From: Thuidium tamariscinum
Taxonomy: Eukaryota > Streptophyta > Bryopsida > Hypnales > Thuidiaceae
Reading direction: 5' to 3'
Assembly: GCA_947034885.2 (NCBI GenBank)
Contig: OX344754.2
Coordinates: forward strand, 26,409,369 to 26,473,368
DNA: 64,000 nt
Of this stretch, positions 1 to 64,000 are shown in pieces. The notes beneath the pieces were generated by a model, which had not been told where the DNA came from, ran no database searches, and was given only the letters and a program-made list of their open reading frames with translations. The translations under genes and the position numbers were made by a program. Each line of letters opens with the position of its first letter. Positions within the stretch are counted from its first letter, which is position 1.

Positions 1-489
1 CCCGATTTTGGGCTGTACACCGTTTTATAAAATTTTGCTTCCACGATCTGCCGAAATTTCATTTGAATTCATCCTAGCCTTCACAAGATGTCAACTCCTT
101 TTCATTCATTTAAATAGATTGAAGATTTGAGATAGGGGCCAGGCTGCCAATATTGTGGTTGGGGAATTCCTGTGTTTAAGTGACCTATCAAGGTCTTGGA
201 TTTAGAGTTTAGTATATATTACAAAATAGGAATTTTAGTTCATTACCTTGGAGTTTTCATTGAACGAAATCCATTTTTATTTTACAATAAAAAATTCCAT
301 TAGAAGTTTAGAACCTACCTACTTTAATTTGTAGGAAATTGTTTGTTACATGGGACTTGACTCCATGACTTGGATTCTAAAGATTAAGATCAAGCAATTC
401 CTATATAAGAATATCTATGTGAACCTGAAAGATAGTCAACTAAGAAACTAAGGATTCAAGAATTAAAAATTAACAAGTTTTATTTTTAA
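1..489. other. AT-rich spacer, nothing recognised
   Basis: I see no reading frame, RNA gene or clear repeat in this stretch. It ends at the left terminus of an inverted-repeat element. Confidence 0.5.
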
Positions 490-1214
490 GGGTGAATGCA
501 AGAAATACTTGTGTCATACAACATGTGCTGATCTGTTTTTTGGCCATAACTTTTGTGTTTTAACTCTAAATGACCTAAAATTTACAGGGATGGTACTCAT
601 GACTATTCTACACTTTCTCAAAAAAATTTGAAATTTAAAAAAAGTTTAACTATTTAAAAATAGACCCCAATTGAATGTCACAAATGCCAATTTAGAACTA
701 TGGAAGTTTCTAGTACTATTGAGTACCTTTTTTTAATGATTTTGACCTCAAATTTGAATGAAATGGTCTTCTAGTAGACTTGTTGGCTTATTGCTTTCTG
801 GAAAAGGGATTTCTTAAAAATTTATTTTTATTTAGTGTACTAGTCCACAAAATAAGCCTCCTATTTTTTTTGGAAACATGTAAAAAATGATTTTGGTGAT
901 CTTTTTGATGAATAACCATCTCCTTAAAGTTGTTGCAAGTGGAAAAAATATTTAATTTTTCTTAAATTCCTATTTTTTACTAATCAAAACATCAAAGTAT
1001 GTATTTTCTTGAGGTTTGGCACTTTTCAAGTTCTCCTACTTAGAGATTATTTTAACAAATTTCCTTCAGTATTTTTCTTCATCTTAAAGGTGTTTACATT
1101 AATCATATTTTTTTAATTTTTTAAAAATTGTTTTTTTAATTTTAAAGTACTCCCAAAAAAATCAGCCAAACGCAACAAATAGTGCAAGTGTTTCTTGCAT
1201 TTACAGTTTTACCC
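490..1214. mobile_element. ~730-bp inverted-repeat element, copy A
   Basis: The left end reads GGGTGAATGCAAGAAATACT. The right end contains AAGTGTTTCTTGCA and closes with ACCC, so the ends are roughly inverted. The length, 725 bp, matches copies B, C and E. The flanks are TTAA and TCAA, an imperfect 4-bp duplication. The interior has no coding potential. Its left half resembles the arm of the foldback element at 33 kb and its right half resembles copies B and C. It is a non-autonomous DNA element; the superfamily is unknown. Confidence 0.6.
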
Positions 1215-1739
1215 TCAAACCAACAAAGCAAGTGACAAAATTTTGTCATTTTATTGTGCAAATCAAGACATTTCCACTAACAAAAAAATTGACAAGTTTT
1301 TGTTATTCTTTTGTCATTGAGGACAAAAAAATTTTTTATAGTGAATGGAATATAATTCATAGCTGTAGATTATCCAACTAAATAAGAAATATAATTTATA
1401 TTTAATTTAATTCAATATTACAACTTGCCAAATTTTCATTTTGTTTTTCTACCAAATCTTCACAACTCCTCTTCTATTAGGATATTAGGAATTACCTTCA
1501 CAACTCCTCTTCCATTAGGAAACCCAAAATTTTAAAGTGTGACAATGTAAAGAACTTTGATAATAAGTAATATAATAATTTTTGCAAGTATAAAAAAATT
1601 TAGATTATGATAAATAATGTTGTATGACAAATCTACATTATCAATTTCAATTGTAAGAAGAAAAAAATTCTAAAAGTAATTTTCAATTGTGAGTTTGGTA
1701 TGCATCATGAGAAAACAATGCTAGTGCAAGAGCCTAAAA

Positions 1740-1960
1740 ATGCAAGTCTATGAGATTCAAAATGAAAATCTATGAGCCTTGGGCTTAGGTGTGAATAAAC
1801 ACCCTACAAACATTGAAAGATATTTATAATAATATAATATATATGTATTTATAATACAAATACCTTTAAACCACAGAAAGTGTATATAACATAGGCACCT
1901 ATAATAAAGGTGTTTATATACTCCTAGACTTATGGGCTTAAGATCATAGATTCAGAATTT
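1740..1960. repeat. AT-rich dispersed repeat fragment with CACCTATA/TATAAACAC motifs
   Basis: The stretch is dominated by short complementary motifs such as CACCTATAATA and TTTATAAT. The same motif family recurs near 5.55-5.79, 30.6-30.8 and 55.55-55.79 kb. It is probably a degraded fragment of that dispersed repeat; the edges are uncertain. Confidence 0.35.
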
Positions 1961-2019
1961 TACATACTAATAACCTTCCAACTCAAGAGGCCTAAACAAT
2001 AAAAGTGCTTCATATCATC

Positions 2020-2752
2020 GGGTCGTTGCAAGAAACACCTACCAAAAAGCGTAGCGTTTTGCAACGTAGTCTTTTTTTTTCCGGGAGTACTTTAAAATTA
2101 GAAAAATAAGTTTTAAAAAAAGTGAAAAATATGTTTCATGTACAAACCTTTAAGAAGAATACACCCTAGAAAGGAAAAGCATAGGAAAAATCTTTAAGTA
2201 GGAAATCCAGAAAAGTGCAAAATCTCATGAAAATTAGTACTTCGACATTTTAATTTGTAAAAAATAGGAAAATCAATTTTAAGAAAAAATAAAAATTGGC
2301 CATTTGAGGAAAGTTCATTTTGATGAGATTTGACCAAAGGAACGATCTTAGAACCATCATCAATGTTCAAAAATTGCGTGCCACGGAAAAAAATTTGTAC
2401 TCATGTGGAGGACATAAAAAAATATTTTTTTAGATTTTTTTTTTGGAATTCATAGGTTTTACACCTATGCAAATAGACCATGAAAGTTTCGTCTTGAAAT
2501 CATTAAATTTAGACACTGCGAACGTAATGATAACCATAAACGTAATTTTGTGACGCTCAACGGAAATGTTTTTTAAATATAAAATGATTTTTTTTAATTT
2601 CTGAAAAATAAGGGATCTAATAAACTTCAAGTTAGGTATGTTCAATAAAAATTTCATTTTCATTGGACTTAATCTCCAAAAGTTATTGTAGACAACAAAA
2701 AAGTGGTTTAAATTGTGACATGAAATAGGACAGGTGTTTCTTGCAATGACCC
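2020..2752. mobile_element. ~730-bp inverted-repeat element, copy B
   Basis: The left end is GGGTCGTTGCAAGAAACACC and the right end is GGTGTTTCTTGCAATGACCC, a near-perfect terminal inverted repeat of about 20 bp. It is flanked by CATC on both sides (2016-2019 and 2753-2756), a 4-bp target duplication. The interior includes the segment CCGGGAGTACTTT, also seen (direct or inverted) in copies A, C and F. Short reading frames inside look accidental. Confidence 0.75.
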
Positions 2753-2996
2753 CATCATCCTTGTTCACAAAACAAGATACTCTAAAACTTTTACATCACT
2801 TGTCTAAATGAAATTGAACCAAACCTTTCAATATTGACAAATATACAATCTATAGGAAATAATTTTTTAATGATTTTATTTCAAAATTTTGAATTTCATT
2901 TTTGCTACAAATCTATTTATTCTTAATTTGCAAAGTATAATTTTTTCTCATGGATATTCATTAAAAGATTAACCTCTAAAGGCCAATTGTCCTTTG

Positions 2997-3733
2997 GGGT
3001 GATTGCAAGAAAGAGCGGTACTATATTGCGTCACACTTTGAATGACGGAGTTGTTATTGATTATAACTCTTAAATTATGAACCATATTAACTTGAAATTT
3101 TTATTCAAGATGTCTGATATGACAACAATCAAATTCCTTATTTTTTAGAAATTTTCAAAAATCATTTTATAATTAAATTTCAATTAAGCTAATTTGTCAC
3201 ACTTTGTAGTTTAATTAGGGGTTTTTAGTACTGGGGAGAATCCAAAATTAATGATCTAAAGCTAAAATTTTTGTGGCCTATTCCCATACTAGGTAGGCAT
3301 GTTTCTACCAAAGGAAATCTCAAAAATCATTATTCTCTTTCCTCTACATGTGCACTAACAGGCCTCCCTTACGTGCATACTTTTGAACATTTAAGATGGT
3401 TTTGAGATCATTCTTTTGGTGAAATCTCTTCATCATAAAGTCCTCCAAAATTAATAATTTTTAGTTTTAAAAAAAATTCTTTTCCCTATTTTTTACAAAT
3501 TAAAATGTCAAAGTACCTATTTTCACGAAAATTTGCACTTTTCTAGTTCTCCTACTTAGAGAATTGTTCTACACTTTTCCTTCCTAGGGTACCTTCTTCT
3601 TAGAGATATATACATGAAACATATTTTTTACATTTAAAAAAAATTGTTTTTCTAATTATATAGTACTCCCAAAAATTTCAGCAATACTGTGGAAAACGCT
3701 ACATAAATCGGTCGGTCTTTCTTGCAATGACCC
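2997..3733. mobile_element. ~730-bp inverted-repeat element, copy C
   Basis: The left end is GGGTGATTGCAAGAAAGAG and the right end is CTTTCTTGCAATGACCC. The length is 737 bp. The flanks TTTG and CTTG agree at three of four positions, consistent with a decayed 4-bp duplication. Its right half is an inverted match to the left half of copy B (AGTACTCCC, CTCCTACTTAGAGA). It has no coding potential. Confidence 0.7.
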
Positions 3734-3737
3734 CTTG

Positions 3738-4441
3738 AACAAATGTTCCATTAAAAAAATCTAGTATGTTCCTATGAATTCAATTTTGATTGGCTGTTCA
3801 CAAAATTTTCATACAAGCTACGAAGATGTATTTCTTTAGTAAATTATTTTTTTTATCAATAACTTGAGTCAAAAGTTCTACTCCTCTAAATATTTTAGTG
3901 GCCTAGTTTGTAGCCTAGGCAATTTGGACATCTTTCAAGTATCTTTGCAAAAACACTTATCAACTTTTGAAAATATGACATATATGTAATTAATAAGATA
4001 TGGCATAAAATTGCTAAAGAAAAAAGATTAGCTCACAAATCAAATTCTAAGAGGAGTCAAACTTTGTTAACTTGTCAATGTAATTTTATGAAAAAGCAAT
4101 CATTTAGAGGATTTTTGAACCCTCAAAGAGGCCTCTAGAATGGTCTCAATTGAAGACCTTAATTGGATTTAAATGAGTACTTGTCAAGGGAGGTACAATT
4201 TTTTTCCCCTATTTCCACCCATTTTTGACATCATGTTGTTCACAAAAGTACATGCCTTTAATTAGACAATGGGACAATAGCTACTTCCTGTCATTTAAAT
4301 CTTAGGTACATTCATTGAAGGATTATTTTATATGGAAAAGGACAAATTTAGTGTAACTAAGTATTAATGGCTCTTGAATCTTTAGTACTTACTATGAATG
4401 AACCTTTTTATTTTTAAAAGATCATGGGTACTTCATGCTTA
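3738..4441. other. AT-rich spacer, nothing recognised
   Basis: No supported gene. Short open frames here lack any recognisable composition or motif. Confidence 0.5.
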
Positions 4442-4573
4442 TAATGTTTGCACATTTTTTTTTGAAACAAATGAAACGCATTTCATTGCAAGGGTACAAA
4501 ATACAAACCCGCTAGCCACAAGTAGCCTGGAGGGGTCAAAGACACAACATAAAACAACTAATGTTTGCACATT
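4442..4573 (-). mobile_element. short retroposon tail with 15-bp target duplication
   Basis: A 102-bp insert (4457-4558) begins with a run of T, the poly(A) tail read from the other strand. It is followed by a block of the type AAATGAAACGCATTTCATTGC. It is flanked by two identical 15-bp copies of TAATGTTTGCACATT (4442-4456 and 4559-4573). A poly(A) tail plus a long duplication indicates target-primed reverse transcription, so this is a 5'-truncated LINE or a SINE. Similar T-run plus AAATGG...CCATTGCAT blocks occur at 29.79, 30.53, 31.24 and 32.95 kb. Confidence 0.75.
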
Positions 4574-5539
4574 CAAATGCATCTTATTGGACAATAAGAC
4601 ATTAGGTATTTTTTGTCATTCAAGTCCTTGGTACTATAAGTGAGTTTTTTATTTGACAAATTCATAGGTACTTGATGAATATTCACACAAGGTGGCGATG
4701 CATATTATGTACTTAGGCTATCATCTCTAACCTCAAATAAATAGCTTTGTACATCAATTTCTAAGGGCCTCTTTGAGGGTTGAAAAATCTTCTTTAGAAT
4801 GTTTCTTCTAACTTCAAGCCTTACTATCTTGAAATCTTTAAGGTAAAATTTTTTGAAATTTTTTCCACAAATTTCAAATGTATTTTAGTAAAATTTTAGT
4901 TTTCAATTATTGATTGGATCTTAAGCAAAAAATTTCTTCATTGTACAAGAAATCATCAAAAATGACTAGTGTATTGCTAATTGACTTAACCTCCTTACAT
5001 TGCAAGATGATTTAAAGTAAATTAGACTCAATGTTTTTTGCCCAAAATTTTCATAAATGAATTTAACATCATATATGGATGAATGGAAAAAATTTACAAT
5101 TTCTACATTGAGCAAAAATTTTACACCAAAAGGGCTCAAAGTTTGGAAATTCTATTTCATCAAAAGGAAAATAAAATTTTCACTTCAAATATTAGAATCT
5201 TTCAAACCATGTGGCCAAATAAGCTAAATTTTTTCCTCACATTGCCATACATATCTAATACTTTTTTGTAAGGTTGTAATTTTTAAAAAATTTCAATTTT
5301 AAAATTGGACTATGCATCAATATTTTGGTAGTTTTGGACTTTTCTACTTCTAAAACACCCTCCAACCTATAGAAGTTAATTAAATTCATAAAAATTAATA
5401 TGTTTTCCTATCCTAAATTTTTTTTCAAAGTCATATAAACATTGATATCATAGGAAGTTGTCTAAGCCTTCCAATGTTCTTTGAGGGGATACTTTGGATG
5501 TTTGAAGTTAAATATAAAATGAACTCAAAACATGGTTGC
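4574..5539. other. AT-rich spacer, nothing recognised
   Basis: No gene supported. One 62-codon open frame at 5083-5271 shows no family likeness and typical AT-rich random composition. Confidence 0.45.
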
Positions 5540-5894
5540 TAGTATGTGAGCATAGAAAATGTAAGCCTATATGAGCCTAGAATCGAGCCTAGAATTCTAC
5601 ACACCTATAGTATAAGTGTCTATATTATAAACACTCCAATGGTTATAGTGTATCTATATTCTAAACACTTGTATTATAGGTGTAACTTATGTTATAAACA
5701 CCTTCATTCCTTCAATGAGTGTAGGATACTTACTTATACTAAGGCTCAAGGCTTAGAGGCTCACTTTTCTATACTCACATGAATACTAGCGTTGTTAATA
5801 ATGTTGGAATGTACAACTCCTACATCACATTGTAAAATCCATACTTATAGAAACATTGAAACATAAATCTATCCTTATACTATATTTTAGACTG

Positions 5895-5898
<4 letters not shown>

Positions 5899-5941
<43 letters not shown>
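5899..5941. repeat. (TA)n microsatellite
   Basis: An uninterrupted TA dinucleotide run of about 42 bp. Confidence 0.95.
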
Positions 5942-5945
<4 letters not shown>

Positions 5946-6270
5946 TAAGTATGTTACAATTTTTAGTGTCAAAATTGTGTCTCATCACAAAATTGATAGT
6001 TATAAAAATATATCTAAAAGTCAATGTTTGTATGTTTTCTATGATGAAACTTCAATATTCTTTTAGTAATTATAATGTCCTTTAACCCCTTAATGTCCAA
6101 ACTACATTTTTGACAACATAGCAATTTTGGGCAACTCTCCATGAAATATGAATGGAATTTTTATTTTTTTATTTTCTAAAATTTTCACACAATATTTTCC
6201 TATGGAGTTAGTGCTTTTAAGGCCCAAAAATTTTCATAACTTTTGACTACATAGTTAAAAAGTTATTGCG

Positions 6271-6551
6271 TTATATGTAGATTTCATTACTACTAGGGTG
6301 GCCCGTGCCGTTGCCACGGTCTAATTTTCTTAATGTATAGAAACTTCAAAATTCAATAACTTTCATGCCATAGGTTGGAACACCATGAATCAAAGCCCGT
6401 GCACCCGTCCTCGCCGAGGGCTTTCCGATGGTACCAAACACGCACCCGAGGGACTCACGGTCCAGGAGATTTCAACGTAACAAACATCCAAATAAACAAA
6501 CAAACAAACATCCAAACAAACAGCGTATCTTATATGTAGATTTCATTACTA
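6271..6551 (+). mobile_element. SINE-like retroposon with 22-bp target duplication
   Basis: A 237-bp insert (6293-6529) is more GC-rich than its surroundings. It begins CTAGGGTGGCCCGTGCC and ends in an A-rich tail of CAAA units. Identical 22-bp copies of host sequence flank it (6271-6292 and 6530-6551). The tail and long duplication support retroposition. I could not match its head to a tRNA, 5S or 7SL promoter with confidence. Confidence 0.8.
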
Positions 6552-7250
6552 TGTGGATAGACTGGGCAACAAAAAAAATTCTTTGTAAATTACTGTTTTA
6601 AGAAACCAAAATTTGAAATTGTTTTATTAGATTTATATATACATGAAAATCCTTGAATCATTCCATTTTGAATAATGAGATGAAAATTATCAGAGTCCTA
6701 GTGCATAAATAGTTTGTAGGTAATTATAGAATCTCTACTCTAAGATAAACTTTGAAGTTCTTTATTTTATTATATTTTTTATAGTAGGTGTAGATTTTTC
6801 TTTATAAAATTACAACCATTGAGACTGGCATCTTCAATTCTATAAATAAGTTGTTTATAATTTGGTATTTTGAATCATTTTCTACTTCTTTCTACTAATT
6901 TACTTACTATTTTTTTTTCTATATGTCGTACAATCCCAAATGTTATGAAAATTTTCAGAGCATACAACCAACTTTCCTTGAAGAATAAATCCAAAGAGTA
7001 ACCACCAAATTCATCTATTTTTCATGCAAATGTGACCTTGTGAAGTAGAGCTACCTATTTTTTTGCATGGCCAAAAAAATAATTTTTGTCAATTCAAATG
7101 CTTATTTTTGCAATCTACAATTCTACATTGTAGAAAATTTTGAAGTTTTTTTTAAATCTCTTCAAACTAGCATACTACAAGACCCTATGATAACATGTAT
7201 TAAAAATATTTAAGAAAAATTTGGTACTTATATTAGAAATGGCAATTTTG

Positions 7251-7665
7251 CAGAGTTTTTTGGAAAATTATAGTAAAAAATATTAAGGAATTAACATTCT
7301 AAAATCTCATAATGTTGAAAGTTTTCATTTGTAAATAAATTGGTAACTTGAAATAAAGAGATTTTGTATTTAAGGATTGAAATTTGGAAATTGCATAAAA
7401 TAATCTAAATTTGCAAACCTTAAACTTTTAATTATTTTAATTTTTTACCTTGGTCATTGCAAATTTTCAAATTATTAAATTATTGAATTTGAATACTTTC
7501 AATTTTATAATCTATCAGACAAGAAGTATATTTAAGAGAATTGACTAAAGTAGTCATTGGCATTGTTTTTTTTAATATTTCTTTAAAATTTTCAATAGTA
7601 TTATCATTTATAAAAGGTAAACCAAATTCAGTTTTTAATTAATCCTATTAGTGCATGTCATATTA
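7251..7665. other. AT-rich spacer, nothing recognised
   Basis: Low-GC sequence without open frames or recognisable repeats, up to a sharp rise in GC near 7.69 kb. Confidence 0.5.
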
Positions 7666-8593
7666 GGGTATGTTCCCACTTGATGCTTTCAAAGAATAGC
7701 TAAGAAAGGTTAATGACGCTTTCCGGGCAGGTGACGTTGAATTTTCAAGCGTGGGAGCGTCGGAGTGCCCGTACCACAGTAGGGTTCAAAGTTCACCGTC
7801 GGAGGTGTTCACACATGCTTCTATCTTTACAGTGTTAGCAGTAGTTTTTTCTACGGAGTGCCTGTCCATTCACACATGACGACTACGTGAAAGTGGGGTC
7901 CGCAAATTTAGAGGAATCTGGCCATCATCGTCTTCGACGTTGTCGTGGAGGTGGCATGAGCAGGACATAGTGCGGACGGTGCCGGAGTGGAATCGCGCGA
8001 GCAGGTGACCTGAATTAGTGGCGGACAGTGCGAGCTGCCCTTCATTTGTCTGAAATAGTGGCGTTCTTTCCGTGCCTGCCGTTGTCGATTGAGTTCAGGA
8101 AGAGCAAGAGCAGCGCAGACTAGCGGCCGCGTGGGAGGACGCATATCGCCTTCATCTTCACAGAGTTCACTCCACAAGAGGTACTCATGTCACTCTGTTC
8201 TTCCGCACTTCTGCAGTGACTTGTAGGACACGGCAGAGCTGTTGCAATTTCATGGCTTCGTCTTTTCCTTCTTTTGTTTGCACTGCAGAGTTCATGGAGC
8301 AGCCATTGACCTGCTGTCTAGAAAGTCTTGTCTTCCCGTCCCAACGTCGCTTCCGGTGTATAGTAATGTAGGGTTTGAATTGGAAGTTCTGCAATGCGAG
8401 TTCCATTTGTTTTGTGGTGCACCGTGTTTGCCGAGCGGCATGCTCTGCTTTCATAGGAGGCCGTTCAGGACATGCCGCTTGGGACTACACGAACGACTGA
8501 GCCTCTCTGCTGTGCGTCCTTCACTTCCGATGTCTCACAGCGTTGCATTCCGCCTTACAGTTCGCACGTGCGTGCTGGTGACTTAACATTTTG

Positions 8594-8956
8594 ATGGACC
8601 CCTTGAGCGACCCTTACACCGCAGTGGCATTTGCCGTTTGGCTGGTGTTGCTCCTGCAGAATGCCCTGCAGCTGCCAGTGCTCCCTTCGGTGGCACTGCC
8701 TGCAGATGAGGACGACCTGGACGTGCCCAACCTCTTCAAAGATGACAACCGCAATGTGCAACAAAGCACTACACTGATCGATGCCACTTTCCGGATGTTC
8801 AAGCTCTGTACGTCGATGACGTCTTACCTAGATGAGCTCCGGTATTGGGTGAAGCCGCGATCGACAACGTGGTTTTCGGATTTTGTAGTGGGGTAGTACG
8901 ACAACAGGCGGTGGTTGTCAATGTTCCAAATGACCAAAGATGCTGTGTTCTTTTTA
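8594..8956 (+). pseudogene. PIF/Harbinger transposase, N-terminal part
   Basis: The frame starts at ATG 8594 and encodes the N-terminal ~120 residues, including the block RSTTWFSDF then YDNRRWLSMFQMTKDAVF. That block is typical of the region before the helix-turn-helix of plant DDE_Tnp_4 transposases. An in-frame TAG at 8894-8896 interrupts it, most simply a decayed CAG codon. The frame runs into a CACTA element at 8957, preceded by the TTA target copy, and resumes in the same frame at 15748. Two events have therefore inactivated it. It would have cut and pasted the Harbinger element in the nucleus. Confidence 0.8.
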
Positions 8957-8984
8957 CACTATAAGAAATGGGGGGTATATATGA

Positions 8985-9115
8985 CTCCAACAAATGACTG
9001 GTATATGACAACCTGTCCACTGTGACTTAGAAATGACTGACTCTTCCATAATTGCACCACGGCTGGGTCCGAAGCAGTTCTGCAGTCATTTTCAAGTCAT
9101 TTTATGCAACTCTTG
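8985..9115. repeat. left subterminal AATGACT repeats of the CACTA element
   Basis: Copies of AAATGACT and AAGTCATT recur within about 130 bp inside the left end. In characterised CACTA elements such subterminal repeats bind the TNPA-type accessory protein; here the role is inferred by position and repetition. Confidence 0.7.
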
Positions 9116-9239
9116 GATGTAACCAATTGGAAGTGTCGCAGCCCGAAAATATCATGTAAGTAAAATAGGAAGATAGTATATAGAGTAAGCTCAATTTTTC
9201 AAAATTTTAGGGTTAGATATGGCGAAAAGAAGACAATTA

Positions 9240-9435
9240 GGGTCTTCTTCCCTTGGGATCCGTCTGAACCGGATTGACCAAGGTGAATTTCCGGTCTATG
9301 GGCATAAGTTTTCGGATCCGGATTCCTTAGTATCCGGAACGGAACTTTCCGGAAAATGGAACTTGGAAAGACGGATCCGATATTGTCGAAGACGGATCCG
9401 GTATACCTAAAGACGGATCCGAGGTAGTTCCGGAT
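9240..9435 (+). repeat. CGGATCCG motif cluster upstream of the gag-like gene
   Basis: AAGACGGATCCG occurs three times at roughly 20-bp spacing (9371-9420), with further CCGGAT, TTCCGG and GGATCCG copies from 9250. It lies 110-300 bp upstream of a TATA box. A second cluster of the same motif follows the gene (about 12020-12830). Confidence 0.75.
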
Positions 9436-9540
9436 GGACAGCACCTACAGGTCTTCGCCGCCGACCTACGGAAACTAGCGTAACGGCCGGGGAACGTCGC
9501 GCCGTTCCGAGGGGAATTGGGAACGCAGGGTACCGACTGG

Positions 9541-9548
9541 TATATAAA
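9541..9548 (+). promoter_or_regulatory. TATA box of the LTR-type element
   Basis: TATATAAA in a GC-rich setting, followed by a pyrimidine-rich stretch and, about 180 bp on, the ATG of the gag-like gene. The position fits the promoter of a 5' LTR. Confidence 0.6.
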
Positions 9549-9722
9549 CCCCTCCTCTCCACTTCATTTTTCCTTTTCGATTTGGCAAATCGAGGTACGG
9601 CTTGTGTGCAGGTTTTGGAGCGCGTATAGAAAGAGAAAGAGTAGTGAGCAATAGAGATCGGTTCCGGGTTTAGTTCAGGGTCGGTGCCGACCGCACCGAC
9701 AAGTTCCGACTCGGGCGGAGAG

Positions 9723-11708
9723 ATGGCGAGTTCCTCCAATCCGAAGCGGGCGGTAGTGACGGCCAAGGCAATTTCGCCAGTCATCCCTTCCGATCCGCAG
9801 CATCGGAAGGAGTTAGAGGATGATTTAGTCTTCCTAGGGTGTCATGGATTGATCCGGCGCCCTTGGAGTGTGAAGAGTGATGAGATGGTACAGGAAATCC
9901 TCTCGGGAGTTCCAAATCAGTACGAACTCACAGTGAGGGGTAGACCGAGTGCTTGGACGCCGGATATCTGGGCGAATGTATACGGTTTTGATAAAACCGG
10001 ATTAGGTCTAGCTCCCCGGACGGACAAGTTTGGTGTTAACAAGTTCCGGAATCCGCCCCACCCTAAAGACGGATACTCAGTTCCGGATTGCACCAATGAC
10101 CGGCATAGACGGATGTTGGAATTCTTGATTCCCATCCTCTATCCGGAAAAGCCTACCCGTATCACCGTGACGGTAGCAAACACCATCTTTGGGTGTTTTG
10201 AGAAGCGGATAGTCAATTGGGGTATAGTCCTCCAGTGGGTAGTTAACCGGCTAGCCGAGCATGTGGGACGGGAGAAGACCAGCACTATCAGCGGCTATCT
10301 CTTCCACCTGTACCACCACCATGATGTGCTGAGTGGCCCGGAACTCCTCCGCTATGAGATAGGAGAGCAGATCCTCAAGTACGGCTTGACGGATGAATTG
10401 GAGAAGGAGCTGGAGGACCTAGAGGACGAGCGGATGGACGAGGACCTGGAAGAGCAGAAGTCGGCCAGTCAGCCGGAACGGAAGAAGTCTACGACGTCGG
10501 ATAAGAGGGGACATCCAGACCCGGATCCACCCGGATCAACCCTGGGGAAAAAGAAGCGGAACCACTTCGACACCATCATCCGTCACGCCATGATGGCACA
10601 CGCGGACAACAACCAGTATGAGGCGATACTCGAGTAGATCGTCACGAAGCTGGGCGCGGTGAAGATCGAAGACATTCCGGAAATCCTCGACCGTCTTTCG
10701 ACTCAAGAGGTGTTGCGGAAGAAGGACGAAGAGATCCGGAAGTGGGAGGACGAGGCTTGGAACCAGACGGATCAAACCCGACAGGCGGAAGATCTGGCCC
10801 GGATAGCTGAAGAGGGACGACGGAAGGCGGAAGAGGAGCGGAATGGGCTCCAGAGCACGGTGACGTACCTGGAGAGTGATCTCAGTGTCGCCAACGGGAA
10901 GATCGTGGAGGCTACCTCCTTAGTTCGGAACCTGCAGGAGTTGGTGGCCCAGCCGACGGATACAGTGTTGAGGGCGAAACTGTTTTCCGCCCGGCTGATG
11001 ACGGAAGGGCACGTCACCGGATCAAAGGTCATCACCATCTTGGTGGATTACCAGGCCAAGATGGAAGGGGTACTGAAGGAGATGAGGGCCTTAATTGGGT
11101 CGCTCAACCCGGAGTTGGGGGAAGGACTGTCGAACTTGCTCAACCAGCAGGTGTTTATGGACTTCAGCCCCGGAGCGCAAGGACGGATGTGGACGGATCG
11201 GAAGCTACTCGGAAACTCACCGGTCGTGAAGAACCTCGGCGAGCTCGGATCGGATCCGAATGCGGCCGGACCGTCCAACACACCTACGGATCCGCAAGAG
11301 AAGAGGGCATCACCACGGCTCGACCTTGAGATCCGGATGAAGGCCCTAGCGAATCCGGCCAGGGAGAATCCGGAGAAGTTTGCCCACATGAACGAGCCAG
11401 ACAGGGTTCCGGGCAAGGATCCGCGCAGCAAGACAGTCATCTTGGATGACTCGGACAAGGAAGACAATCCGCCCCTCACCATCCGTGATGAAGTTAGGGA
11501 GCAGGGCGGATTTCAGGAAGTAGAGCATTCGGAAAGCTCCGAGGCGGATTCGGAGGAGACCTCGACGGAAGACAACAGAACCCCACCGGTTCCGATTCAG
11601 AAGAGGCAGACCCGATCTGCCACCAAGAAGGCTCCCCCTCCCAAGGCAGCAATGCGGAGAAGTTCAGTTCCGCCCATGGGCACGACATCGAAGCGGGTGC
11701 GTAAGTAG
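9723..11708 (+). pseudogene. gag-like protein of LTR-type element, one in-frame stop
   Basis: One continuous frame of 662 codons starts at ATG 9723 and is broken only by TAG at 10635-10637. The first part (about 300 residues) holds a globular region with several Trp residues and PEKPTRITV, followed by an acidic stretch and a basic KKKR. The second part begins with a charged coiled coil (about 320-400) and ends in a low-complexity acidic then basic tail. There is no CCHC zinc knuckle or enzyme motif. The layout suggests a structural Gag or plant-mobile-domain-type protein, but I do not recognise the family. The stop might permit read-through or be decay; decay fits the rest of the window. Confidence 0.5.
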
Positions 11709-12019
11709 GATAGGGTTGAGTAGTTAAGTAGGATTTTGAGATTTTGGGACGGAAGTTTCCTGGACGGATTTCCCGGATGTGGGCCCCGATCCGGAACTTT
11801 AGGAACAATTGGCCGAACCTTTCCGGATAATCCGGTTAGGCTCCGATTGGTTGTTCCGGATTTTCTTTTGCCTTGTTGGCATTCCGTTTCTGTTTTTAGG
11901 CTTTGACTTTCATTGTGTTTTTGGGCTTTTAAGGGGCAGGTAAGTTAGTTGGCCTGTCATTCCTTCCTAGTGCATATTCCATTGTATTTCATTCCCTTCT
12001 TTAATCTGAACCGGCGGAT

Positions 12020-12840
12020 GGACATTCTAGCTCTGACTTGTGTTTGAGTCTGTCTTGGTGTGTTTGTTGAAGCGTTGAGAGGCAAGAGGGACGGGTGAGG
12101 AGGAATCCGGATTCTAAGGCACTTGAAATCCGAACTGAGTGACCAACTTCCAAGAGTTAAGATCTTGAATCGTGAGTTTGAGCGTGGAGCCTTTAATTCA
12201 CCGGAACGATGATCCGGTGTGAGTCCAGGAGTGACAAGGAGGAGGTTCCGGAACCGCAGGGGCGGATCCGTGCGGAGTTAAGCAGCTGCCAGAGGAAAGT
12301 TCTGTCCATCGGAAGGTCTGCCATCCATTGAGTCGATCCGAAGAACTAGGAAAATACGTCCTTTCGGGTCTAGAGGTTTTCGAATCTGTCGTTGTAGTAA
12401 GGGCAAGTGAAGTAGTCCTGAGTGACCTGCTAACCGGATTGGCCTAGAGCTATCCGGGAAGTTGTGAGGATCCGGATTCGGCCCTAATATAACACCGGAT
12501 ATATTTTGATGTTTTCGTGTGTTTTGTTTGAGAGGAGAGAGCGTGAGGTTTACGAGTGGTAAGTCCCTACCCCTCTAAAGATCAAGAGAGGACTCCCTGA
12601 GGGTAAAACAGGGGTATCAAAAACCGATTATTGAGTGACGGAACCGGATTCCGAATTGAGACAGATCCGGGTGAAGGTGAAATCCGGATCTGAGGAAGGA
12701 ATCCGGTCATAGTTGAGAGACGGATTCGGAAAGAAAAGACGGATCCAGAAAAAGAGTTCGGAAGACAAGTTGGTATTCCGGATTAAGAGTAGTAACTTGG
12801 GGTGTTTTGATCCGAGAAACCTAGAAACCGGAAAACGCAA
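12020..12840. repeat. CCGGAT-rich downstream region of the LTR-type element
   Basis: Non-coding sequence with many CCGGAT, GATCCGG and GACGGATTCGG copies on both strands. It would be the 3' LTR region by position, but I could not align it to the 5' part by eye. Confidence 0.45.
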
Positions 12841-12959
12841 CTATTAGTAACGTCTGGAATCTCCAAGGACGATATTCCGTGTCATATTATCACGTTTGGG
12901 TGTGATAAAGGTGCTTTCTGCTAGACTGCACGTACGACAGGAAGTGCCAAGGTTTAGGG

Positions 12960-15740
12960 GACTTTCATCTGTGTTGACGTCATAGTGTTCATGTAGTCAT
13001 TTAATCCGACTACGCTTTACTTTTTCATGACTAAGAAATGACTGAAGGGTCTATGGAACCACTCAATGGGATTTTTTTTGCAAAAGCGGGCAGGGCAGCA
13101 TGTTGACGTGGAATGCAGTCGTAGTATTGCTACTAGGATGCGACTGTGAATGACTTGGGAATTACTAAGAAATTACTTCAAAGATGTTCTCTATACTTTT
13201 TGTGGATTCTAAGCTTTTCAAGGTCTGCTTGCTCCTTCTTGCTGACGTAGACATAAGTTACTGTAGAATGACTGCCATGTGACTGTCTAAGTGAAAGAAG
13301 AGCAAGCATTTCAGTTGGTCGAGGCAGCACTTTAGGAAAAATTTTAAAGCATGTACAGATGTACACGAAGAACATACACTAATGTACGTTGTACATCTCA
13401 CGAGACTTCCTGTATAACATACATTACAGTATTAGTTGAAGTCTTCTTGTAAAGCACATGGAGGAGCTTCAACGCTATGGCGGAATTCCATTAGGCCGCG
13501 TCCCATACAGGCTTCTGTCTTCAGTAATATATTGTGATGCAACTCCTGACCTCCTACGTATTCACAGTTGCTACCTGAGTTTCCTCCTTCTATACATTTT
13601 CTAGTCAAGGGCGACTCCACTGAATCTTAAGAATGACTGGTACACTACTATAGTACAACTAAGGAATGACTTCCCATGACTTCTAGGCAACACATGTTTG
13701 AATGCGCAAATACTCCCACAAATGCTGAGATTTGGTCAAGAAACTGAATACAGAAGAAATGTTATTTCGTCTTCAGGTTATACAAACACCTCATGCATGA
13801 TAGAGTGTTGCAAACACTACGCCACTGAAGCTGTACTTAAGCCAAACCAATGTAATACTTTGGTCCTAATACTCCCCATGAGCTTTAGAACAAGTTCTCT
13901 TGCTCAGTCAACTCCATGGCTCCAACTAGATTAACCACCTCTTCAGGATCAGGAAAGCTATTAGGTGCTCTCAAGCTTGGAGTCTCACTTCTTGTAGAGA
14001 TGAATGCGTCTATTGTGTCCAAAACTTCACGTCTTGCTCGAGCCTCTTTTTGCAACACTACTTTTCAACCAAGTCTACTCACAACATCTGAAAAGAATAC
14101 TTGTGTTGCTTGGCTTGGGAATATGAAGGGCTCAGATGGGCGAGGTAGCTTGTGCCGAAAGTTCACCACAAGGAATCCAGACTCATCCCATGTATATGTT
14201 GGATTCCCTTGACTGTCTTGGGGTTTCACCCACTCACAACATAATAGAATGATACGCATGCTCAATGTACCATAATCTAGCTCCAACACATCTTTCAAAA
14301 TTCCTACATAGTTCGCAGTCGATTCATCTCCATTCTCTGAGTGCTCCTGAAAAACGGAGCTATTCCATTGTTGTAGGTCAACAGGTGGGTTGTTTGGTTG
14401 TCTTCTACTCGAAACTGATTACCAAATGCAAGGACTCGTCCGTACCGAGTGGCCCTTAGCGATGGCTTCTTGTTTAGTAAAAAGCAATCCATCTCAATCA
14501 ATTGGATTCCTCAAGTCCATGTTTGCATTTTGCATTGTCTGTTGAATCCAATCAGAGAGTGCTAAGGTGTTTGGATTTTGGTCTAATTCATTCCTCCACT
14601 TCCTATACACGAAAAGTCAATTAATATTATGAGTTGCTGGCGGGAAAGGACATGCACATTAGAAGGCAAGTACAATGGTCACAATGCAGTCGTTGGAACG
14701 ACCATGACTACATCCCCTTCTATGACTATAAAATCACTTCAATAAGTCACGTTCAAGTCATTCTTTAGTTTTAGGTGTTATAACTACTCCTATATGACTT
14801 GAACACGACTTTGGCGCTACTGTAGGGCCATCAATTCCTGCATTTTATATACCCCAAATGGTTTGTCTTGCCTTCTACTATCCCAATCCTATAAAGAGCT
14901 TCTCATTTCATCTCTGGATACTCACACACTAAGTGCTTTAAGAAGCCATGTGATACATGTATCAAATATGATGTATGTTGTATAGTGTATTGTATGATTT
15001 TTTATTATGTATGGCATATTGTGTATGGTGTATAATTATGTATGGCATATTGTATATGGTAAATCATTGTAATACTTTGAATGTGCTTATATGTAACTTT
15101 AGAATGACTATAAAATGACTTCCCACATGTCAATCCATTTACAAAATGCAAAAACTCCATCATGACTAAAAAAACATTTCTTTAAATGTACTGACATGTC
15201 AGACTAGTCAAATTACTCATTGACATTATCACAACTGCACAATGACTTCAAAACGACTCTGTAAATGTACTGACATGTCAGACTAGTCAGACTGTTCACT
15301 GACATTATCGCAACTGCACAGTGACTTCAAAATGACTCTGAGATGGCAATCCACGTCAGCTTCTTAATAACTGAGTCGCGACTTCAAAATGACTTAAAAA
15401 CCGTTGACGTGGTCGTCCACATCAGCAGGTCTATGACTCAGACCTGACTCGTCCGTGACTGTGGATGACTCTGACGTGGACGCCTAAGTCCCAAAATTTT
15501 CAAGGAAATGGGCAGATGCCCAACTTTTCCATGGAAATTGCCCCAAACCGTCCCTTGCCACGTGGACCCTGTCAAGATTTCTTCATCCAAGTCTGAAGTA
15601 GATGGTGCTAATACAAACGCAGTCATATAAAGAATGACTTGTCCACAATGACTCAGAGCCTGGAGTCACTGTCAAGTCATTTTTCGGATAAATGACTCCC
15701 TAGCAGTCATATACTGAAGTCATATATACCCCCCATTTCT
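12960..15740. repeat. right subterminal AATGACT repeats of the CACTA element
   Basis: Dozens of AATGACT, ATGACTT and AGTCATT copies are spread on both strands. They are densest at 15100-15740, where a block of about 110 bp (near 15184-15340) is also duplicated. They match the left subterminal repeats and are probable accessory-protein sites. Confidence 0.7.
13900..14640 (-). pseudogene. CACTA TNP2-associated gene remnant (DUF4216-like)
   Basis: On the minus strand the segment NYVGILKDVLELDYG, then CEWV, then DESGFLVVNF and PFIFPSQATQVFF, matches the DUF4216 region found at the C-terminal side of TNP2 transposases of plant CACTA elements. Downstream comes VVLQKEARARREVLD, typical of the end of this protein. 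An in-frame TGA at 14065-14067 replaces an expected Trp (TGG to TGA). TTTTTCAG just upstream of the first block (near 14350) could be a splice acceptor. The catalytic TNP2 domain is missing, so the element is non-autonomous. Confidence 0.75.
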
Positions 15741-15747
15741 TGTAGTG

Positions 15748-16635
15748 TTAGCTGAAGTATTGCGTCCGCACATTCAGAAGAAGAATACGAGGTATAGATA
15801 TGCTGTGTCCGTTGTAGTGCGAGTGGCTTGCACTCTCTTCAAATTGATGCATGGGGCGAATTTGACGATCTGTAGTGAAATGTTTGCTGTCGGTCGAAGC
15901 ACTGTTTCAAAAATGCTGCATGAAGTTGTGCACTCAATCAATGACTGCTTCCGCCACGAAATCTCATGGCCAATTGGAGAGAGAGTAGCGGACACTCAGG
16001 AGAAATTCCGTGCTATGTGCGCCTTGCTTGGCATTGTCAGTGCCATCGACGCAACTCACTTCGACATTGCTAAGCCCCAGTTCTCACCTGCTGATTACTT
16101 CTACTACAAGAGCGGAGGCTACAGTATGATTTGTCAGGCTGTAGTAGACAGTGAGAAAAGGTTTCTGGACTTGTATGTGGGTATGCCCAGATCTGCTCAC
16201 GACAGTCGCGTTCTGCGTAGATCCTGTCTGTACCATCAAGCTAATGCTGGCTCCCTCTTAGATGAAGCGGATGCTGTTGATGGTTTCAGCCCTTTTATGA
16301 TAGCTGACTCTGCGTATCCCTTACTACCGTGGCTCATGGTGCCGCACCAACGAGGTCCGCAACTGTCAATGGCTGAGACTCTGTTCAATCGGAAACTGAG
16401 AAAAGGCCGTGCTGTGGTCGAGAATGCCTTCGCCATCCTAAAGCACACTTTTCGAGAATTGCTAGGGAAATCGGAGTTGGATGTCCGCTTCCTTCCAGAT
16501 GTGGTTGTTTACTGTGCGCTGCTTCACAATGTCTTACTGCGGCAGTCCCATGAAGACGTCGAAGACCTTCTCCGTGTGCTGCAGACCGAGGGCCTCCAAG
16601 AAGATGAGCCGCAAGGAAGCCCGAGGCAGCCCTGA
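15748..16635 (+). pseudogene. PIF/Harbinger transposase, catalytic part
   Basis: This frame continues the N-terminal piece at 8594 once the CACTA element is removed; together they give about 415 residues, the usual size. It has a helix-turn-helix (ICSEMFAVGRSTVSKML). The DDE triad is visible: Asp in AIDATHF (codon at 16048), Asp in IADSAYPLLPWLM (16306) and Glu in VVENAFAILK (16420). The block KSGGYSMICQAVVDS and the end LPDVVVYCALLHNVLL are family hallmarks (DDE_Tnp_4). The catalytic residues are intact but the gene is split and has a stop in the N-terminal part. Confidence 0.93.
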
Positions 16636-16950
16636 CGACTGGCGGCAGCTGAAGACGGCACCAACCCTGGAGTGCAGAAGCGTCAGAATTTGGGTCTGTA
16701 CTTGACTTTGCGATGTCGGAATTATGCTTCGTGATTTCGGTAGAGATTCACCAAAACTTGTGGGACACAAAACATGGCAGGTGAGCGCTCTGTAATTTTG
16801 TATATAATGAGTGTGCTCTGCATGTCAAAATAGTACTGCTTTTATTCACAGACTCATAACACTGTACAGAGAGAAGGTTGACTGACACTTCCTGGACTTG
16901 AGGAGGTATGCCCTCCCCCATATGGACAATAGAATTAGAAGTTCAAAATT
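16636..16950. other. Harbinger 3' untranslated region
   Basis: No open frame of note between the transposase stop and the convergent partner remnant. Confidence 0.4.
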
Positions 16951-16953
16951 GTC

Positions 16954-17474
16954 CTATTCATGGTCTCCGTAGTCCAAAATGACAAAATGACATGCAGTGA
17001 GTATGGTATGCACGTCCTGCACTATACATGACAGTCCGCTAACTATGTAGAGCAACAAAGATGCAGCACTATCAACGATGCCGCATACGTGATTCAAACT
17101 CTGTACAGCACGTGCTTGGAGAGCGGACTCCACCGTAGAATTTGGAATGCCGCCTCGGGGGCGTGTAGTGCACATGCACAGCGGATGTGAAGCTCTAGCG
17201 CTGGCAGGCGTCACATGTGCGAGGTGGTGTCCTCTGCACGCCCCTGACGTGCTCCTTCCTCCTCTTCACTCGGCGACTCCTCTGAACCGTCTGAGGGATT
17301 ACGTGTGCCCCGTCCTGCTGGTGCGCTCGAAGTGCCGTGGCCATTGTGAGCTGGAGGATGAGCGGCTCTGAAGGCGGTCGTTGGAATGTGAGCAGGTATG
17401 TGCACCGTGCCTCTGAAAGGGCCAGCGAGTCCCCCGGCGAGGACTATTGTCAACTCCGTCAAGCATGTGACCAT
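16954..17474 (-). pseudogene. probable Harbinger partner (Myb/SANT-like) gene, C-terminal remnant
   Basis: Two overlapping minus-strand frames, offset by a frameshift near 17212, encode a Ser/Glu-rich stretch (SDGSEESPSEEEE). A helical hydrophobic tail follows (ALQARAVQSLNHV...). Harbinger elements carry a second gene for a Myb-like DNA-binding protein, and its C-terminal half has this character; a better preserved copy lies at 60842-63144. The N-terminal part is absent, cut off where another repeat starts at 17544. This is assigned by position and composition, not by a domain. Confidence 0.35.
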
Positions 17475-17543
17475 CTCCGCTTACTTCGAAACTGAGAGCT
17501 GAGCGACGGCGTTTGCAGAGGCAGCGCTGTCCTGGAGGTGCTC

Positions 17544-17697
17544 AGGGTTGTTCTGCTAGACATTGCGACGTCACGAAACGTCCAGTAGACCCTCCGCGAC
17601 GTCCATAAAAGTCAAATTTACCTTTGACTTTTTAAAAATTACCACGTGGAAAATAATGCCACCTGGATGCCCGCGTGGCAAAATTTAGGGCGCATGC
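17544..17697 (+). repeat. conserved outer module with paired W-boxes, copy 1
   Basis: It begins AGGGTTGTTCT, like the termini of the 9.8-kb element (AGGGTTTTCT). It contains GCGACGTCA and GCGACGTCC, then AGTCAAA...CCTTTGACT (two inverted TTGAC W-box cores), then TGCCACCTGGATGCC and GGGCGCATGCGGGT. The same order recurs at 32690-32860 and, inverted and more diverged, at 42290-42470. W-boxes bind WRKY factors and TGACG bind TGA bZIP factors; activity here is inferred. Confidence 0.7.
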
Positions 17698-17960
17698 GGG
17701 TATAGCGATCAGAGCGACTGCAGCTAGGGCGACCGCGGGTCAGGGCGACTGCGGATAGCGGTTTACCGTGGGGGCGACCGCGCTAGGGGCGATTGCAGGA
17801 TTAGGCGACCGCGGCTCACCCAAAGTCGCCCCATCCACAGCCGCTGTCGCCCTACACGGACCCGCGGTCGCCCCCTCCAATACGCGGTCGCCCTAACCCG
17901 CAATCGCATGTAGCTGTAGTCGCCCTAGCGCCACCCATGGTCGCCTCTGATTCGCACGCG
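17697..17960 (+). promoter_or_regulatory. GCGACCGCGG array upstream of the 18.15-kb gene
   Basis: The first half carries the motif as GGGCGACCGCGGGT (to about 17815) and the second half as its reverse complement, ACCCGCGGTCGCCC (17820-17960). The array is therefore a large imperfect palindrome. Variants differ mostly at CpG (CGACTGCGG, CGATTGCAG). It ends 27 bp before a TATA box. It is placed like a promoter-proximal enhancer. Confidence 0.75.
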
Positions 17961-17986
17961 CCCTGGATTTTACCCGTACTCGCCCC

Positions 17987-17993
17987 TATAAAG
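17987..17993 (+). promoter_or_regulatory. TATA box, 18.15-kb gene
   Basis: TATAAAG set in CGCCCC...GCCGTG, 157 bp upstream of the ATG and directly after the GC-rich array. Confidence 0.65.
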
Positions 17994-18149
17994 CCGTGCT
18001 CGCACAAGTCATTGATACATTCATTCTCCATCGAGGCTCTTTGTCTTGCATCCTTCATTGGCTGCATGCATTAACTTCGGGTTGAATAATTACATCTTTC
18101 TTCATTCATCCACGTTTCCTTATTGGTGTTTTGAACACCAACTTATCTC

Positions 18150-20624
18150 ATGGCTACAGAGCAGACCCCGGAGGTGCCCCCCGTTGTTCCACGCAATGCA
18201 CGAATCACTTATGCTGCGAGGAAGTCTATACTAGACAAAAATCGGAAGCGCAGGGGCAATACTCATCGCAAGCGATTACACGTGTTGAACAATCCTGATC
18301 ACCCTGCATTTAAAGGCTGGAGCGAGGAGGAGGAACCTTGGTCAATTCAAATCTGCGAAGACTACATTGAATGGTGTCACATTGGGAAATTGTTTCCGGC
18401 ATGGCGCCATCATCACAATCGGCATACAAACAAGGCGAACTTGAAATATTGTGAAAATCCAGCTTTTGTTAAAAGGTGCATCGAAATTTGGCAAGTCCTC
18501 TACAACACTCCTTTTGTAGAAAGGAATGAAGTCACGCTTTCCATTGCTCGAGGAGCGTATGCTGAGGTGGTTTTAAAAAAAGAAGTGGATTGGTCTACCA
18601 TCAAGGAAAGTATGTATGTTTCACCTCCAGAGATTGGATCAATACCAAGAGGAGTCTTGAAGTTTCCGGAGGGTGGACTTGGACCAATTCGAAAAGATCT
18701 TTTCGATAAGAGTGTCATCGAAGTTATCACATCGGAATCTGAAGAAGATAGTGATTCCGATGGCACACATGCTCCAAAGCCAAGACGGGTTGCTCCACAA
18801 ATTGCCCCTGTACCAGTAATTCAAGATCCAGTTGTCAGAGGAGCTTCATCATCACGAGGACGGAAACCTAGACGCCTCTCGAAGGTTCCACGCTCGCCGA
18901 ATCAAATCGGACTTGGATCGACCTCAGCAACAGTTCGCAGTCCATCATTACCACTGCAAAATGCGACCAATGTCTTCGACTTCGAACCGAATGATGAAAC
19001 GCTTGTGGATGCGAGCGTTCCTGTTCTTTTAGCTCAAGGGGATTCAACCACGGCTCTCAATAAGGCTCTTGACCTCTTGAAGACCAAAGACACGACAATT
19101 GCTTCACTCCAATCTGATGTGAAGAAATTGCAATCAAATTTGGATCAGAAGAATGCTCTCATCTCAGAACAAGCCAAAGAACTTCAACGCCTTCGACAAA
19201 AACAACATGAAACGATTACTTTGTCAGATATGGACGAAGGTTTCATTGAACATGATCCCCATCATTTGGAGAGGGTCGTGGAAGACCTCACTAGCAGTCT
19301 CATTCAGTATACTTCTCCTGGCAAGCGTGTCAAACGTTCTTCAGTATTGCCAACTACGATTTTCCCTACCGTCACGGAAGATGCTATCGTGGGGGCAGAT
19401 GGTGTTCACGAGACTCAAGATTCACTTTCATTTCCTTCACTTCCACTCCCTGTACCGGTACCATCTCCGAAGAAACTAGGCCTTCGAGAGGAAAACAAGA
19501 TGCTTCGTGCACGATTGAATGAGTTCGCAGCAACATACTATCACTGGAAGGTTGCGTGCATTCTCTTCGTGGACAGATCACAGCAAGTTGCGAAGGAGTT
19601 GGACAAAATTTCAAAGAACTTCGTCGCAAATGCCCCTAAACGTGAGAATGGACTCACATCGTGGGCATTTATGGAGGACATGTTTCCTGAGAATATGCCT
19701 ATGTTGAACACCCCTAGAAATGAAGGAATCAATTGGACACAACTTGGTTGGGACCACAAAAACCAGATGTCGTGCCATGTAGATGAGAAACAACGACAAC
19801 TTCTGTGGTCGAAGCCAGCAACTTTTGTTTTGGACCATACAAAATGTCCTATATGTCAAGAATCCTTCGGCCCTGAAGGAGGATGGGCACTTGGATCATG
19901 CGTGCACGTATACCATCCTCAATATCTAATTACACAATGCCTCATACGGAGACGTTGTGTTATTTGTTCAGCCCCATTCCATGATCGTTTATACGCCTTG
20001 TTCAACTTGATGACATATATGCCGCCCTCTTGGGAACACACAGGTGACACAACTCCGGAGACCAGATTATGGGGCCGAGACTTGATTTGGAGTTGGCGAC
20101 AAGGCCAACATGATCAAGAAAAGGGCACAGATAGTTCTCAATTGAATTGGAAAACTGACCCAGAAAAGATCGTGCAAGTTGCATCCAAGCTCATGGAAAA
20201 CGGTCCACAGAACGAGGGACGGAGGGCATTTTTTTTCCAATGCCTTGGTGGATTTTTCAATAAACAATCACAAAGCTTCATGTAGGGACGTCATCCGGAA
20301 TGTCACCGTTGGGATTTTGAAGGAAAAAGAGTGTGCGACCAGACTGCAAATGCCTCTGAAGAAGATCTTACTAGTATGGCATTGCTGGACTCTACATATG
20401 GGCCCTACTACACAAGTCAAACAATTGACTATTTGTTGGAGAAACACTCTCCACAGACCATGAGGACCCTCCAAGCCTTGAAGGATTCCAACGTCTTAGA
20501 ATCCATTCTAAATGCAAATGGACCAGCTTCACGCACTCGCGCCAAGCATAAACTTGTGGTTGGAGAATCATCCAACCACGAGCGTGGTGAATCAAGCAAT
20601 GCACATGAAGACCCAAATGTTTAG
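18150..20624 (+). pseudogene. WCH-family protein with coiled coil and RING-like domain
   Basis: The intronless frame of 825 codons starts at ATG 18150 and is interrupted once, by TAG at 20283-20285; the same frame then continues 113 codons. Residues 1-50 are basic. Residues ~55-155 hold the shared WCH block (W..E..PW, YIEWCHIGKLFP, WRHH, KANLKYC, CIEIW, YAEVVLKKEVDWST). The middle is Ser/Pro-rich and acidic, with a coiled coil at ~300-350. A RING-like domain lies at 566-606 (CPIC...CVHVYH...CVIC). The sixth zinc ligand, expected two residues after YH, is Tyr 592 (TGT to TAT), so zinc binding is doubtful. Close relatives are at 22500 (minus) and 53400. A RING would suggest ubiquitin ligase activity; otherwise the function is unknown. 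Confidence 0.7.
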
Positions 20625-22499
20625 GGTTTAAGATGCTAACTATGGTTCTATAGCTAGCCTCGTAATCATCTAGGTCACTTGTGACTTTTCGTCATACTAT
20701 ATATATAAAAGAAGGCTCTTAGAGTCTTCTTATACGATAATACGATGGAACTTCATCACTATTTGCATTGTGAAGTATTAGCCTATTTGTTATTGTTATA
20801 GTTTTATTTGATGGATTCTAGTAGGTTTTCTTCATTAATTGTTATTTCATAACAATTTTGTGTTACCTTTTTTTTAATATATACTTTTTTTTCGGCTTTA
20901 CCTTACTGTGTAGAAATTCTATTGTTTGCACTTGTCTAAATAGTGAATGGCTTCATTTCTATAAATACAAATTGAATCTTTGTATTAAGGAAATTGATTT
21001 GTTTTTTATTCTTGTTTTATAACAAAATACTCTTTCATGTTGGATCATTGAAAGGAGTAGCCTACGTCGATTTTATTTTTGAATGAAAGAAAGGTACTTC
21101 GTTCATTAAATCCTATACAAGAAGACCGCATTTTTTTATTCTAATAATTTATATGATAAATATTGAAAAATGAACAATGAGAGAAGTTGAAGGTTCAAAT
21201 TTTTTTTAACATACATACTTTTATGGAATAGTATAGACTAAATATGTCTTTTGAATTTTGTTTTTCCATAATTCATTGTTCATTGACATATTAGAGAAAA
21301 ATTAATTTTCCTAATTTTATGTTATTTGAAAACCATAGGCAAATGTATCTGTAAACCAAGGATTGTACAAATATAGATTCATTTTTCAAAAAATCACGTA
21401 TTATTTGAATTCTCTAAAAAGTTTAGAATCCATGTTATAATTAGAAACCATATAATTTGAAACCAAATCAACACACTTCGGACATCCATTAGGTATAATA
21501 AATGAATTTTTGAAGGAAATTTCTAAACCAATAAAAGGTTTGAATTGAAGTTCAATTAAATGTCCAAAAATTGATTTGACATTTGGATCTTTATTTCAAA
21601 ATTTATGGATAAAAAGGAGAAATAATGTTGAAGTTTTTGGTAATTTTTGGGCCTTTGAAGCCTTCTATGATTTTTGCACATTACTTTTGATTAGAATCTT
21701 GAAATCTCAATTCTCATATGGATTTTTGGAAAAAATAAGTGAACTTTGTCACACAAATTTTTTTAGAAAGTTATCTTTTTATCAATGTTAATTTACTATG
21801 CCAAAAAGATTATCAAAGTTTGCTAAAAAATATCATAATTTTTTTATTATTACCACAATTGGAAATTTCGAATGTACTAATTTATTTTTCTTAAAACTCC
21901 ACTTTCGTTCCACCATAAAAACATGAAGTATTTCTTCTATCAAATGAATGTAATTAGTATTTTGTATTCTCTATTTATAGGGATTGCATCTCGGAAAACT
22001 TTATTTCGAACTTTCGATGGCCATATCTTTCAATTTGTGCAGTCAAACTTCCTAAACATTTCACCACATGATCTTAGACAAGTAAAGTACAAGATCCTAC
22101 GGTTGGATATTATGAAAAAAAAATTCTTCTTTTGGATGAATGCAACACAAATGGCACCACAAAGTAATTTTTGGAAAAATTTGACATTCCTCCTTTAGAA
22201 GTTAATCATTATGTGTTCTTTTCTATAAATTAACATTTGTCATTACAATGTCCTAAACAACAAAAAATAGTTGATTTTATATTGATTTGGGTAGGGTTTT
22301 CAATTGGTGGAACAATTATTCAAGTGGTTATGTCCTAAACTATCATAATACTATTTCACATCTTCAATAAAATATCCTCACGACTTGCACATTTTTCCCG
22401 AAAATTGCTTTTTACATTAATTACAAAAAAATTACATCCTAGAATAAGATCCACTTGTCCAAAACGCAAAATCAAAGTACAACCCTATAATACTTCACT
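20625..22499. other. AT-rich spacer between two convergent WCH genes
   Basis: Very AT-rich sequence with short runs and no supported gene. Small plus-strand frames at 21576-21791 and 21923-22198 have no recognisable features. A TATATATATAAA run at 20700 is probably low complexity. Confidence 0.5.
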
Positions 22500-23996
22500 T
22501 CAACGTGTGGTATTACAAAAATCTTCTTCTTTGGGTTCTGGACCTATCTCTTCAAGGTCTTTACGAGTAACACCTCTAGCTGTAGTACGCACTTTCCACT
22601 TCATCCAAGCGCGCTCAAATTGAATTTGTGAATCCAGTTGTCCCACCTCTTTCAGTGATTCCACAAATTTCTTCTCATGTAGCTTAACAAGCTTCCGCAA
22701 TACTGATACTTCTTCTTCTGTGGTACCGTATTCAGGAGCCATAGCGAGAAAATCTAGCTCTGAGGCACATTGTAGAGCAACAACGTAGTTGGTCTTTTCT
22801 TCCTCATCTATTTGCCAATTGAGGACTCTTACGTCATTGTACACCCGCCAACGTTCGCGTTCAAGAATTCTCAATTTCTGTTGAAGTATGGCATACACGT
22901 CCATTGGGTGTCCACGCTTCTCTTGTTTCTTCTTGTAATAATGATCTCTACTTTTTTTCATAGAAGCTAGGCGCTCGTCATTTTTAGAGATGGCCCTGTC
23001 TATGGCCTTTTTCTCTTCCTTCAATATAGGCATGGCGTGTGCAGTTGTGCCAGCACTAAGTTCCAGTGCTCTTATTTGGCGCAATTCTGACACATCTTTT
23101 TTCACCAAATCCAAGGCCACAATTGCTGAATCTAATTGAGCCTCTATAACGTGCACACTCTCTTCTTCATCACCTTGTCTCCCATCTTGGTGGCCTTCAA
23201 CAATTTTTTGGCCTACTCCCATATGCTCGTGACCTTCCCTGACTTGTTTTTGGATGTTTGATGGAGTCTCTCGGTCCTCCACCTTTCTTTTGCCTTTCTT
23301 GGCAAGTTCCAACTCCAAGGCCTTTTTCTGGTCGCCCATGCCAACATCCTCATCATCGCTCTGGAAATTATACCCATCGTATTCATGGGTGTGTTCATCT
23401 GAGCTAGAATTAGGCGACCATACTACCTCTTCATCCAAAACAGCTAACTTCCCAGGCTTCACTCGTGCTAATGACTTCTTCAAATCAATTGTTTCACCTT
23501 CTGCTACAATAGATGCTTCTTCCAGATGGTCTCCAACTAGAAGCCCCTTCAATGTTGACCAATCCACTTTTTTCTTCAATATGTTTTCAGCATATACCAT
23601 TTGGACCAGGAAGAAACAGAAATTGTCATTTCTATACGGCTTGGGCTCCCCATACAACTTCATCCATACTTCCAAGCATCTGAGTATGAAGTCTTCATCT
23701 TTGCAATATGCAAGATTGGCCTTGTTTTGCCCCAGATGAATCTTGTGGCGCCAATGTGGAAACAACTTGTTGATGTGGCACCAATCAACATATTTGTTGA
23801 CTGTTTTGTAAGTCCAAGGCTCAGGTTCAGTCCTCCAACCCAAAAAAGCCTTGATTTTTGGATGTTGAAGGAGAGGCACTCGCTTCTTGTGACCTTTCCC
23901 CTTCCTTTTACGATCCTTGTCTCGAGCTGCCCTCTTCTGTGGTGAAGTCAATGGTTTGCCTGTACTAGGCTGGGCTGCTCCAGTCTCATCCTCCAT
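22500..23996 (-). CDS. WCH-family coiled-coil protein, intact
   Basis: A single uninterrupted frame of 498 residues starts at ATG 23996. Residues 1-40 are basic (KRAARDKDRKRKGKGHKKR). Residues ~50-150 are the WCH block (EPWTYKTVNKYVDWCHINKL, WRHKIHL, KANLAYC, RCLEVW, YAENILKKKVDWST). An acidic linker follows, then long charged coiled coils (~270-480). It has no RING. It is the only long frame here in the repeat-associated gene set without an in-frame stop, which suggests a recent copy or selection. It shares with the genes at 28.8 and 53.4 kb a ~100-bp upstream core containing CTTAAG and a GC-rich array. I do not recognise the family; the basic N-terminus and coiled coil suggest a nucleic-acid or oligomeric scaffold role. 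Confidence 0.75.
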   Translation of the reverse strand: MEDETGAAQPSTGKPLTSPQKRAARDKDRKRKGKGHKKRVPLLQHPKIKAFLGWRTEPEPWTYKTVNKYVDWCHINKLFPHWRHKIHLGQNKANLAYCKDEDFILRCLEVWMKLYGEPKPYRNDNFCFFLVQMVYAENILKKKVDWSTLKGLLVGDHLEEASIVAEGETIDLKKSLARVKPGKLAVLDEEVVWSPNSSSDEHTHEYDGYNFQSDDEDVGMGDQKKALELELAKKGKRKVEDRETPSNIQKQVREGHEHMGVGQKIVEGHQDGRQGDEEESVHVIEAQLDSAIVALDLVKKDVSELRQIRALELSAGTTAHAMPILKEEKKAIDRAISKNDERLASMKKSRDHYYKKKQEKRGHPMDVYAILQQKLRILERERWRVYNDVRVLNWQIDEEEKTNYVVALQCASELDFLAMAPEYGTTEEEVSVLRKLVKLHEKKFVESLKEVGQLDSQIQFERAWMKWKVRTTARGVTRKDLEEIGPEPKEEDFCNTTR

Positions 23997-24199
23997 AACT
24001 ATTGCTACTTGAGTACTATACTACTCTATGGTTAACTTAACTAATTGTTCTACGACTAAAATATTCTTTTCTAAAAACCTAAATCCCTAGAACAAGCAAA
24101 CTTCACATTTACAAACCTATATGCATTTACAAAATGTTTTTTTTATTAAAAAAAAGGACACATTCACATACATAACAGTATGCCAAGCATGTGCAGAGC

Positions 24200-24345
24200 T
24201 CGAGCACGAAAATGGCAATCAAATCCCGGCGTGAAGTATGGAATCCCTTGCTCACGGGCACACAATCAGCCACATCTAAGTGGGTGAAGGTCAATGCGCA
24301 AAGCAAGGGAGGTGGACTACGGGTCGGGGCGACTGCTTAAGTACC
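24200..24345 (-). promoter_or_regulatory. shared upstream core with CTTAAG, 24.0-kb gene
   Basis: Read on the minus strand it holds GACTTCGGGTACTTAAGC (CTTAAG at 24336-24341), then ACCCGTAGTCC, TTGCGCATTG, TTCACCC and GTGGCTGA. The same elements in the same order lie upstream of the genes at 28829 (minus) and 53400 (plus). CTTAAG takes the position that TATAAA holds in two other array genes. It lies about 340 bp from the ATG. Confidence 0.6.
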
Positions 24346-24465
24346 CGAAGTCACCTAGGGCGCGTGCACAAGGGCGACTGCGCATTCAAGGCGACCGCGG
24401 GTCCAGGAAGGTGCGCGTTCGCGGGGTGCGACCGCAGCTGGGCGACCGCGCCTTCGGGTTTAGGG
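24290..24465 (-). promoter_or_regulatory. GCGACCGCGG array upstream of the 24.0-kb gene
   Basis: GGGCGACTGC, GGCGACCGCGGGT, GTGCGACCGCAGC and GGGCGACCGCGCC occur on the plus strand. Relative to the minus-strand gene they read ACCCGCGGTCGCC, the same sense as beside the other genes. Its distal edge carries GGGTTTAGGGCTTTAGGGTT (24459-24478), two plant telo-box-like TTTAGGG units. Confidence 0.7.
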
Positions 24466-24484
24466 CTTTAGGGTTTTGGAAAAT

Positions 24485-27170
24485 AGTAGTACTTTTGTTG
24501 TTTTAACACCTTCATTATCAAATATTATAGTCTTTCACTCTAGAAGTGATATATCTTTTTCCTATGCAACCTTTGATGATTATGTTTAATTTGAACTTGT
24601 CATTTTTAATCAAAGTGAAATAAAAAAAACTTATGAAAATGTTTACATTCCGTTTTAATGAAAGCAAATTCGAAGAAGCTCAAAATAGGCCCTGGGCATT
24701 TACTGGTTAATGATTAGTTCAGTGACTTCTTTGAAGTTAGCATCCCCTGAAGTCGTGAAGTCTCTAATTTGTAAGAATTTTGTATGGTTGAAATCGAAAA
24801 ATCCTTTGTGTTGTAACTTTCTATAATCTTTGAAGATAGAACTTCAATAGTTCACCAAAAAAAAGATATCTCTTTTCAATAATTTATTTCTGAGGAACCT
24901 TTCATGTATCTAGAAATGGTTTCGCAAGTAGTTAAAAAATAGTAGTCTTCTTCTATATTTAGGAAAAAATAAATTTGATACTCTATTAAAAGATTTTAAA
25001 ACTATTCAAATTATATATGATAAGGGAAATAAATTGTAAATAGGCAAAGGTAGAAAATTATTGTACATGCCAAAATGGCAAGAAAGTGTTGATGGAATAA
25101 CATAATTGACCATCCCTATGGTTTAAATGATTTCTAAACAACATAGTTGAGTACTATCTATCATTTTCTTCCTTCTTTGAAAATATTGCAAATAAAACAA
25201 AATAAAGGAATTCAATCTATAATTGTATATAAGTTAAAGAAGTTAAATATGCCATGAATAAATAAATTCACATCCATTCTTCCAAAATGTAATAAACAAA
25301 TTTTTGTAAAGCATGATGACAAACTCCATTTTCTCATCCAAATATCCAATATGTCAATAAGCCAATCTAAAATCATTAAAGAAAATAAAAAAATATAGTG
25401 CCTTTCAATATTTTCTTGGTTTCTCCCATTACAAATTTATAACTTCATTTTGACATTCAAACTTAACCAATTAGGTATTCATAAAAGGTAACAAAACCGA
25501 ATATTTGGAATTAAATTTCGATTCCATTCGAAATTTTTAAATTGAAATCTTGTACTTTATTCAAGATCTATAGCAAAACTATCAAACATGGAATGGCACA
25601 AGAAACTTCTCCACACGTAAAGTCATTACCTCCTAAATGCCCAAGGTGGCAAGGCCTATTTTGAGCTTCTTGGAATTTGTTCTAAATTGAAAAAATTGTC
25701 TAAATTTTGACAAGTTCAACAACTTTCTTTTAATTAAAATTGTTCAAATTTTAATTCAAGTATTCAACATGTTAGATCTTTCAAAGAATTTTATGTTGTA
25801 GACGATTTATCGTAAGTTCAAGAAAGATTGACCAGTTTTAGTACACTTTGGCCATAGTACTCTTGATTTTCCGGGAGTACTTTCAAAATACAAAAACAAT
25901 TTTAAAAAAATATAAAAAATATAGTGAATGTATATTTCTTCAAGAAGAAGATATCCGATGAAGGAAAAGTGTAGAAAAGGTTTCTAAGTAGGTGAAGTGG
26001 TGAACTAGAAAAGTATAAATGGCTCATGGAAATAGGCACTTTTATTTTCCAATTTGTAAAAAATAGGGAAATTGGCCAAATTGGATCTTAACATTTTTAT
26101 AAAAACTATATATGTGTAAATTTCCAATTTTTATAAATCTTTTATTCTATAATTAGAAACATCTTCCCAAAAAATTGGAATCATTCTAATTATTTGGTAT
26201 TTTTCTATCATACATTCACACTATAATTCTAGAACTCTAGGTTGAATTTAATATTTTTCAGATTTCTTATAAATAAAATTTGAAAATAAAATTAAAATTT
26301 TCTTTGTATATTAAGAATGAAGACTTAAATTAGTTTTGCCCTATGAGGAATTTGTCATTGAAAATTTCGAGTGGGTACATTATGTCTCCCTTTGCCCTTC
26401 AAGGATTAAGTATTGAATATTAGTTTCTTTTAAGCTTTCTTCATAAATTCATGATGATCGGAAATTTTTACAAGAAAATTCAAATTCTGAATACATGCAC
26501 TAGACACTAGTCAATCATGTAAGTCAATCAATTAATGTCAGTCAATCAATTAAGGATGTAAATTACTAGAGGAAAAAAATCCCTTATACTATAGAGTACT
26601 ATGGACAATAAAAACCTATAACATTTTGGGAATTGTAATTTTACTCAGTATTGTCTATTATTGGAAAAAAAATTGCACACTAAAGGGCCAACAAACATTG
26701 TCAATGTCATTGACTTCAAGCAATCAAGTGACTATTTAATAATATGACAAAATAATGAAAATCCTTTAACACAATTTAACAAGTAATTTGAACACATTCA
26801 CTTTCAACGACACTAGAATGAGAGCTTGCAACAAAGAGCTTGTGAGCTAAGAGCCATGAGGCATGAGCATGAAATTTGTGAGCATAAAGCCTGAGTAATA
26901 TATTCTTTCCCCATACTCCCCAAAAAGGTGATCTTATGATACAAACATGTCATATGACATTTCAACTCACAGTGAAGACAAATTTGACTCCAAGATAAAT
27001 TGTATTTTAACTTTTAAAATACAATGCATGGAAGGCAATGGTTTGTACACTTTGTTTTGCCAAAAAAAAAAATTATATATTCGTGTATAGTAATACAAAA
27101 TGATAGGCTCACATTGTTGCCAACAATTTCTTCTAATGGCTCAACAATTTGCCTTCAACTAATGCATTCA
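24485..27170. other. AT-rich spacer
   Basis: No gene supported. It holds a partial copy of the ~730-bp element (see 25868-26085); the rest is AT-rich sequence with no clear structure. Confidence 0.5.
25868..26085. repeat. ~730-bp inverted-repeat element, partial copy F
   Basis: CCGGGAGTACTTTC, then an A-rich block, AAGAAGA, AGGAAAAGTGTAG, TTCTAAGTAGG and CAATTTGTAAAAAATAGG follow the same order as the left half of copy B (2079-2275). The terminal repeats are missing. Confidence 0.55.
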
Positions 27171-27173
27171 TCA

Positions 27174-28829
27174 CTATAGGGGGGAATCGCGCAATACAAA
27201 TGTTGGAGGCTTCATATACCATGGAGGCCCCATGACCAAATTCACCACCTCGGTACATGTTGGTCTCTCCTTCAGATCTTCATTTTTGAGTTGGCCCACC
27301 TTCATAGCAAAATACCTACATGCATCCATCGTTGTGAATGTCTCTTTGTCAAAAGGATACATATCCCCAATCTTCATAGCTTCCACCAGCTTTCCAATAG
27401 AATACGAGTCTGACTACTTTGTATATTTATGCCTCGATTGCATAATTGGTATGCTTGTATCCGAATTAGGAGGTCCAAATGTATAAAACAACTCTAGAGC
27501 CACCCACCATCGTCCCTCTTGTTGCTTCCGTGTCTCTTCCTTGGTAGGATATCCATAATGCGATGGGGCTTTTTCGTTTACACGGCTTGTAATTCCGAAA
27601 TCACAAATCCCAATGTTGATTATTTCATTTGAATAATCAAGATAGTGCAACAATACATTTCTCAGAGATAAGTCATTGTGTAGCACTGATGATTGGTGCA
27701 TGAGGTGAGTCATCTACACCAAGGTCCATGCCAACTTTGCCTTATGCCTTCGAAAAAGGCTAACTTCCTTTTGTTTCTCTTCAGGAAGTTGTCTGATTCG
27801 ATGCACCTCGTGCCATTCAGTAGTTCGTGACACCAGCTTATCCACATTTAGTAAGTCACCCAAATGACCTCCATTCCACCACAATGTATACGCTTCCATG
27901 GTAATTGAGTTTAAGGCAAAAAACTTAATTAAGCCTGCATGATTTAAGGGGCATGCCAAGGCCTCTACGGACCGTTCCACCCACTGATCACGCAAGTCCT
28001 TCGTTTTTGGCATTTTCCCCGCAAGAGCAATATTTGGTGGAATGGTATCTAGACCTGTAATTCGAACCTTGCGCACCTTTCCGTGGCCACCTTCACGAGA
28101 AAAACCACCGAGGGCCTCAACCTTTGCCGTGGGTGGAATCCATATGATACTCACTCCATCATCTCTTGCAAATGCAGCCTTCACAGCGTCATTTTTCCAC
28201 TTGAAACCCCTCGATCCAAACTTTGACAATCTCTTGGCCGCAGTATGCCACCACTCCATCTTCGCACGGAATTCCTTTGCCTCTTCATCTTCCACTCGTC
28301 CTGTGATTGGTGCACGGAACTCTATCATCAATTTCTTGGTATTAAAAGTTACTGCCTGAATAGTATCAGTCATCCAAGCACAAAATCTGGAATTGTACGT
28401 TAAGTCCATGTCTTTGAAGTCCTCTGATTCATAACACTTGCTTAAGATTCAGGCCTCCAAATCCCCCGTCAGCTTCTCAGTGCCTGTTCCAGGATCCCTC
28501 AAATAGTTTGCCTCCAAAAATTGTACACTTTTTCCAACGTACCATTGAAGGCACACCTCATATGCATACCTTGTATAACTTGAAGGAGGATATGTTGGAT
28601 CCTTATCATGAGCAGACTTCGACTTCTTTTTCTTCAATCGAGCTTCATTCCCTGTTGTTTCGCTTGTAAATATAGGCTCTTGAAAGTGTTGTGGATCATC
28701 CAAATCCCAAAGGGATTTTCGCCTCAAGGTACTGGTACCCTCTGTGGGATTAGGCATTTCTGAGAATATTGAATCAGTATCCAAAACGCCTTTGTGCCTC
28801 ACGTCGCCATCTTCTATTGGGTTGGACAT
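27174..28829 (-). pseudogene. protein-kinase-like gene with array promoter, three in-frame stops
   Basis: One frame of 552 codons runs from ATG 28829 to 27174, broken by TGA 28449-28451, TAG 27714-27716 and TAG 27414-27416. The N-terminal ~240 residues are of unknown type, with a basic KKKKSKS stretch. Kinase features follow: a Gly-rich loop (SREGGHGKVRKV, ~244-253), a possible VAIK Lys (ALAGKM), the catalytic loop VLHNDLSLRNVLL (~383-395, HND instead of HRD), DFG (~410) and RWWVALELF (~440-449) in the activation-end position where APE is usual. After the third stop come SDSYSIGKL and an end resembling kinase subdomains IX-XI. HND keeps the catalytic Asp; Ala-Leu-Glu for APE is unusual. It was probably a Ser/Thr or Tyr kinase captured by, or encoded in, a mobile element, and is now decayed. 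Confidence 0.75.
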
Positions 28830-28909
28830 TGCGTGTAATCGAAAGCTTCACCGTAGCTTTGAGGAATTTTATAGATGAAAATGACAAAAAAATCCCCCCA
28901 AAATCAAAT

Positions 28910-29020
28910 AAAGGACCCCGGCCCATGGGCATGCATTCAGCCACTCCAAGGCGGGTGAAAGACAATGCGCAAGGCCAAGGCAAGATGGCGAATGCGGGTC
29001 CTGCAGACCGCTTAAGTACC
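28910..29020 (-). promoter_or_regulatory. shared upstream core with CTTAAG, kinase-like gene
   Basis: On the minus strand the order is GGGCGACTTCGGGTACTTAAGC, ACCCGCATTCGCC, CTTGCGCATTGTC, TTTCACCCGCC, GTGGCTGAATGC; CTTAAG lies at 29011-29016, 182 bp from the ATG. The order and spacing match the core upstream of the 53.4-kb gene (CTTAAG 189 bp upstream of its ATG) and that of the 24.0-kb gene. Confidence 0.65.
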
Positions 29021-29190
29021 CGAAGTCGCCCCATGCGCGTGCGGGTCCAGACGCGACCGCGGGTGAGGCGACCTCGGGTGGACAGGGCGACCGCGGGTGC
29101 GCAGGGTGACCACGGGTGCGCAGGGCGACCGCGACTGGGAGTGGCGACCGCGATTGGGGGGGCGACTGCGGCTGGGGGTTCTTCCGGGTT
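29020..29190 (-). promoter_or_regulatory. GCGACCGCGG array upstream of the kinase-like gene
   Basis: At least seven copies of GGGCGACCGCGGGT-type motifs at 14-22-bp spacing on the plus strand, hence the ACCCGCGGTCGCCC sense relative to the minus-strand gene. Variants include GCGACCTCGGGT, GTGACCACGGGT and GCGACTGCGG. Confidence 0.75.
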
Positions 29191-29544
29191 GAGGAGCTTC
29201 CATACTCTGTGAAGAAAGAGCTTCCTCCATGCAAGGGCGGGAAGGAGGTGTTTATATCGCAAGGCAATATCAAGGGAGTTGAGAATGAGAATGTGGTGGA
29301 AGTTTTGCTCAGGAAGGCAACTGTGTTGTGCACTGCCAAGTGTCAAGATAATCCCGTGCCGTCGGAGCTACAAGTGAAAAGTGCTCATCATGTTTTCAAT
29401 CGAGTTTATGATGTCTACAACAAAAAAGTTCTAAAGATGGATAAAATCGAGAAATGTCTCGGTGAGACTCGAACTTCAACCTTGCTGATAGAGCATTGCG
29501 GGACACTGGATGAAACCTATTTAGTAAATAGAATATTCTCTTAA
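29185..29544 (+). CDS. unrecognised open frame abutting the array
   Basis: The frame is open from inside the array to TAA at 29542. It encodes VEELPYSVKKELPPCKGGKE, then a mixed, protein-like sequence with LLRKATVLCTAKCQ. Its composition differs from the AT-rich surroundings, and it is bounded on the right by an inverted GGGGCGACCGC pair. There is no clear start inside the non-array part. It may be a captured gene fragment. On the minus strand a T-arm-like GTTCGAGTC is present near 29470, but no tRNA fold was found. Confidence 0.25.
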   Translation, partial: RVEELPYSVKKELPPCKGGKEVFISQGNIKGVENENVVEVLLRKATVLCTAKCQDNPVPSELQVKSAHHVFNRVYDVYNKKVLKMDKIEKCLGETRTSTLLIEHCGTLDETYLVNRIFS

Positions 29545-29620
29545 GGGGCGACCGCGCCTGGACGGATAGTGTGTTCCAATGCAACTTTTCGCACCTGCGG
29601 TCGCCCCTTACCAGGGGTCC
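29540..29620. repeat. 14-bp inverted repeat of the array motif
   Basis: TAAGGGGCGACCGC (about 29541-29554) and GCGGTCGCCCCTTA (about 29603-29616) face each other across ~48 bp. A shorter palindrome, GTAAAGGCGGTCGCTTTAC, follows at 29719-29737. Confidence 0.7.
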
Positions 29621-29779
29621 CCTTACTTTTAGTGTTTCCAAATTTTGTGAAGCTTCTTCATGCAGAGGGCTTGCCCCTTTGGTTCAAAATAAATAAATAA
29701 ATTGTGAAGCATGGTCGCTGTAAAGGCGGTCGCTTTACACGACAACTAAAAATTTGTCATTAGGGAATAGTTTAATGTA

Positions 29780-30800
29780 TTGTATGCTAATTTTTTAGTA
29801 AATGGAAAATCCCATTGTACTAAAATTTAACATTTAATAGAACAAAGCATTTGAGCCAAATGGAGTGAAGAATTAGAAGAGGTTATACTTTTGCCAAACT
29901 AATGCAAATCTTTGAATGCAATTCAATGAACATTCTCCAACTATGAATTTTAAACCTCTAAGTGATTTGAATTTGGTTTTATCCATAATTGCTCTTTTGA
30001 ATACAAGTAGTAGATTTTGAAGAAAAAAATGAATTTAGGCACATATAGTTGTAGGATCCTATATTATGCTAGTTTGAAAAGTGGTGGAGGAAATTTCAAA
30101 TTTTTCTACCATGAGAATTGCCTTGCTATTAACATTTGAATTGGTTGAAATTCTTTTGAGGGCCGTGACATGTAAGAAAATCTGGAAGTTGCCCTTCATA
30201 CAATCACGTTTATATAAAACAATTGCCATAAATGGTGGTGCTTATTTATACCAATGTTTAGAGGCAATTGATAATATACTTGAGAATTTTTTAACCATTT
30301 GGAAGTGTATAACATATTGGGAAAACATGGCAAGTAGATAGGAATATTGAATGATTTCAAAGACTAAGTTGTTAGTAGTTCAATTCTAGAATTGAAAATG
30401 CTAATTTCAATGGTTCAAATTTGAAAGAATTATCCTACACGTTATATTTAAATTATTGTCATAAATTTTGAATATTGAATTAAATGAAGAACTTTACAAA
30501 CCATTGTACAATTTTTTATTTTTTATTTTTTGAACAAATGGGAGATCTATTGCATCCAAAATCCCTCTTAAAACTCGTGACGGATGCTACTATATGAGCC
30601 TAAGAATGTGAGTCCCTAAGACTAGAAGACGATTCACTTATAATATACGTGTCTAGATCATAGAAAAGAGATTTCTAGTACACTTATGTTATACACACTT
30701 ATATTATAGGGTATATGTTATAAACACGTTGAAATATTCTATAGTTGTGGCATACCTATTTATACTCTCTTGATCCATAATTCCATAAGTGATAATATTA
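29780..30800 (-). repeat. dispersed AT-rich repeat, copy 2 (inverted)
   Basis: Blocks such as GATGCTACTATATGAG (30587-30602), TGTTATAAACACGTTGAAAT (30716-30735), GAAGAACTTTACA and AATGCAATTCAATG occur here. The same blocks occur in reverse complement and reverse order at 55.54-56.50 kb. Roughly 1 kb is shared. A retroposon-tail-like block (TTTTTTGAACAAATGGGAGA) sits at 30525. Confidence 0.65.
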
Positions 30801-31134
30801 TATTTTCTTTACCTTAATAATCTCTGCATTTACCTAGTTAGAACTTGTACGCTTATAATTTTAAGGAAATTGTTAAAGTGTATAAGAACTTGTCCTATCT
30901 CTAAAAACTGAAGAGGATTGATATTAATTTGTAAAGGATAAAGGCAAGGATTAGAACAGAAGAAAACTCAAAATAATCCTTGATATTTTAATAAGATTAT
31001 AACATATTGTTGGACAATAATACAATATACAATAGCTGAATAGCTACGTTTTAGAATATTTAGATCCTATCATTTTTCCACTTTGAATTTAGATTTTGTA
31101 ATACTTGATTTTTGAAATGAATTTGCAAAAAAAG

Positions 31135-31350
<216 letters not shown>

Positions 31351-31368
31351 CCCCCCCCCCCCCCCCCC
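31351..31368. repeat. poly(C) run
   Basis: Eighteen consecutive C. Confidence 0.95.
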
Positions 31369-31689
31369 TTGATGTTCCAAATGATGATATCATCAATCCT
31401 GTGAGAAATAACTAAGGAATCTTTCAATATTTGATCTACGATTTCACCCAAAAGAAAATAATGTTTTGTTCTCTCTAAATAGTTATTTAAGTAGAGGTTG
31501 ATTTAAAGTTGACCCCTAACTTCAACTACTAATAGCTTAAACATTTAATTTTTTTCCAAGAATTCCAAAGGTGAGGTTACATCGCTTAACATCTTTTGAA
31601 TGAGTATTCCAAATAAGGCATCACAGAATTTAATGTATATGAGGTTATGCACAACAAGAACCAAAATTTTTATAAAATAAAACAAATTA

Positions 31690-32135
31690 TTGGATTGAAT
31701 GAGGTTCCCAATGCAAACCTCTTTTCAAAAAGAGGGAAATTGTTTTTTCTTATGAAATGAGGTTTGCAATGTAAACCACTCCAAAAAAAAGAGAGAATTG
31801 TGTTTTTGAAATAAATGAGGTTTCCAATGGGAACCACATCCAAAAAAATGTGTTTTTGAGTGCAATGAAGTTCTCAGTGGGAACCCTTTAAAAAAGAAAA
31901 GGGATTCAAGATAAATATGTTTTTGAATTAAATAAGGTTCCTAATGAGAACCCTTACTAAATAATTAAGAAGTTAGTTTTTAAATTAAATGAGGTTTCTA
32001 ATGTGAACCTCTTAAAAGAAAATGCACTTTTGAATTTAATGAAGTTATGATGGGAAACTCTCTAAAAAAATAACAAAATATGTCTTAGAATTAAATAAGG
32101 TTCCCAATAGGAACCTCCCACAAAAACAAGGCTAA
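31690..32135. repeat. tandem array of eight ~57-bp hairpin units
   Basis: AATGAGGTTCCCAATG...AACCTC-type palindromes recur at about 31700, 31757, 31812, 31863, 31928, 31989, 32037 and 32095, each followed by an A-rich stretch and TTTTTGAATTAAAT. Each unit could form a 7-9-bp hairpin (GGTTCCC/GGGAACC). There is no coding potential. Confidence 0.75.
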
Positions 32136-32662
32136 TGTGCTTTTGGATTCAAGGTCTTTCACACCATAATCATCATATTCTAAAACCCAAATTCATGTTT
32201 TATTATGCTCTTAGATGTTTATTGGGGGTCGTAAGGAAAACAAAGAAATGATGTGATTTTGTATTTACAATGGCTCTCAAATGTCACCTTGAACTTAAAT
32301 AAAAAACAATAGAGAATACACATGCTTCTATATTTTTTTATGTGAGCAATATGGGTCAAAAAAAAAAAGTTTGAATAATACTTAGTAGTCTACTTGGTAG
32401 TTATTTTTATATAGAGTACTTTTGCAACAATTTGTTTAGTTAGATATTTTTCCCACCAAATTAGATGGTGTACAACTTTGGACATCATTATTAATCTATA
32501 TAAAATGAATCTCACATTAGGATGAGAGTCAGCCCTTTATAAGACCTCCACAATTAGGTAGCTGCCCGATCCGAAAAGATTGCTTCCCGAATGCAATGAT
32601 TGCATGAGCTGATATGGACAACAGTTGTACATGCTGTCATGCGTTGGGCTCAACGGTCCGAT
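32136..32662. other. spacer left of the 9.8-kb element
   Basis: No gene supported. The last ~100 bp are less AT-rich and would be the original left flank of the insertion site. Confidence 0.45.
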
Positions 32663-32689
32663 GGGCAAATCCAGGGTTTTCTCTGGTGA

Positions 32690-32862
32690 CAACGCGACAT
32701 CGCGACAACCAGACGTCACACGACGTCTCGTGGTTACCCTCGCGACGTCCAATAGAGTCAAAGTTACCTTTGACTTTTAAAAATTTACCACACAGTAAAT
32801 AACGCCACCTGGATGCCATGTGGCATCCACGTATTACATTTGGGAGGCGCATGCGGGTCTAA
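32690..32862 (+). repeat. conserved outer module with paired W-boxes, copy 2
   Basis: It holds CACGACGTC, CGCGACGTCC, GAGTCAAAGTTACCTTTGACT interrupted only by its short loop, AAATTTACC, GCCACCTGGATGCC and GGCGCATGCGGGT. Order and spacing match 17560-17697. Confidence 0.75.
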
Positions 32863-32867
32863 AAAAG

Positions 32868-32948
32868 ATAGGCGACTACGGGTAGAGGGCGACCTCGGGT
32901 GGGGGCGACCTCGGGTAGGGGCGACCTCGGGTAGGGGCGACCTCTTCC
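32868..32948 (+). repeat. short GCGACCTCGGG array
   Basis: Five near-identical units, GGGCGACCTCGGGT(A/G)G, at 16-18-bp spacing. No gene adjoins it; a retroposon tail interrupts it on the right. Confidence 0.8.
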
Positions 32949-33002
32949 TTTTTTTTTTTTAGCAAATGGGGAAACCCCATTGCATTAAAAAGAAAGGAGG
33001 GT
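32948..33002 (-). mobile_element. truncated retroposon tail
   Basis: A T run, then AGCAAATGGGGAAACCCCAT and TGCATTAAAA, flanked by GACCTCTTC at 32939-32947 and 33003-33011 (9 bp). The left duplication overlaps the array, so part of the match could be chance. Confidence 0.55.
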
Positions 33003-33054
33003 GACCTCTTCTAATGCTATTAAAAAAATTGCACTCATCTAAGAATACAAAAAA

Positions 33055-33826
33055 TAAAAATTTAGAAACACTTAAAGCCTTTTGTCACACCCTAGTTTTT
33101 TATTTGTTTTTGGCCATAACTTTTTATTTTTTGCTCCAAATGACTTAAAATTGGTAGGGAAGCTACTCATAGCTATTATAAATCTATAATGAATTTTGGA
33201 GATTTTTCAAAAATAATTTATTATTTTTAAATAGCCCCAAAAATTTCTCACAATACTTGATTTAGGGGTTTTTAGCACCATTTACCTGCAAAAAAAAACG
33301 AATTTTGACCTAAGATTTAGAGAGGATGGTCTCCTAGTAGACTTATAGCTACTGTCTAAATGAATTTTTAAAATACTTATTTTAATGTGTTGTAGAAGTC
33401 TACAAAGAGAGCTTCATTTTGCATTTTTTCTTAAAATACATAAAAATACATCATTTGGAAAAAAATGCAAAATGAAGCTCTTTTTGTGGACTTCTACAAT
33501 ACATAAAAATAAGTCTATTTTGAAAATTCATTTAGACAGTAGCTATAAATATACTAAGAGACCATCTTTTCTAAATTTTAGGTCAAAATTCGTTTTGGGG
33601 GGAGGTAAATGGTGCTAAAAACCCCTAAATCAAGTATTGTGAGAAATTTTTGGGGCTATTTTGAAAAATCTCCAAAATTCATTATAGATACATAATAGCC
33701 ATGAGTAGCTTCCCAATAAATTTTGAATCATTTGAAGCTAAAACACAAAATTTATGGCTAAAAAAAATCGGAATCTAAGGTGTGACAAAACGCAACAAAT
33801 AGTACAAGTGTTTCTTGCAATCACCC
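33055..33826. mobile_element. foldback element, ~350-bp inverted arms (copy D)
   Basis: The two halves are near-complete reverse complements from TTTTGTCACACC (33079) to GGTGTGACAAAA (33779-33790), with the centre near 33435. The arms share GGGGTTTTTAGCACCATTTACC, GACAGTAGC and GAGCTTCATTTTGCAT in mirror order. The right end CAAGTGTTTCTTGCAATCACCC matches the terminal repeats of copies A-C and E; the left terminus is degraded. RNA from it would form a long hairpin and could feed small-RNA silencing. Confidence 0.85.
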
Positions 33827-33829
33827 ATT

Positions 33830-35560
33830 AGAAGATATTAGTATTCAAGTTGGAAAAATAAAATTTTGAATGTTGGACTACAATTTCAATGACTTTGACC
33901 GTAATTCATGGAAATTTTTTGCACTATAGACTTTGTTTTTTATGTTATATTATAATAAAAAAAATTGATTTAAAAGTCTAAGAAAAAAAATTCCAAAAAA
34001 ACAAATTTGTTTTCAATCTCTAACCCCTAAAAGCCCAAAAGGTTAGGACAAAATGCAAATGTGATAAAATACAAGTTCTATAACTTTTTTGAAGTTATCA
34101 TCAAAAAAGATTATATGAAACACAAAAAATAGAAAGTATCTATATAGGTAGAGTTTTAAAGTTGTTTTTAGATTATTTTCAAATGAATTTTGAAGATATA
34201 ACTTCAAAAAATCACCAAAAATACAAATTTCATCTTTAGCACTTGATTTTTTTTGGATTGGTCAAAATTGTGGTTTCTATTGATTTGTGAAAAAATGAAA
34301 AAGATCTAATAATGAAAGAATCAAAATTTTCTCCAAATATTAAAATTTTCAACACTATGCAATTCTAAACACTTCCTACTATTTTTCTTATAATTTTTGT
34401 TTGATCACATTGATCTTAGTTTTGAATGTAAATGTTGAAAGACAATCCAATTTTTTTAAATTGAAAAAAAATATAATGCCCAAAAATTCTACCCAAAGTC
34501 AAGCAACAACTAAAAAAAAGCCACGTGAGTACTTAGGGGTTTACAAATTGTTAAGTAGAAATAGGTTGAACAAAAAAATAAATTATTGATAGCTCTAGGA
34601 TAGAATTGAATCACATAAATTCTAATTGTGTGATTTTTCTAGGAAGAAAATTTTAACTTGATAAATAGTTTTTTAGAAAATTTGTGAAAATTGCATTCAA
34701 AATGAAATCTAATACGTTATTTTTCAAGAAGTTTCTATAATTGCTCAAAAAACAAGATTATCTATAATTTTTTAATCATTAGTCCAAATAGAATGAATCA
34801 TAGCTTTATATGTAGACAAGGGGATTCTTGATTCTTTACATGTTATATTTCAATTTCATTTTGTAGACTTTTTCATGCAGTAATTTAGGAATGAACAAAT
34901 GAGAGTAAATTTTATAACAAAAATTACAAAATATTTGCACAAGAGAATTCAAATTTGAGATTCTATGCATAGATCTCAACACCTTATCACCTTGCATACA
35001 AGATATTCAACATATTTTTCTAAATGGCACATCATAAAGAATTTGTTAATTTATTTACATTAGTTTTTGAAATTTAGAGGCATGCAATGTGGCCTACCCA
35101 TTTATGGTAATATAGGAATATCATGTCCTATTACAAAATAATGGGTGGGGGAAACTATTTTCAAGAGCTTCATCAACCATAGTTTATCTGTAAGCAAATT
35201 CACCAACTATCCATTTGTCATTTGCTTCTTCGAAGCAATACACCCAACTTCCTCATTAAGCACCTTAATGTTGATGTATTTTCAAATACTTCACTATTGT
35301 ATTTTTCCATATTATTAATTAATTTTCATCAAGTTGGCAAATTTTCCAATAGAAAACAAAATAGATTCCATTGTATATTTATACTTTGCTTGCATTCTCT
35401 CTATACTCTTCTTTAAATGTTATCACTTGTTCACAGAGAATAATTTTAGAGTCATCTACCAACAATTCTTTAATTTTTAGGAAAAATAGTAAACAAGTTG
35501 AAAAATCTCAATCTAATGCCAAAAAAAATCCAAAATAAAAGAGAATGTTACAAAAGGCAA
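33830..35560. other. AT-rich spacer, nothing recognised
   Basis: No gene, clear repeat or RNA seen. Confidence 0.5.
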
Positions 35561-35564
35561 GGCA

Positions 35565-36420
35565 ATGGCTCCCACCTCCACCTCCAACTGCCCCACACCC
35601 GCGGTCGCCCACAAGAGGTCGCCCCAAGACCCGAAGTCGCCCCAAAATGGCCCCAAAATGACTTTTTTTGAGCTTGGTTGAGGGAATGGCTCCCACCTCC
35701 ACCCGCGGTCGCCCTAGACCCGCGTTCTCCTACCTTCGGTCGCCCCACACCCGCGGTCGCCCACAAGAGGTCGCCCCAAGACCCGAAGTCACCCCAAAAT
35801 GGCCCAAAATGGCCCCAAAATGACTTTTTTTGAGCTTGGTTGAGGGAATGGCTCCCACCTCCACCCGCGGTCGCCCTAGACCCACGTTCTCCTACCTTCG
35901 GTCGCCCCACACCCGCGGTCGCCCACAAGAGGTCGCCCCAAGACCCGAAGTCGCCCCAAAATGGCCCAAAATGGCCCCAAAATGACTTTTTTTGAGCTTG
36001 GTTGAGGGAATGGCTCCCACCTCCACCCGCGGTCGCCCTAGACCCGCGTTCTCCTACCTTCGGTCGCCCCACACCCGCGGTCGCCCACAAGAGGTCGCCC
36101 CAAGACCCGAAGTCACCCCAAAATGGCCCAAAATGGCCCCAAAATGACTTTTTTTGAGCTTGGTTGAGGGAATGGCTCCCACCTCCACCCGCGGTCGCCC
36201 TAGACCCGCGTTCTCCTACCTTCGGTCGCCCCACACCCGCGGTCGCCCACAAGAGGTCGCCCCAAGACCCGAAGTCGCCCCAAAATGGCCCAAAATGGCC
36301 CCAAAATGACTTTTTTTGAGCTTGGTTGAGGGAATGGCTCCCACCTCCACCCGCGGTCGCCCTAGACCCGCGTTCTCCTACCTTCGGTCGCCCCACACCC
36401 GCGGTCGCCCACAAGAGGTT
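35565..36420. repeat. 162-bp minisatellite containing the array motif
   Basis: Unit starts (ATGGCTCCCACCTCC) fall at 35565, 35686, 35848, 36010, 36172 and 36334, giving a 162-bp period with four full units and two partial ones. Each unit holds ACCCGCGGTCGCCC twice plus variants and ends AAAATGACTTTTTTTGAGC. Units are nearly identical. Because 162 is a multiple of three, the minus strand is open for 349 codons with a 54-residue repeat. I regard that frame as a by-product, since no start region or promoter supports it. Confidence 0.93.
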
Positions 36421-38216
36421 GCCCTTGAGAAGTGGTCGCGAAAGAAACATAGAGTATGGCATTTTTTTGAAAAATGGAGGGAAAGAAGAGTCTAGCTCAT
36501 TGTGAGTACTTACACTTGCTTCAATTTCTGAATTGATTAATGTACCTTCTATGTTTGGTGACCTAAGAAAATGTTTATGTTTGAAATTAGACTTCAATGC
36601 CTAAATGGCTAAATGTCTAATCTCATTTGCTAAATATCAAAGCTCTTCTCAAGATTTGTTTACTTTCGATTGTCTATAGTAAGGTTTTAATTTTTGTGTA
36701 TCTAATTTAACCTATGAGTTCTTTCTACTGGATAATTGGAGTGATAAGGTCACAACTTTCATTGAGGATTCAGATTTTGCGGAAAGGAAAATTTATTATT
36801 GTATGAATGTTTATGTAAATGGAATTGTAATTTTTAATGTATTGATAAATTAAATGGGGAACAATCTACATTGATCTCTATTTATTATTTTGTATTTTGA
36901 AATCCAATACACTATGAGGATGATTCATTGACATTTACATAAACTAAAAGGAGAAGTTATCATTTAAATCTCTTTCTTCTTATTTTAAAATCTTAAATTG
37001 AAGTAGTAAATAATACTTGAGTAGAATGATGCTTCAAGAATGGAAAATTTTAATGGATATCTTCTTATACAAATCTCAATCTATTATTTTGTATTCTAGA
37101 ATTTATTTGATAAATGTTTTTTACCACAACAATTCTTTGACATTTTTGTAAGTCAAAAAGCAAATGTTTTCATTTAAATATCTTTCCACTAATTTTTAGG
37201 ATTGAGATGAAGGTGGTGAAATATTAAGATATGAGTATGGTGGTACTTTGGAAATAGAGAACTCAAATGGGTAAATTGTTATTGAAATCTCTATCCACTA
37301 TTTTGAGTTCTAACATCCACTTGATAAATAATTTACCAAAAAGATGAGCCTTCAAATTAAAGTTGCATAAATCTAAAACAAGAGTTTCATTTTTTTAATC
37401 TCTTCCCTCTAATTTTAAAGACAAAATTAAGGTTGTGTTTAAATAAAACATGAGTATCATGATGCTTGAAAAATGAAGAAATTCAAATGGGCTTATGGGC
37501 AAATTGTTATTGAAATCTTTATCTACTATTTTGAGTTCTAAAATCTATTTGATAGAATAATCCACCATGAGGATAAGCCTTCAAAATAAAGTTGTATAAA
37601 TAAAAAAGAGAAGTTTCACTTATATCTCTTCCCTCTAATTTTTAGGATAAAATCAAGGTGGTGCCTAAATAAGACATGACAATGATGATGGTTTGAAAAT
37701 AGGAAAAATTGAAATAGGCAAGTTGTTATTAAAGTCTCCATCTCCTATTTTGAGTTCTAAAATTTGCTTGATAAATAATTTGCCATTAGGATGAGCCTTC
37801 AAATAACATTTGTAGAAATTAAAATTAAAATTTTTTAATTTAAAGTTCTTCATTTTTATTTTTGATTTATTGTTGAAGGTGGAGATTGATAAATAGTACG
37901 CAAATATAATGATGCTTGAAAAATAGAGAATTTTAAATGGAGAAGATTGTTCACAAATATCCATGCATTATTTTTTATTCTAAAATTCACTTAATAAATA
38001 TTACATCATTAGAATGACTTTAAGATTTGATTAGATGAAAAAGGAAAGTTTTCATCTGAATCTCTTCTTTTTAGTTTTTAAGCTTTTGGTGAAGGTAATG
38101 AAGAATACATGAATATGTTGATGCTTGGAAAATAGAAAAATTCAAATGGAGAAGTTTTTAGTTACACAAAATTCTAATAATTATTTTGTATCCTATAATT
38201 CACTTTATAAATCTTG

Positions 38217-38533
38217 GGGGATGCACTCTAGGAGAGGACACTTCCCGTTTTTTAATAACCTACATGCGGCGGAATATAGGGTACATTTAAATAATCTTAG
38301 GTAAAATTTATAAGAAATTTACATATAAAATAGGGGACATTAAAAAGGCAAAGTGTTTTAAAAATAAAATAGGGATTATAATATGGCTGATTTTTCCGCT
38401 TTATGGTAAAATAGGAGCTCTTTTAATGTTGCCAAGTAATGATTACAAGTAATTGATAGCCCCCCTAAAAATACCCCACCGCCGCACGTGGATCCTCCAA
38501 ATATACAAGAAGTGTCCTCCCCGGGGATGCACT
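38217..38533. mobile_element. 295-bp MITE with 11-bp duplication
   Basis: The insert (38228-38522) is flanked by GGGGATGCACT at 38217-38227 and 38523-38533. Its ends carry inverted GAGAGGACACTTCCC and AGAAGTGTCCTCCCC. The long duplication fits a Mutator-like MITE. It sits within the satellite array. Confidence 0.75.
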
Positions 38534-39240
38534 TTGTAATATATTAGGACATGACATGCATTCAAGCCCTTATAAGATGGGGGCAATGTAGGTACATTTG
38601 GTGAATTAAAATAGACCTATCTTTACCTAAATTTTTAAACTTAGGTAATTTCAATAACCCTATCTTTATTTTGAATTTTTCTTGGGTGCTAATTAATTAT
38701 ACACTATGTTCATTATACATAAGAAAGACCTGCATTTTTTTTGCAAATAATTACAAAGAAAAAAGAATTTGTCATTAAAACTTTGACTAAACATGTGATA
38801 CATGTAGAGGCTAGAGACTAGATAAGCAATACTTCCATTTTAAACAATTTCATTCAAACACATTCAAAGTGTGAGTACTCATAAGAGCACAACCATTAGT
38901 TGTCACCATTAGTTGTCACCCATTAGTTGTCACTCTCATTTACATGTAGAGCTCATGCTCTCATAGTATTTAGCTCATAGGATTCCTTATTTCAAACTTA
39001 GTATACTTCATAAAAGTTCAAATTTCTAGAGATCCTTTTTGGCTACCCTTATTTAGAAAAACAAATTTGATAAAGTTGTGTATTATTTTCTACCCTTCAT
39101 TATTTATAATGATAATAGCTCATTTTAGTGATGCTAATTTATTTCTAAAAATTGTTTAAAATTTAGGCTAAGGGAATTAAAAGCACCTTTCATTTGATTG
39201 CACGCTATAATTAAATAAACCAGGAGTGCCCCCCCTCCTG
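38534..39240. other. AT-rich insertion or spacer inside the satellite array
   Basis: It does not show the satellite unit. It contains a three-copy tandem of CCATTAGTTGTCAC at 38893-38933. Nothing else is recognised. Confidence 0.4.
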
Positions 39241-39897
39241 AGTTATAAATTTCACACAATTAGAATGACTATGAGATTTATATATAAACAAAAGAGAAGT
39301 TCTAAGTTAAAATAATCTCTTCCCTCTAGTTTTAAAATTTTTGGTGAAGGTGGTAAATTATACATAAATATAATGATGCTTGAAAAATAGAAAAATTCAA
39401 GTGATGAAGTTCTTACACAAATATCCATTCATTATTTTGTATTTTGAAATCGAATTAGTTAATAATACAGTTTTAGAATGATTCTTTGACTTTTACATAA
39501 ATTACAAGGAGAAGTTTTAATTCAGATCTATTTCTTCTAATTTTTAAATTTAGGTGAAGATGCTAACTTGCTAAGAAATATAAGAATATAATGATGCTTG
39601 GAGATTAGAAAAAATCAAATGGGGATGATTTAAAAAAAATCACAATCCATAATTTTATATTTCAAAATCTTTTTGATAAGTAATACATTAGTAGATTGTA
39701 ATCTTCTAAAGTTTCATTGTCTCTACAAGGGGGTAAAGTGGATTTTGTACAAGTTCCTATAATGTCAAATTTTTATGGAACTTTTTGAAACATTATTATA
39801 AGATAGAGAATCTTATTGGCTTTCTAGAAATGTAGTTTTATTTGAATTAGTGCCTAAAAGCAAGAGTCATATCACAATAAGCTTAGATCTAAATTAT

Positions 39898-40625
39898 GGG
39901 TCGTTGCAAGAAACACTTACCGGTTTTGTCTCAAAATGGCTCAAAATCAATGAGTCCTGTGAGTCCTGTGACCCTTTGAAATAAATTTTTTTTAAATTGA
40001 AAAAAATATGGATAATTTGAAGAGCAATGAGAATATTATGTCTCTTGAAATTCAGACCTAAGAAAAAATTTCTCTAAATGTTATAGACAATGGAAAATAC
40101 AATGAAAATAGCTCTTTTTTCACTAATTTGGTAAAAATAGTAAAAAAATTCAAAAAAAGAAAATGAAAAATCCTTTTTTTCTTCAAGTAAAGGTCTTTCT
40201 TTTCCAACAAATTTCATATTTGGAAAAAATAAATTCTATTCTCTACACGTGCGCAAAGTCAGCCACTTTGACGACATGTGGAAGTTGGACAGTTTAATAT
40301 TTTCAAAAATCCTTTTTAGGGATTGTGTAACTATACTATATATCTAAGCATGCCAATTTTCAGCTCAAAATTTGCATTTTTGGGTCAAAAATAGGACTAA
40401 AAACCCCCAAAATGGCCAAGGTAGACAGCCAATCGGGGGCAGTTTAAAAATAGTAAACTAATTTTTTAAAAATTGAAAAAATTACACAACATATAAAACT
40501 TTTGTGCTCACCTTCATTCCAAATTTTAAGTTGATAGGTCAAACTATGCAAAAGTTATAAGCAAAAAACTACCTGTTGGAGGTCAAGGGGACAAAAAATA
40601 GGACAAGTGTTTCTTGCAATCACCC
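39898..40625. mobile_element. ~730-bp inverted-repeat element, copy E
   Basis: The left end is GGGTCGTTGCAAGAAACACT and the right end is AAGTGTTTCTTGCAATCACCC. TTAT flanks both sides (39894-39897 and 40626-40629), a perfect 4-bp duplication. The length is 728 bp. The interior differs from copies A-C but is equally non-coding. Confidence 0.8.
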
Positions 40626-40629
40626 TTAT

Positions 40630-41520
40630 GTAGGTAAAAACAAATCCACAAAAATTAAATTTTTTTTCTTATAGATTGTAATTTTGTCTTCTTAGAACTT
40701 TGATTCATTTTATTTAGATTGGTGATGCAAAGATTATCAATCATTTTGTTTTGTGGGCAATAATAATAAGATTTTGAAATTGTTTGAGATAGGATTCATT
40801 TTTTACTTCAATTTTAATTTTAAAAAAAGCAGTTTTGTAGTATTAGCATTGATTAATCAAACAATCTCACCATTGGGATTAGAATTTCTATTTCCACATT
40901 TCCACCTTAGAGCTATTATTTTTTTTCCTCTATGATGTACCTTCTACTTAATAATTTAAAATAAAATGACAACCACATTATTTTTCCTACATTCTCAACT
41001 TAATTTTGAATGATATATTAAGTTAAGATCTAAAGTGAAAACTTTTTAAGTTAAGAAAATCAAATCTCTTAAGCTAAAGTAGACCAACCCATTTCCATTT
41101 GTAACTCTATTCCACCAACTAGACTAGCCTATTTCCGTCACTCTAGTTTTGGCCCCATTTCTACTTCCCCCCCCAAATTCCCTTCATTCTATGACAAAAT
41201 CAAGGATTTTATGACAAGTTGGAGTAATGTGTCACTATTTAAATAGAAAATATCTAGTTGTTGATTAGGTGGTTATACAATGTTTATAAGTTGTTTATGA
41301 TCCTAGCCTAAAGGCGGTTTTGTAATTTAGGATTGTCTACTTCAAAAATTCATAGAAATTACGATTTTGATTGAAAAATTATAATTTCATTTGGGTTTGA
41401 TTCAAGAAACATGTGCACACTTCAAATAAATATGTACCCCTCTTAGAATTGACTCCAATATAGCTAGATTGCAAATAGGCATGTCTACCTTAGTTTGTCA
41501 TTGTCCCCTAAAACATTTTT
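40630..41520. other. AT-rich spacer, nothing recognised
   Basis: No gene supported. Confidence 0.45.
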
Positions 41521-41524
41521 TTTT

Positions 41525-42090
41525 CACTTTGAATGCAATTATCTTGCAATCTATGTGGTGAAAATTTTTGAAATTTTTTTCACATATTCTCATACTATAA
41601 TATTACAAGATCCTACCATTATATATGAAAAAAATTTCATTTCTAATTTTTTTTGTTTTTTGTACTAAAAATGGCAGTTTTAAGTGTTTTTTTGACAATT
41701 GCAACAAAGAGGTCGCCCACCCGAGGTCGCCCCTTGACCAGAGGTCGCCCCTAGACTAGAGGTCGCCTACCCGAGGTCGCCCCTAGACAAGAGGTCGCCC
41801 ACCCGAGGTCGCCAGAGTCCCCCAAAACATAATTTCTACACTTTGAATGCAATTATCTTGCAATCTGTGTGGTGAAAATTTTTGAAATTTTTTTCACATA
41901 TTCTCATACTATAATATTACAAGATCCTACCATTATATATGAAAAAAATTTCATTTCTAATTTTTTTTGTTTTTTGTACTAAAAATGGCAGTTTTAAGTG
42001 TTTTTTTGACAATTGCAACAAAGAGGTCGCCCACCCGCGGTCGCCCCTTGACAAGAGGTCGCCCCTAGACCAGAGGTCGCCCACCCGCGG
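41525..42090. repeat. 314-bp direct tandem duplication
   Basis: CACTTTGAATGCAATTATC starts at 41525 and again at 41839. About 200 bp of AT-rich sequence and the start of the motif array are repeated almost without change, so the duplication is recent. Confidence 0.9.
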
Positions 42091-42290
42091 TCGCCTCTTG
42101 ATAAGAGGTCGCCCCCAAACCAGAGGTCGCCCACCCAAGGTCGCCCCTCGACAAGAGGTCGCCCTCAAAATTGGACACGTGGTCGCCCTATTTTGAAGCG
42201 CGGTCGCCCTTCCCGAAGTCGCCCTCAAAATTAGACACGTGGTCGCCCTATCTTGAAGTGCAGTCGCCCCACCCGAAGTCGCCTACTTAA
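41708..42290 (+). repeat. GCGACCGCGG arrays at the right end of the 9.8-kb element
   Basis: Two blocks (41708-41818 and 42023-42290) of ACCCG(A/C)GGTCGCCC and AGAGGTCGCCC units, about 25 copies in all, in the sense opposite to the left-end array at 32868. The order continues outward into the GACGTC module. Confidence 0.8.
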
Positions 42291-42470
42291 AGTTCCACGT
42301 CACTCTGAACAATCTGCCACGTATGCCAAATCCATTTACCGTAGGGTAAATTTTTTTTACCTTACTCGACGGGCTGCGACGGGGTAGCGACATGTTGTCA
42401 CCTGCGACACGCGACGTCAGACGTCCTACACGACACCAAAACCCAAAAATATGTCCGACAAGAAAACCCT
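42290..42470 (-). repeat. conserved outer module, copy 3 (inverted, diverged)
   Basis: On the minus strand it has GGACGTC, GTGACAAC, AATTTACCCTACGGTAAAT and TTGGCATACGTGG in the order of copies 1 and 2. The paired W-box core is not preserved. Confidence 0.5.
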
Positions 42471-42688
42471 GGGCAAATCTCAACGGCTTTGAGGAAGGAC
42501 TTGCATGACTGCAATTTTGGCGCCTACTTGTGTGGCTGGGGTTTCGCGCGGTTTTTGCTACATACACTTCTTACAGCGACTTGGGTTTTAGTCACCGAAA
42601 CATTGAAGTGCCACCACCATATTTTTCGATGTCGTTGTTTTGCTTTCATTGCAAGTTTCTCTAAGCTTGCTTCAATTATTCAAAAGAG

Positions 42689-43009
42689 ATGAGGCCACGA
42701 AGTTCTGTGCAATCGGTACTTTTGAACAATTCAATGGATAGTGATGGAAATTATATTCCAATGAGAATAGAAATTAATTCATGGGTGAATCTTATGCCTG
42801 GAAAGATTGGAGGCCATGCAAAGGATGCTGCAAAGCATGGTAGTGCAACCATTGGAGGATCTTATAAAGCAACGGTGCTTGATTTTAGAGTGAGTTCAGG
42901 TATGAAGACAGTTTCCGCAGTACAAGTCCAGCATGCTTATATGAGGCGCCAACTCAATCTTGATCCAAGAATTCAAGTTCAAAATGCTACATGTAATTGT
43001 ATGTCTTAA
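42689..43009 (+). CDS. unrecognised protein, probable first exon
   Basis: The frame from ATG 42689 encodes ~106 residues of normal composition (IEINSWVNLMPGKIGGHAKDAA...). A donor-like ACAT|GTAATT occurs near 42990, so coding may be spliced to the frame at 43.8 kb. The start follows the right end of the 9.8-kb element by ~220 bp. I do not recognise it. Confidence 0.4.
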   Translation: MRPRSSVQSVLLNNSMDSDGNYIPMRIEINSWVNLMPGKIGGHAKDAAKHGSATIGGSYKATVLDFRVSSGMKTVSAVQVQHAYMRRQLNLDPRIQVQNATCNCMS

Positions 43010-43822
43010 TCCTTGAATCAAATTTTGGTTTTCCTTTTGATTGTTGCAAATTTGGAGTGAAAACAACATTAGATTTTAAGATATCAGTTGTTTGTATGTT
43101 TGGTTTTGATTTTCATTGCTTTGGCATAATTTTGAGAGGTTGGCACTTACTAGTTGTCTCAATGAATTGTGTTTGTTTGCATGTTGATTTTCTTGCGGTG
43201 AATCATCTATAGTTTACAAAGAACTTATCCAATTACTTACAGTTTGCAAAAAACTTCATGTATTTAGATGTATGTTACAATTTTTGGTGAGATAATCCTC
43301 CCATATTGATGAAATTGATTGTTTATTAAGTCTAAGTATTTGAATGAGCAAAATTTGGTGCTTTGAGTCATGCCATTGTCACAATGAAAGGTGACCAGCA
43401 TTGTTGAAGTAGAGAACTAAAACTCCAGCACAACTAGGATTGCAATTTGTTTCAATTCAATCTCTATCAATCTCTTGAAGAAACTATGGAGTTGATCACT
43501 TGATCCCTATAAATTGTTGCAAGTTTGTCAACATTATAATCATTGAAGACATTGATGAAGTTTACCTTGGCTTCCTTCATCAACTTGAATTATCATGAAT
43601 TTTGTCAAGAATTGTGACATTCACTTGTACAAAGCTGCAATTAATGTGATGATTTGTGAAAGTAAACATTTAACATCAATTTTGTCAAATTGGCAATATT
43701 CCACAAGCTAAAAATTATGACATGTACTGTATTTTAGCACTAGTCTAATTTGAGATCGCAAACTAGGACTAATGTATATATTTAAGACTACCCAAGTATG
43801 GATTTTAGATAGATAGCATGAT

Positions 43823-44773
43823 GTGAATTGTGCCAAATTAATGGATTATTACCAATCTAACAAAATTGACATTTCATTGTCTTTTGATACAGATTTGTAT
43901 CTTTCAGAGTTCAAGGATTGGGTGCATCCACAAAGCCTTCTTGGAGTCATCGTGGTTATGCATGCAGAGATTGGAGAATTAACCCGTGGCAACCGATCAC
44001 ATTCTGAGCTATTAATGGACAGTGTTTTTTTTTACAATGCCTTCTATATACCTCGACGAGGGGCTGGTGGTTTTGGTAGACTTGAATCAATTCCACTTCC
44101 TAGTTTTGATTCACCTGAGTGGCCTCTTCCTGATATGTCTACTACCGAATCATTTCGTGCAAAGTTGCGTCAAGATTTTCATAGTTCCATGCGTCCGACA
44201 ACTGGTAGTAAACAGACACATTTGTCTTGGTTCATGCCAATTGGGGTTTTTGTAGACTTGTTCTTTATTGGTGACATGCACAGGACAAAATTCATGTTCA
44301 TCTACAAGCATGCCTCTGATGAATTGTGCCGATCACTGATGGACTCGGGATGGGATTCAAAAGTAACCATTGGAACAGATGTACTGAAGACTACTATTGC
44401 TAAAGATTCAGTGAAATTCAAGTACCACATTTCTCGATCTATGTTGTATGCAAATTTTGTATACAATCGACATAAGATGCTTCCTAACAGTACTTGGGAG
44501 GCCTTAGATCAATATGATCATGTACAAACAGTTTTATTGAATTGTGAGATGGGAGGGTTTCATGAAGAATTAGAAGTTGGCATATCTTGGACGATACATG
44601 AGGTCCGACAAGAAATATCGATCCACTTTGAAGCAGCTCTGAACTCCCCAGACTTTGATATTTGGATTGTGAGTGGTGATATAGCTAATAAAGTGAATGT
44701 GAAAAATGAGAAAAATGTTACAGTTCAATTGTGTTTACCACCAAATAAGCTTAGAGTAATACTGAGATGCTAA
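43823..44773 (+). CDS. unrecognised protein, probable main exon
   Basis: An uninterrupted frame of 316 residues, plausibly preceded by a splice acceptor (TTTTAGATAG just upstream). It has no membrane segment or known motif. The last ~80 residues alternate strand-like and helix-like segments (TVLLNCEMGG...TIHEVRQEI...VQLCLPPNKLRVIL), which is reminiscent of a ubiquitin-like fold, but that is only an impression. It is convergent with the transposase-like gene at 46.8-52.0 kb and might be its partner. Confidence 0.5.
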   Translation: MNCAKLMDYYQSNKIDISLSFDTDLYLSEFKDWVHPQSLLGVIVVMHAEIGELTRGNRSHSELLMDSVFFYNAFYIPRRGAGGFGRLESIPLPSFDSPEWPLPDMSTTESFRAKLRQDFHSSMRPTTGSKQTHLSWFMPIGVFVDLFFIGDMHRTKFMFIYKHASDELCRSLMDSGWDSKVTIGTDVLKTTIAKDSVKFKYHISRSMLYANFVYNRHKMLPNSTWEALDQYDHVQTVLLNCEMGGFHEELEVGISWTIHEVRQEISIHFEAALNSPDFDIWIVSGDIANKVNVKNEKNVTVQLCLPPNKLRVILRC

Positions 44774-46837
44774 TAAAGTTTGCATCTTCATTGAGTGTTC
44801 AGTCATTTGGGACATTGCATGAATAAACTACAAATTTTCAAAGTGTTGAAAATAGGTGTTCCTAGAACCAATCATAGACTTTCATGAATAGTAGGAGTAC
44901 ATTTCAAGCAAGAATCTATAGTGTGCAATTTTTGGTGTAGCCATTACCTTAGATTGGCTAGTAGATTCCACTATAGAAAACAATTCCAATAAATTGAAGT
45001 TTCAAGATGTTGTAGGCAAGGATTTTTAGAATTTTAGAATTTTAGAATATCATAGATTTGATTATTGTGAGCCTTACATGGTGATTCAATAAATTATTTA
45101 AGCTTCTTTTGTTGATGTGTCTAACTTTGCCTATGTTTGTACCATCTCTCTTGTATTATTTGCCAATTGCTAATCGAGTTGCTAATTAATTTCAAAGAAA
45201 CCGTACCAAATAATTGTGGTACTCCAGGTAGCCACAATTAACTAACCTTACTCAAGTCCTTTGGAAAAGGCTGCGATTTTTTATTGTCTATGCATGATAA
45301 AATTTGCAAATTTTGAATTTCATTTTGCAATCAGTAACCCCCAAATTTTGAATTCATATTTGCAATCAGTAACCCCAAATTAGCAAGGAAAGTAATGCCA
45401 TAACTGCCACATTCCTAGTCTAAGAATAAGAGAAAACCAACAAATTATATATTCTAAGCATATATAAAGGATGATATATAGTTTGTGTTCCATTGTATAT
45501 CTTATGATCTGGTGGCTCCCTTTCTCAAATCAAGGAGATATTTGGGTTCAACTCAGAAAGCTCAAACTTAGAGACAAGCAAATCTCTTTTGAGTTCTTTT
45601 TGAATAAGCCTCTTGCACTCCCACACAAAACAATTGACCAGTTTCCATTCCCATGCATGTTTCATACATTCACAGCATTGATGGGATATGTGGTTCGTGG
45701 TGTATTAGGAGAACTCGGAACATGCATCGACAAATCTTACATATTTATTGTTATACATAAATTCCATTCATTTTTAAGGATTGATTATGTGTCTGATCGA
45801 TAAGTAGAATGTCGGAAGGTACAGTGGAAGTGAATTTTCTACAAGAGTCCATGCTCTTACCAGTCGATCTCACACCATACCTCACTGCTTATGTATTAAT
45901 TGAGTCATTTCTAACTTGTCCAAAACATGAGAATTCAAAAAGGGTTTGTGCCTTGAAATTACAGCAACATTAGCTATATCCAACGCAGGCTCATGGCGGA
46001 GAGCGATAGTACGTTACTTGATCCCAACTCTTATTCAGTACGTCATGGTACCTCAAAAATCGATTGACATGCTGTAACTTTCTCTACTGAGCGACCACAA
46101 CCACAACCAGATATGATTGGGACGGTGGGTGGGATTCTTTTGCATGTTATGTGACACTTCATTTACTTTCATCATTATTTCTTTTTGATTTCCTATTGAG
46201 CAAGTGTTACTTGGTAGGGTCATTTGTTGATGCACATCACTGAGACTACACTAAAATCTTCATTGAAATCACCATGAACATGCCATTGAAAACACAAACT
46301 GATCTTTGTTCGGGAGGGAGGGCCGGATTCTGTATGTGCCGATTTAATCACCTCAATCAATGTTCACGTTTGCATGTCAATGTGTAGGTGAGAGATTATT
46401 GATTCCATATCAACAAGCTTGATCAGCAATATTTTAACCAAGCATGCACAAAGAACCCTCTAGGACAAGTGTTTACAAATTGCCACTTGTTTAAGTACGT
46501 CACCGAACTGTCAAAGCCAGGATCAAAACCTTCAAGCATATTACCGAAAACTTCAGATACTACACCGACAATGCAAAACTTCATATCCAGCACATAGAAA
46601 CGTGCAACCCAAACCTTGATCGATCGGGAGGGAGAGCGCTGACTGGTGGAGTTTTGCATAGTGATCGATACATTGCAAAGCAAATACTGCAAACTACCTC
46701 TCTGAACGATGAGCTGATCTACTTATCAAGAACCTCTTGTTATCGCTTCTATGGTATCGCTCAGCACATTATTCTCATAAGCCTCTCCCAAAAAGGTAAT
46801 TGGAAAACTTCACATTGAACATTGACTCTCATCAATG
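44774..46837. other. spacer between convergent genes
   Basis: A 110-codon plus-strand frame at 45471-45803 includes a protein-like stretch (GDIWVQLRKLKLRDKQISFE) and might be a further exon; I cannot support it. Nothing else is recognised. Confidence 0.3.
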
Positions 46838-48446
46838 TCATGCACGTACAATAGAGTCTCTCGGGACCCATTTGCTTCCTTTTCGAATGCAGTTTGACCG
46901 CCATAAAGCACTGTGTGCAGCTGCAGATGAATTTATTGAAGCCTCTCTCCGGGCTTGAACCTTGGCCTCTGCACATATTGCAGCTTCAAGCTCTTCAACA
47001 CTCAGAATTGCAGCCTCTTGGTTTCGAAACCTGTGTGCTATTATACGGTACCAGTGTTGAAATGTTTGGACTAAAGCGCTTTTTTTCTTTTTACCACCAC
47101 CGTGTTGTGTATGCCTCTGGTAAGTAGTTTTTGCAGCATGGTGGCTGTTCTCCATCCCTTGGCAACTCCAAACTGCCAATGAACCATAACGCTGGAGAAA
47201 AAAAGGGGCATGCCTAACAACAACATGCTGCCATTGAACACAATATATCATTAGTTTCAAATATAGTTGGTAAAAAAGATAAATAAAGATTGAAATTGCA
47301 ACTAAAAAGAGTATTGACATCAAGAGAATCACATATAAAAGACTAGAGATCCATTTACCATATAATGTGTTACATGAGTCTCCCCAAAACACTTAATGTA
47401 TTGGTGACCAAATGCCTCTACTTTACTTTGGAAGTCTATTGCACATTGATTTTCACCAAGCTTCAAGCCTTTGAAATAAGGCAGTAGGTTGTCTAATATA
47501 TCCCAAAGATCAAGACGATCTCTCCTTGCTTGTCCCATATTTGAAAAATTCTTCTCTGAGTTGATCAAGTCAACATACAACTTTCGAGGATAGTGTAACT
47601 CAATTGGATTGTCCTGGAATAATTTGAGTGCATGGGCACCGCTAAAACTAGGCTTATTAGGGACATTGTTTGATTTTCCTGAGAGCTCTGCATCTTTAAA
47701 GATAATAACATTTCCACCATGAGCTCCAGTCAATGAGACAACCTTTTGCATTTCCTCGATAGCACTTTTTTGTAATATTTTGTCTCTTATAGTCCATACA
47801 TGCATAAAAGACATGTGGACCATCTTTTCAATGATTCTATTTAAGGCGTGTAAGACACATATGTGAACACGATCTAATGGAATGTCAAAAATGGGTTTCC
47901 AGCGGCCAAGAGTAGCCACTCCAGTAAGAGGCTCTGCCATCACTGCTTTTGAAAACAAACCGTTTTGCCAAGTAAATTTACGATTGTTAGCAATTGTTGT
48001 GGCTTGTAATACAGTACCTACAATAGGCTTTACTTGTGTTTGTGAACAATAGATGCAACATTGTGAACAATTGGGACCTTGCTTTAAACCATACATTGCC
48101 TTTATAGTCTTCATATCAGCAGCTAAATGCCACTCTATTAGAAATGAGCCGACTCCAGGAACTTCAAGTAGTTGTCCTTGTCCTTGGGCCTTGATTAAAT
48201 CAGGAATCTTTGTTAAATTAAAAACCCAACTTAAAATTTCATTTGTTTCACGTGGTACTTGAAACGTAGCAACTGGCCATATTTCCCTCTCTAACTGGAC
48301 AGAAAAATATTCCTTTGACTTGATATTGATTCTACTATCTAAAGCACGATTCATCACACTTATTGATACTCTTTCCATCTTCTGCCCGTGAACCACCTCA
48401 GCCTCATCGAGCTTTATAACAAAAATGAGTGGTTTACCTTGTAGTT

Positions 48447-50608
48447 CTGTACATCAAGGAAAAAAAATGATCAATTGTTACAACAGTTATGCAAAAACAA
48501 AGACGTTGCTAAATTAGAAGGCTAGGATTTGTTTGCAAGTAGGTCTAGTTCTCCAAGCAAAATCAATAAAATCAAGTTGGCTCATTTAGTCCTCAATTAT
48601 AAAATTACACAATCAATTTAATAATTGTGTGCAGGTCAAAATGTTTGCATCACAAGCAAATGTTGCTATGGACACAGTGCTTGTTTGATTAAGAAGTTGA
48701 AGTATTGCAACATCAATGAGAAGGTACTTCCAACTATATCCAAATTGATATCTAATGTTCATCATTTCAAGAAAGTGATTAAGGTAGGTACACCCAAAAG
48801 TGCAAGTTTCTCACACTGTGCCTAGTTCCTGTTATTATATTGTTCAGATTTTTTTACAGTCTTGTTGGTGAGTGAAAGCATGTTCCAACGCACCAAAGAA
48901 TAGTGGATTTGGATACCGTATGCAAAAGTTATTAACAGTCAAAGTGTGTTTCTGAAAGCGCCATCTACAGTCTGGGTACATGACTGATTTTGAAAATGTA
49001 TGCACGTTGTACAGAGCGATTTAAGGTCAGGTGCCATTTTGGGTGTACCTACCTTACAATCATCTGATTCCTATACAATAGTTTCTTTACTTCAAATTCA
49101 CAAGTTCAAACTAGAAAATTTGTAGTCCAAAAAGAATTAACTGAAAGATTGAACTTCATTGTTTAATTTTAGGGGTCTATATATCTTGAAGATTAATTAA
49201 ACAAAACAATGTATTTTCCATGGTGAATGCAACTGAAAGAAATTGATAATCAATTGACCTCCAGCACATAATCAGCCAATTTTGATTGACTGGTCGATGA
49301 TGTCAAGAATTAGTACATGCTATGCATGCATGGCATTGATAGGGAGTTTGATTTGTTTAGTAGCCACATTAAGGGACAAATCTGAATATTGATTCTTTGA
49401 ATTTAAAGTAGATCTATCTTACAAAATTTCTCAAATAAATTGAAGTTCCAAGCTCTTGAGTTAAGGTAGGTACACCCAAAAGCGCCCAGTTCACTTTTGT
49501 GGAGAGAAATATTTTTTTTCTTATTTTTCAGAGAGAGAAAAATGGATGTTGCATGCAATAAAAGTGGTTTCATAATTTTAAGAGCAATAATGAATTAGTT
49601 ATGATTTTTCAAAGATGGCAGTCCTAAGTACCTATTTGTGACTATAGGCTTGACAAAAAGGGAACACATGTGGTATGTAAAGAGAGATGGGGAAATCTAG
49701 AAGGAGCTTGCTGATTTGCTTCAAAGAAGAAGGGAGGGTATTTAATGTGATTTTAAAGGTTTTAGATTCTATATGCTATTTTCAGTGGTTGTTGGCCATC
49801 TAAATCTGATTTCAAATATATTAATGTACACATGTTATAGCTTTTTGAAATGGACCACATTGCATGATAAACCAATCCACACAACAACCTAATGCACCTT
49901 CACTTCTTCTTCATTCCATTTATTATCAATCACTGTCCCACAATGAAAATTTGACCACAATAACTAGACTTTAAGGAAAACATAACCCAACAAATTTGAT
50001 TGAAAATTAACTTTGGATGAAAAAATTACAAGCCTATGAAGTTGTAGCTAATAGAATGTAGTGTGGTGAATTCAAATTGAACCTATGAACCTTGATTGGC
50101 TTCCAAAACATTTATATATGTTGGATTAATCTGAAAATTTTACCACACATATTAGACTAGTATGTACAACTTTAATAACAAGTTTTATTGAAAATAGACA
50201 TGAGATGCAAAAGTTACAACACTTTGAATTAGACTACCAAATTGTGTGAGCAGTGTATCCATTGATGTGGACTCACAATGCTATGAATGATTTAGTTGGT
50301 GTATTGTGACTAAATTTGGCATAAATTAAACTTCAGCTCTAAGTTTCTAACTTGTCTGAATTTCAAACATAATCTCAATCAAGTAAATCAGAAACATATA
50401 ACAAGTTATTGGATTTTATTGTCTAAGATTGATGTTCTAACTTCTAAATTGGTAAAATTTAATCACATTGAGAAACTTCCATTGAACATATAGTTTCTTA
50501 ATATTCTTTGAAAATAAATAAATTAGAAGGCTGGGTGGTATGATCGATATACATCCTATTAAACAATTGTAATTCAAGAAATCCAAAGAGAATAAAAGAT
50601 GAACTTAC
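48447..50608 (-). other. intron 1 of the transposase-like gene
   Basis: A 2162-bp intron with a consensus GTAAGT donor and a T-rich tract before CAG. It contains a MITE (48782-49054) and a second copy of one MITE terminus near 49464. Otherwise AT-rich. Confidence 0.6.
48780..49056. mobile_element. 273-bp MITE with TA duplication
   Basis: The left end AGGTAGGTACACCCAAAA and the right end TTTTGGGTGTACCTACCT are perfect inverted repeats, with TA on both sides (48780-48781, 49055-49056). This is Stowaway/mariner-like. An identical terminus (AAGGTAGGTACACCCAAAAG) recurs at 49464-49483 without a visible partner. Confidence 0.8.
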
Positions 50609-52001
50609 CAGAAGGTGTTAGACCGTAGAGTTGCACCATAGTACATTGAACTTGCTCGATGTTGACAAACAGTGAATTCATTTCGTTCAGACAAACTTTA
50701 ATAGGTTCCTTGCTTGTAGCTTTTGCACTCGCAGGTACAATCAAAGTTTCATTGAGAGAATAATATTCTCCTACATACTCAGTTAACTTCAAATTTAGCA
50801 TCTCTCGTGCAAGTGACACTTGATGCGGATTTGGAAGACATCCAATGCGGAGACCACGACCTACAGCATGTGTAGCACCTTTAAATCGCTTGTATATAGC
50901 TTCATATCCATTATGTGTGATCCCATTTCGATCACATGTTTCAAGGATATCACAGGGTAATACATGTTTGCCAATCTTATTCAAATATTTATTTGTCATA
51001 TTGACACCTACTGCTTCAAGCCTCGGGTCTTCACAAATTGCAGAAACTTCAGTTTGAGACAATATAGATGCAAGAATTTTTCCGGTTTGAGTTTGTATTG
51101 TTCTAGAACCATGCAAATGTTGTCGTGAACCAGACTCAATATTTGTAGTTTGAATATCTCTTATAGTAGCAGGCAGTAAGATGCTACGAGCTAATCGTAA
51201 GGTTCTCTTGGTGTGTCCTCCTTTTGGGGCCAATGTTGACAAATCTTTCCTGCCTCTCATGATGCTTCTATACCCAAACGGAGTCTTCACTAGGTTTTGA
51301 AGTCGAGCATCTCAATGTCTCAAAGTTGCTTTGGTACGTTTCAATTCTGAAGTATAGGTAGATAAAGCTTTTGCATGAGACTCTTTGATAGTTTCAATCT
51401 CCACCCACAAATCTAATTCCAGTTGCATGCGGTCATCACTTTCATCTTTCATTTGAGCATTCAATGAGCTTATACAACTCTCATAAGATACAATCAATTG
51501 TCCATTTTTGACTTGAAGCACATTGACCTCACACTTTAGTTGCTGAATAGCTTCCACATTCTCATGATTTTCTCTCTGTATTTGTGTGAGAGATTGCAAT
51601 TCAAATAGAGTAGATTGCAACAATCTTTCCTTGTCATTTACAGTATGCATAAGAACTATTTTTTCATCTCTGAGTAATTGTGCTTCTCTCTGAGCTTCTT
51701 GCAAACGAAATTCAAGTGCAGGATCATAGTTCCTAAGGCTGTTGACGTAGCCAAATAAGCCACTGCTACCATCACCAACGAACTCGAGCAAATCATTGAC
51801 TGAACGAAACTGTGGACGTTTATTTGTAACAGGATGGTGAGGATAAATGGAGCCATCGCACTATAGATCAATGTTTGATGCACCACGCTCACGATAAAGA
51901 GCAAAATCTACTTTTGGAGTTTGTTCATGAAGCATTTGTCTACGATTAATTAATGGTGCATATTTCTGGTCTATGGTGGTCGACAATTTGTATTTTTCCA
52001 T

Positions 52002-52870
52002 TTCTAAACAATACCAAATTTCTAGCAAACAAGAGTGATGGCAAAGCACACTGAAATTGTGGGAAAAGTTTGCTGAAATTGTGCTTGCGAAGTGATAGAG
52101 TAGACGACCCAATAATTTACAGTGAGAATCAAGTAGTTGGATGAGTAGCTCGCGCCAAAAATAAAGCGGGAGAATGGTGACGTACTCCATGCCTGCATGG
52201 AAGCGGGAAGGGAAGCTGAAGTGGCAAGCGGGAATGCATGCGCCATCATTACTTGATGGGCATCATTTTGAATTCCCTACTCCCGCCGATGGATGCTGGT
52301 AATCCAGACGGTTGAGATCTTTTTCAATCAGCCCGCCCATCTTGTACAGCTATGAGTTAGTTCAATTTCCATCAAAGGAGGAGGGCCTCTTTTAAGCCCG
52401 GCTTTCATTCTAATGGCTTCCTATGCACAAAAATTACACACCAAATATTGGTGGAAATGTATACCATTGCATTTTAATTTATATAGGCATTCAATTACAT
52501 TATTGAGCATTGAGCTTTGACATACTTCAGGTCATTACTGCACTATTGTAGTTGAATTCATGATTTTTTTTATTGATAGTGAGATTTTTCTTTTCATTCC
52601 TACAATGCATTTTTCTTTCAAGCCTTTCATTGATTGTGTTATTTTTATATTTATTTTCTCATGGAATTTTCTCCAAATGAGCATTCTTTAGTTAATATGA
52701 TTTCCCTTTTTATTTTTATAAACTTTTATTTTTTGAAAAAATGGGCATTTCCCTTTTTTTTTACACACCATTTCTTCCCATGAATCCTTTTTTTAGTTCA
52801 CATCGGCTTCCTTTTCATTTCTACAACTATTTTTCAGAGGGCGAAATCCAAAATTCAGATTTCCTTGGTG
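52002..52870. other. 5' flank of the transposase-like gene and spacer
   Basis: Minus-strand frames near 52.0-52.25 kb may be 5' untranslated sequence. The remainder is AT-rich with no recognised feature. Confidence 0.35.
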
Positions 52871-52874
52871 AACA

Positions 52875-53235
52875 ACCTGTGGTCGCCCAAGTCAGAGGGC
52901 GGGAAATTCAGAAATAAAAGCCCTTGTAAAAGGACCCGCGGTCGCCCTTCCCGCACTCGCGCTACTCGCGGTCGCCCAGCCCGGTCATCCATTTCCAAAA
53001 AGGTCCTTCAAAGGACCCACGGTCGCCCTTCCCGTGGTCGCCCTTCCCGCAGTCGCCCTACCCGTGGTTGCCCAGGCGCGGTCGTCATTTCAAAAGAGTC
53101 CTTTGAAGGACCTGCAGTCGCCCTCGCGCGGTCGCCCTTCCCGCACTCACCCCACCCGCAGTCGCCCTCGTACGGAACGCACGCGCCCAAGGGCGACATC
53201 GGGTTCTTAAGCAATCGCCCCACCCGCATTCGCCC
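52875..53235 (+). promoter_or_regulatory. GCGACCGCGG array upstream of the 53.4-kb gene
   Basis: About 15 units of ACCCGCGGTCGCCC type (CCCGCAGTCGCCC, CCCGTGGTCGCCC, CGCGCGGTCGCCC), in the same sense as the gene. Two ~75-bp sub-blocks containing TTTC(C/A)AAA(A/G)...GTCCTT(C/T) AAAGGACC-like sequence are also repeated. Confidence 0.75.
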
Positions 53236-53288
53236 ACTTGCAATTCCAGCGCTGCACACTGCTCTGTCACCCGCTTCTCGTGGCTGAC
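53188..53288 (+). promoter_or_regulatory. shared upstream core with CTTAAG, 53.4-kb gene
   Basis: GGGCGACATCGGGTTCTTAAGC (CTTAAG at 53206-53211) is followed by ACCCGCATTCGCC, CTTGCA, TGTCACCCGC and GTGGCTGACTGC, the same order as upstream of the kinase-like gene. CTTAAG lies 189 bp before the ATG. Confidence 0.65.
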
Positions 53289-53399
53289 TGCGTGTCTAGT
53301 ACTTGGTTTTTTTTACTGTGATTGTGTGGTTCGTGCATCTATTGGGGAAGCTATTGTTGCATTTTGGTATTTCTTAATACCTCCATCTACTTCAATCCA

Positions 53400-54797
53400 A
53401 TGGATGCCACCCAGAGGAACCGTAAAGCCAAAGGCAAGATGCAAAGAAGACAATGACACGTCCTTGTGGACTCTAATGTCGTGGCTCATGGAGGTTGGGA
53501 GAGGATCGAAGGCTTTTGGACCGCGACCACTTGTAGGGTATTCGTACAATGGTGCCACATCGATAAGCTTTTCCCCTATCATCGACACAAAATCCACTTG
53601 AAGTCAAACATGGCAAATCTTCATGCTTGTACTCACGATGGATTTGTACAAAGATGTATCGAAGTATATCGATACTTGTACAAGACACAAAGTGTGCCTC
53701 GGAATGAAATTCCCTTGTTTCTGTGTGAGATGGTGTATGCGGAAGTTATTCTTCGACGAAGGGTGGATTGGAGCACCATCAAGGGAGCAAAGCTTGTCCA
53801 AAAACCATCAACCAAGGACATTCCTAGGGCGGGTCCCTCCCCTAACCCACGTGAAGGTCTAGGGAAAAAGATTTTCATCAAAAATGAAGTTCCGAACAAT
53901 GAGTTTGTGTGGTCGGATCACGAAAGTAGTGAAGATGAGTTGATGGATGTTGGACTGCCACATGTGGGTGAGACATTGGCCAATTTGGAGCCTTTGGAGG
54001 AGGGGGAAGTGGAGGCGGGCCCCTCGTTGACATTGCCTTCATTGGAAGGGATGCCAAGAATTGAAGGATCTGTTGAAGCTGCAAGTGTGGAGGCCAACGA
54101 AGATATTCAAATCAAAGACTTTTGTATCGTCCAATTGAAGATGGTGCTTGAAGAGTTGGATAAAGCAAATGAAGAGAAAAGGACTTTGGAGGAAGGGGCA
54201 GTGGCTGATACTTCTGATGATTTTCCAACCCTTGAAGCCCTCATTGAATCGGGATGAATTCATTTGTCCCAGCAACATGAGCAAATGATGAACTTGGAAG
54301 CATTCTATCTGAACTTCTCCGTTTCAGAGGGTGAAGGTTCTAGTTCTTCAACTAACAAATTTGTAGAAGAACGATTGGCTAAACTCAAGGAAGATTGTCG
54401 CATCGAAGCTGAGTGCTTGGAAAATGAAAAAAGATCTCTTGAAGGTGCACAATCAAAATTACGTGACCTTCAGAAAATGAAGGACAAAGCCCTTCTTGAT
54501 CGTATTGTTGATATACAAGATTCTGAAGATCATGAGAGGCAACATGAGACATTGAAGTTGGAAGCAGAGGACCTGAAGAAGAAGTTAACTAATGCTCTCG
54601 CATTGGAAAGTGATGTGGCAGGGGAAGTGGAGAAGAAGAAGATGACTTTGCTCAATGCACAGAATTTGAAGAAAGAGTACATGAAAAATAAATGGTGGGA
54701 TTTTCCTACTCAATCCAATTTGGAGAGTGCCTACAAGGAGGTGAAGAAAGACATGGAAGCTAAGAAAAGGCTAAAGAGAGATGAACAAAGCAAGTAG
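53400..54797 (+). pseudogene. WCH-family coiled-coil protein, two in-frame stops
   Basis: The frame of 466 codons starts at ATG 53400, with TGA at 53454-53456 and 54255-54257. The first stop lies in the basic N-terminal region where relatives have Arg, so CGA to TGA is the simple explanation. The WCH block follows (VFVQWCHIDKLFP, HRHKIHL, KSNMANL, RCIEVYRYLY, YAEVILRRRVDWST). Then comes an acidic linker and, after the second stop, a long coiled coil (about codons 305-460). The layout matches the intact 22500-23996 gene, which is its nearest relative here. No RING. Confidence 0.75.
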
Positions 54798-55539
54798 AAT
54801 GTTGTATGATGTTTTGGGGGGCTAGCAGTGCTAGCAATTTTTGGAGGACTTATGACTTTTGTAAACATGTATATATAAAAAGGCTACTATTATTTTTTAG
54901 TATTATTTTGCAAACTTGGGGTGTTTCATTTCTATCATTGATGTGTATGGATGCAAAAGAATTCATATTCCTTCATTTGCATGTTGACGGGTTTTTTTTA
55001 AACATCCAAAATGCTCATTAAATCTTTCAAAAAGCATCTCCATAAAATGCTCAATATGTGATATGTACACATTTCAAATTTTTATGAAGAAAGTGTCTAT
55101 ATCTAAATTTCATAAAATAGATGTTTCTTTCAATTAATACATTTTTGTACATGCAACTTTCATATTCCTTTTTAGTTTTTAGGAATAGGATAATTTTTCA
55201 TATGCTTCATCAATTTTCTTTAAATTATAAGTATACAAATTTAAACTGTGCATATTAGAGGTTATCAAGGTAAAGAAAATAGAATATTATCACTTATGGA
55301 TGAGAGATTATAATGTTTGATCACAAGTGTGTTAAATTTGCAAAACACATGCACAATTTTACAATCCTCTTTTCATATGTTCAATTTAAATAATTTGGTC
55401 ACCGAAAAAATGAGATACAAACATTGGAGATGCATAACCCCAATAAGTTTTGGGCTTTGAAATAAGTGCTCTACAAATTTTCAAAATGAATTTCGAATGT
55501 GATTTTTTAATTTGATTTTGTTACTTAAATGCTAGCATG
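54798..55539. other. AT-rich spacer, nothing recognised
   Basis: No gene supported. Confidence 0.45.
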
Positions 55540-56530
55540 AGAAGATAGAAATGCAAGTATGTGAGCCTTGATTATTGATATAACTCATATAAGTAGGTAT
55601 CCCACAACTATTGAATATTTCAATGTGTTTATAACATATGCACCTATAATATAAGTGTGTATAGTATAATCACACTAGAAATCTCTAATTATAAAAAGTT
55701 TCTATGATTTAAACACCTATACTATAGGTGAATAGTCTTGGGGATTCACATTTTTAGACTCATATAGTAGCATCCGTCATGATCGTTAAGAGGGATTTTG
55801 ATTAAGGGTTGTTAGGGATTTCCTAGTTTTCTAATCAACAAATGCACAATAAATTCTGTAAAGTTCTTCATTTAATTCAATATTCAAAATTTATAACAGA
55901 AATTGAAATATTAGATGTAGGATAATAATTACCATTGGAATTGGCATTTTCAATTCTATGTAATTCAACTCTTAACAACTTACTATTTGAAATCATTCTA
56001 TATTCCTATGTACTGATATATATTTTCCAAAAATGTTATACACTTGTAGTTTGCCTAAAAAAATTTTCAAGCATATTATGAATTGCCTTTGAACATTGGT
56101 ATAGAAAAGAAACACCATTTACGACAATTATTTTATACAAATGTGATTGTATGAAGTGCAACTTCCTAGGTTTTCATACATCACAAGGCCCTCAAAAGAA
56201 TTACAATCAATTCAAATGTTAATATCTTGGCAATTTTCATAGTAGAAAATTGGTTAACTTTCCTCCACATCTTCTCAAACTAGTGTAATATAGGATCTTA
56301 CAATTATATGTGCCTAAATTCATATTTTTTCCTAAAATCTATTACTTGAATTAAAATTAGCAATTGTCAAAACTACCATATTCAAATCACCTAAAGGCTT
56401 AAAATTCATTCTTGGAGTGTGTCCATTGAATTGCATTCAAATATTTGCATTAGTTTCACTATAGTATAACTCATTTTTATTGTTCACCCCTTCTGGCTCA
56501 AATGCTTTTGGTCTAAATGTTCATTTCTAA
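55540..56530 (+). repeat. dispersed AT-rich repeat, copy 3
   Basis: It carries ATTTCAATGTGTTTATAACA, GCACCTATAATATAAGTGTG, CTCATATAGTAGCATCCGTC, TAAAGTTCTTCATTTAATTC and TTGAATTGCATTCAAATATT. These match the 29.78-30.80-kb copy in inverted order, and several match the 5.5-7.2-kb copy directly. Confidence 0.65.
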
Positions 56531-57790
56531 TACAATGGTGTATGCCATTTACTAAAAGATATATGTATAACTTCAATTTATAATTTATAATTTTGCAACA
56601 TTGAAGTAGCATTCTGCTCAAGTGTCTATTAACTACAAATTTTTTGTGCAATTGCAATATTGCATTCTTTTAATCCCTACAAGACTAAAACGGTTTTGAC
56701 AATGGAGGATTTCAATCAATTCTATCCTTCGATATTTTGGGGCACATAGGTGTTATAATTTTTTAAAATTTTAACTGTACAAAAGTAAAAATGATTATAT
56801 CTAGCATGTATGGAATTAATTGTAGAACATTTCAATGGTTACATCTTTAGATTATAGCAATTCTTGATGATCAACATCATGGGCCAGAAACGTAGTTTTG
56901 GGAGAAACAAATTTATAAAAAGATGAATATAGATTTTTTAACCCCTTAGAAAAATTTATTTGGAGTCTAAAGAAAATTTAGTATTATCATATTAAATTTT
57001 TTGAAAAATTAGAAAGGCCATCACATTTGTACACATTTTCGAACATGAAGACTAGAGAAGTCAAATCAAAGCAAATTGGATATTTGGATCTTACAAAATT
57101 CTTAAAAATTTATATGTGGATAAATTTTTGAAATTCAACAAGTAATGTTTATCATCATATTTTTTAGAACATCTCTAGAAAATTTCAAATCATGAAAAAA
57201 CATTATTTTTGCTTCTTTTTTCTACCACACTACATTCCCGACTACATTTCCTAAATGAATTTTAACTCCTTTTCACATTCAAAATGAGGAAATCAGAAAA
57301 TGCCAAAAGTATGCAAACTTATTTTTCTACAATATCTTAGTTTACAACATACTGAGATTTGCTTCACCCTTACAAGAAATTGCCATTGAAAACTTTGAAG
57401 ATGACACATTGTGTCTTCTTAGTCCTTTAGGGATTAAGCATTTGAAATATCATGAAATTTAGGGTTGTCCTCCTCCATAATTGAGCTCTCATAGAACTCA
57501 ACATTCCTAAGTAAAAGTATGATATTTTTTATCGAGGTTTGAAGGTTCATGATTTCTTGGAGAAAGATCCAATAGGGCTTGGTGGTGAAGGGGTTGGAAA
57601 TACCTTTAAAAGTTTCTATGTGCATCAAATGATAAATCACTTTGGAGTAAGTATTGCTACATTGTAATTTAGATGCTGCTTTTAATGACAATGAAGTGGG
57701 ATATAATGTGGAACTAGGAGGAATCTCCGAATCTCTCAAATAATACCTGTTACAGCTGAGTTAATAACTGTCCACCTTACTCAGGCCAGC
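56531..57790. other. AT-rich spacer
   Basis: No gene supported. A 101-codon minus-strand frame near 57.4-57.7 kb has no recognisable feature. Confidence 0.4.
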
Positions 57791-57796
57791 TGGTCC

Positions 57797-58085
57797 TGTA
57801 AAGCGACCGCGTGTACAGCAACCGCACTTAAAAAAATTGAAAACCTGCAAAGGTGTGACCGCGGGTTAGGTGCGACCTCGGGTGCTAGAACTGCCGCCCG
57901 CCACCTCCATGCGCGGTCGCCCGTCCGAGGAGGGCGACCGCGCTTGGGGCGACCGCGGGTCATTTTCAGTAGTTCTAATTTCCCGCTCACCCTGTCCCGC
58001 GGTCGCCCTTCCATGCGCGGTCGCCCTGTCCACCCGAAGTCAAGCGCAGTCGCCCTTTACCCGCAGTCGCCCCTGTGGCGACAGC
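57797..58085 (+). promoter_or_regulatory. GCGACCGCGG array upstream of the hAT gene
   Basis: The first third carries the motif as GTGACCGCGGGT and GTGCGACCTCGGGT, then a mixed zone, then the reverse complement (CCCGCGGTCGCCC, ATGCGCGGTCGCCC, CCCGCAGTCGCCC) nearest the gene. This is the same two-way layout as at 17.7-17.96 kb. Confidence 0.75.
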
Positions 58086-58097
58086 AGGTGCACAGAG

Positions 58098-58104
58098 TAT
58101 AAAA
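58098..58104 (+). promoter_or_regulatory. TATA box, hAT gene
   Basis: TATAAAA immediately after the array, 233 bp before the proposed ATG. Confidence 0.6.
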
Positions 58105-58330
58105 CTGCAGCTGATACACTGAGGGATTACCTTGCTTCAATGATTAGACTCTAGCCTTGAACCTTCGAAAGAGGCTTCTTGCGGATGTTTTGGTTCATTG
58201 AAGGGCAAGAACCTTGCTTTGAGGGGGTTTAAAAACCCTCTCATAGTAGGTAGCATTGTCATAACTTTTTCCTTGTTACTGGATTCTTGGATCGATTTTT
58301 TGGGGGTGAAACTCATTGTGGATTCACACC

Positions 58331-60820
58331 ATGGTTGTCCCAGGTGGTGGTCAAGGTCGGCACGATACGCGTAGGGCTACAAAAGATTGGGACCCTTGGC
58401 TTGTACCATGCGTTCCAAATGATCAATCATCCTATTCTCGGAAATGCGTGTTTTGCGGGTGGAGCAAAGTCTTTGTGCGGAAAAGGGCATTTAGTCACTT
58501 TGGATATGGTGGCTCGGCAACAGCAGACCGTTGTCCAAAAATCCCTAGAAGTGCACGTGAAAAGTTTAGGACTTGCGACGGAAGCGTTCCAAAAGCCATG
58601 AGTTTTGAAGAATTGTTTGAAACACCATTTGTGGGCAATGAGGCCATTGGTGCGGCACAATCCCTCATTCAAGAAGTAGAGGGTGGTGAGGTGGGTGGTT
58701 CTTCAAATCCAACGGGTCCAATAGGCCCGACAAACCCTACCCCAGATTCAGTGGATTCTACTCCAAGTACGGTTGACAGAACAGGAAGTCGCCCTGTGGT
58801 TTCTCGTCAAAGAAGTATGGATGAAGCATTACAAATAGGCTTGAGACAAAAGTTGGATGCGACATGGGCTTCATTTTTTTATGAAGCCAATATTGCATTC
58901 AACGTCACGCGACACCCTGCATTTATAAATGCAGTGAAGGAAACTGCAGCAGTTGGAATTTTATATCGTCCACCAGCATTCAACGCGTTGCGAACCAGAA
59001 TGATTGATGTGAAAAAAGAAGTTGTCCAAAAAATGGTCAATGACCGGACAAAGAACTCTATTGCGCAATATGGAGCAACTATTTGTTCAGATGGGTGGTC
59101 AGATACCAATAGGCGACCGTTGATGAACGTGATGCTCGTTTGTCCAGCAGGGTATGTGTTTTTGGGATTGGAGGATAGTACGGGAGCAAAGAAGGACATT
59201 GCCTACACGACAGCTTTAATGTCGAAGTACATAGACAAGGCCGGTCCTTCAAATATTGTACAATTGTGTACAGACAATGCTTCAGTAATGATTGGAACTA
59301 TGTCATGTTTGTTACTGAAATATCCCCACATGTACAAACAAGGGTGTGCGACTCACATCTTGGATTTGCTTTTGGAAGATTGGGGAAAGTCTCAAACGAT
59401 GAAGGATTTGGTAAGCGAGTGTAGGACAATGGTGAAGCATATCAGGAAATACCATTTCACTATGGCTTTGTTTCGGAAACATTCTCCAAACAAAATGCTT
59501 AGGCTGCCTACTTTGACACGGTTTGCCACCAATTTCCTTATGGTAGACCGTCTGCTCGATTGCAAACAAGCTTTGCAAACCGTGGTTGCAGATGACGCTT
59601 ACATGACGTTCGAGTTCAGTTTGCAGAATCGAACTAATGGAGGTACCATTAGGCGCAAAGCAATGGATGTTCGGCTAAACATTCATTCTGAAAGGTTTTG
59701 GTCAAAATGCAAGAATTTCGTGTTTATGATAGAGCCAGTACTCATTGCTCTACAACACTTTGATGGCAAAAAACCAGCAATGCCAAAAGCTTGGATGATA
59801 ATGTTCGAGTTGAAGAAACACGTGTATGCTCTCAGGGATCCTCCATTTCTTTTAGACCCTGTGGTTGCAACGCGTTACGAGAAGAAATTTGAAGCTCGTT
59901 GGAAGTTAATGCGAACGGACCTCCACTATGCAAGAGCACTTTTGAATCCATTTTTGGCAGGAGTAGAAGAAATTCAAAACGATGGGGCGGCCAAAGCAGC
60001 TTTAAATCGAGTCATACGAAAACTAGCTCCATCATTAGGAGTTTCAGTGGTCGTGGCAATGCAAGAGCTTGTCCAATTTGAAGAGAAGACAAGGCCATTT
60101 GATCCCCGAGAAGAGGTTCTCGACATCACAGAGACCAATTTAGAACCCCATCAATGGTAGAATCATGTAGGCGGCGATGCTCTTCCGAAGATTGCAAAGA
60201 GAATTCTAGAGTTGACTTGTTCAGTATCTTCATGTGAACGAAACTGGAGCATGTATTCATTCGTGCACAGTAAAACGCGAAATCGTTTGACCACAAAGAA
60301 GGCTCAAGATTTGGTGTACATTTATGCTAACTGCCACTTGGAACATCAAAAGCGTGGGTACAATGCTGCTCAATTTTATGAAAGGGTCCTCGTGGATGGA
60401 GACACTGATGAAGAGAGGGACGAGCCTATGCCTTCAGGATCGGAGGACGAGGGTTATTTTGATTTTATCGAAGATAATTTAGTCCGAAGAGAAGAAGAAG
60501 ATCTCTTGCGCGATCACAATGAATGGGCAGATATGGTCCCACCTCCACCAAGTCCACCGCGATATCGATATGGAAACACATTTGCAAGTGGCAATGATGC
60601 GGAAGGTGTTGCTGAGGAAGAACTTTTTCGTTCTCCAGAGTGGAACCCTGATGATGCGTGGGTCGGAAATTGGGGCACAATTTCACCACGAACTGCGGCA
60701 AGAACACCTTCTCACAACAACGAACAAGCAGATAATCAAATGCCTGCCTCAGATGTTCAAGAAACATCTCCAGTACCTAACTTCCCTAACCGCATGAGAG
60801 GTGTAATTGTTCTCCTCTAA
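58331..60820 (+). pseudogene. hAT-superfamily transposase, one in-frame stop
   Basis: The intronless frame has 830 codons from ATG 58331 (chosen because it precedes the zinc-finger region), broken by TAG at 60158-60160. Domains in order: a BED-type finger (C39-x2-C42, H56, C68); a DUF659-like region (PPAFNALRTRMID, SDGWSD, CTDNASVMIG, CATHILDLLLED); a helical middle; and the hAT dimerisation region (SSCERNWSMYSFVHSKTRNRL minus its first S). The stop lies in the QWWNHVGG position, where a Trp (TGG to TAG) is expected. A long acidic C-terminal tail is extra for the family. It would act in the nucleus on hAT termini, which I could not identify. Confidence 0.88.
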
Positions 60821-60841
60821 TTCCCCTCCTAGCCTTAGTTG

Positions 60842-63144
60842 TCACGCAGTCCAGATGTATGATGGAGTCATAACATGTGTCGCCATTGCAGCGCCCGTGG
60901 CCTTCGTGGCCTCTGCTATGACCGTCGGCCCTGATAGGTTCTTCCGTTTGACGACTGTGTTGCCGGAGCGACTGCGACTAGTCGATGGGTTTCTGGTCGA
61001 GGAACTGACGTTGATGGGGACAACACCCGGAGGAATGCCTGCAGGTGCACGAGTGGGAGCGCCAGCAGGGGAACGAGGAGGTGTACTTCTTCGCGCTGAC
61101 CGCGCGCTTGGGTCTCCGTTGCTGCTGTCGTCCGCTTCTTCAGTTGAAATGTCCATGAAGTTGGTGTGTTCCGTGTCACTGGTGTCGTTGTCCGCTTGTG
61201 GATTCGCATGCTCCTGTCGCCCCCCCACATTAGTGTCTTCCACCGATCGCAGGTCTCGGGCATGTGGTGGTTGCACTCCAGCTGTGCGGCCATGCCACTC
61301 ATGCATTGTGTAGATTGATATTTTAATAGTATGAAAACTATTGAAAATATCTATAGTAGAGTTCGTTCGCAGGGAGGAAGGAATCGGCCAATAGATAAAC
61401 CTAAGAATAACTATTGCTGTTAATTCCTAAGGATTGCACAATAGAAAGATAAGGAAAACACTCAATTGATCCCAATCTCACAATAGACATAACCCATAGC
61501 TATATTATAATTAAACCAGATGAGACTTATCTATTGTTTTGGCCTTCATTCCATAGCTCTGACTTTCTTCCATTCCAGCCAGTGTAATCTTTAATTGATT
61601 CTTTAAAACTTGACTGCATCATCCATTGCTCCAATTGTCCAGCATGTCTTCTTACACCAATTGATTCACCAAGTATTCTTTTCTTTAATTCACCAATTGA
61701 TTCCTCTCAAATAACTTCACAGTCACTATAGAAATTCTCAATGGTACACAGCAATTCAGAACCATAGGATACTCTCTCTTTCACTGATTCTATAGATTTA
61801 TTCCATATGAGCCATTGCATCAAATATGCACAATTGCAAAATGAGTCTATAGACCTGTCTAAATTCACCAACCCTATGCACTATAGCATACTTCCTCTCT
61901 CATTGGTACTATAGATCCATCTCATGCTGGCCATCTCATCAGACTCACAATTGTAAAACAAAATCTATAAATCCATTGACATCCACCAACCATATCTGCT
62001 ATAGTTCCATACTCCAGCCAACACATCCATCACCATGGTTTCTTACAATAGCAATCCAGCACTCCATACATAATTCACAATTGACATACCATTAATTCCA
62101 TTCACATACATCTCATAAATCCAGCACAATAGACCAAATATTTCATTACACACAATCACACACAAACAATAGATTTTCAATTCAACTCCGATTGTATTTC
62201 ACCACTGAAAAGTACAATTGATCCTCTCCATTCAGCACCACAACCTCTCTCTGTAAAACTATAGATTCAGCCCACTCACTTAAACATAAGAACTATAGAC
62301 ACCACAGCCTTATCACCCAAACACAATTGCTAACACCAGAACTATCGCTCTCCACACACACTGCCGGCCTCCACTGCCGCAGGAGCTCTGGCTTCTTCCA
62401 GACTGAGTACTATTGTCCTCCTCCGCTCCACTTCACCTAAAAATCAATAGCTAACTACCACAACCGCCAGACAATAGATTCCTTCCTAAGACTCAATAGC
62501 ATTCATCCCTTGCTAAACATCCATTTTTCAACTATTGATGATAAAACACCATGAAGTCAATTTCTATTGGTAAAAGCCAAGCATTAACCTCTCAAGTACT
62601 ATAGACCCACAAAAAATTGGAAAACTACCAAAAATCAAGCACTATGTTTTTTTTTCCTATAATTTCTATGACTACACATTGCATGGAAGAAATCACGTCG
62701 GAACTGTCAAGGTAAGTTCAGTGTTGTCCTTTCAGTGGCATCGATGTCCTAGAAGAAAGCGAAGTCCCGACTAGTTGTGTTGCAGAAGTCCGCAATTCTT
62801 TTGTAGTCGGGCAGGATTTGGTTCCACTTGGTTTTGCAAGACTGCCAATCTCGAGGATGTAAGGTGATTCCAGTGCCGATCACTTCTTCGGAGATGAGTT
62901 GCCATTTCGTGGCCTCAGGTACCATGAGCGCTCTTGGGTCAGCGGCTTCCAGCTCTGCAATGTGTTGGTTCCGTTTGGCTCGAATGAGTGCCAGCACTTC
63001 CTGAGGGTTCCAATTGGGAGCACGCTCCTTCTGTGCTCGCTTGGGTTGGCTCGGACCAACCTCGTTGGCGTTGCTATTCACTGGAGTCTCCTACTGTGGT
63101 GCAGCGGCACCTCTGGACTGTTCGGATGGTGTGCCGGACGACAT
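60842..63144 (-). pseudogene. Harbinger Myb/SANT-like partner gene, interrupted
   Basis: The start is ATG 63144. An in-frame TAG at 63091-63093 follows a Ser/Ala-rich leader. Next is a trihelix/Myb-like domain (NWNPQEVLALIRAKRNQHI, WQLISEEV, RDWQSCKTKWNQILPDYKRI). Then come a stop at 62749-62751 with an apparent small frameshift and TERTTLNLP...QFRRDFFHAM. A 1.37-kb insertion (61307-62678) cuts the gene, which resumes with EWHGRTAGVQPPHARD. The Ser/Arg-rich C-terminus ends at 60842. This matches the second gene of PIF/Harbinger elements, whose product helps the transposase bind DNA and enter the nucleus. No transposase of its own is seen in the window. Confidence 0.75.
61301..62684. mobile_element. 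1.37-kb insertion with CTATAGA/CAATAGA motif array
   Basis: It is bounded by TGTGTAG (61307) and CTACACA (to 62678), with flanks ATGCAT and TTGCAT, an imperfect 6-bp duplication. Removing it joins the two halves of the Myb-like gene. Its interior is non-coding and carries over 20 copies of (C/A)(A/T)ATAGA or CTATAG at intervals of about 30-80 bp. Superfamily unknown. Confidence 0.65.
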
Positions 63145-64000
63145 GGCAGTGAAAGCGGATGGTGCTGTGGCTGCGTAGAACACGGCAGTCACTGCTTCAG
63201 TACATAGCGGTGAGCATGTCACGACTTCCACGAACTTGGTATCAAAGTAGATGAGAGCAGCGCGCAATTGGGATTTGTGAAAGCCGTCAAGTGGGTTTCC
63301 ACTATGAAGAAGTTCTGGAATGCATGAACGAAGCGCGAGAAACAGTACCTGATGCAGCGCGTGCAATTGGCCTCACGGGCGTAGTCGGCCTCGCCAGTGC
63401 AGTGTGCCTGTGCAGCGTACCTCGCTTGTTCATATTGAGTCGCTAGCAATGCTGCATGTGCATGGCCAATCAAGCATGCCATTCACTTTGACTTCGACGG
63501 TAATCTCACAGAAAATCACATGACAGTCGTCTTGTCTTGCTCTTAGAAGACGTTCTGAACATCGGGCTCTACCAAGAGAAGGGCAGCATTCGCATTGCAT
63601 GAGTGGGGCCGCAGCCTCAATCGTGCATTTGCGATGCCCGCACTCGTAGTCCAACAAGAACGGCATGTGCTCACGACACCGTTAGTCACTTTCATGACCG
63701 CATGCAGCAATTCACGAAGAACGAATTCGCCATCGCGAATCGCAGCATCTGCACAGCAAGCAAGCAAGCAATGGGCGTTCTACAATGAATTTCAAGTACG
63801 CACACACTGCCATCCACTGCAATGCTGCAATTCTGAAATCGAAATCAGTGAAAAGGACATGCACAGAACAGCGTCCTGCAAACTTACTTCGTATAGGGAG
63901 GTCGTCGATGTGATCTTCTTCCACAAATTCACGCGTCGGCGCTTCTGCATTCCACTATCCACTAATCTCTCTGAACACACAGTGCAAGCAGATGCTGTGC
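63145..64000. other. GC-richer region upstream of the Myb-like gene
   Basis: Several overlapping minus-strand frames (63219-63482, 63430-63666, 63543-63767) have Cys/Ala-rich translations without a recognisable domain. This is probably the 5' region and end of the same Harbinger element, which continues beyond the window. Confidence 0.35.

Follow-up and report, generated by a model that had tools for sequence, protein, structure and literature searches.

The five genes in the stretch of 64,000 nucleotides from Thuidium tamariscinum analyzed here (hereafter the window), together with the motif arrays that precede them, form one giant hAT transposon of about 29.4 kb that occurs in dozens of copies. 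In textbooks, a hAT element carries a single gene. A hAT of 29 kb with five genes, of which the kinase, g4 and the transposase are under selective constraint, and with a single motif at its tips and all its promoters, would show a coordinated gene programme to be within the evolutionary reach of cut-and-paste transposons, and would provide a direct test case, outside flowering plants, for a transposon coupling its own expression, the recognition of its ends and escape from silencing. CCCTAAA repeats stand at 7 of 19 contig starts of the genome, in keeping with a plant.

Extent, ends and copies of the giant hAT element

Positions 17543–60777 of the window, minus a nested insert, correspond to a single copy of the element whose right end is missing. 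The left part (17543–32514, + strand), which starts with CAGGGTTGTTCTGC, contains the left end and genes g1, g2 and g3; the right part of the same element, assigned to family 1 (52416–60777, + strand), contains g4 and g5 and is broken inside g5 at 60777, its right end not being found in the 8 kb that follow. Over kilobases, the left part was mostly 93–97% identical to copies A, B, C, D and G, with some stretches at 85–92%, and copy E matched it from about position 26594 on. Copies A (C1:7134478-7163927) and C (C1:12734489-12763877), both on contig C1, had both ends in hand and measured 29.4 kb each, with the short terminal inverted repeats CAGGGTTGTTCTG at left and right; CAGGGTTTTCT was found at both ends of element H (C1:10193053-10229785) and of W2, an element lying in the nested insert. 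A perfect 8-bp target duplication flanked all four elements with both ends in hand (CCAGTGCG in A, GTTGTTAC in C, ATGAAGGT in H and GGCAAATC in W2), the remaining copies having at most one end in hand.

Gene spacing was constant genome-wide and the genes were colinear in dozens of copies. Genome-wide, 39 of 41 scored g5 genes had g4 upstream on the same strand within 12 kb, at a distance of 4.8–8.5 kb, as compared with at most 2 in 200 placements in a random-placement control. Similarly, 48 of 55 g1 genes were followed within 40 kb by a g4 of the same strand, in most cases about 17 kb away. Of 72 family-1 g3 genes, 67 had g4 within 45 kb; all 67 were upstream of that g4 and on the strand opposite to it, in most cases about 4.5 kb away.

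The nested insert (32515–52415; 19.9 kb) has inverted ends beginning CATTAG and no target duplication. Absence of the latter led to its being considered as a Helitron, a reading rejected on account of the inverted repeats. Within it lies W2 (32672–42471), a family-2-type hAT derivative with arrays at both ends, which gave no clear match to g1–g5 other than one of 29 residues to the kinase (E 6e-4).

The five genes and their products

The earlier note on this DNA had described intronless genes for three members of one family, a kinase-like protein and a hAT transposase. This description was borne out: g1, g2 and g4 are paralogues, Pkinase and hAT domains were matched in the other two, and whole-length open frames in many copies support the lack of introns. 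The window copies of g1, g3, g4 and g5 carry in-frame stops. Gene g1 (18150–20621, +) has one TAG in the window and is open for 824 aa in copy B; its product contains a weak RING-like finger below the cut-off of Pfam. Gene g2 (22500–23996, −) encodes 498 aa. The kinase gene g3 (27177–28829, −) carries one TGA and two TAG, and is open for 551 aa in copy C, where Pfam matched Pkinase (1.5e-11). Gene g4 (53400–54794, +) contains two TGA and encodes 465 aa in copy B, with long predicted helices that probably include a coiled coil. The transposase gene g5 (58331–60777, +) has a stop at 60158–60160 besides being cut at 60777, and encodes 1122 aa in copy D, with matches to DUF659 (3.6e-32) and Dimer_Tnp_hAT (2.1e-07), and none to zf-BED in Pfam. 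Its profile matched Hermes (2.5e-08) over positions 582–651, in the dimerisation region. In 18 aligned g5 sequences D254 was nearly invariant and D315 and E636 were invariant; judged by sequence context rather than by structure, these residues are the putative DDE catalytic triad.

The N-terminal domain shared by g1, g2 and g4 is basic and contains Cys and His residues. Since it has no Pfam family and no match to a solved fold, DNA binding by these proteins is a guess from the residues. Structures were predicted with a mean pLDDT of 60.8 for g4 and 74.5 for its N-domain; neither model had a match in the PDB, nor that of g4 in BFVD, at E ≤ 0.001, and a PDB sequence search with the alignment of the three proteins yielded nothing beyond weak coiled-coil matches (best E 0.015). 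No relative of g4 was detected in a search of viral contigs, and Pfam found no viral domain in g1–g5, nor structural or replication genes that would mark a virus or provirus.

Comparison of one pair per gene gave dN/dS values of 0.14 for g3, 0.36 for g4 (N-domain, 0.17) and 0.24 for g5 (core, 0.15), which are rough because dS was near 1.1–1.2, close to saturation; these low values suggest that the kinase, g4 and the transposase are under selective constraint. They bear on the idea that g1–g4 are passengers, pieces of host genes captured by an ordinary hAT and standing outside its machinery. Plant elements frequently capture genes, and this idea is compatible with other readings of the arrays. 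However, the kinase value of 0.14 was obtained between two families, g4 lay within 45 kb of 70 of the 79 kinase copies that were scored (the best 79 of 688 candidates), and g4 homologues elsewhere were few (7, all unnamed, among 7,995 scored candidates), so that the passenger idea appears very improbable.

Motif arrays and promoter boxes in two families

The window contains 71 matches to GGGCGACCGCGGGT with at most two mismatches, whereas 100 dinucleotide shuffles gave a mean of 0.03 and a maximum of 2. Five clusters, delimited with up to three mismatches, were found directly upstream of the ATGs at 18150 (+), 23996 (−), 28829 (−), 53400 (+) and 58331 (+), as the earlier note had reported. The left-end array doubles as the g1 promoter array (17688–17985; 11 units, the outer ones reversed), and is followed by those of g2 (24372–24453, −; 4 units), g3 (28986–29173, −; 9 units), g4 (52875–53235, +; 12 units) and g5 (57801–58089; 11 units of mixed orientation). 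Seven arrays were counted in each of the two full-length copies of family 1, A and C. In both, the array is present at either end of the element and ahead of each of its genes. Further arrays were located in the window at 32870–32932, 35597–36410, 41719–42284 and 29546–29606, the last being a small array between g3 and g4 that has no assigned gene and is also present in copies A, B, C, D, E and G. The claim that units near genes always read ACCCGCGGTCGCCC holds for most gene-proximal units, but the g1 array is bidirectional and that of g5 mixed, and the unit adjoining CTTAAG is reversed in g3 and g4.

A TATAAA or CTTAAG box between array and ATG, at 157–340 bp from the latter, had also been proposed. 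The window's five genes do have such boxes, at distances in agreement with that range: TATAAA at 17987–17992 (+) for g1 (163 bp before the ATG) and at 58098–58103 (+) for g5 (233 bp), and CTTAAG at 24336–24341 (−) for g2 (345 bp), 29011–29016 (−) for g3 (187 bp) and 53206–53211 (+) for g4 (194 bp). An additional TATAAA lies 44 bp before the ATG of g3, and CTTAAG is absent from the 700 bp upstream of g1 and of g5. The boxes do not extend to every copy, however: g4 has CATAAG in place of CTTAAG in elements F and H, and no CTTAAG within the upstream 700 bp in copy B. When the promoters of g2, g3 and g4 of the window, g3 and g4 of F and g4 of H were aligned, C(T/A)TAAG, ACCCG(C/T)A, TGYRCAYTG and GTGGCTGAnTG were common to all six. 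Because g2 and g4 are paralogues, the likeness of their promoters may have come with the gene, and only g3 is an independent case. That ancestry of the coding parts does not explain the common upstream design, as first proposed from the window, is upheld by g3 and g5, neither of which matches the other proteins with an E below 1.

The exact motif occurred at 1,468 sites and the reversed control at none. The 100 exact sites listed, on contig C1, fall into 17 clusters, every one of which could be linked to elements of the present hAT group (two from partial sequence, and one, near 22.85 Mb, through a family-2 g4 match). The suggestion that the array is a mobile or spreading unit is correct as to mobility; in these clusters it moves with one multi-gene hAT and was not seen as a free-spreading unit before unrelated host genes. 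An independently mobile regulatory unit spreading among host genes would account for an array common to non-homologous genes, yet it is extremely unlikely given these 17 clusters and the colinearity of the genes in dozens of copies. Alternatively, a host transcription factor could bind the array and make it a strong host-driven promoter with no element protein involved. Transposons often borrow host factors; against this, the exact motif is exclusive to these elements in the 17 clusters that hold 100 of the 1,468 sites. It is also found at element ends, where, according to excerpts of PMC4890040, hAT transposases bind repeats, and the host-factor explanation is considered rather unlikely.

A second family, to which F and H belong, is 64, 72 and 51% identical to family 1 in g5, g3 and g4, respectively, and keeps the motif, the pairing of arrays with genes and the core promoter. 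F and H contained 14–19 motif matches per 10-kb piece, and 20 Markov resamples of each contained none; the case for the motif in family 2 rests on these counts, because units were chosen by their likeness to it. The motif profiles of both families look alike, in units so chosen. In both F and H an array stands ahead of g4 and of g5, and in F also ahead of g3. Three of seven family-2 g3 genes have a neighbouring g4, and in all three cases the two genes share a strand, whereas family 1 has them on opposite strands; the inverted g3 of F retains its array in gene orientation. Another array of F, at C1:5403828-5404266, is followed by no long frame.

Deleted columns made up 2.5% of arrays and 0.1% of other non-coding parts, being about 25 times commoner in arrays, which indicates fast array turnover. 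Such turnover would be expected if the arrays were subterminal repeats bound by the transposase and spread internally by tandem duplication, their position in front of genes having no regulatory meaning. The presence of arrays at either end, in an element of the W2 type devoid of g1–g5 and at sites without an assigned gene is likewise in its favor; among the arrays examined, some lay at element ends or inside relatives lacking the five genes. This explanation nevertheless seems unlikely, because an array stands immediately upstream of all five genes, mostly in gene orientation, the pairing of array and g3 has outlasted the inversion of g3 between families, and a core promoter outside the array is conserved alongside it.

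The CpG observed/expected ratio of arrays was 1.13, as compared with 0.66 for coding and 0.46 for the remaining parts. Per CpG site, CpG transitions were the same inside (3.1%) and outside arrays (3.2%); only their excess over other G/C sites was smaller, 1.5-fold in arrays versus 2.8- to 3.6-fold outside, a comparison confounded by repeat-alignment noise. CpG decay in arrays versus outside thus did not demonstrate array hypomethylation.

Proposed role of the arrays and related systems

The array probably serves as the element's own recognition code, bound by an element-encoded protein and coupling end recognition to expression. Its likeliest role would be that of a binding platform for such a protein, possibly in an anti-silencing function like that of VANC in VANDAL elements, and the earlier suggestion of a single factor binding the array is plausible. 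At the ends, binding would most likely take place via the N-terminal CxxC finger of the transposase, and the g1/g2/g4 family may act as co-binders at promoters, as its basic, Cys/His-containing N-domain and the coiled coil predicted in g4 suggest. One signal could then switch on the whole gene set and mark the ends for excision. Genes of unrelated origin would presumably have acquired copies of the promoter cassette, so that all answer to the same factor; shielding CpG-rich arrays from silencing may belong to the same role. Counted against this model were the lack of a zf-BED match in g5, the mixed orientation of the g5 array, the arrays without a gene in W2, at 29546–29606 and at C1:5403828-5404266 of F, and the lack of CTTAAG in g1 and g5. 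A more elaborate version is less likely than not: a self-regulating transposon regulon in which three paralogous proteins with a new DNA-binding fold would recognize a single CpG-rich motif at both ends and all promoters and switch the element on against host methylation, tuned by the element's kinase, a VANC-like anti-silencing system invented independently in a hAT.

In En/Spm (CACTA) elements with TnpA sites, of a different superfamily, end motif arrays overlap a promoter, as here, and to our knowledge their internal genes do not each own an array. The element resembles members of the hAT superfamily (Ac/Ds, Hermes, Tol2/Tgf2) in having ends of the CAGGG type, an 8-bp target duplication, DUF659 and hAT dimerisation domains, a Hermes profile match in the dimerisation region and subterminal motifs repeated at both ends. 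It differs from them in its 29.4 kb, its five genes including a kinase and three paralogous accessory proteins, and the presence of the motif before every internal gene. Its transposase, with 1122 aa, exceeds the 600–800 aa encoded by the transposase gene of hATs according to excerpts of PMC4890040. No multi-gene giant hAT was found among titles and opening lines of abstracts in the open-licence literature, and a word search of a gene-capture review (PMC13317346) did not return 'hAT'. The fungal ToxhAT, as described in part of PMC9594970, is likewise a large hAT with extra genes as cargo; at 14 kb it is half the size, and that part mentions no shared array promoter, whereas g3 and g4 of the present element are conserved between two families.

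Like the element described here, the VANDALs of Arabidopsis are multi-gene DNA transposons with fast-changing, non-coding tandem arrays of a short motif (excerpts of PMC5735166 and PMC10398659), and arrays that expand and contract in non-coding regions were also found here. VANDALs are Mutator-like, whereas hAT was the only transposase domain that Pfam found in g1–g5. Binding of VANC to its motif was seen by EMSA and ChIP in those same excerpts, whereas the present array is known from sequence. Related VANDAL families have different motifs according to the same sources, while the two families analyzed here have one in common.

Motif arrays and the giant hAT element that carries them

The T. 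tamariscinum genome (363 Mb; 11 contigs larger than 17 Mb; CCCTAAA repeats at 7 of 19 contig starts) contains 744 + 724 exact sites of the 14-bp promoter motif, and none of the reversed control. Within the window (C6:26409369-26473368) 71 matches were found, against a mean of 0.03 and a maximum of 2 in 100 shuffles. Arrays were located where the earlier note had placed them, upstream of the ATGs at 18150, 23996, 28829, 53400 and 58331 of genes g1-g5. Its rule that gene-proximal units read in the coding direction held for most units, the exceptions being the g1 array, which is bidirectional, the g5 array, which is mixed, and the unit touching the CTTAAG box, which is reversed in g3 and g4. The facts of that note stood, and its "five dissimilar genes" were recognized as the gene set of one giant hAT.

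Eight regions (A-H) were picked from 100 listed motif places (of 1,468), non-randomly, because their sites recurred in a pattern with spacings of as much as about 23 kb. Six of these regions (family 1) contain long colinear stretches that match window positions 17543-60777, minus 32515-52415, mostly at 93-97% identity (85-92% in places). Alignment extended over the full length in A, C and D, up to 59990 in B, from about 26594 in E, and in G as far as 53058, the end of the fetched piece. Regions F and H (family 2) carry an element related to it, with a transposase gene that is ~74% identical in DNA. Left and right ends were located by reading the fetched pieces, and both were in hand for A, C, H and W2, a family-2-type hAT derivative at window 32672-42471, and at most one for the remaining copies. 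Elements A (29,450 bp) and C (29,389 bp) each carry CAGGGTTGTTCTG at both ends and are flanked by perfect 8-bp target duplications, as are H (36,733 bp, possible nested inserts included) and W2 (9,800 bp). The window copy departs from the element at 60777, within the transposase gene, and its right end was not found in the 8 kb past the window. By its target duplication, ends and transposase domains the element is a hAT, and it is a new form of hAT as judged by its size, the number of its genes and the design of its promoters.

Seven arrays are present in each of copies A and C: one at the left end and g1, one at each of g2, g3, g4 and g5, one at the right end, and a small one between g3 and g4. 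The outer units at either end read GGGCGACC towards the interior, in the fashion of inverted subterminal repeats. Deleted columns amounted to ~2.5% in arrays versus 0.1% in other non-coding parts, an excess suggesting array expansion and contraction, subject to the uncertain alignment of repeats. By our grouping, the 100 listed places form 17 clusters on contig C1. The fetched sequence of 16 shows an element of family 1, of family 2 or of W2 type, though it covers only part of two of these clusters (near 22.66 and 22.75 Mb); the remaining cluster, near 22.85 Mb, is tied to the element through a family-2 g4 match only.

Gene content and linkage across the genome

Genes g1, g2 and g4 have in common an N-terminal domain of ~150 residues that matched no Pfam family and whose predicted model matched no solved fold. 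The g1 product additionally contains a RING-like finger, under the Pfam cut-off, and long helices are predicted for that of g4. Gene g3 encodes a protein kinase (Pkinase 1.5e-11), with 47 mostly unnamed homologues among 4,563 candidates, and g5 a hAT transposase with 49 homologues found, of which the named cellular ones are from plants (Vicia, Telopea; about 28-32% identity). Two proteins attributed to a Bacilli bacterium MAG, P0008 and P0092, are similar to the transposase (68%) and the kinase (33%), respectively, and are probably mis-binned plant DNA.

Six-frame genome searches, whose counts are lower bounds, scored at least 92 matches for g4 (at least one locus counted twice), at least 41 for g5, at least 55 for g1 and at least 79 for g3. 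Of 41 scored g5, 39 are preceded on their own strand by a g4 at a distance of no more than 12 kb; 48 of 55 scored g1 have a g4 within 40 kb downstream, and a scored g5 lies no more than 70 kb from 30 of the 55. Among family-1 g3, 67 of 72 lie within 45 kb of g4, in every case upstream of it and on the opposite strand. Truncated copies and nested inserts would be expected to leave some genes without a partner. Contig C11 (17.5 Mb, about 5% of the genome) holds 17 of the 92 g4 matches, one locus contributing two, and many of the 17 are among the more divergent. It may be a sex chromosome or some other chromosome of old repeats.

Between families, protein identity is 64% for g5, 72% for g3 and 51% for g4, and synonymous divergence is near 1.1-1.2. 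The dN/dS ratios, from one pair per gene, were 0.14 for g3, 0.36 for g4 (0.17 in the N-domain) and 0.24 for g5 (0.15 in the core). Gene g3 is divergent from g4 in family 1, whereas in family 2 it lies on the same strand in all three cases with a scored or fetched neighbour (three of seven family-2 g3). The kinase of copy F (C1:5408423-5410003) has HNN and DWG versus HND and DFG in family-1 copy C, and is possibly a pseudokinase.

Promoter architecture and a possible reader

Family 2 provides an independent check, because despite its divergence the motif occurs there too, with 14-19 matches per 10-kb piece versus 0 in resamples. An array lies directly upstream of g3, in gene orientation, in F as in family 1; another array in F (C1:5403828-5404266) is not followed by a long frame. 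Alignment of six promoters (g2, g3 and g4 of the window, g3 and g4 of F, g4 of H) gave 56-70% identity between genes or families and a common core of C(T/A)TAAG, ACCCG(C/T)A, TGYRCAYTG and GTGGCTGAnTG. This core was not seen in the g1 and g5 promoters, and g4 of copy B lacks CTTAAG. Since the coding sequence of g3 is not similar to that of g2 or of g4, the promoter cassette is common to non-homologous genes.

That one motif recurs at both the ends and the promoters suggests that a single element-encoded reader could act at both. Recognition of repeated subterminal motifs by the N-terminal finger of hAT transposases is described in PMC4890040. The nearest working analogue of the proposed mechanism is VANDAL/VANC, in which, according to PMC5735166 and PMC10398659, short motifs repeated in tandem in the non-coding regions are bound by a protein that the element encodes and that removes methylation. 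By analogy, the high CpG content of the arrays would be compatible with VANC-like methylation removal, rather than proof of it; the CpG transition rate did not differ between arrays and outside.

Nested and neighbouring repeats

The 19.9-kb nested insert (32515-52415) has inverted ends CATTAG(G/A)ATGA(G/A)AG and no target duplication, and its site is uninterrupted in five copies (A, C, D, E and G), two of them read letter by letter. Its frames 43817-44773, 47329-48453 and 50574-51860 matched no Pfam family above cut-off. Inside it, in W2, the motif forms a 162-bp tandem array (35548-36462; TRF 35641-36424), which recurs at C1:16.50, 22.25 and 24.03 Mb; the 304-aa open frame arising from it is probably spurious.

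A Harbinger-type DDE transposase (15718-16635; DDE_Tnp_4 2.7e-28) and a Myb/SANT-like gene (62749-63090; 1.4e-08) are probably separate mobile-element remains flanking the hAT. GC-rich frames of an unknown family occur at 9648-11708 and in the tail of locus L014; since a relative, seen by eye, sits in the insertion breaking the copy B transposase gene, they are probably part of another mobile element. A 1-kb inverted non-coding repeat, 79% identical, was observed within the element (29790-30764 and 55588-56560), and W2 contains an imperfect, MITE-like 0.7-kb hairpin (33077-33793) that is 81% self-complementary.
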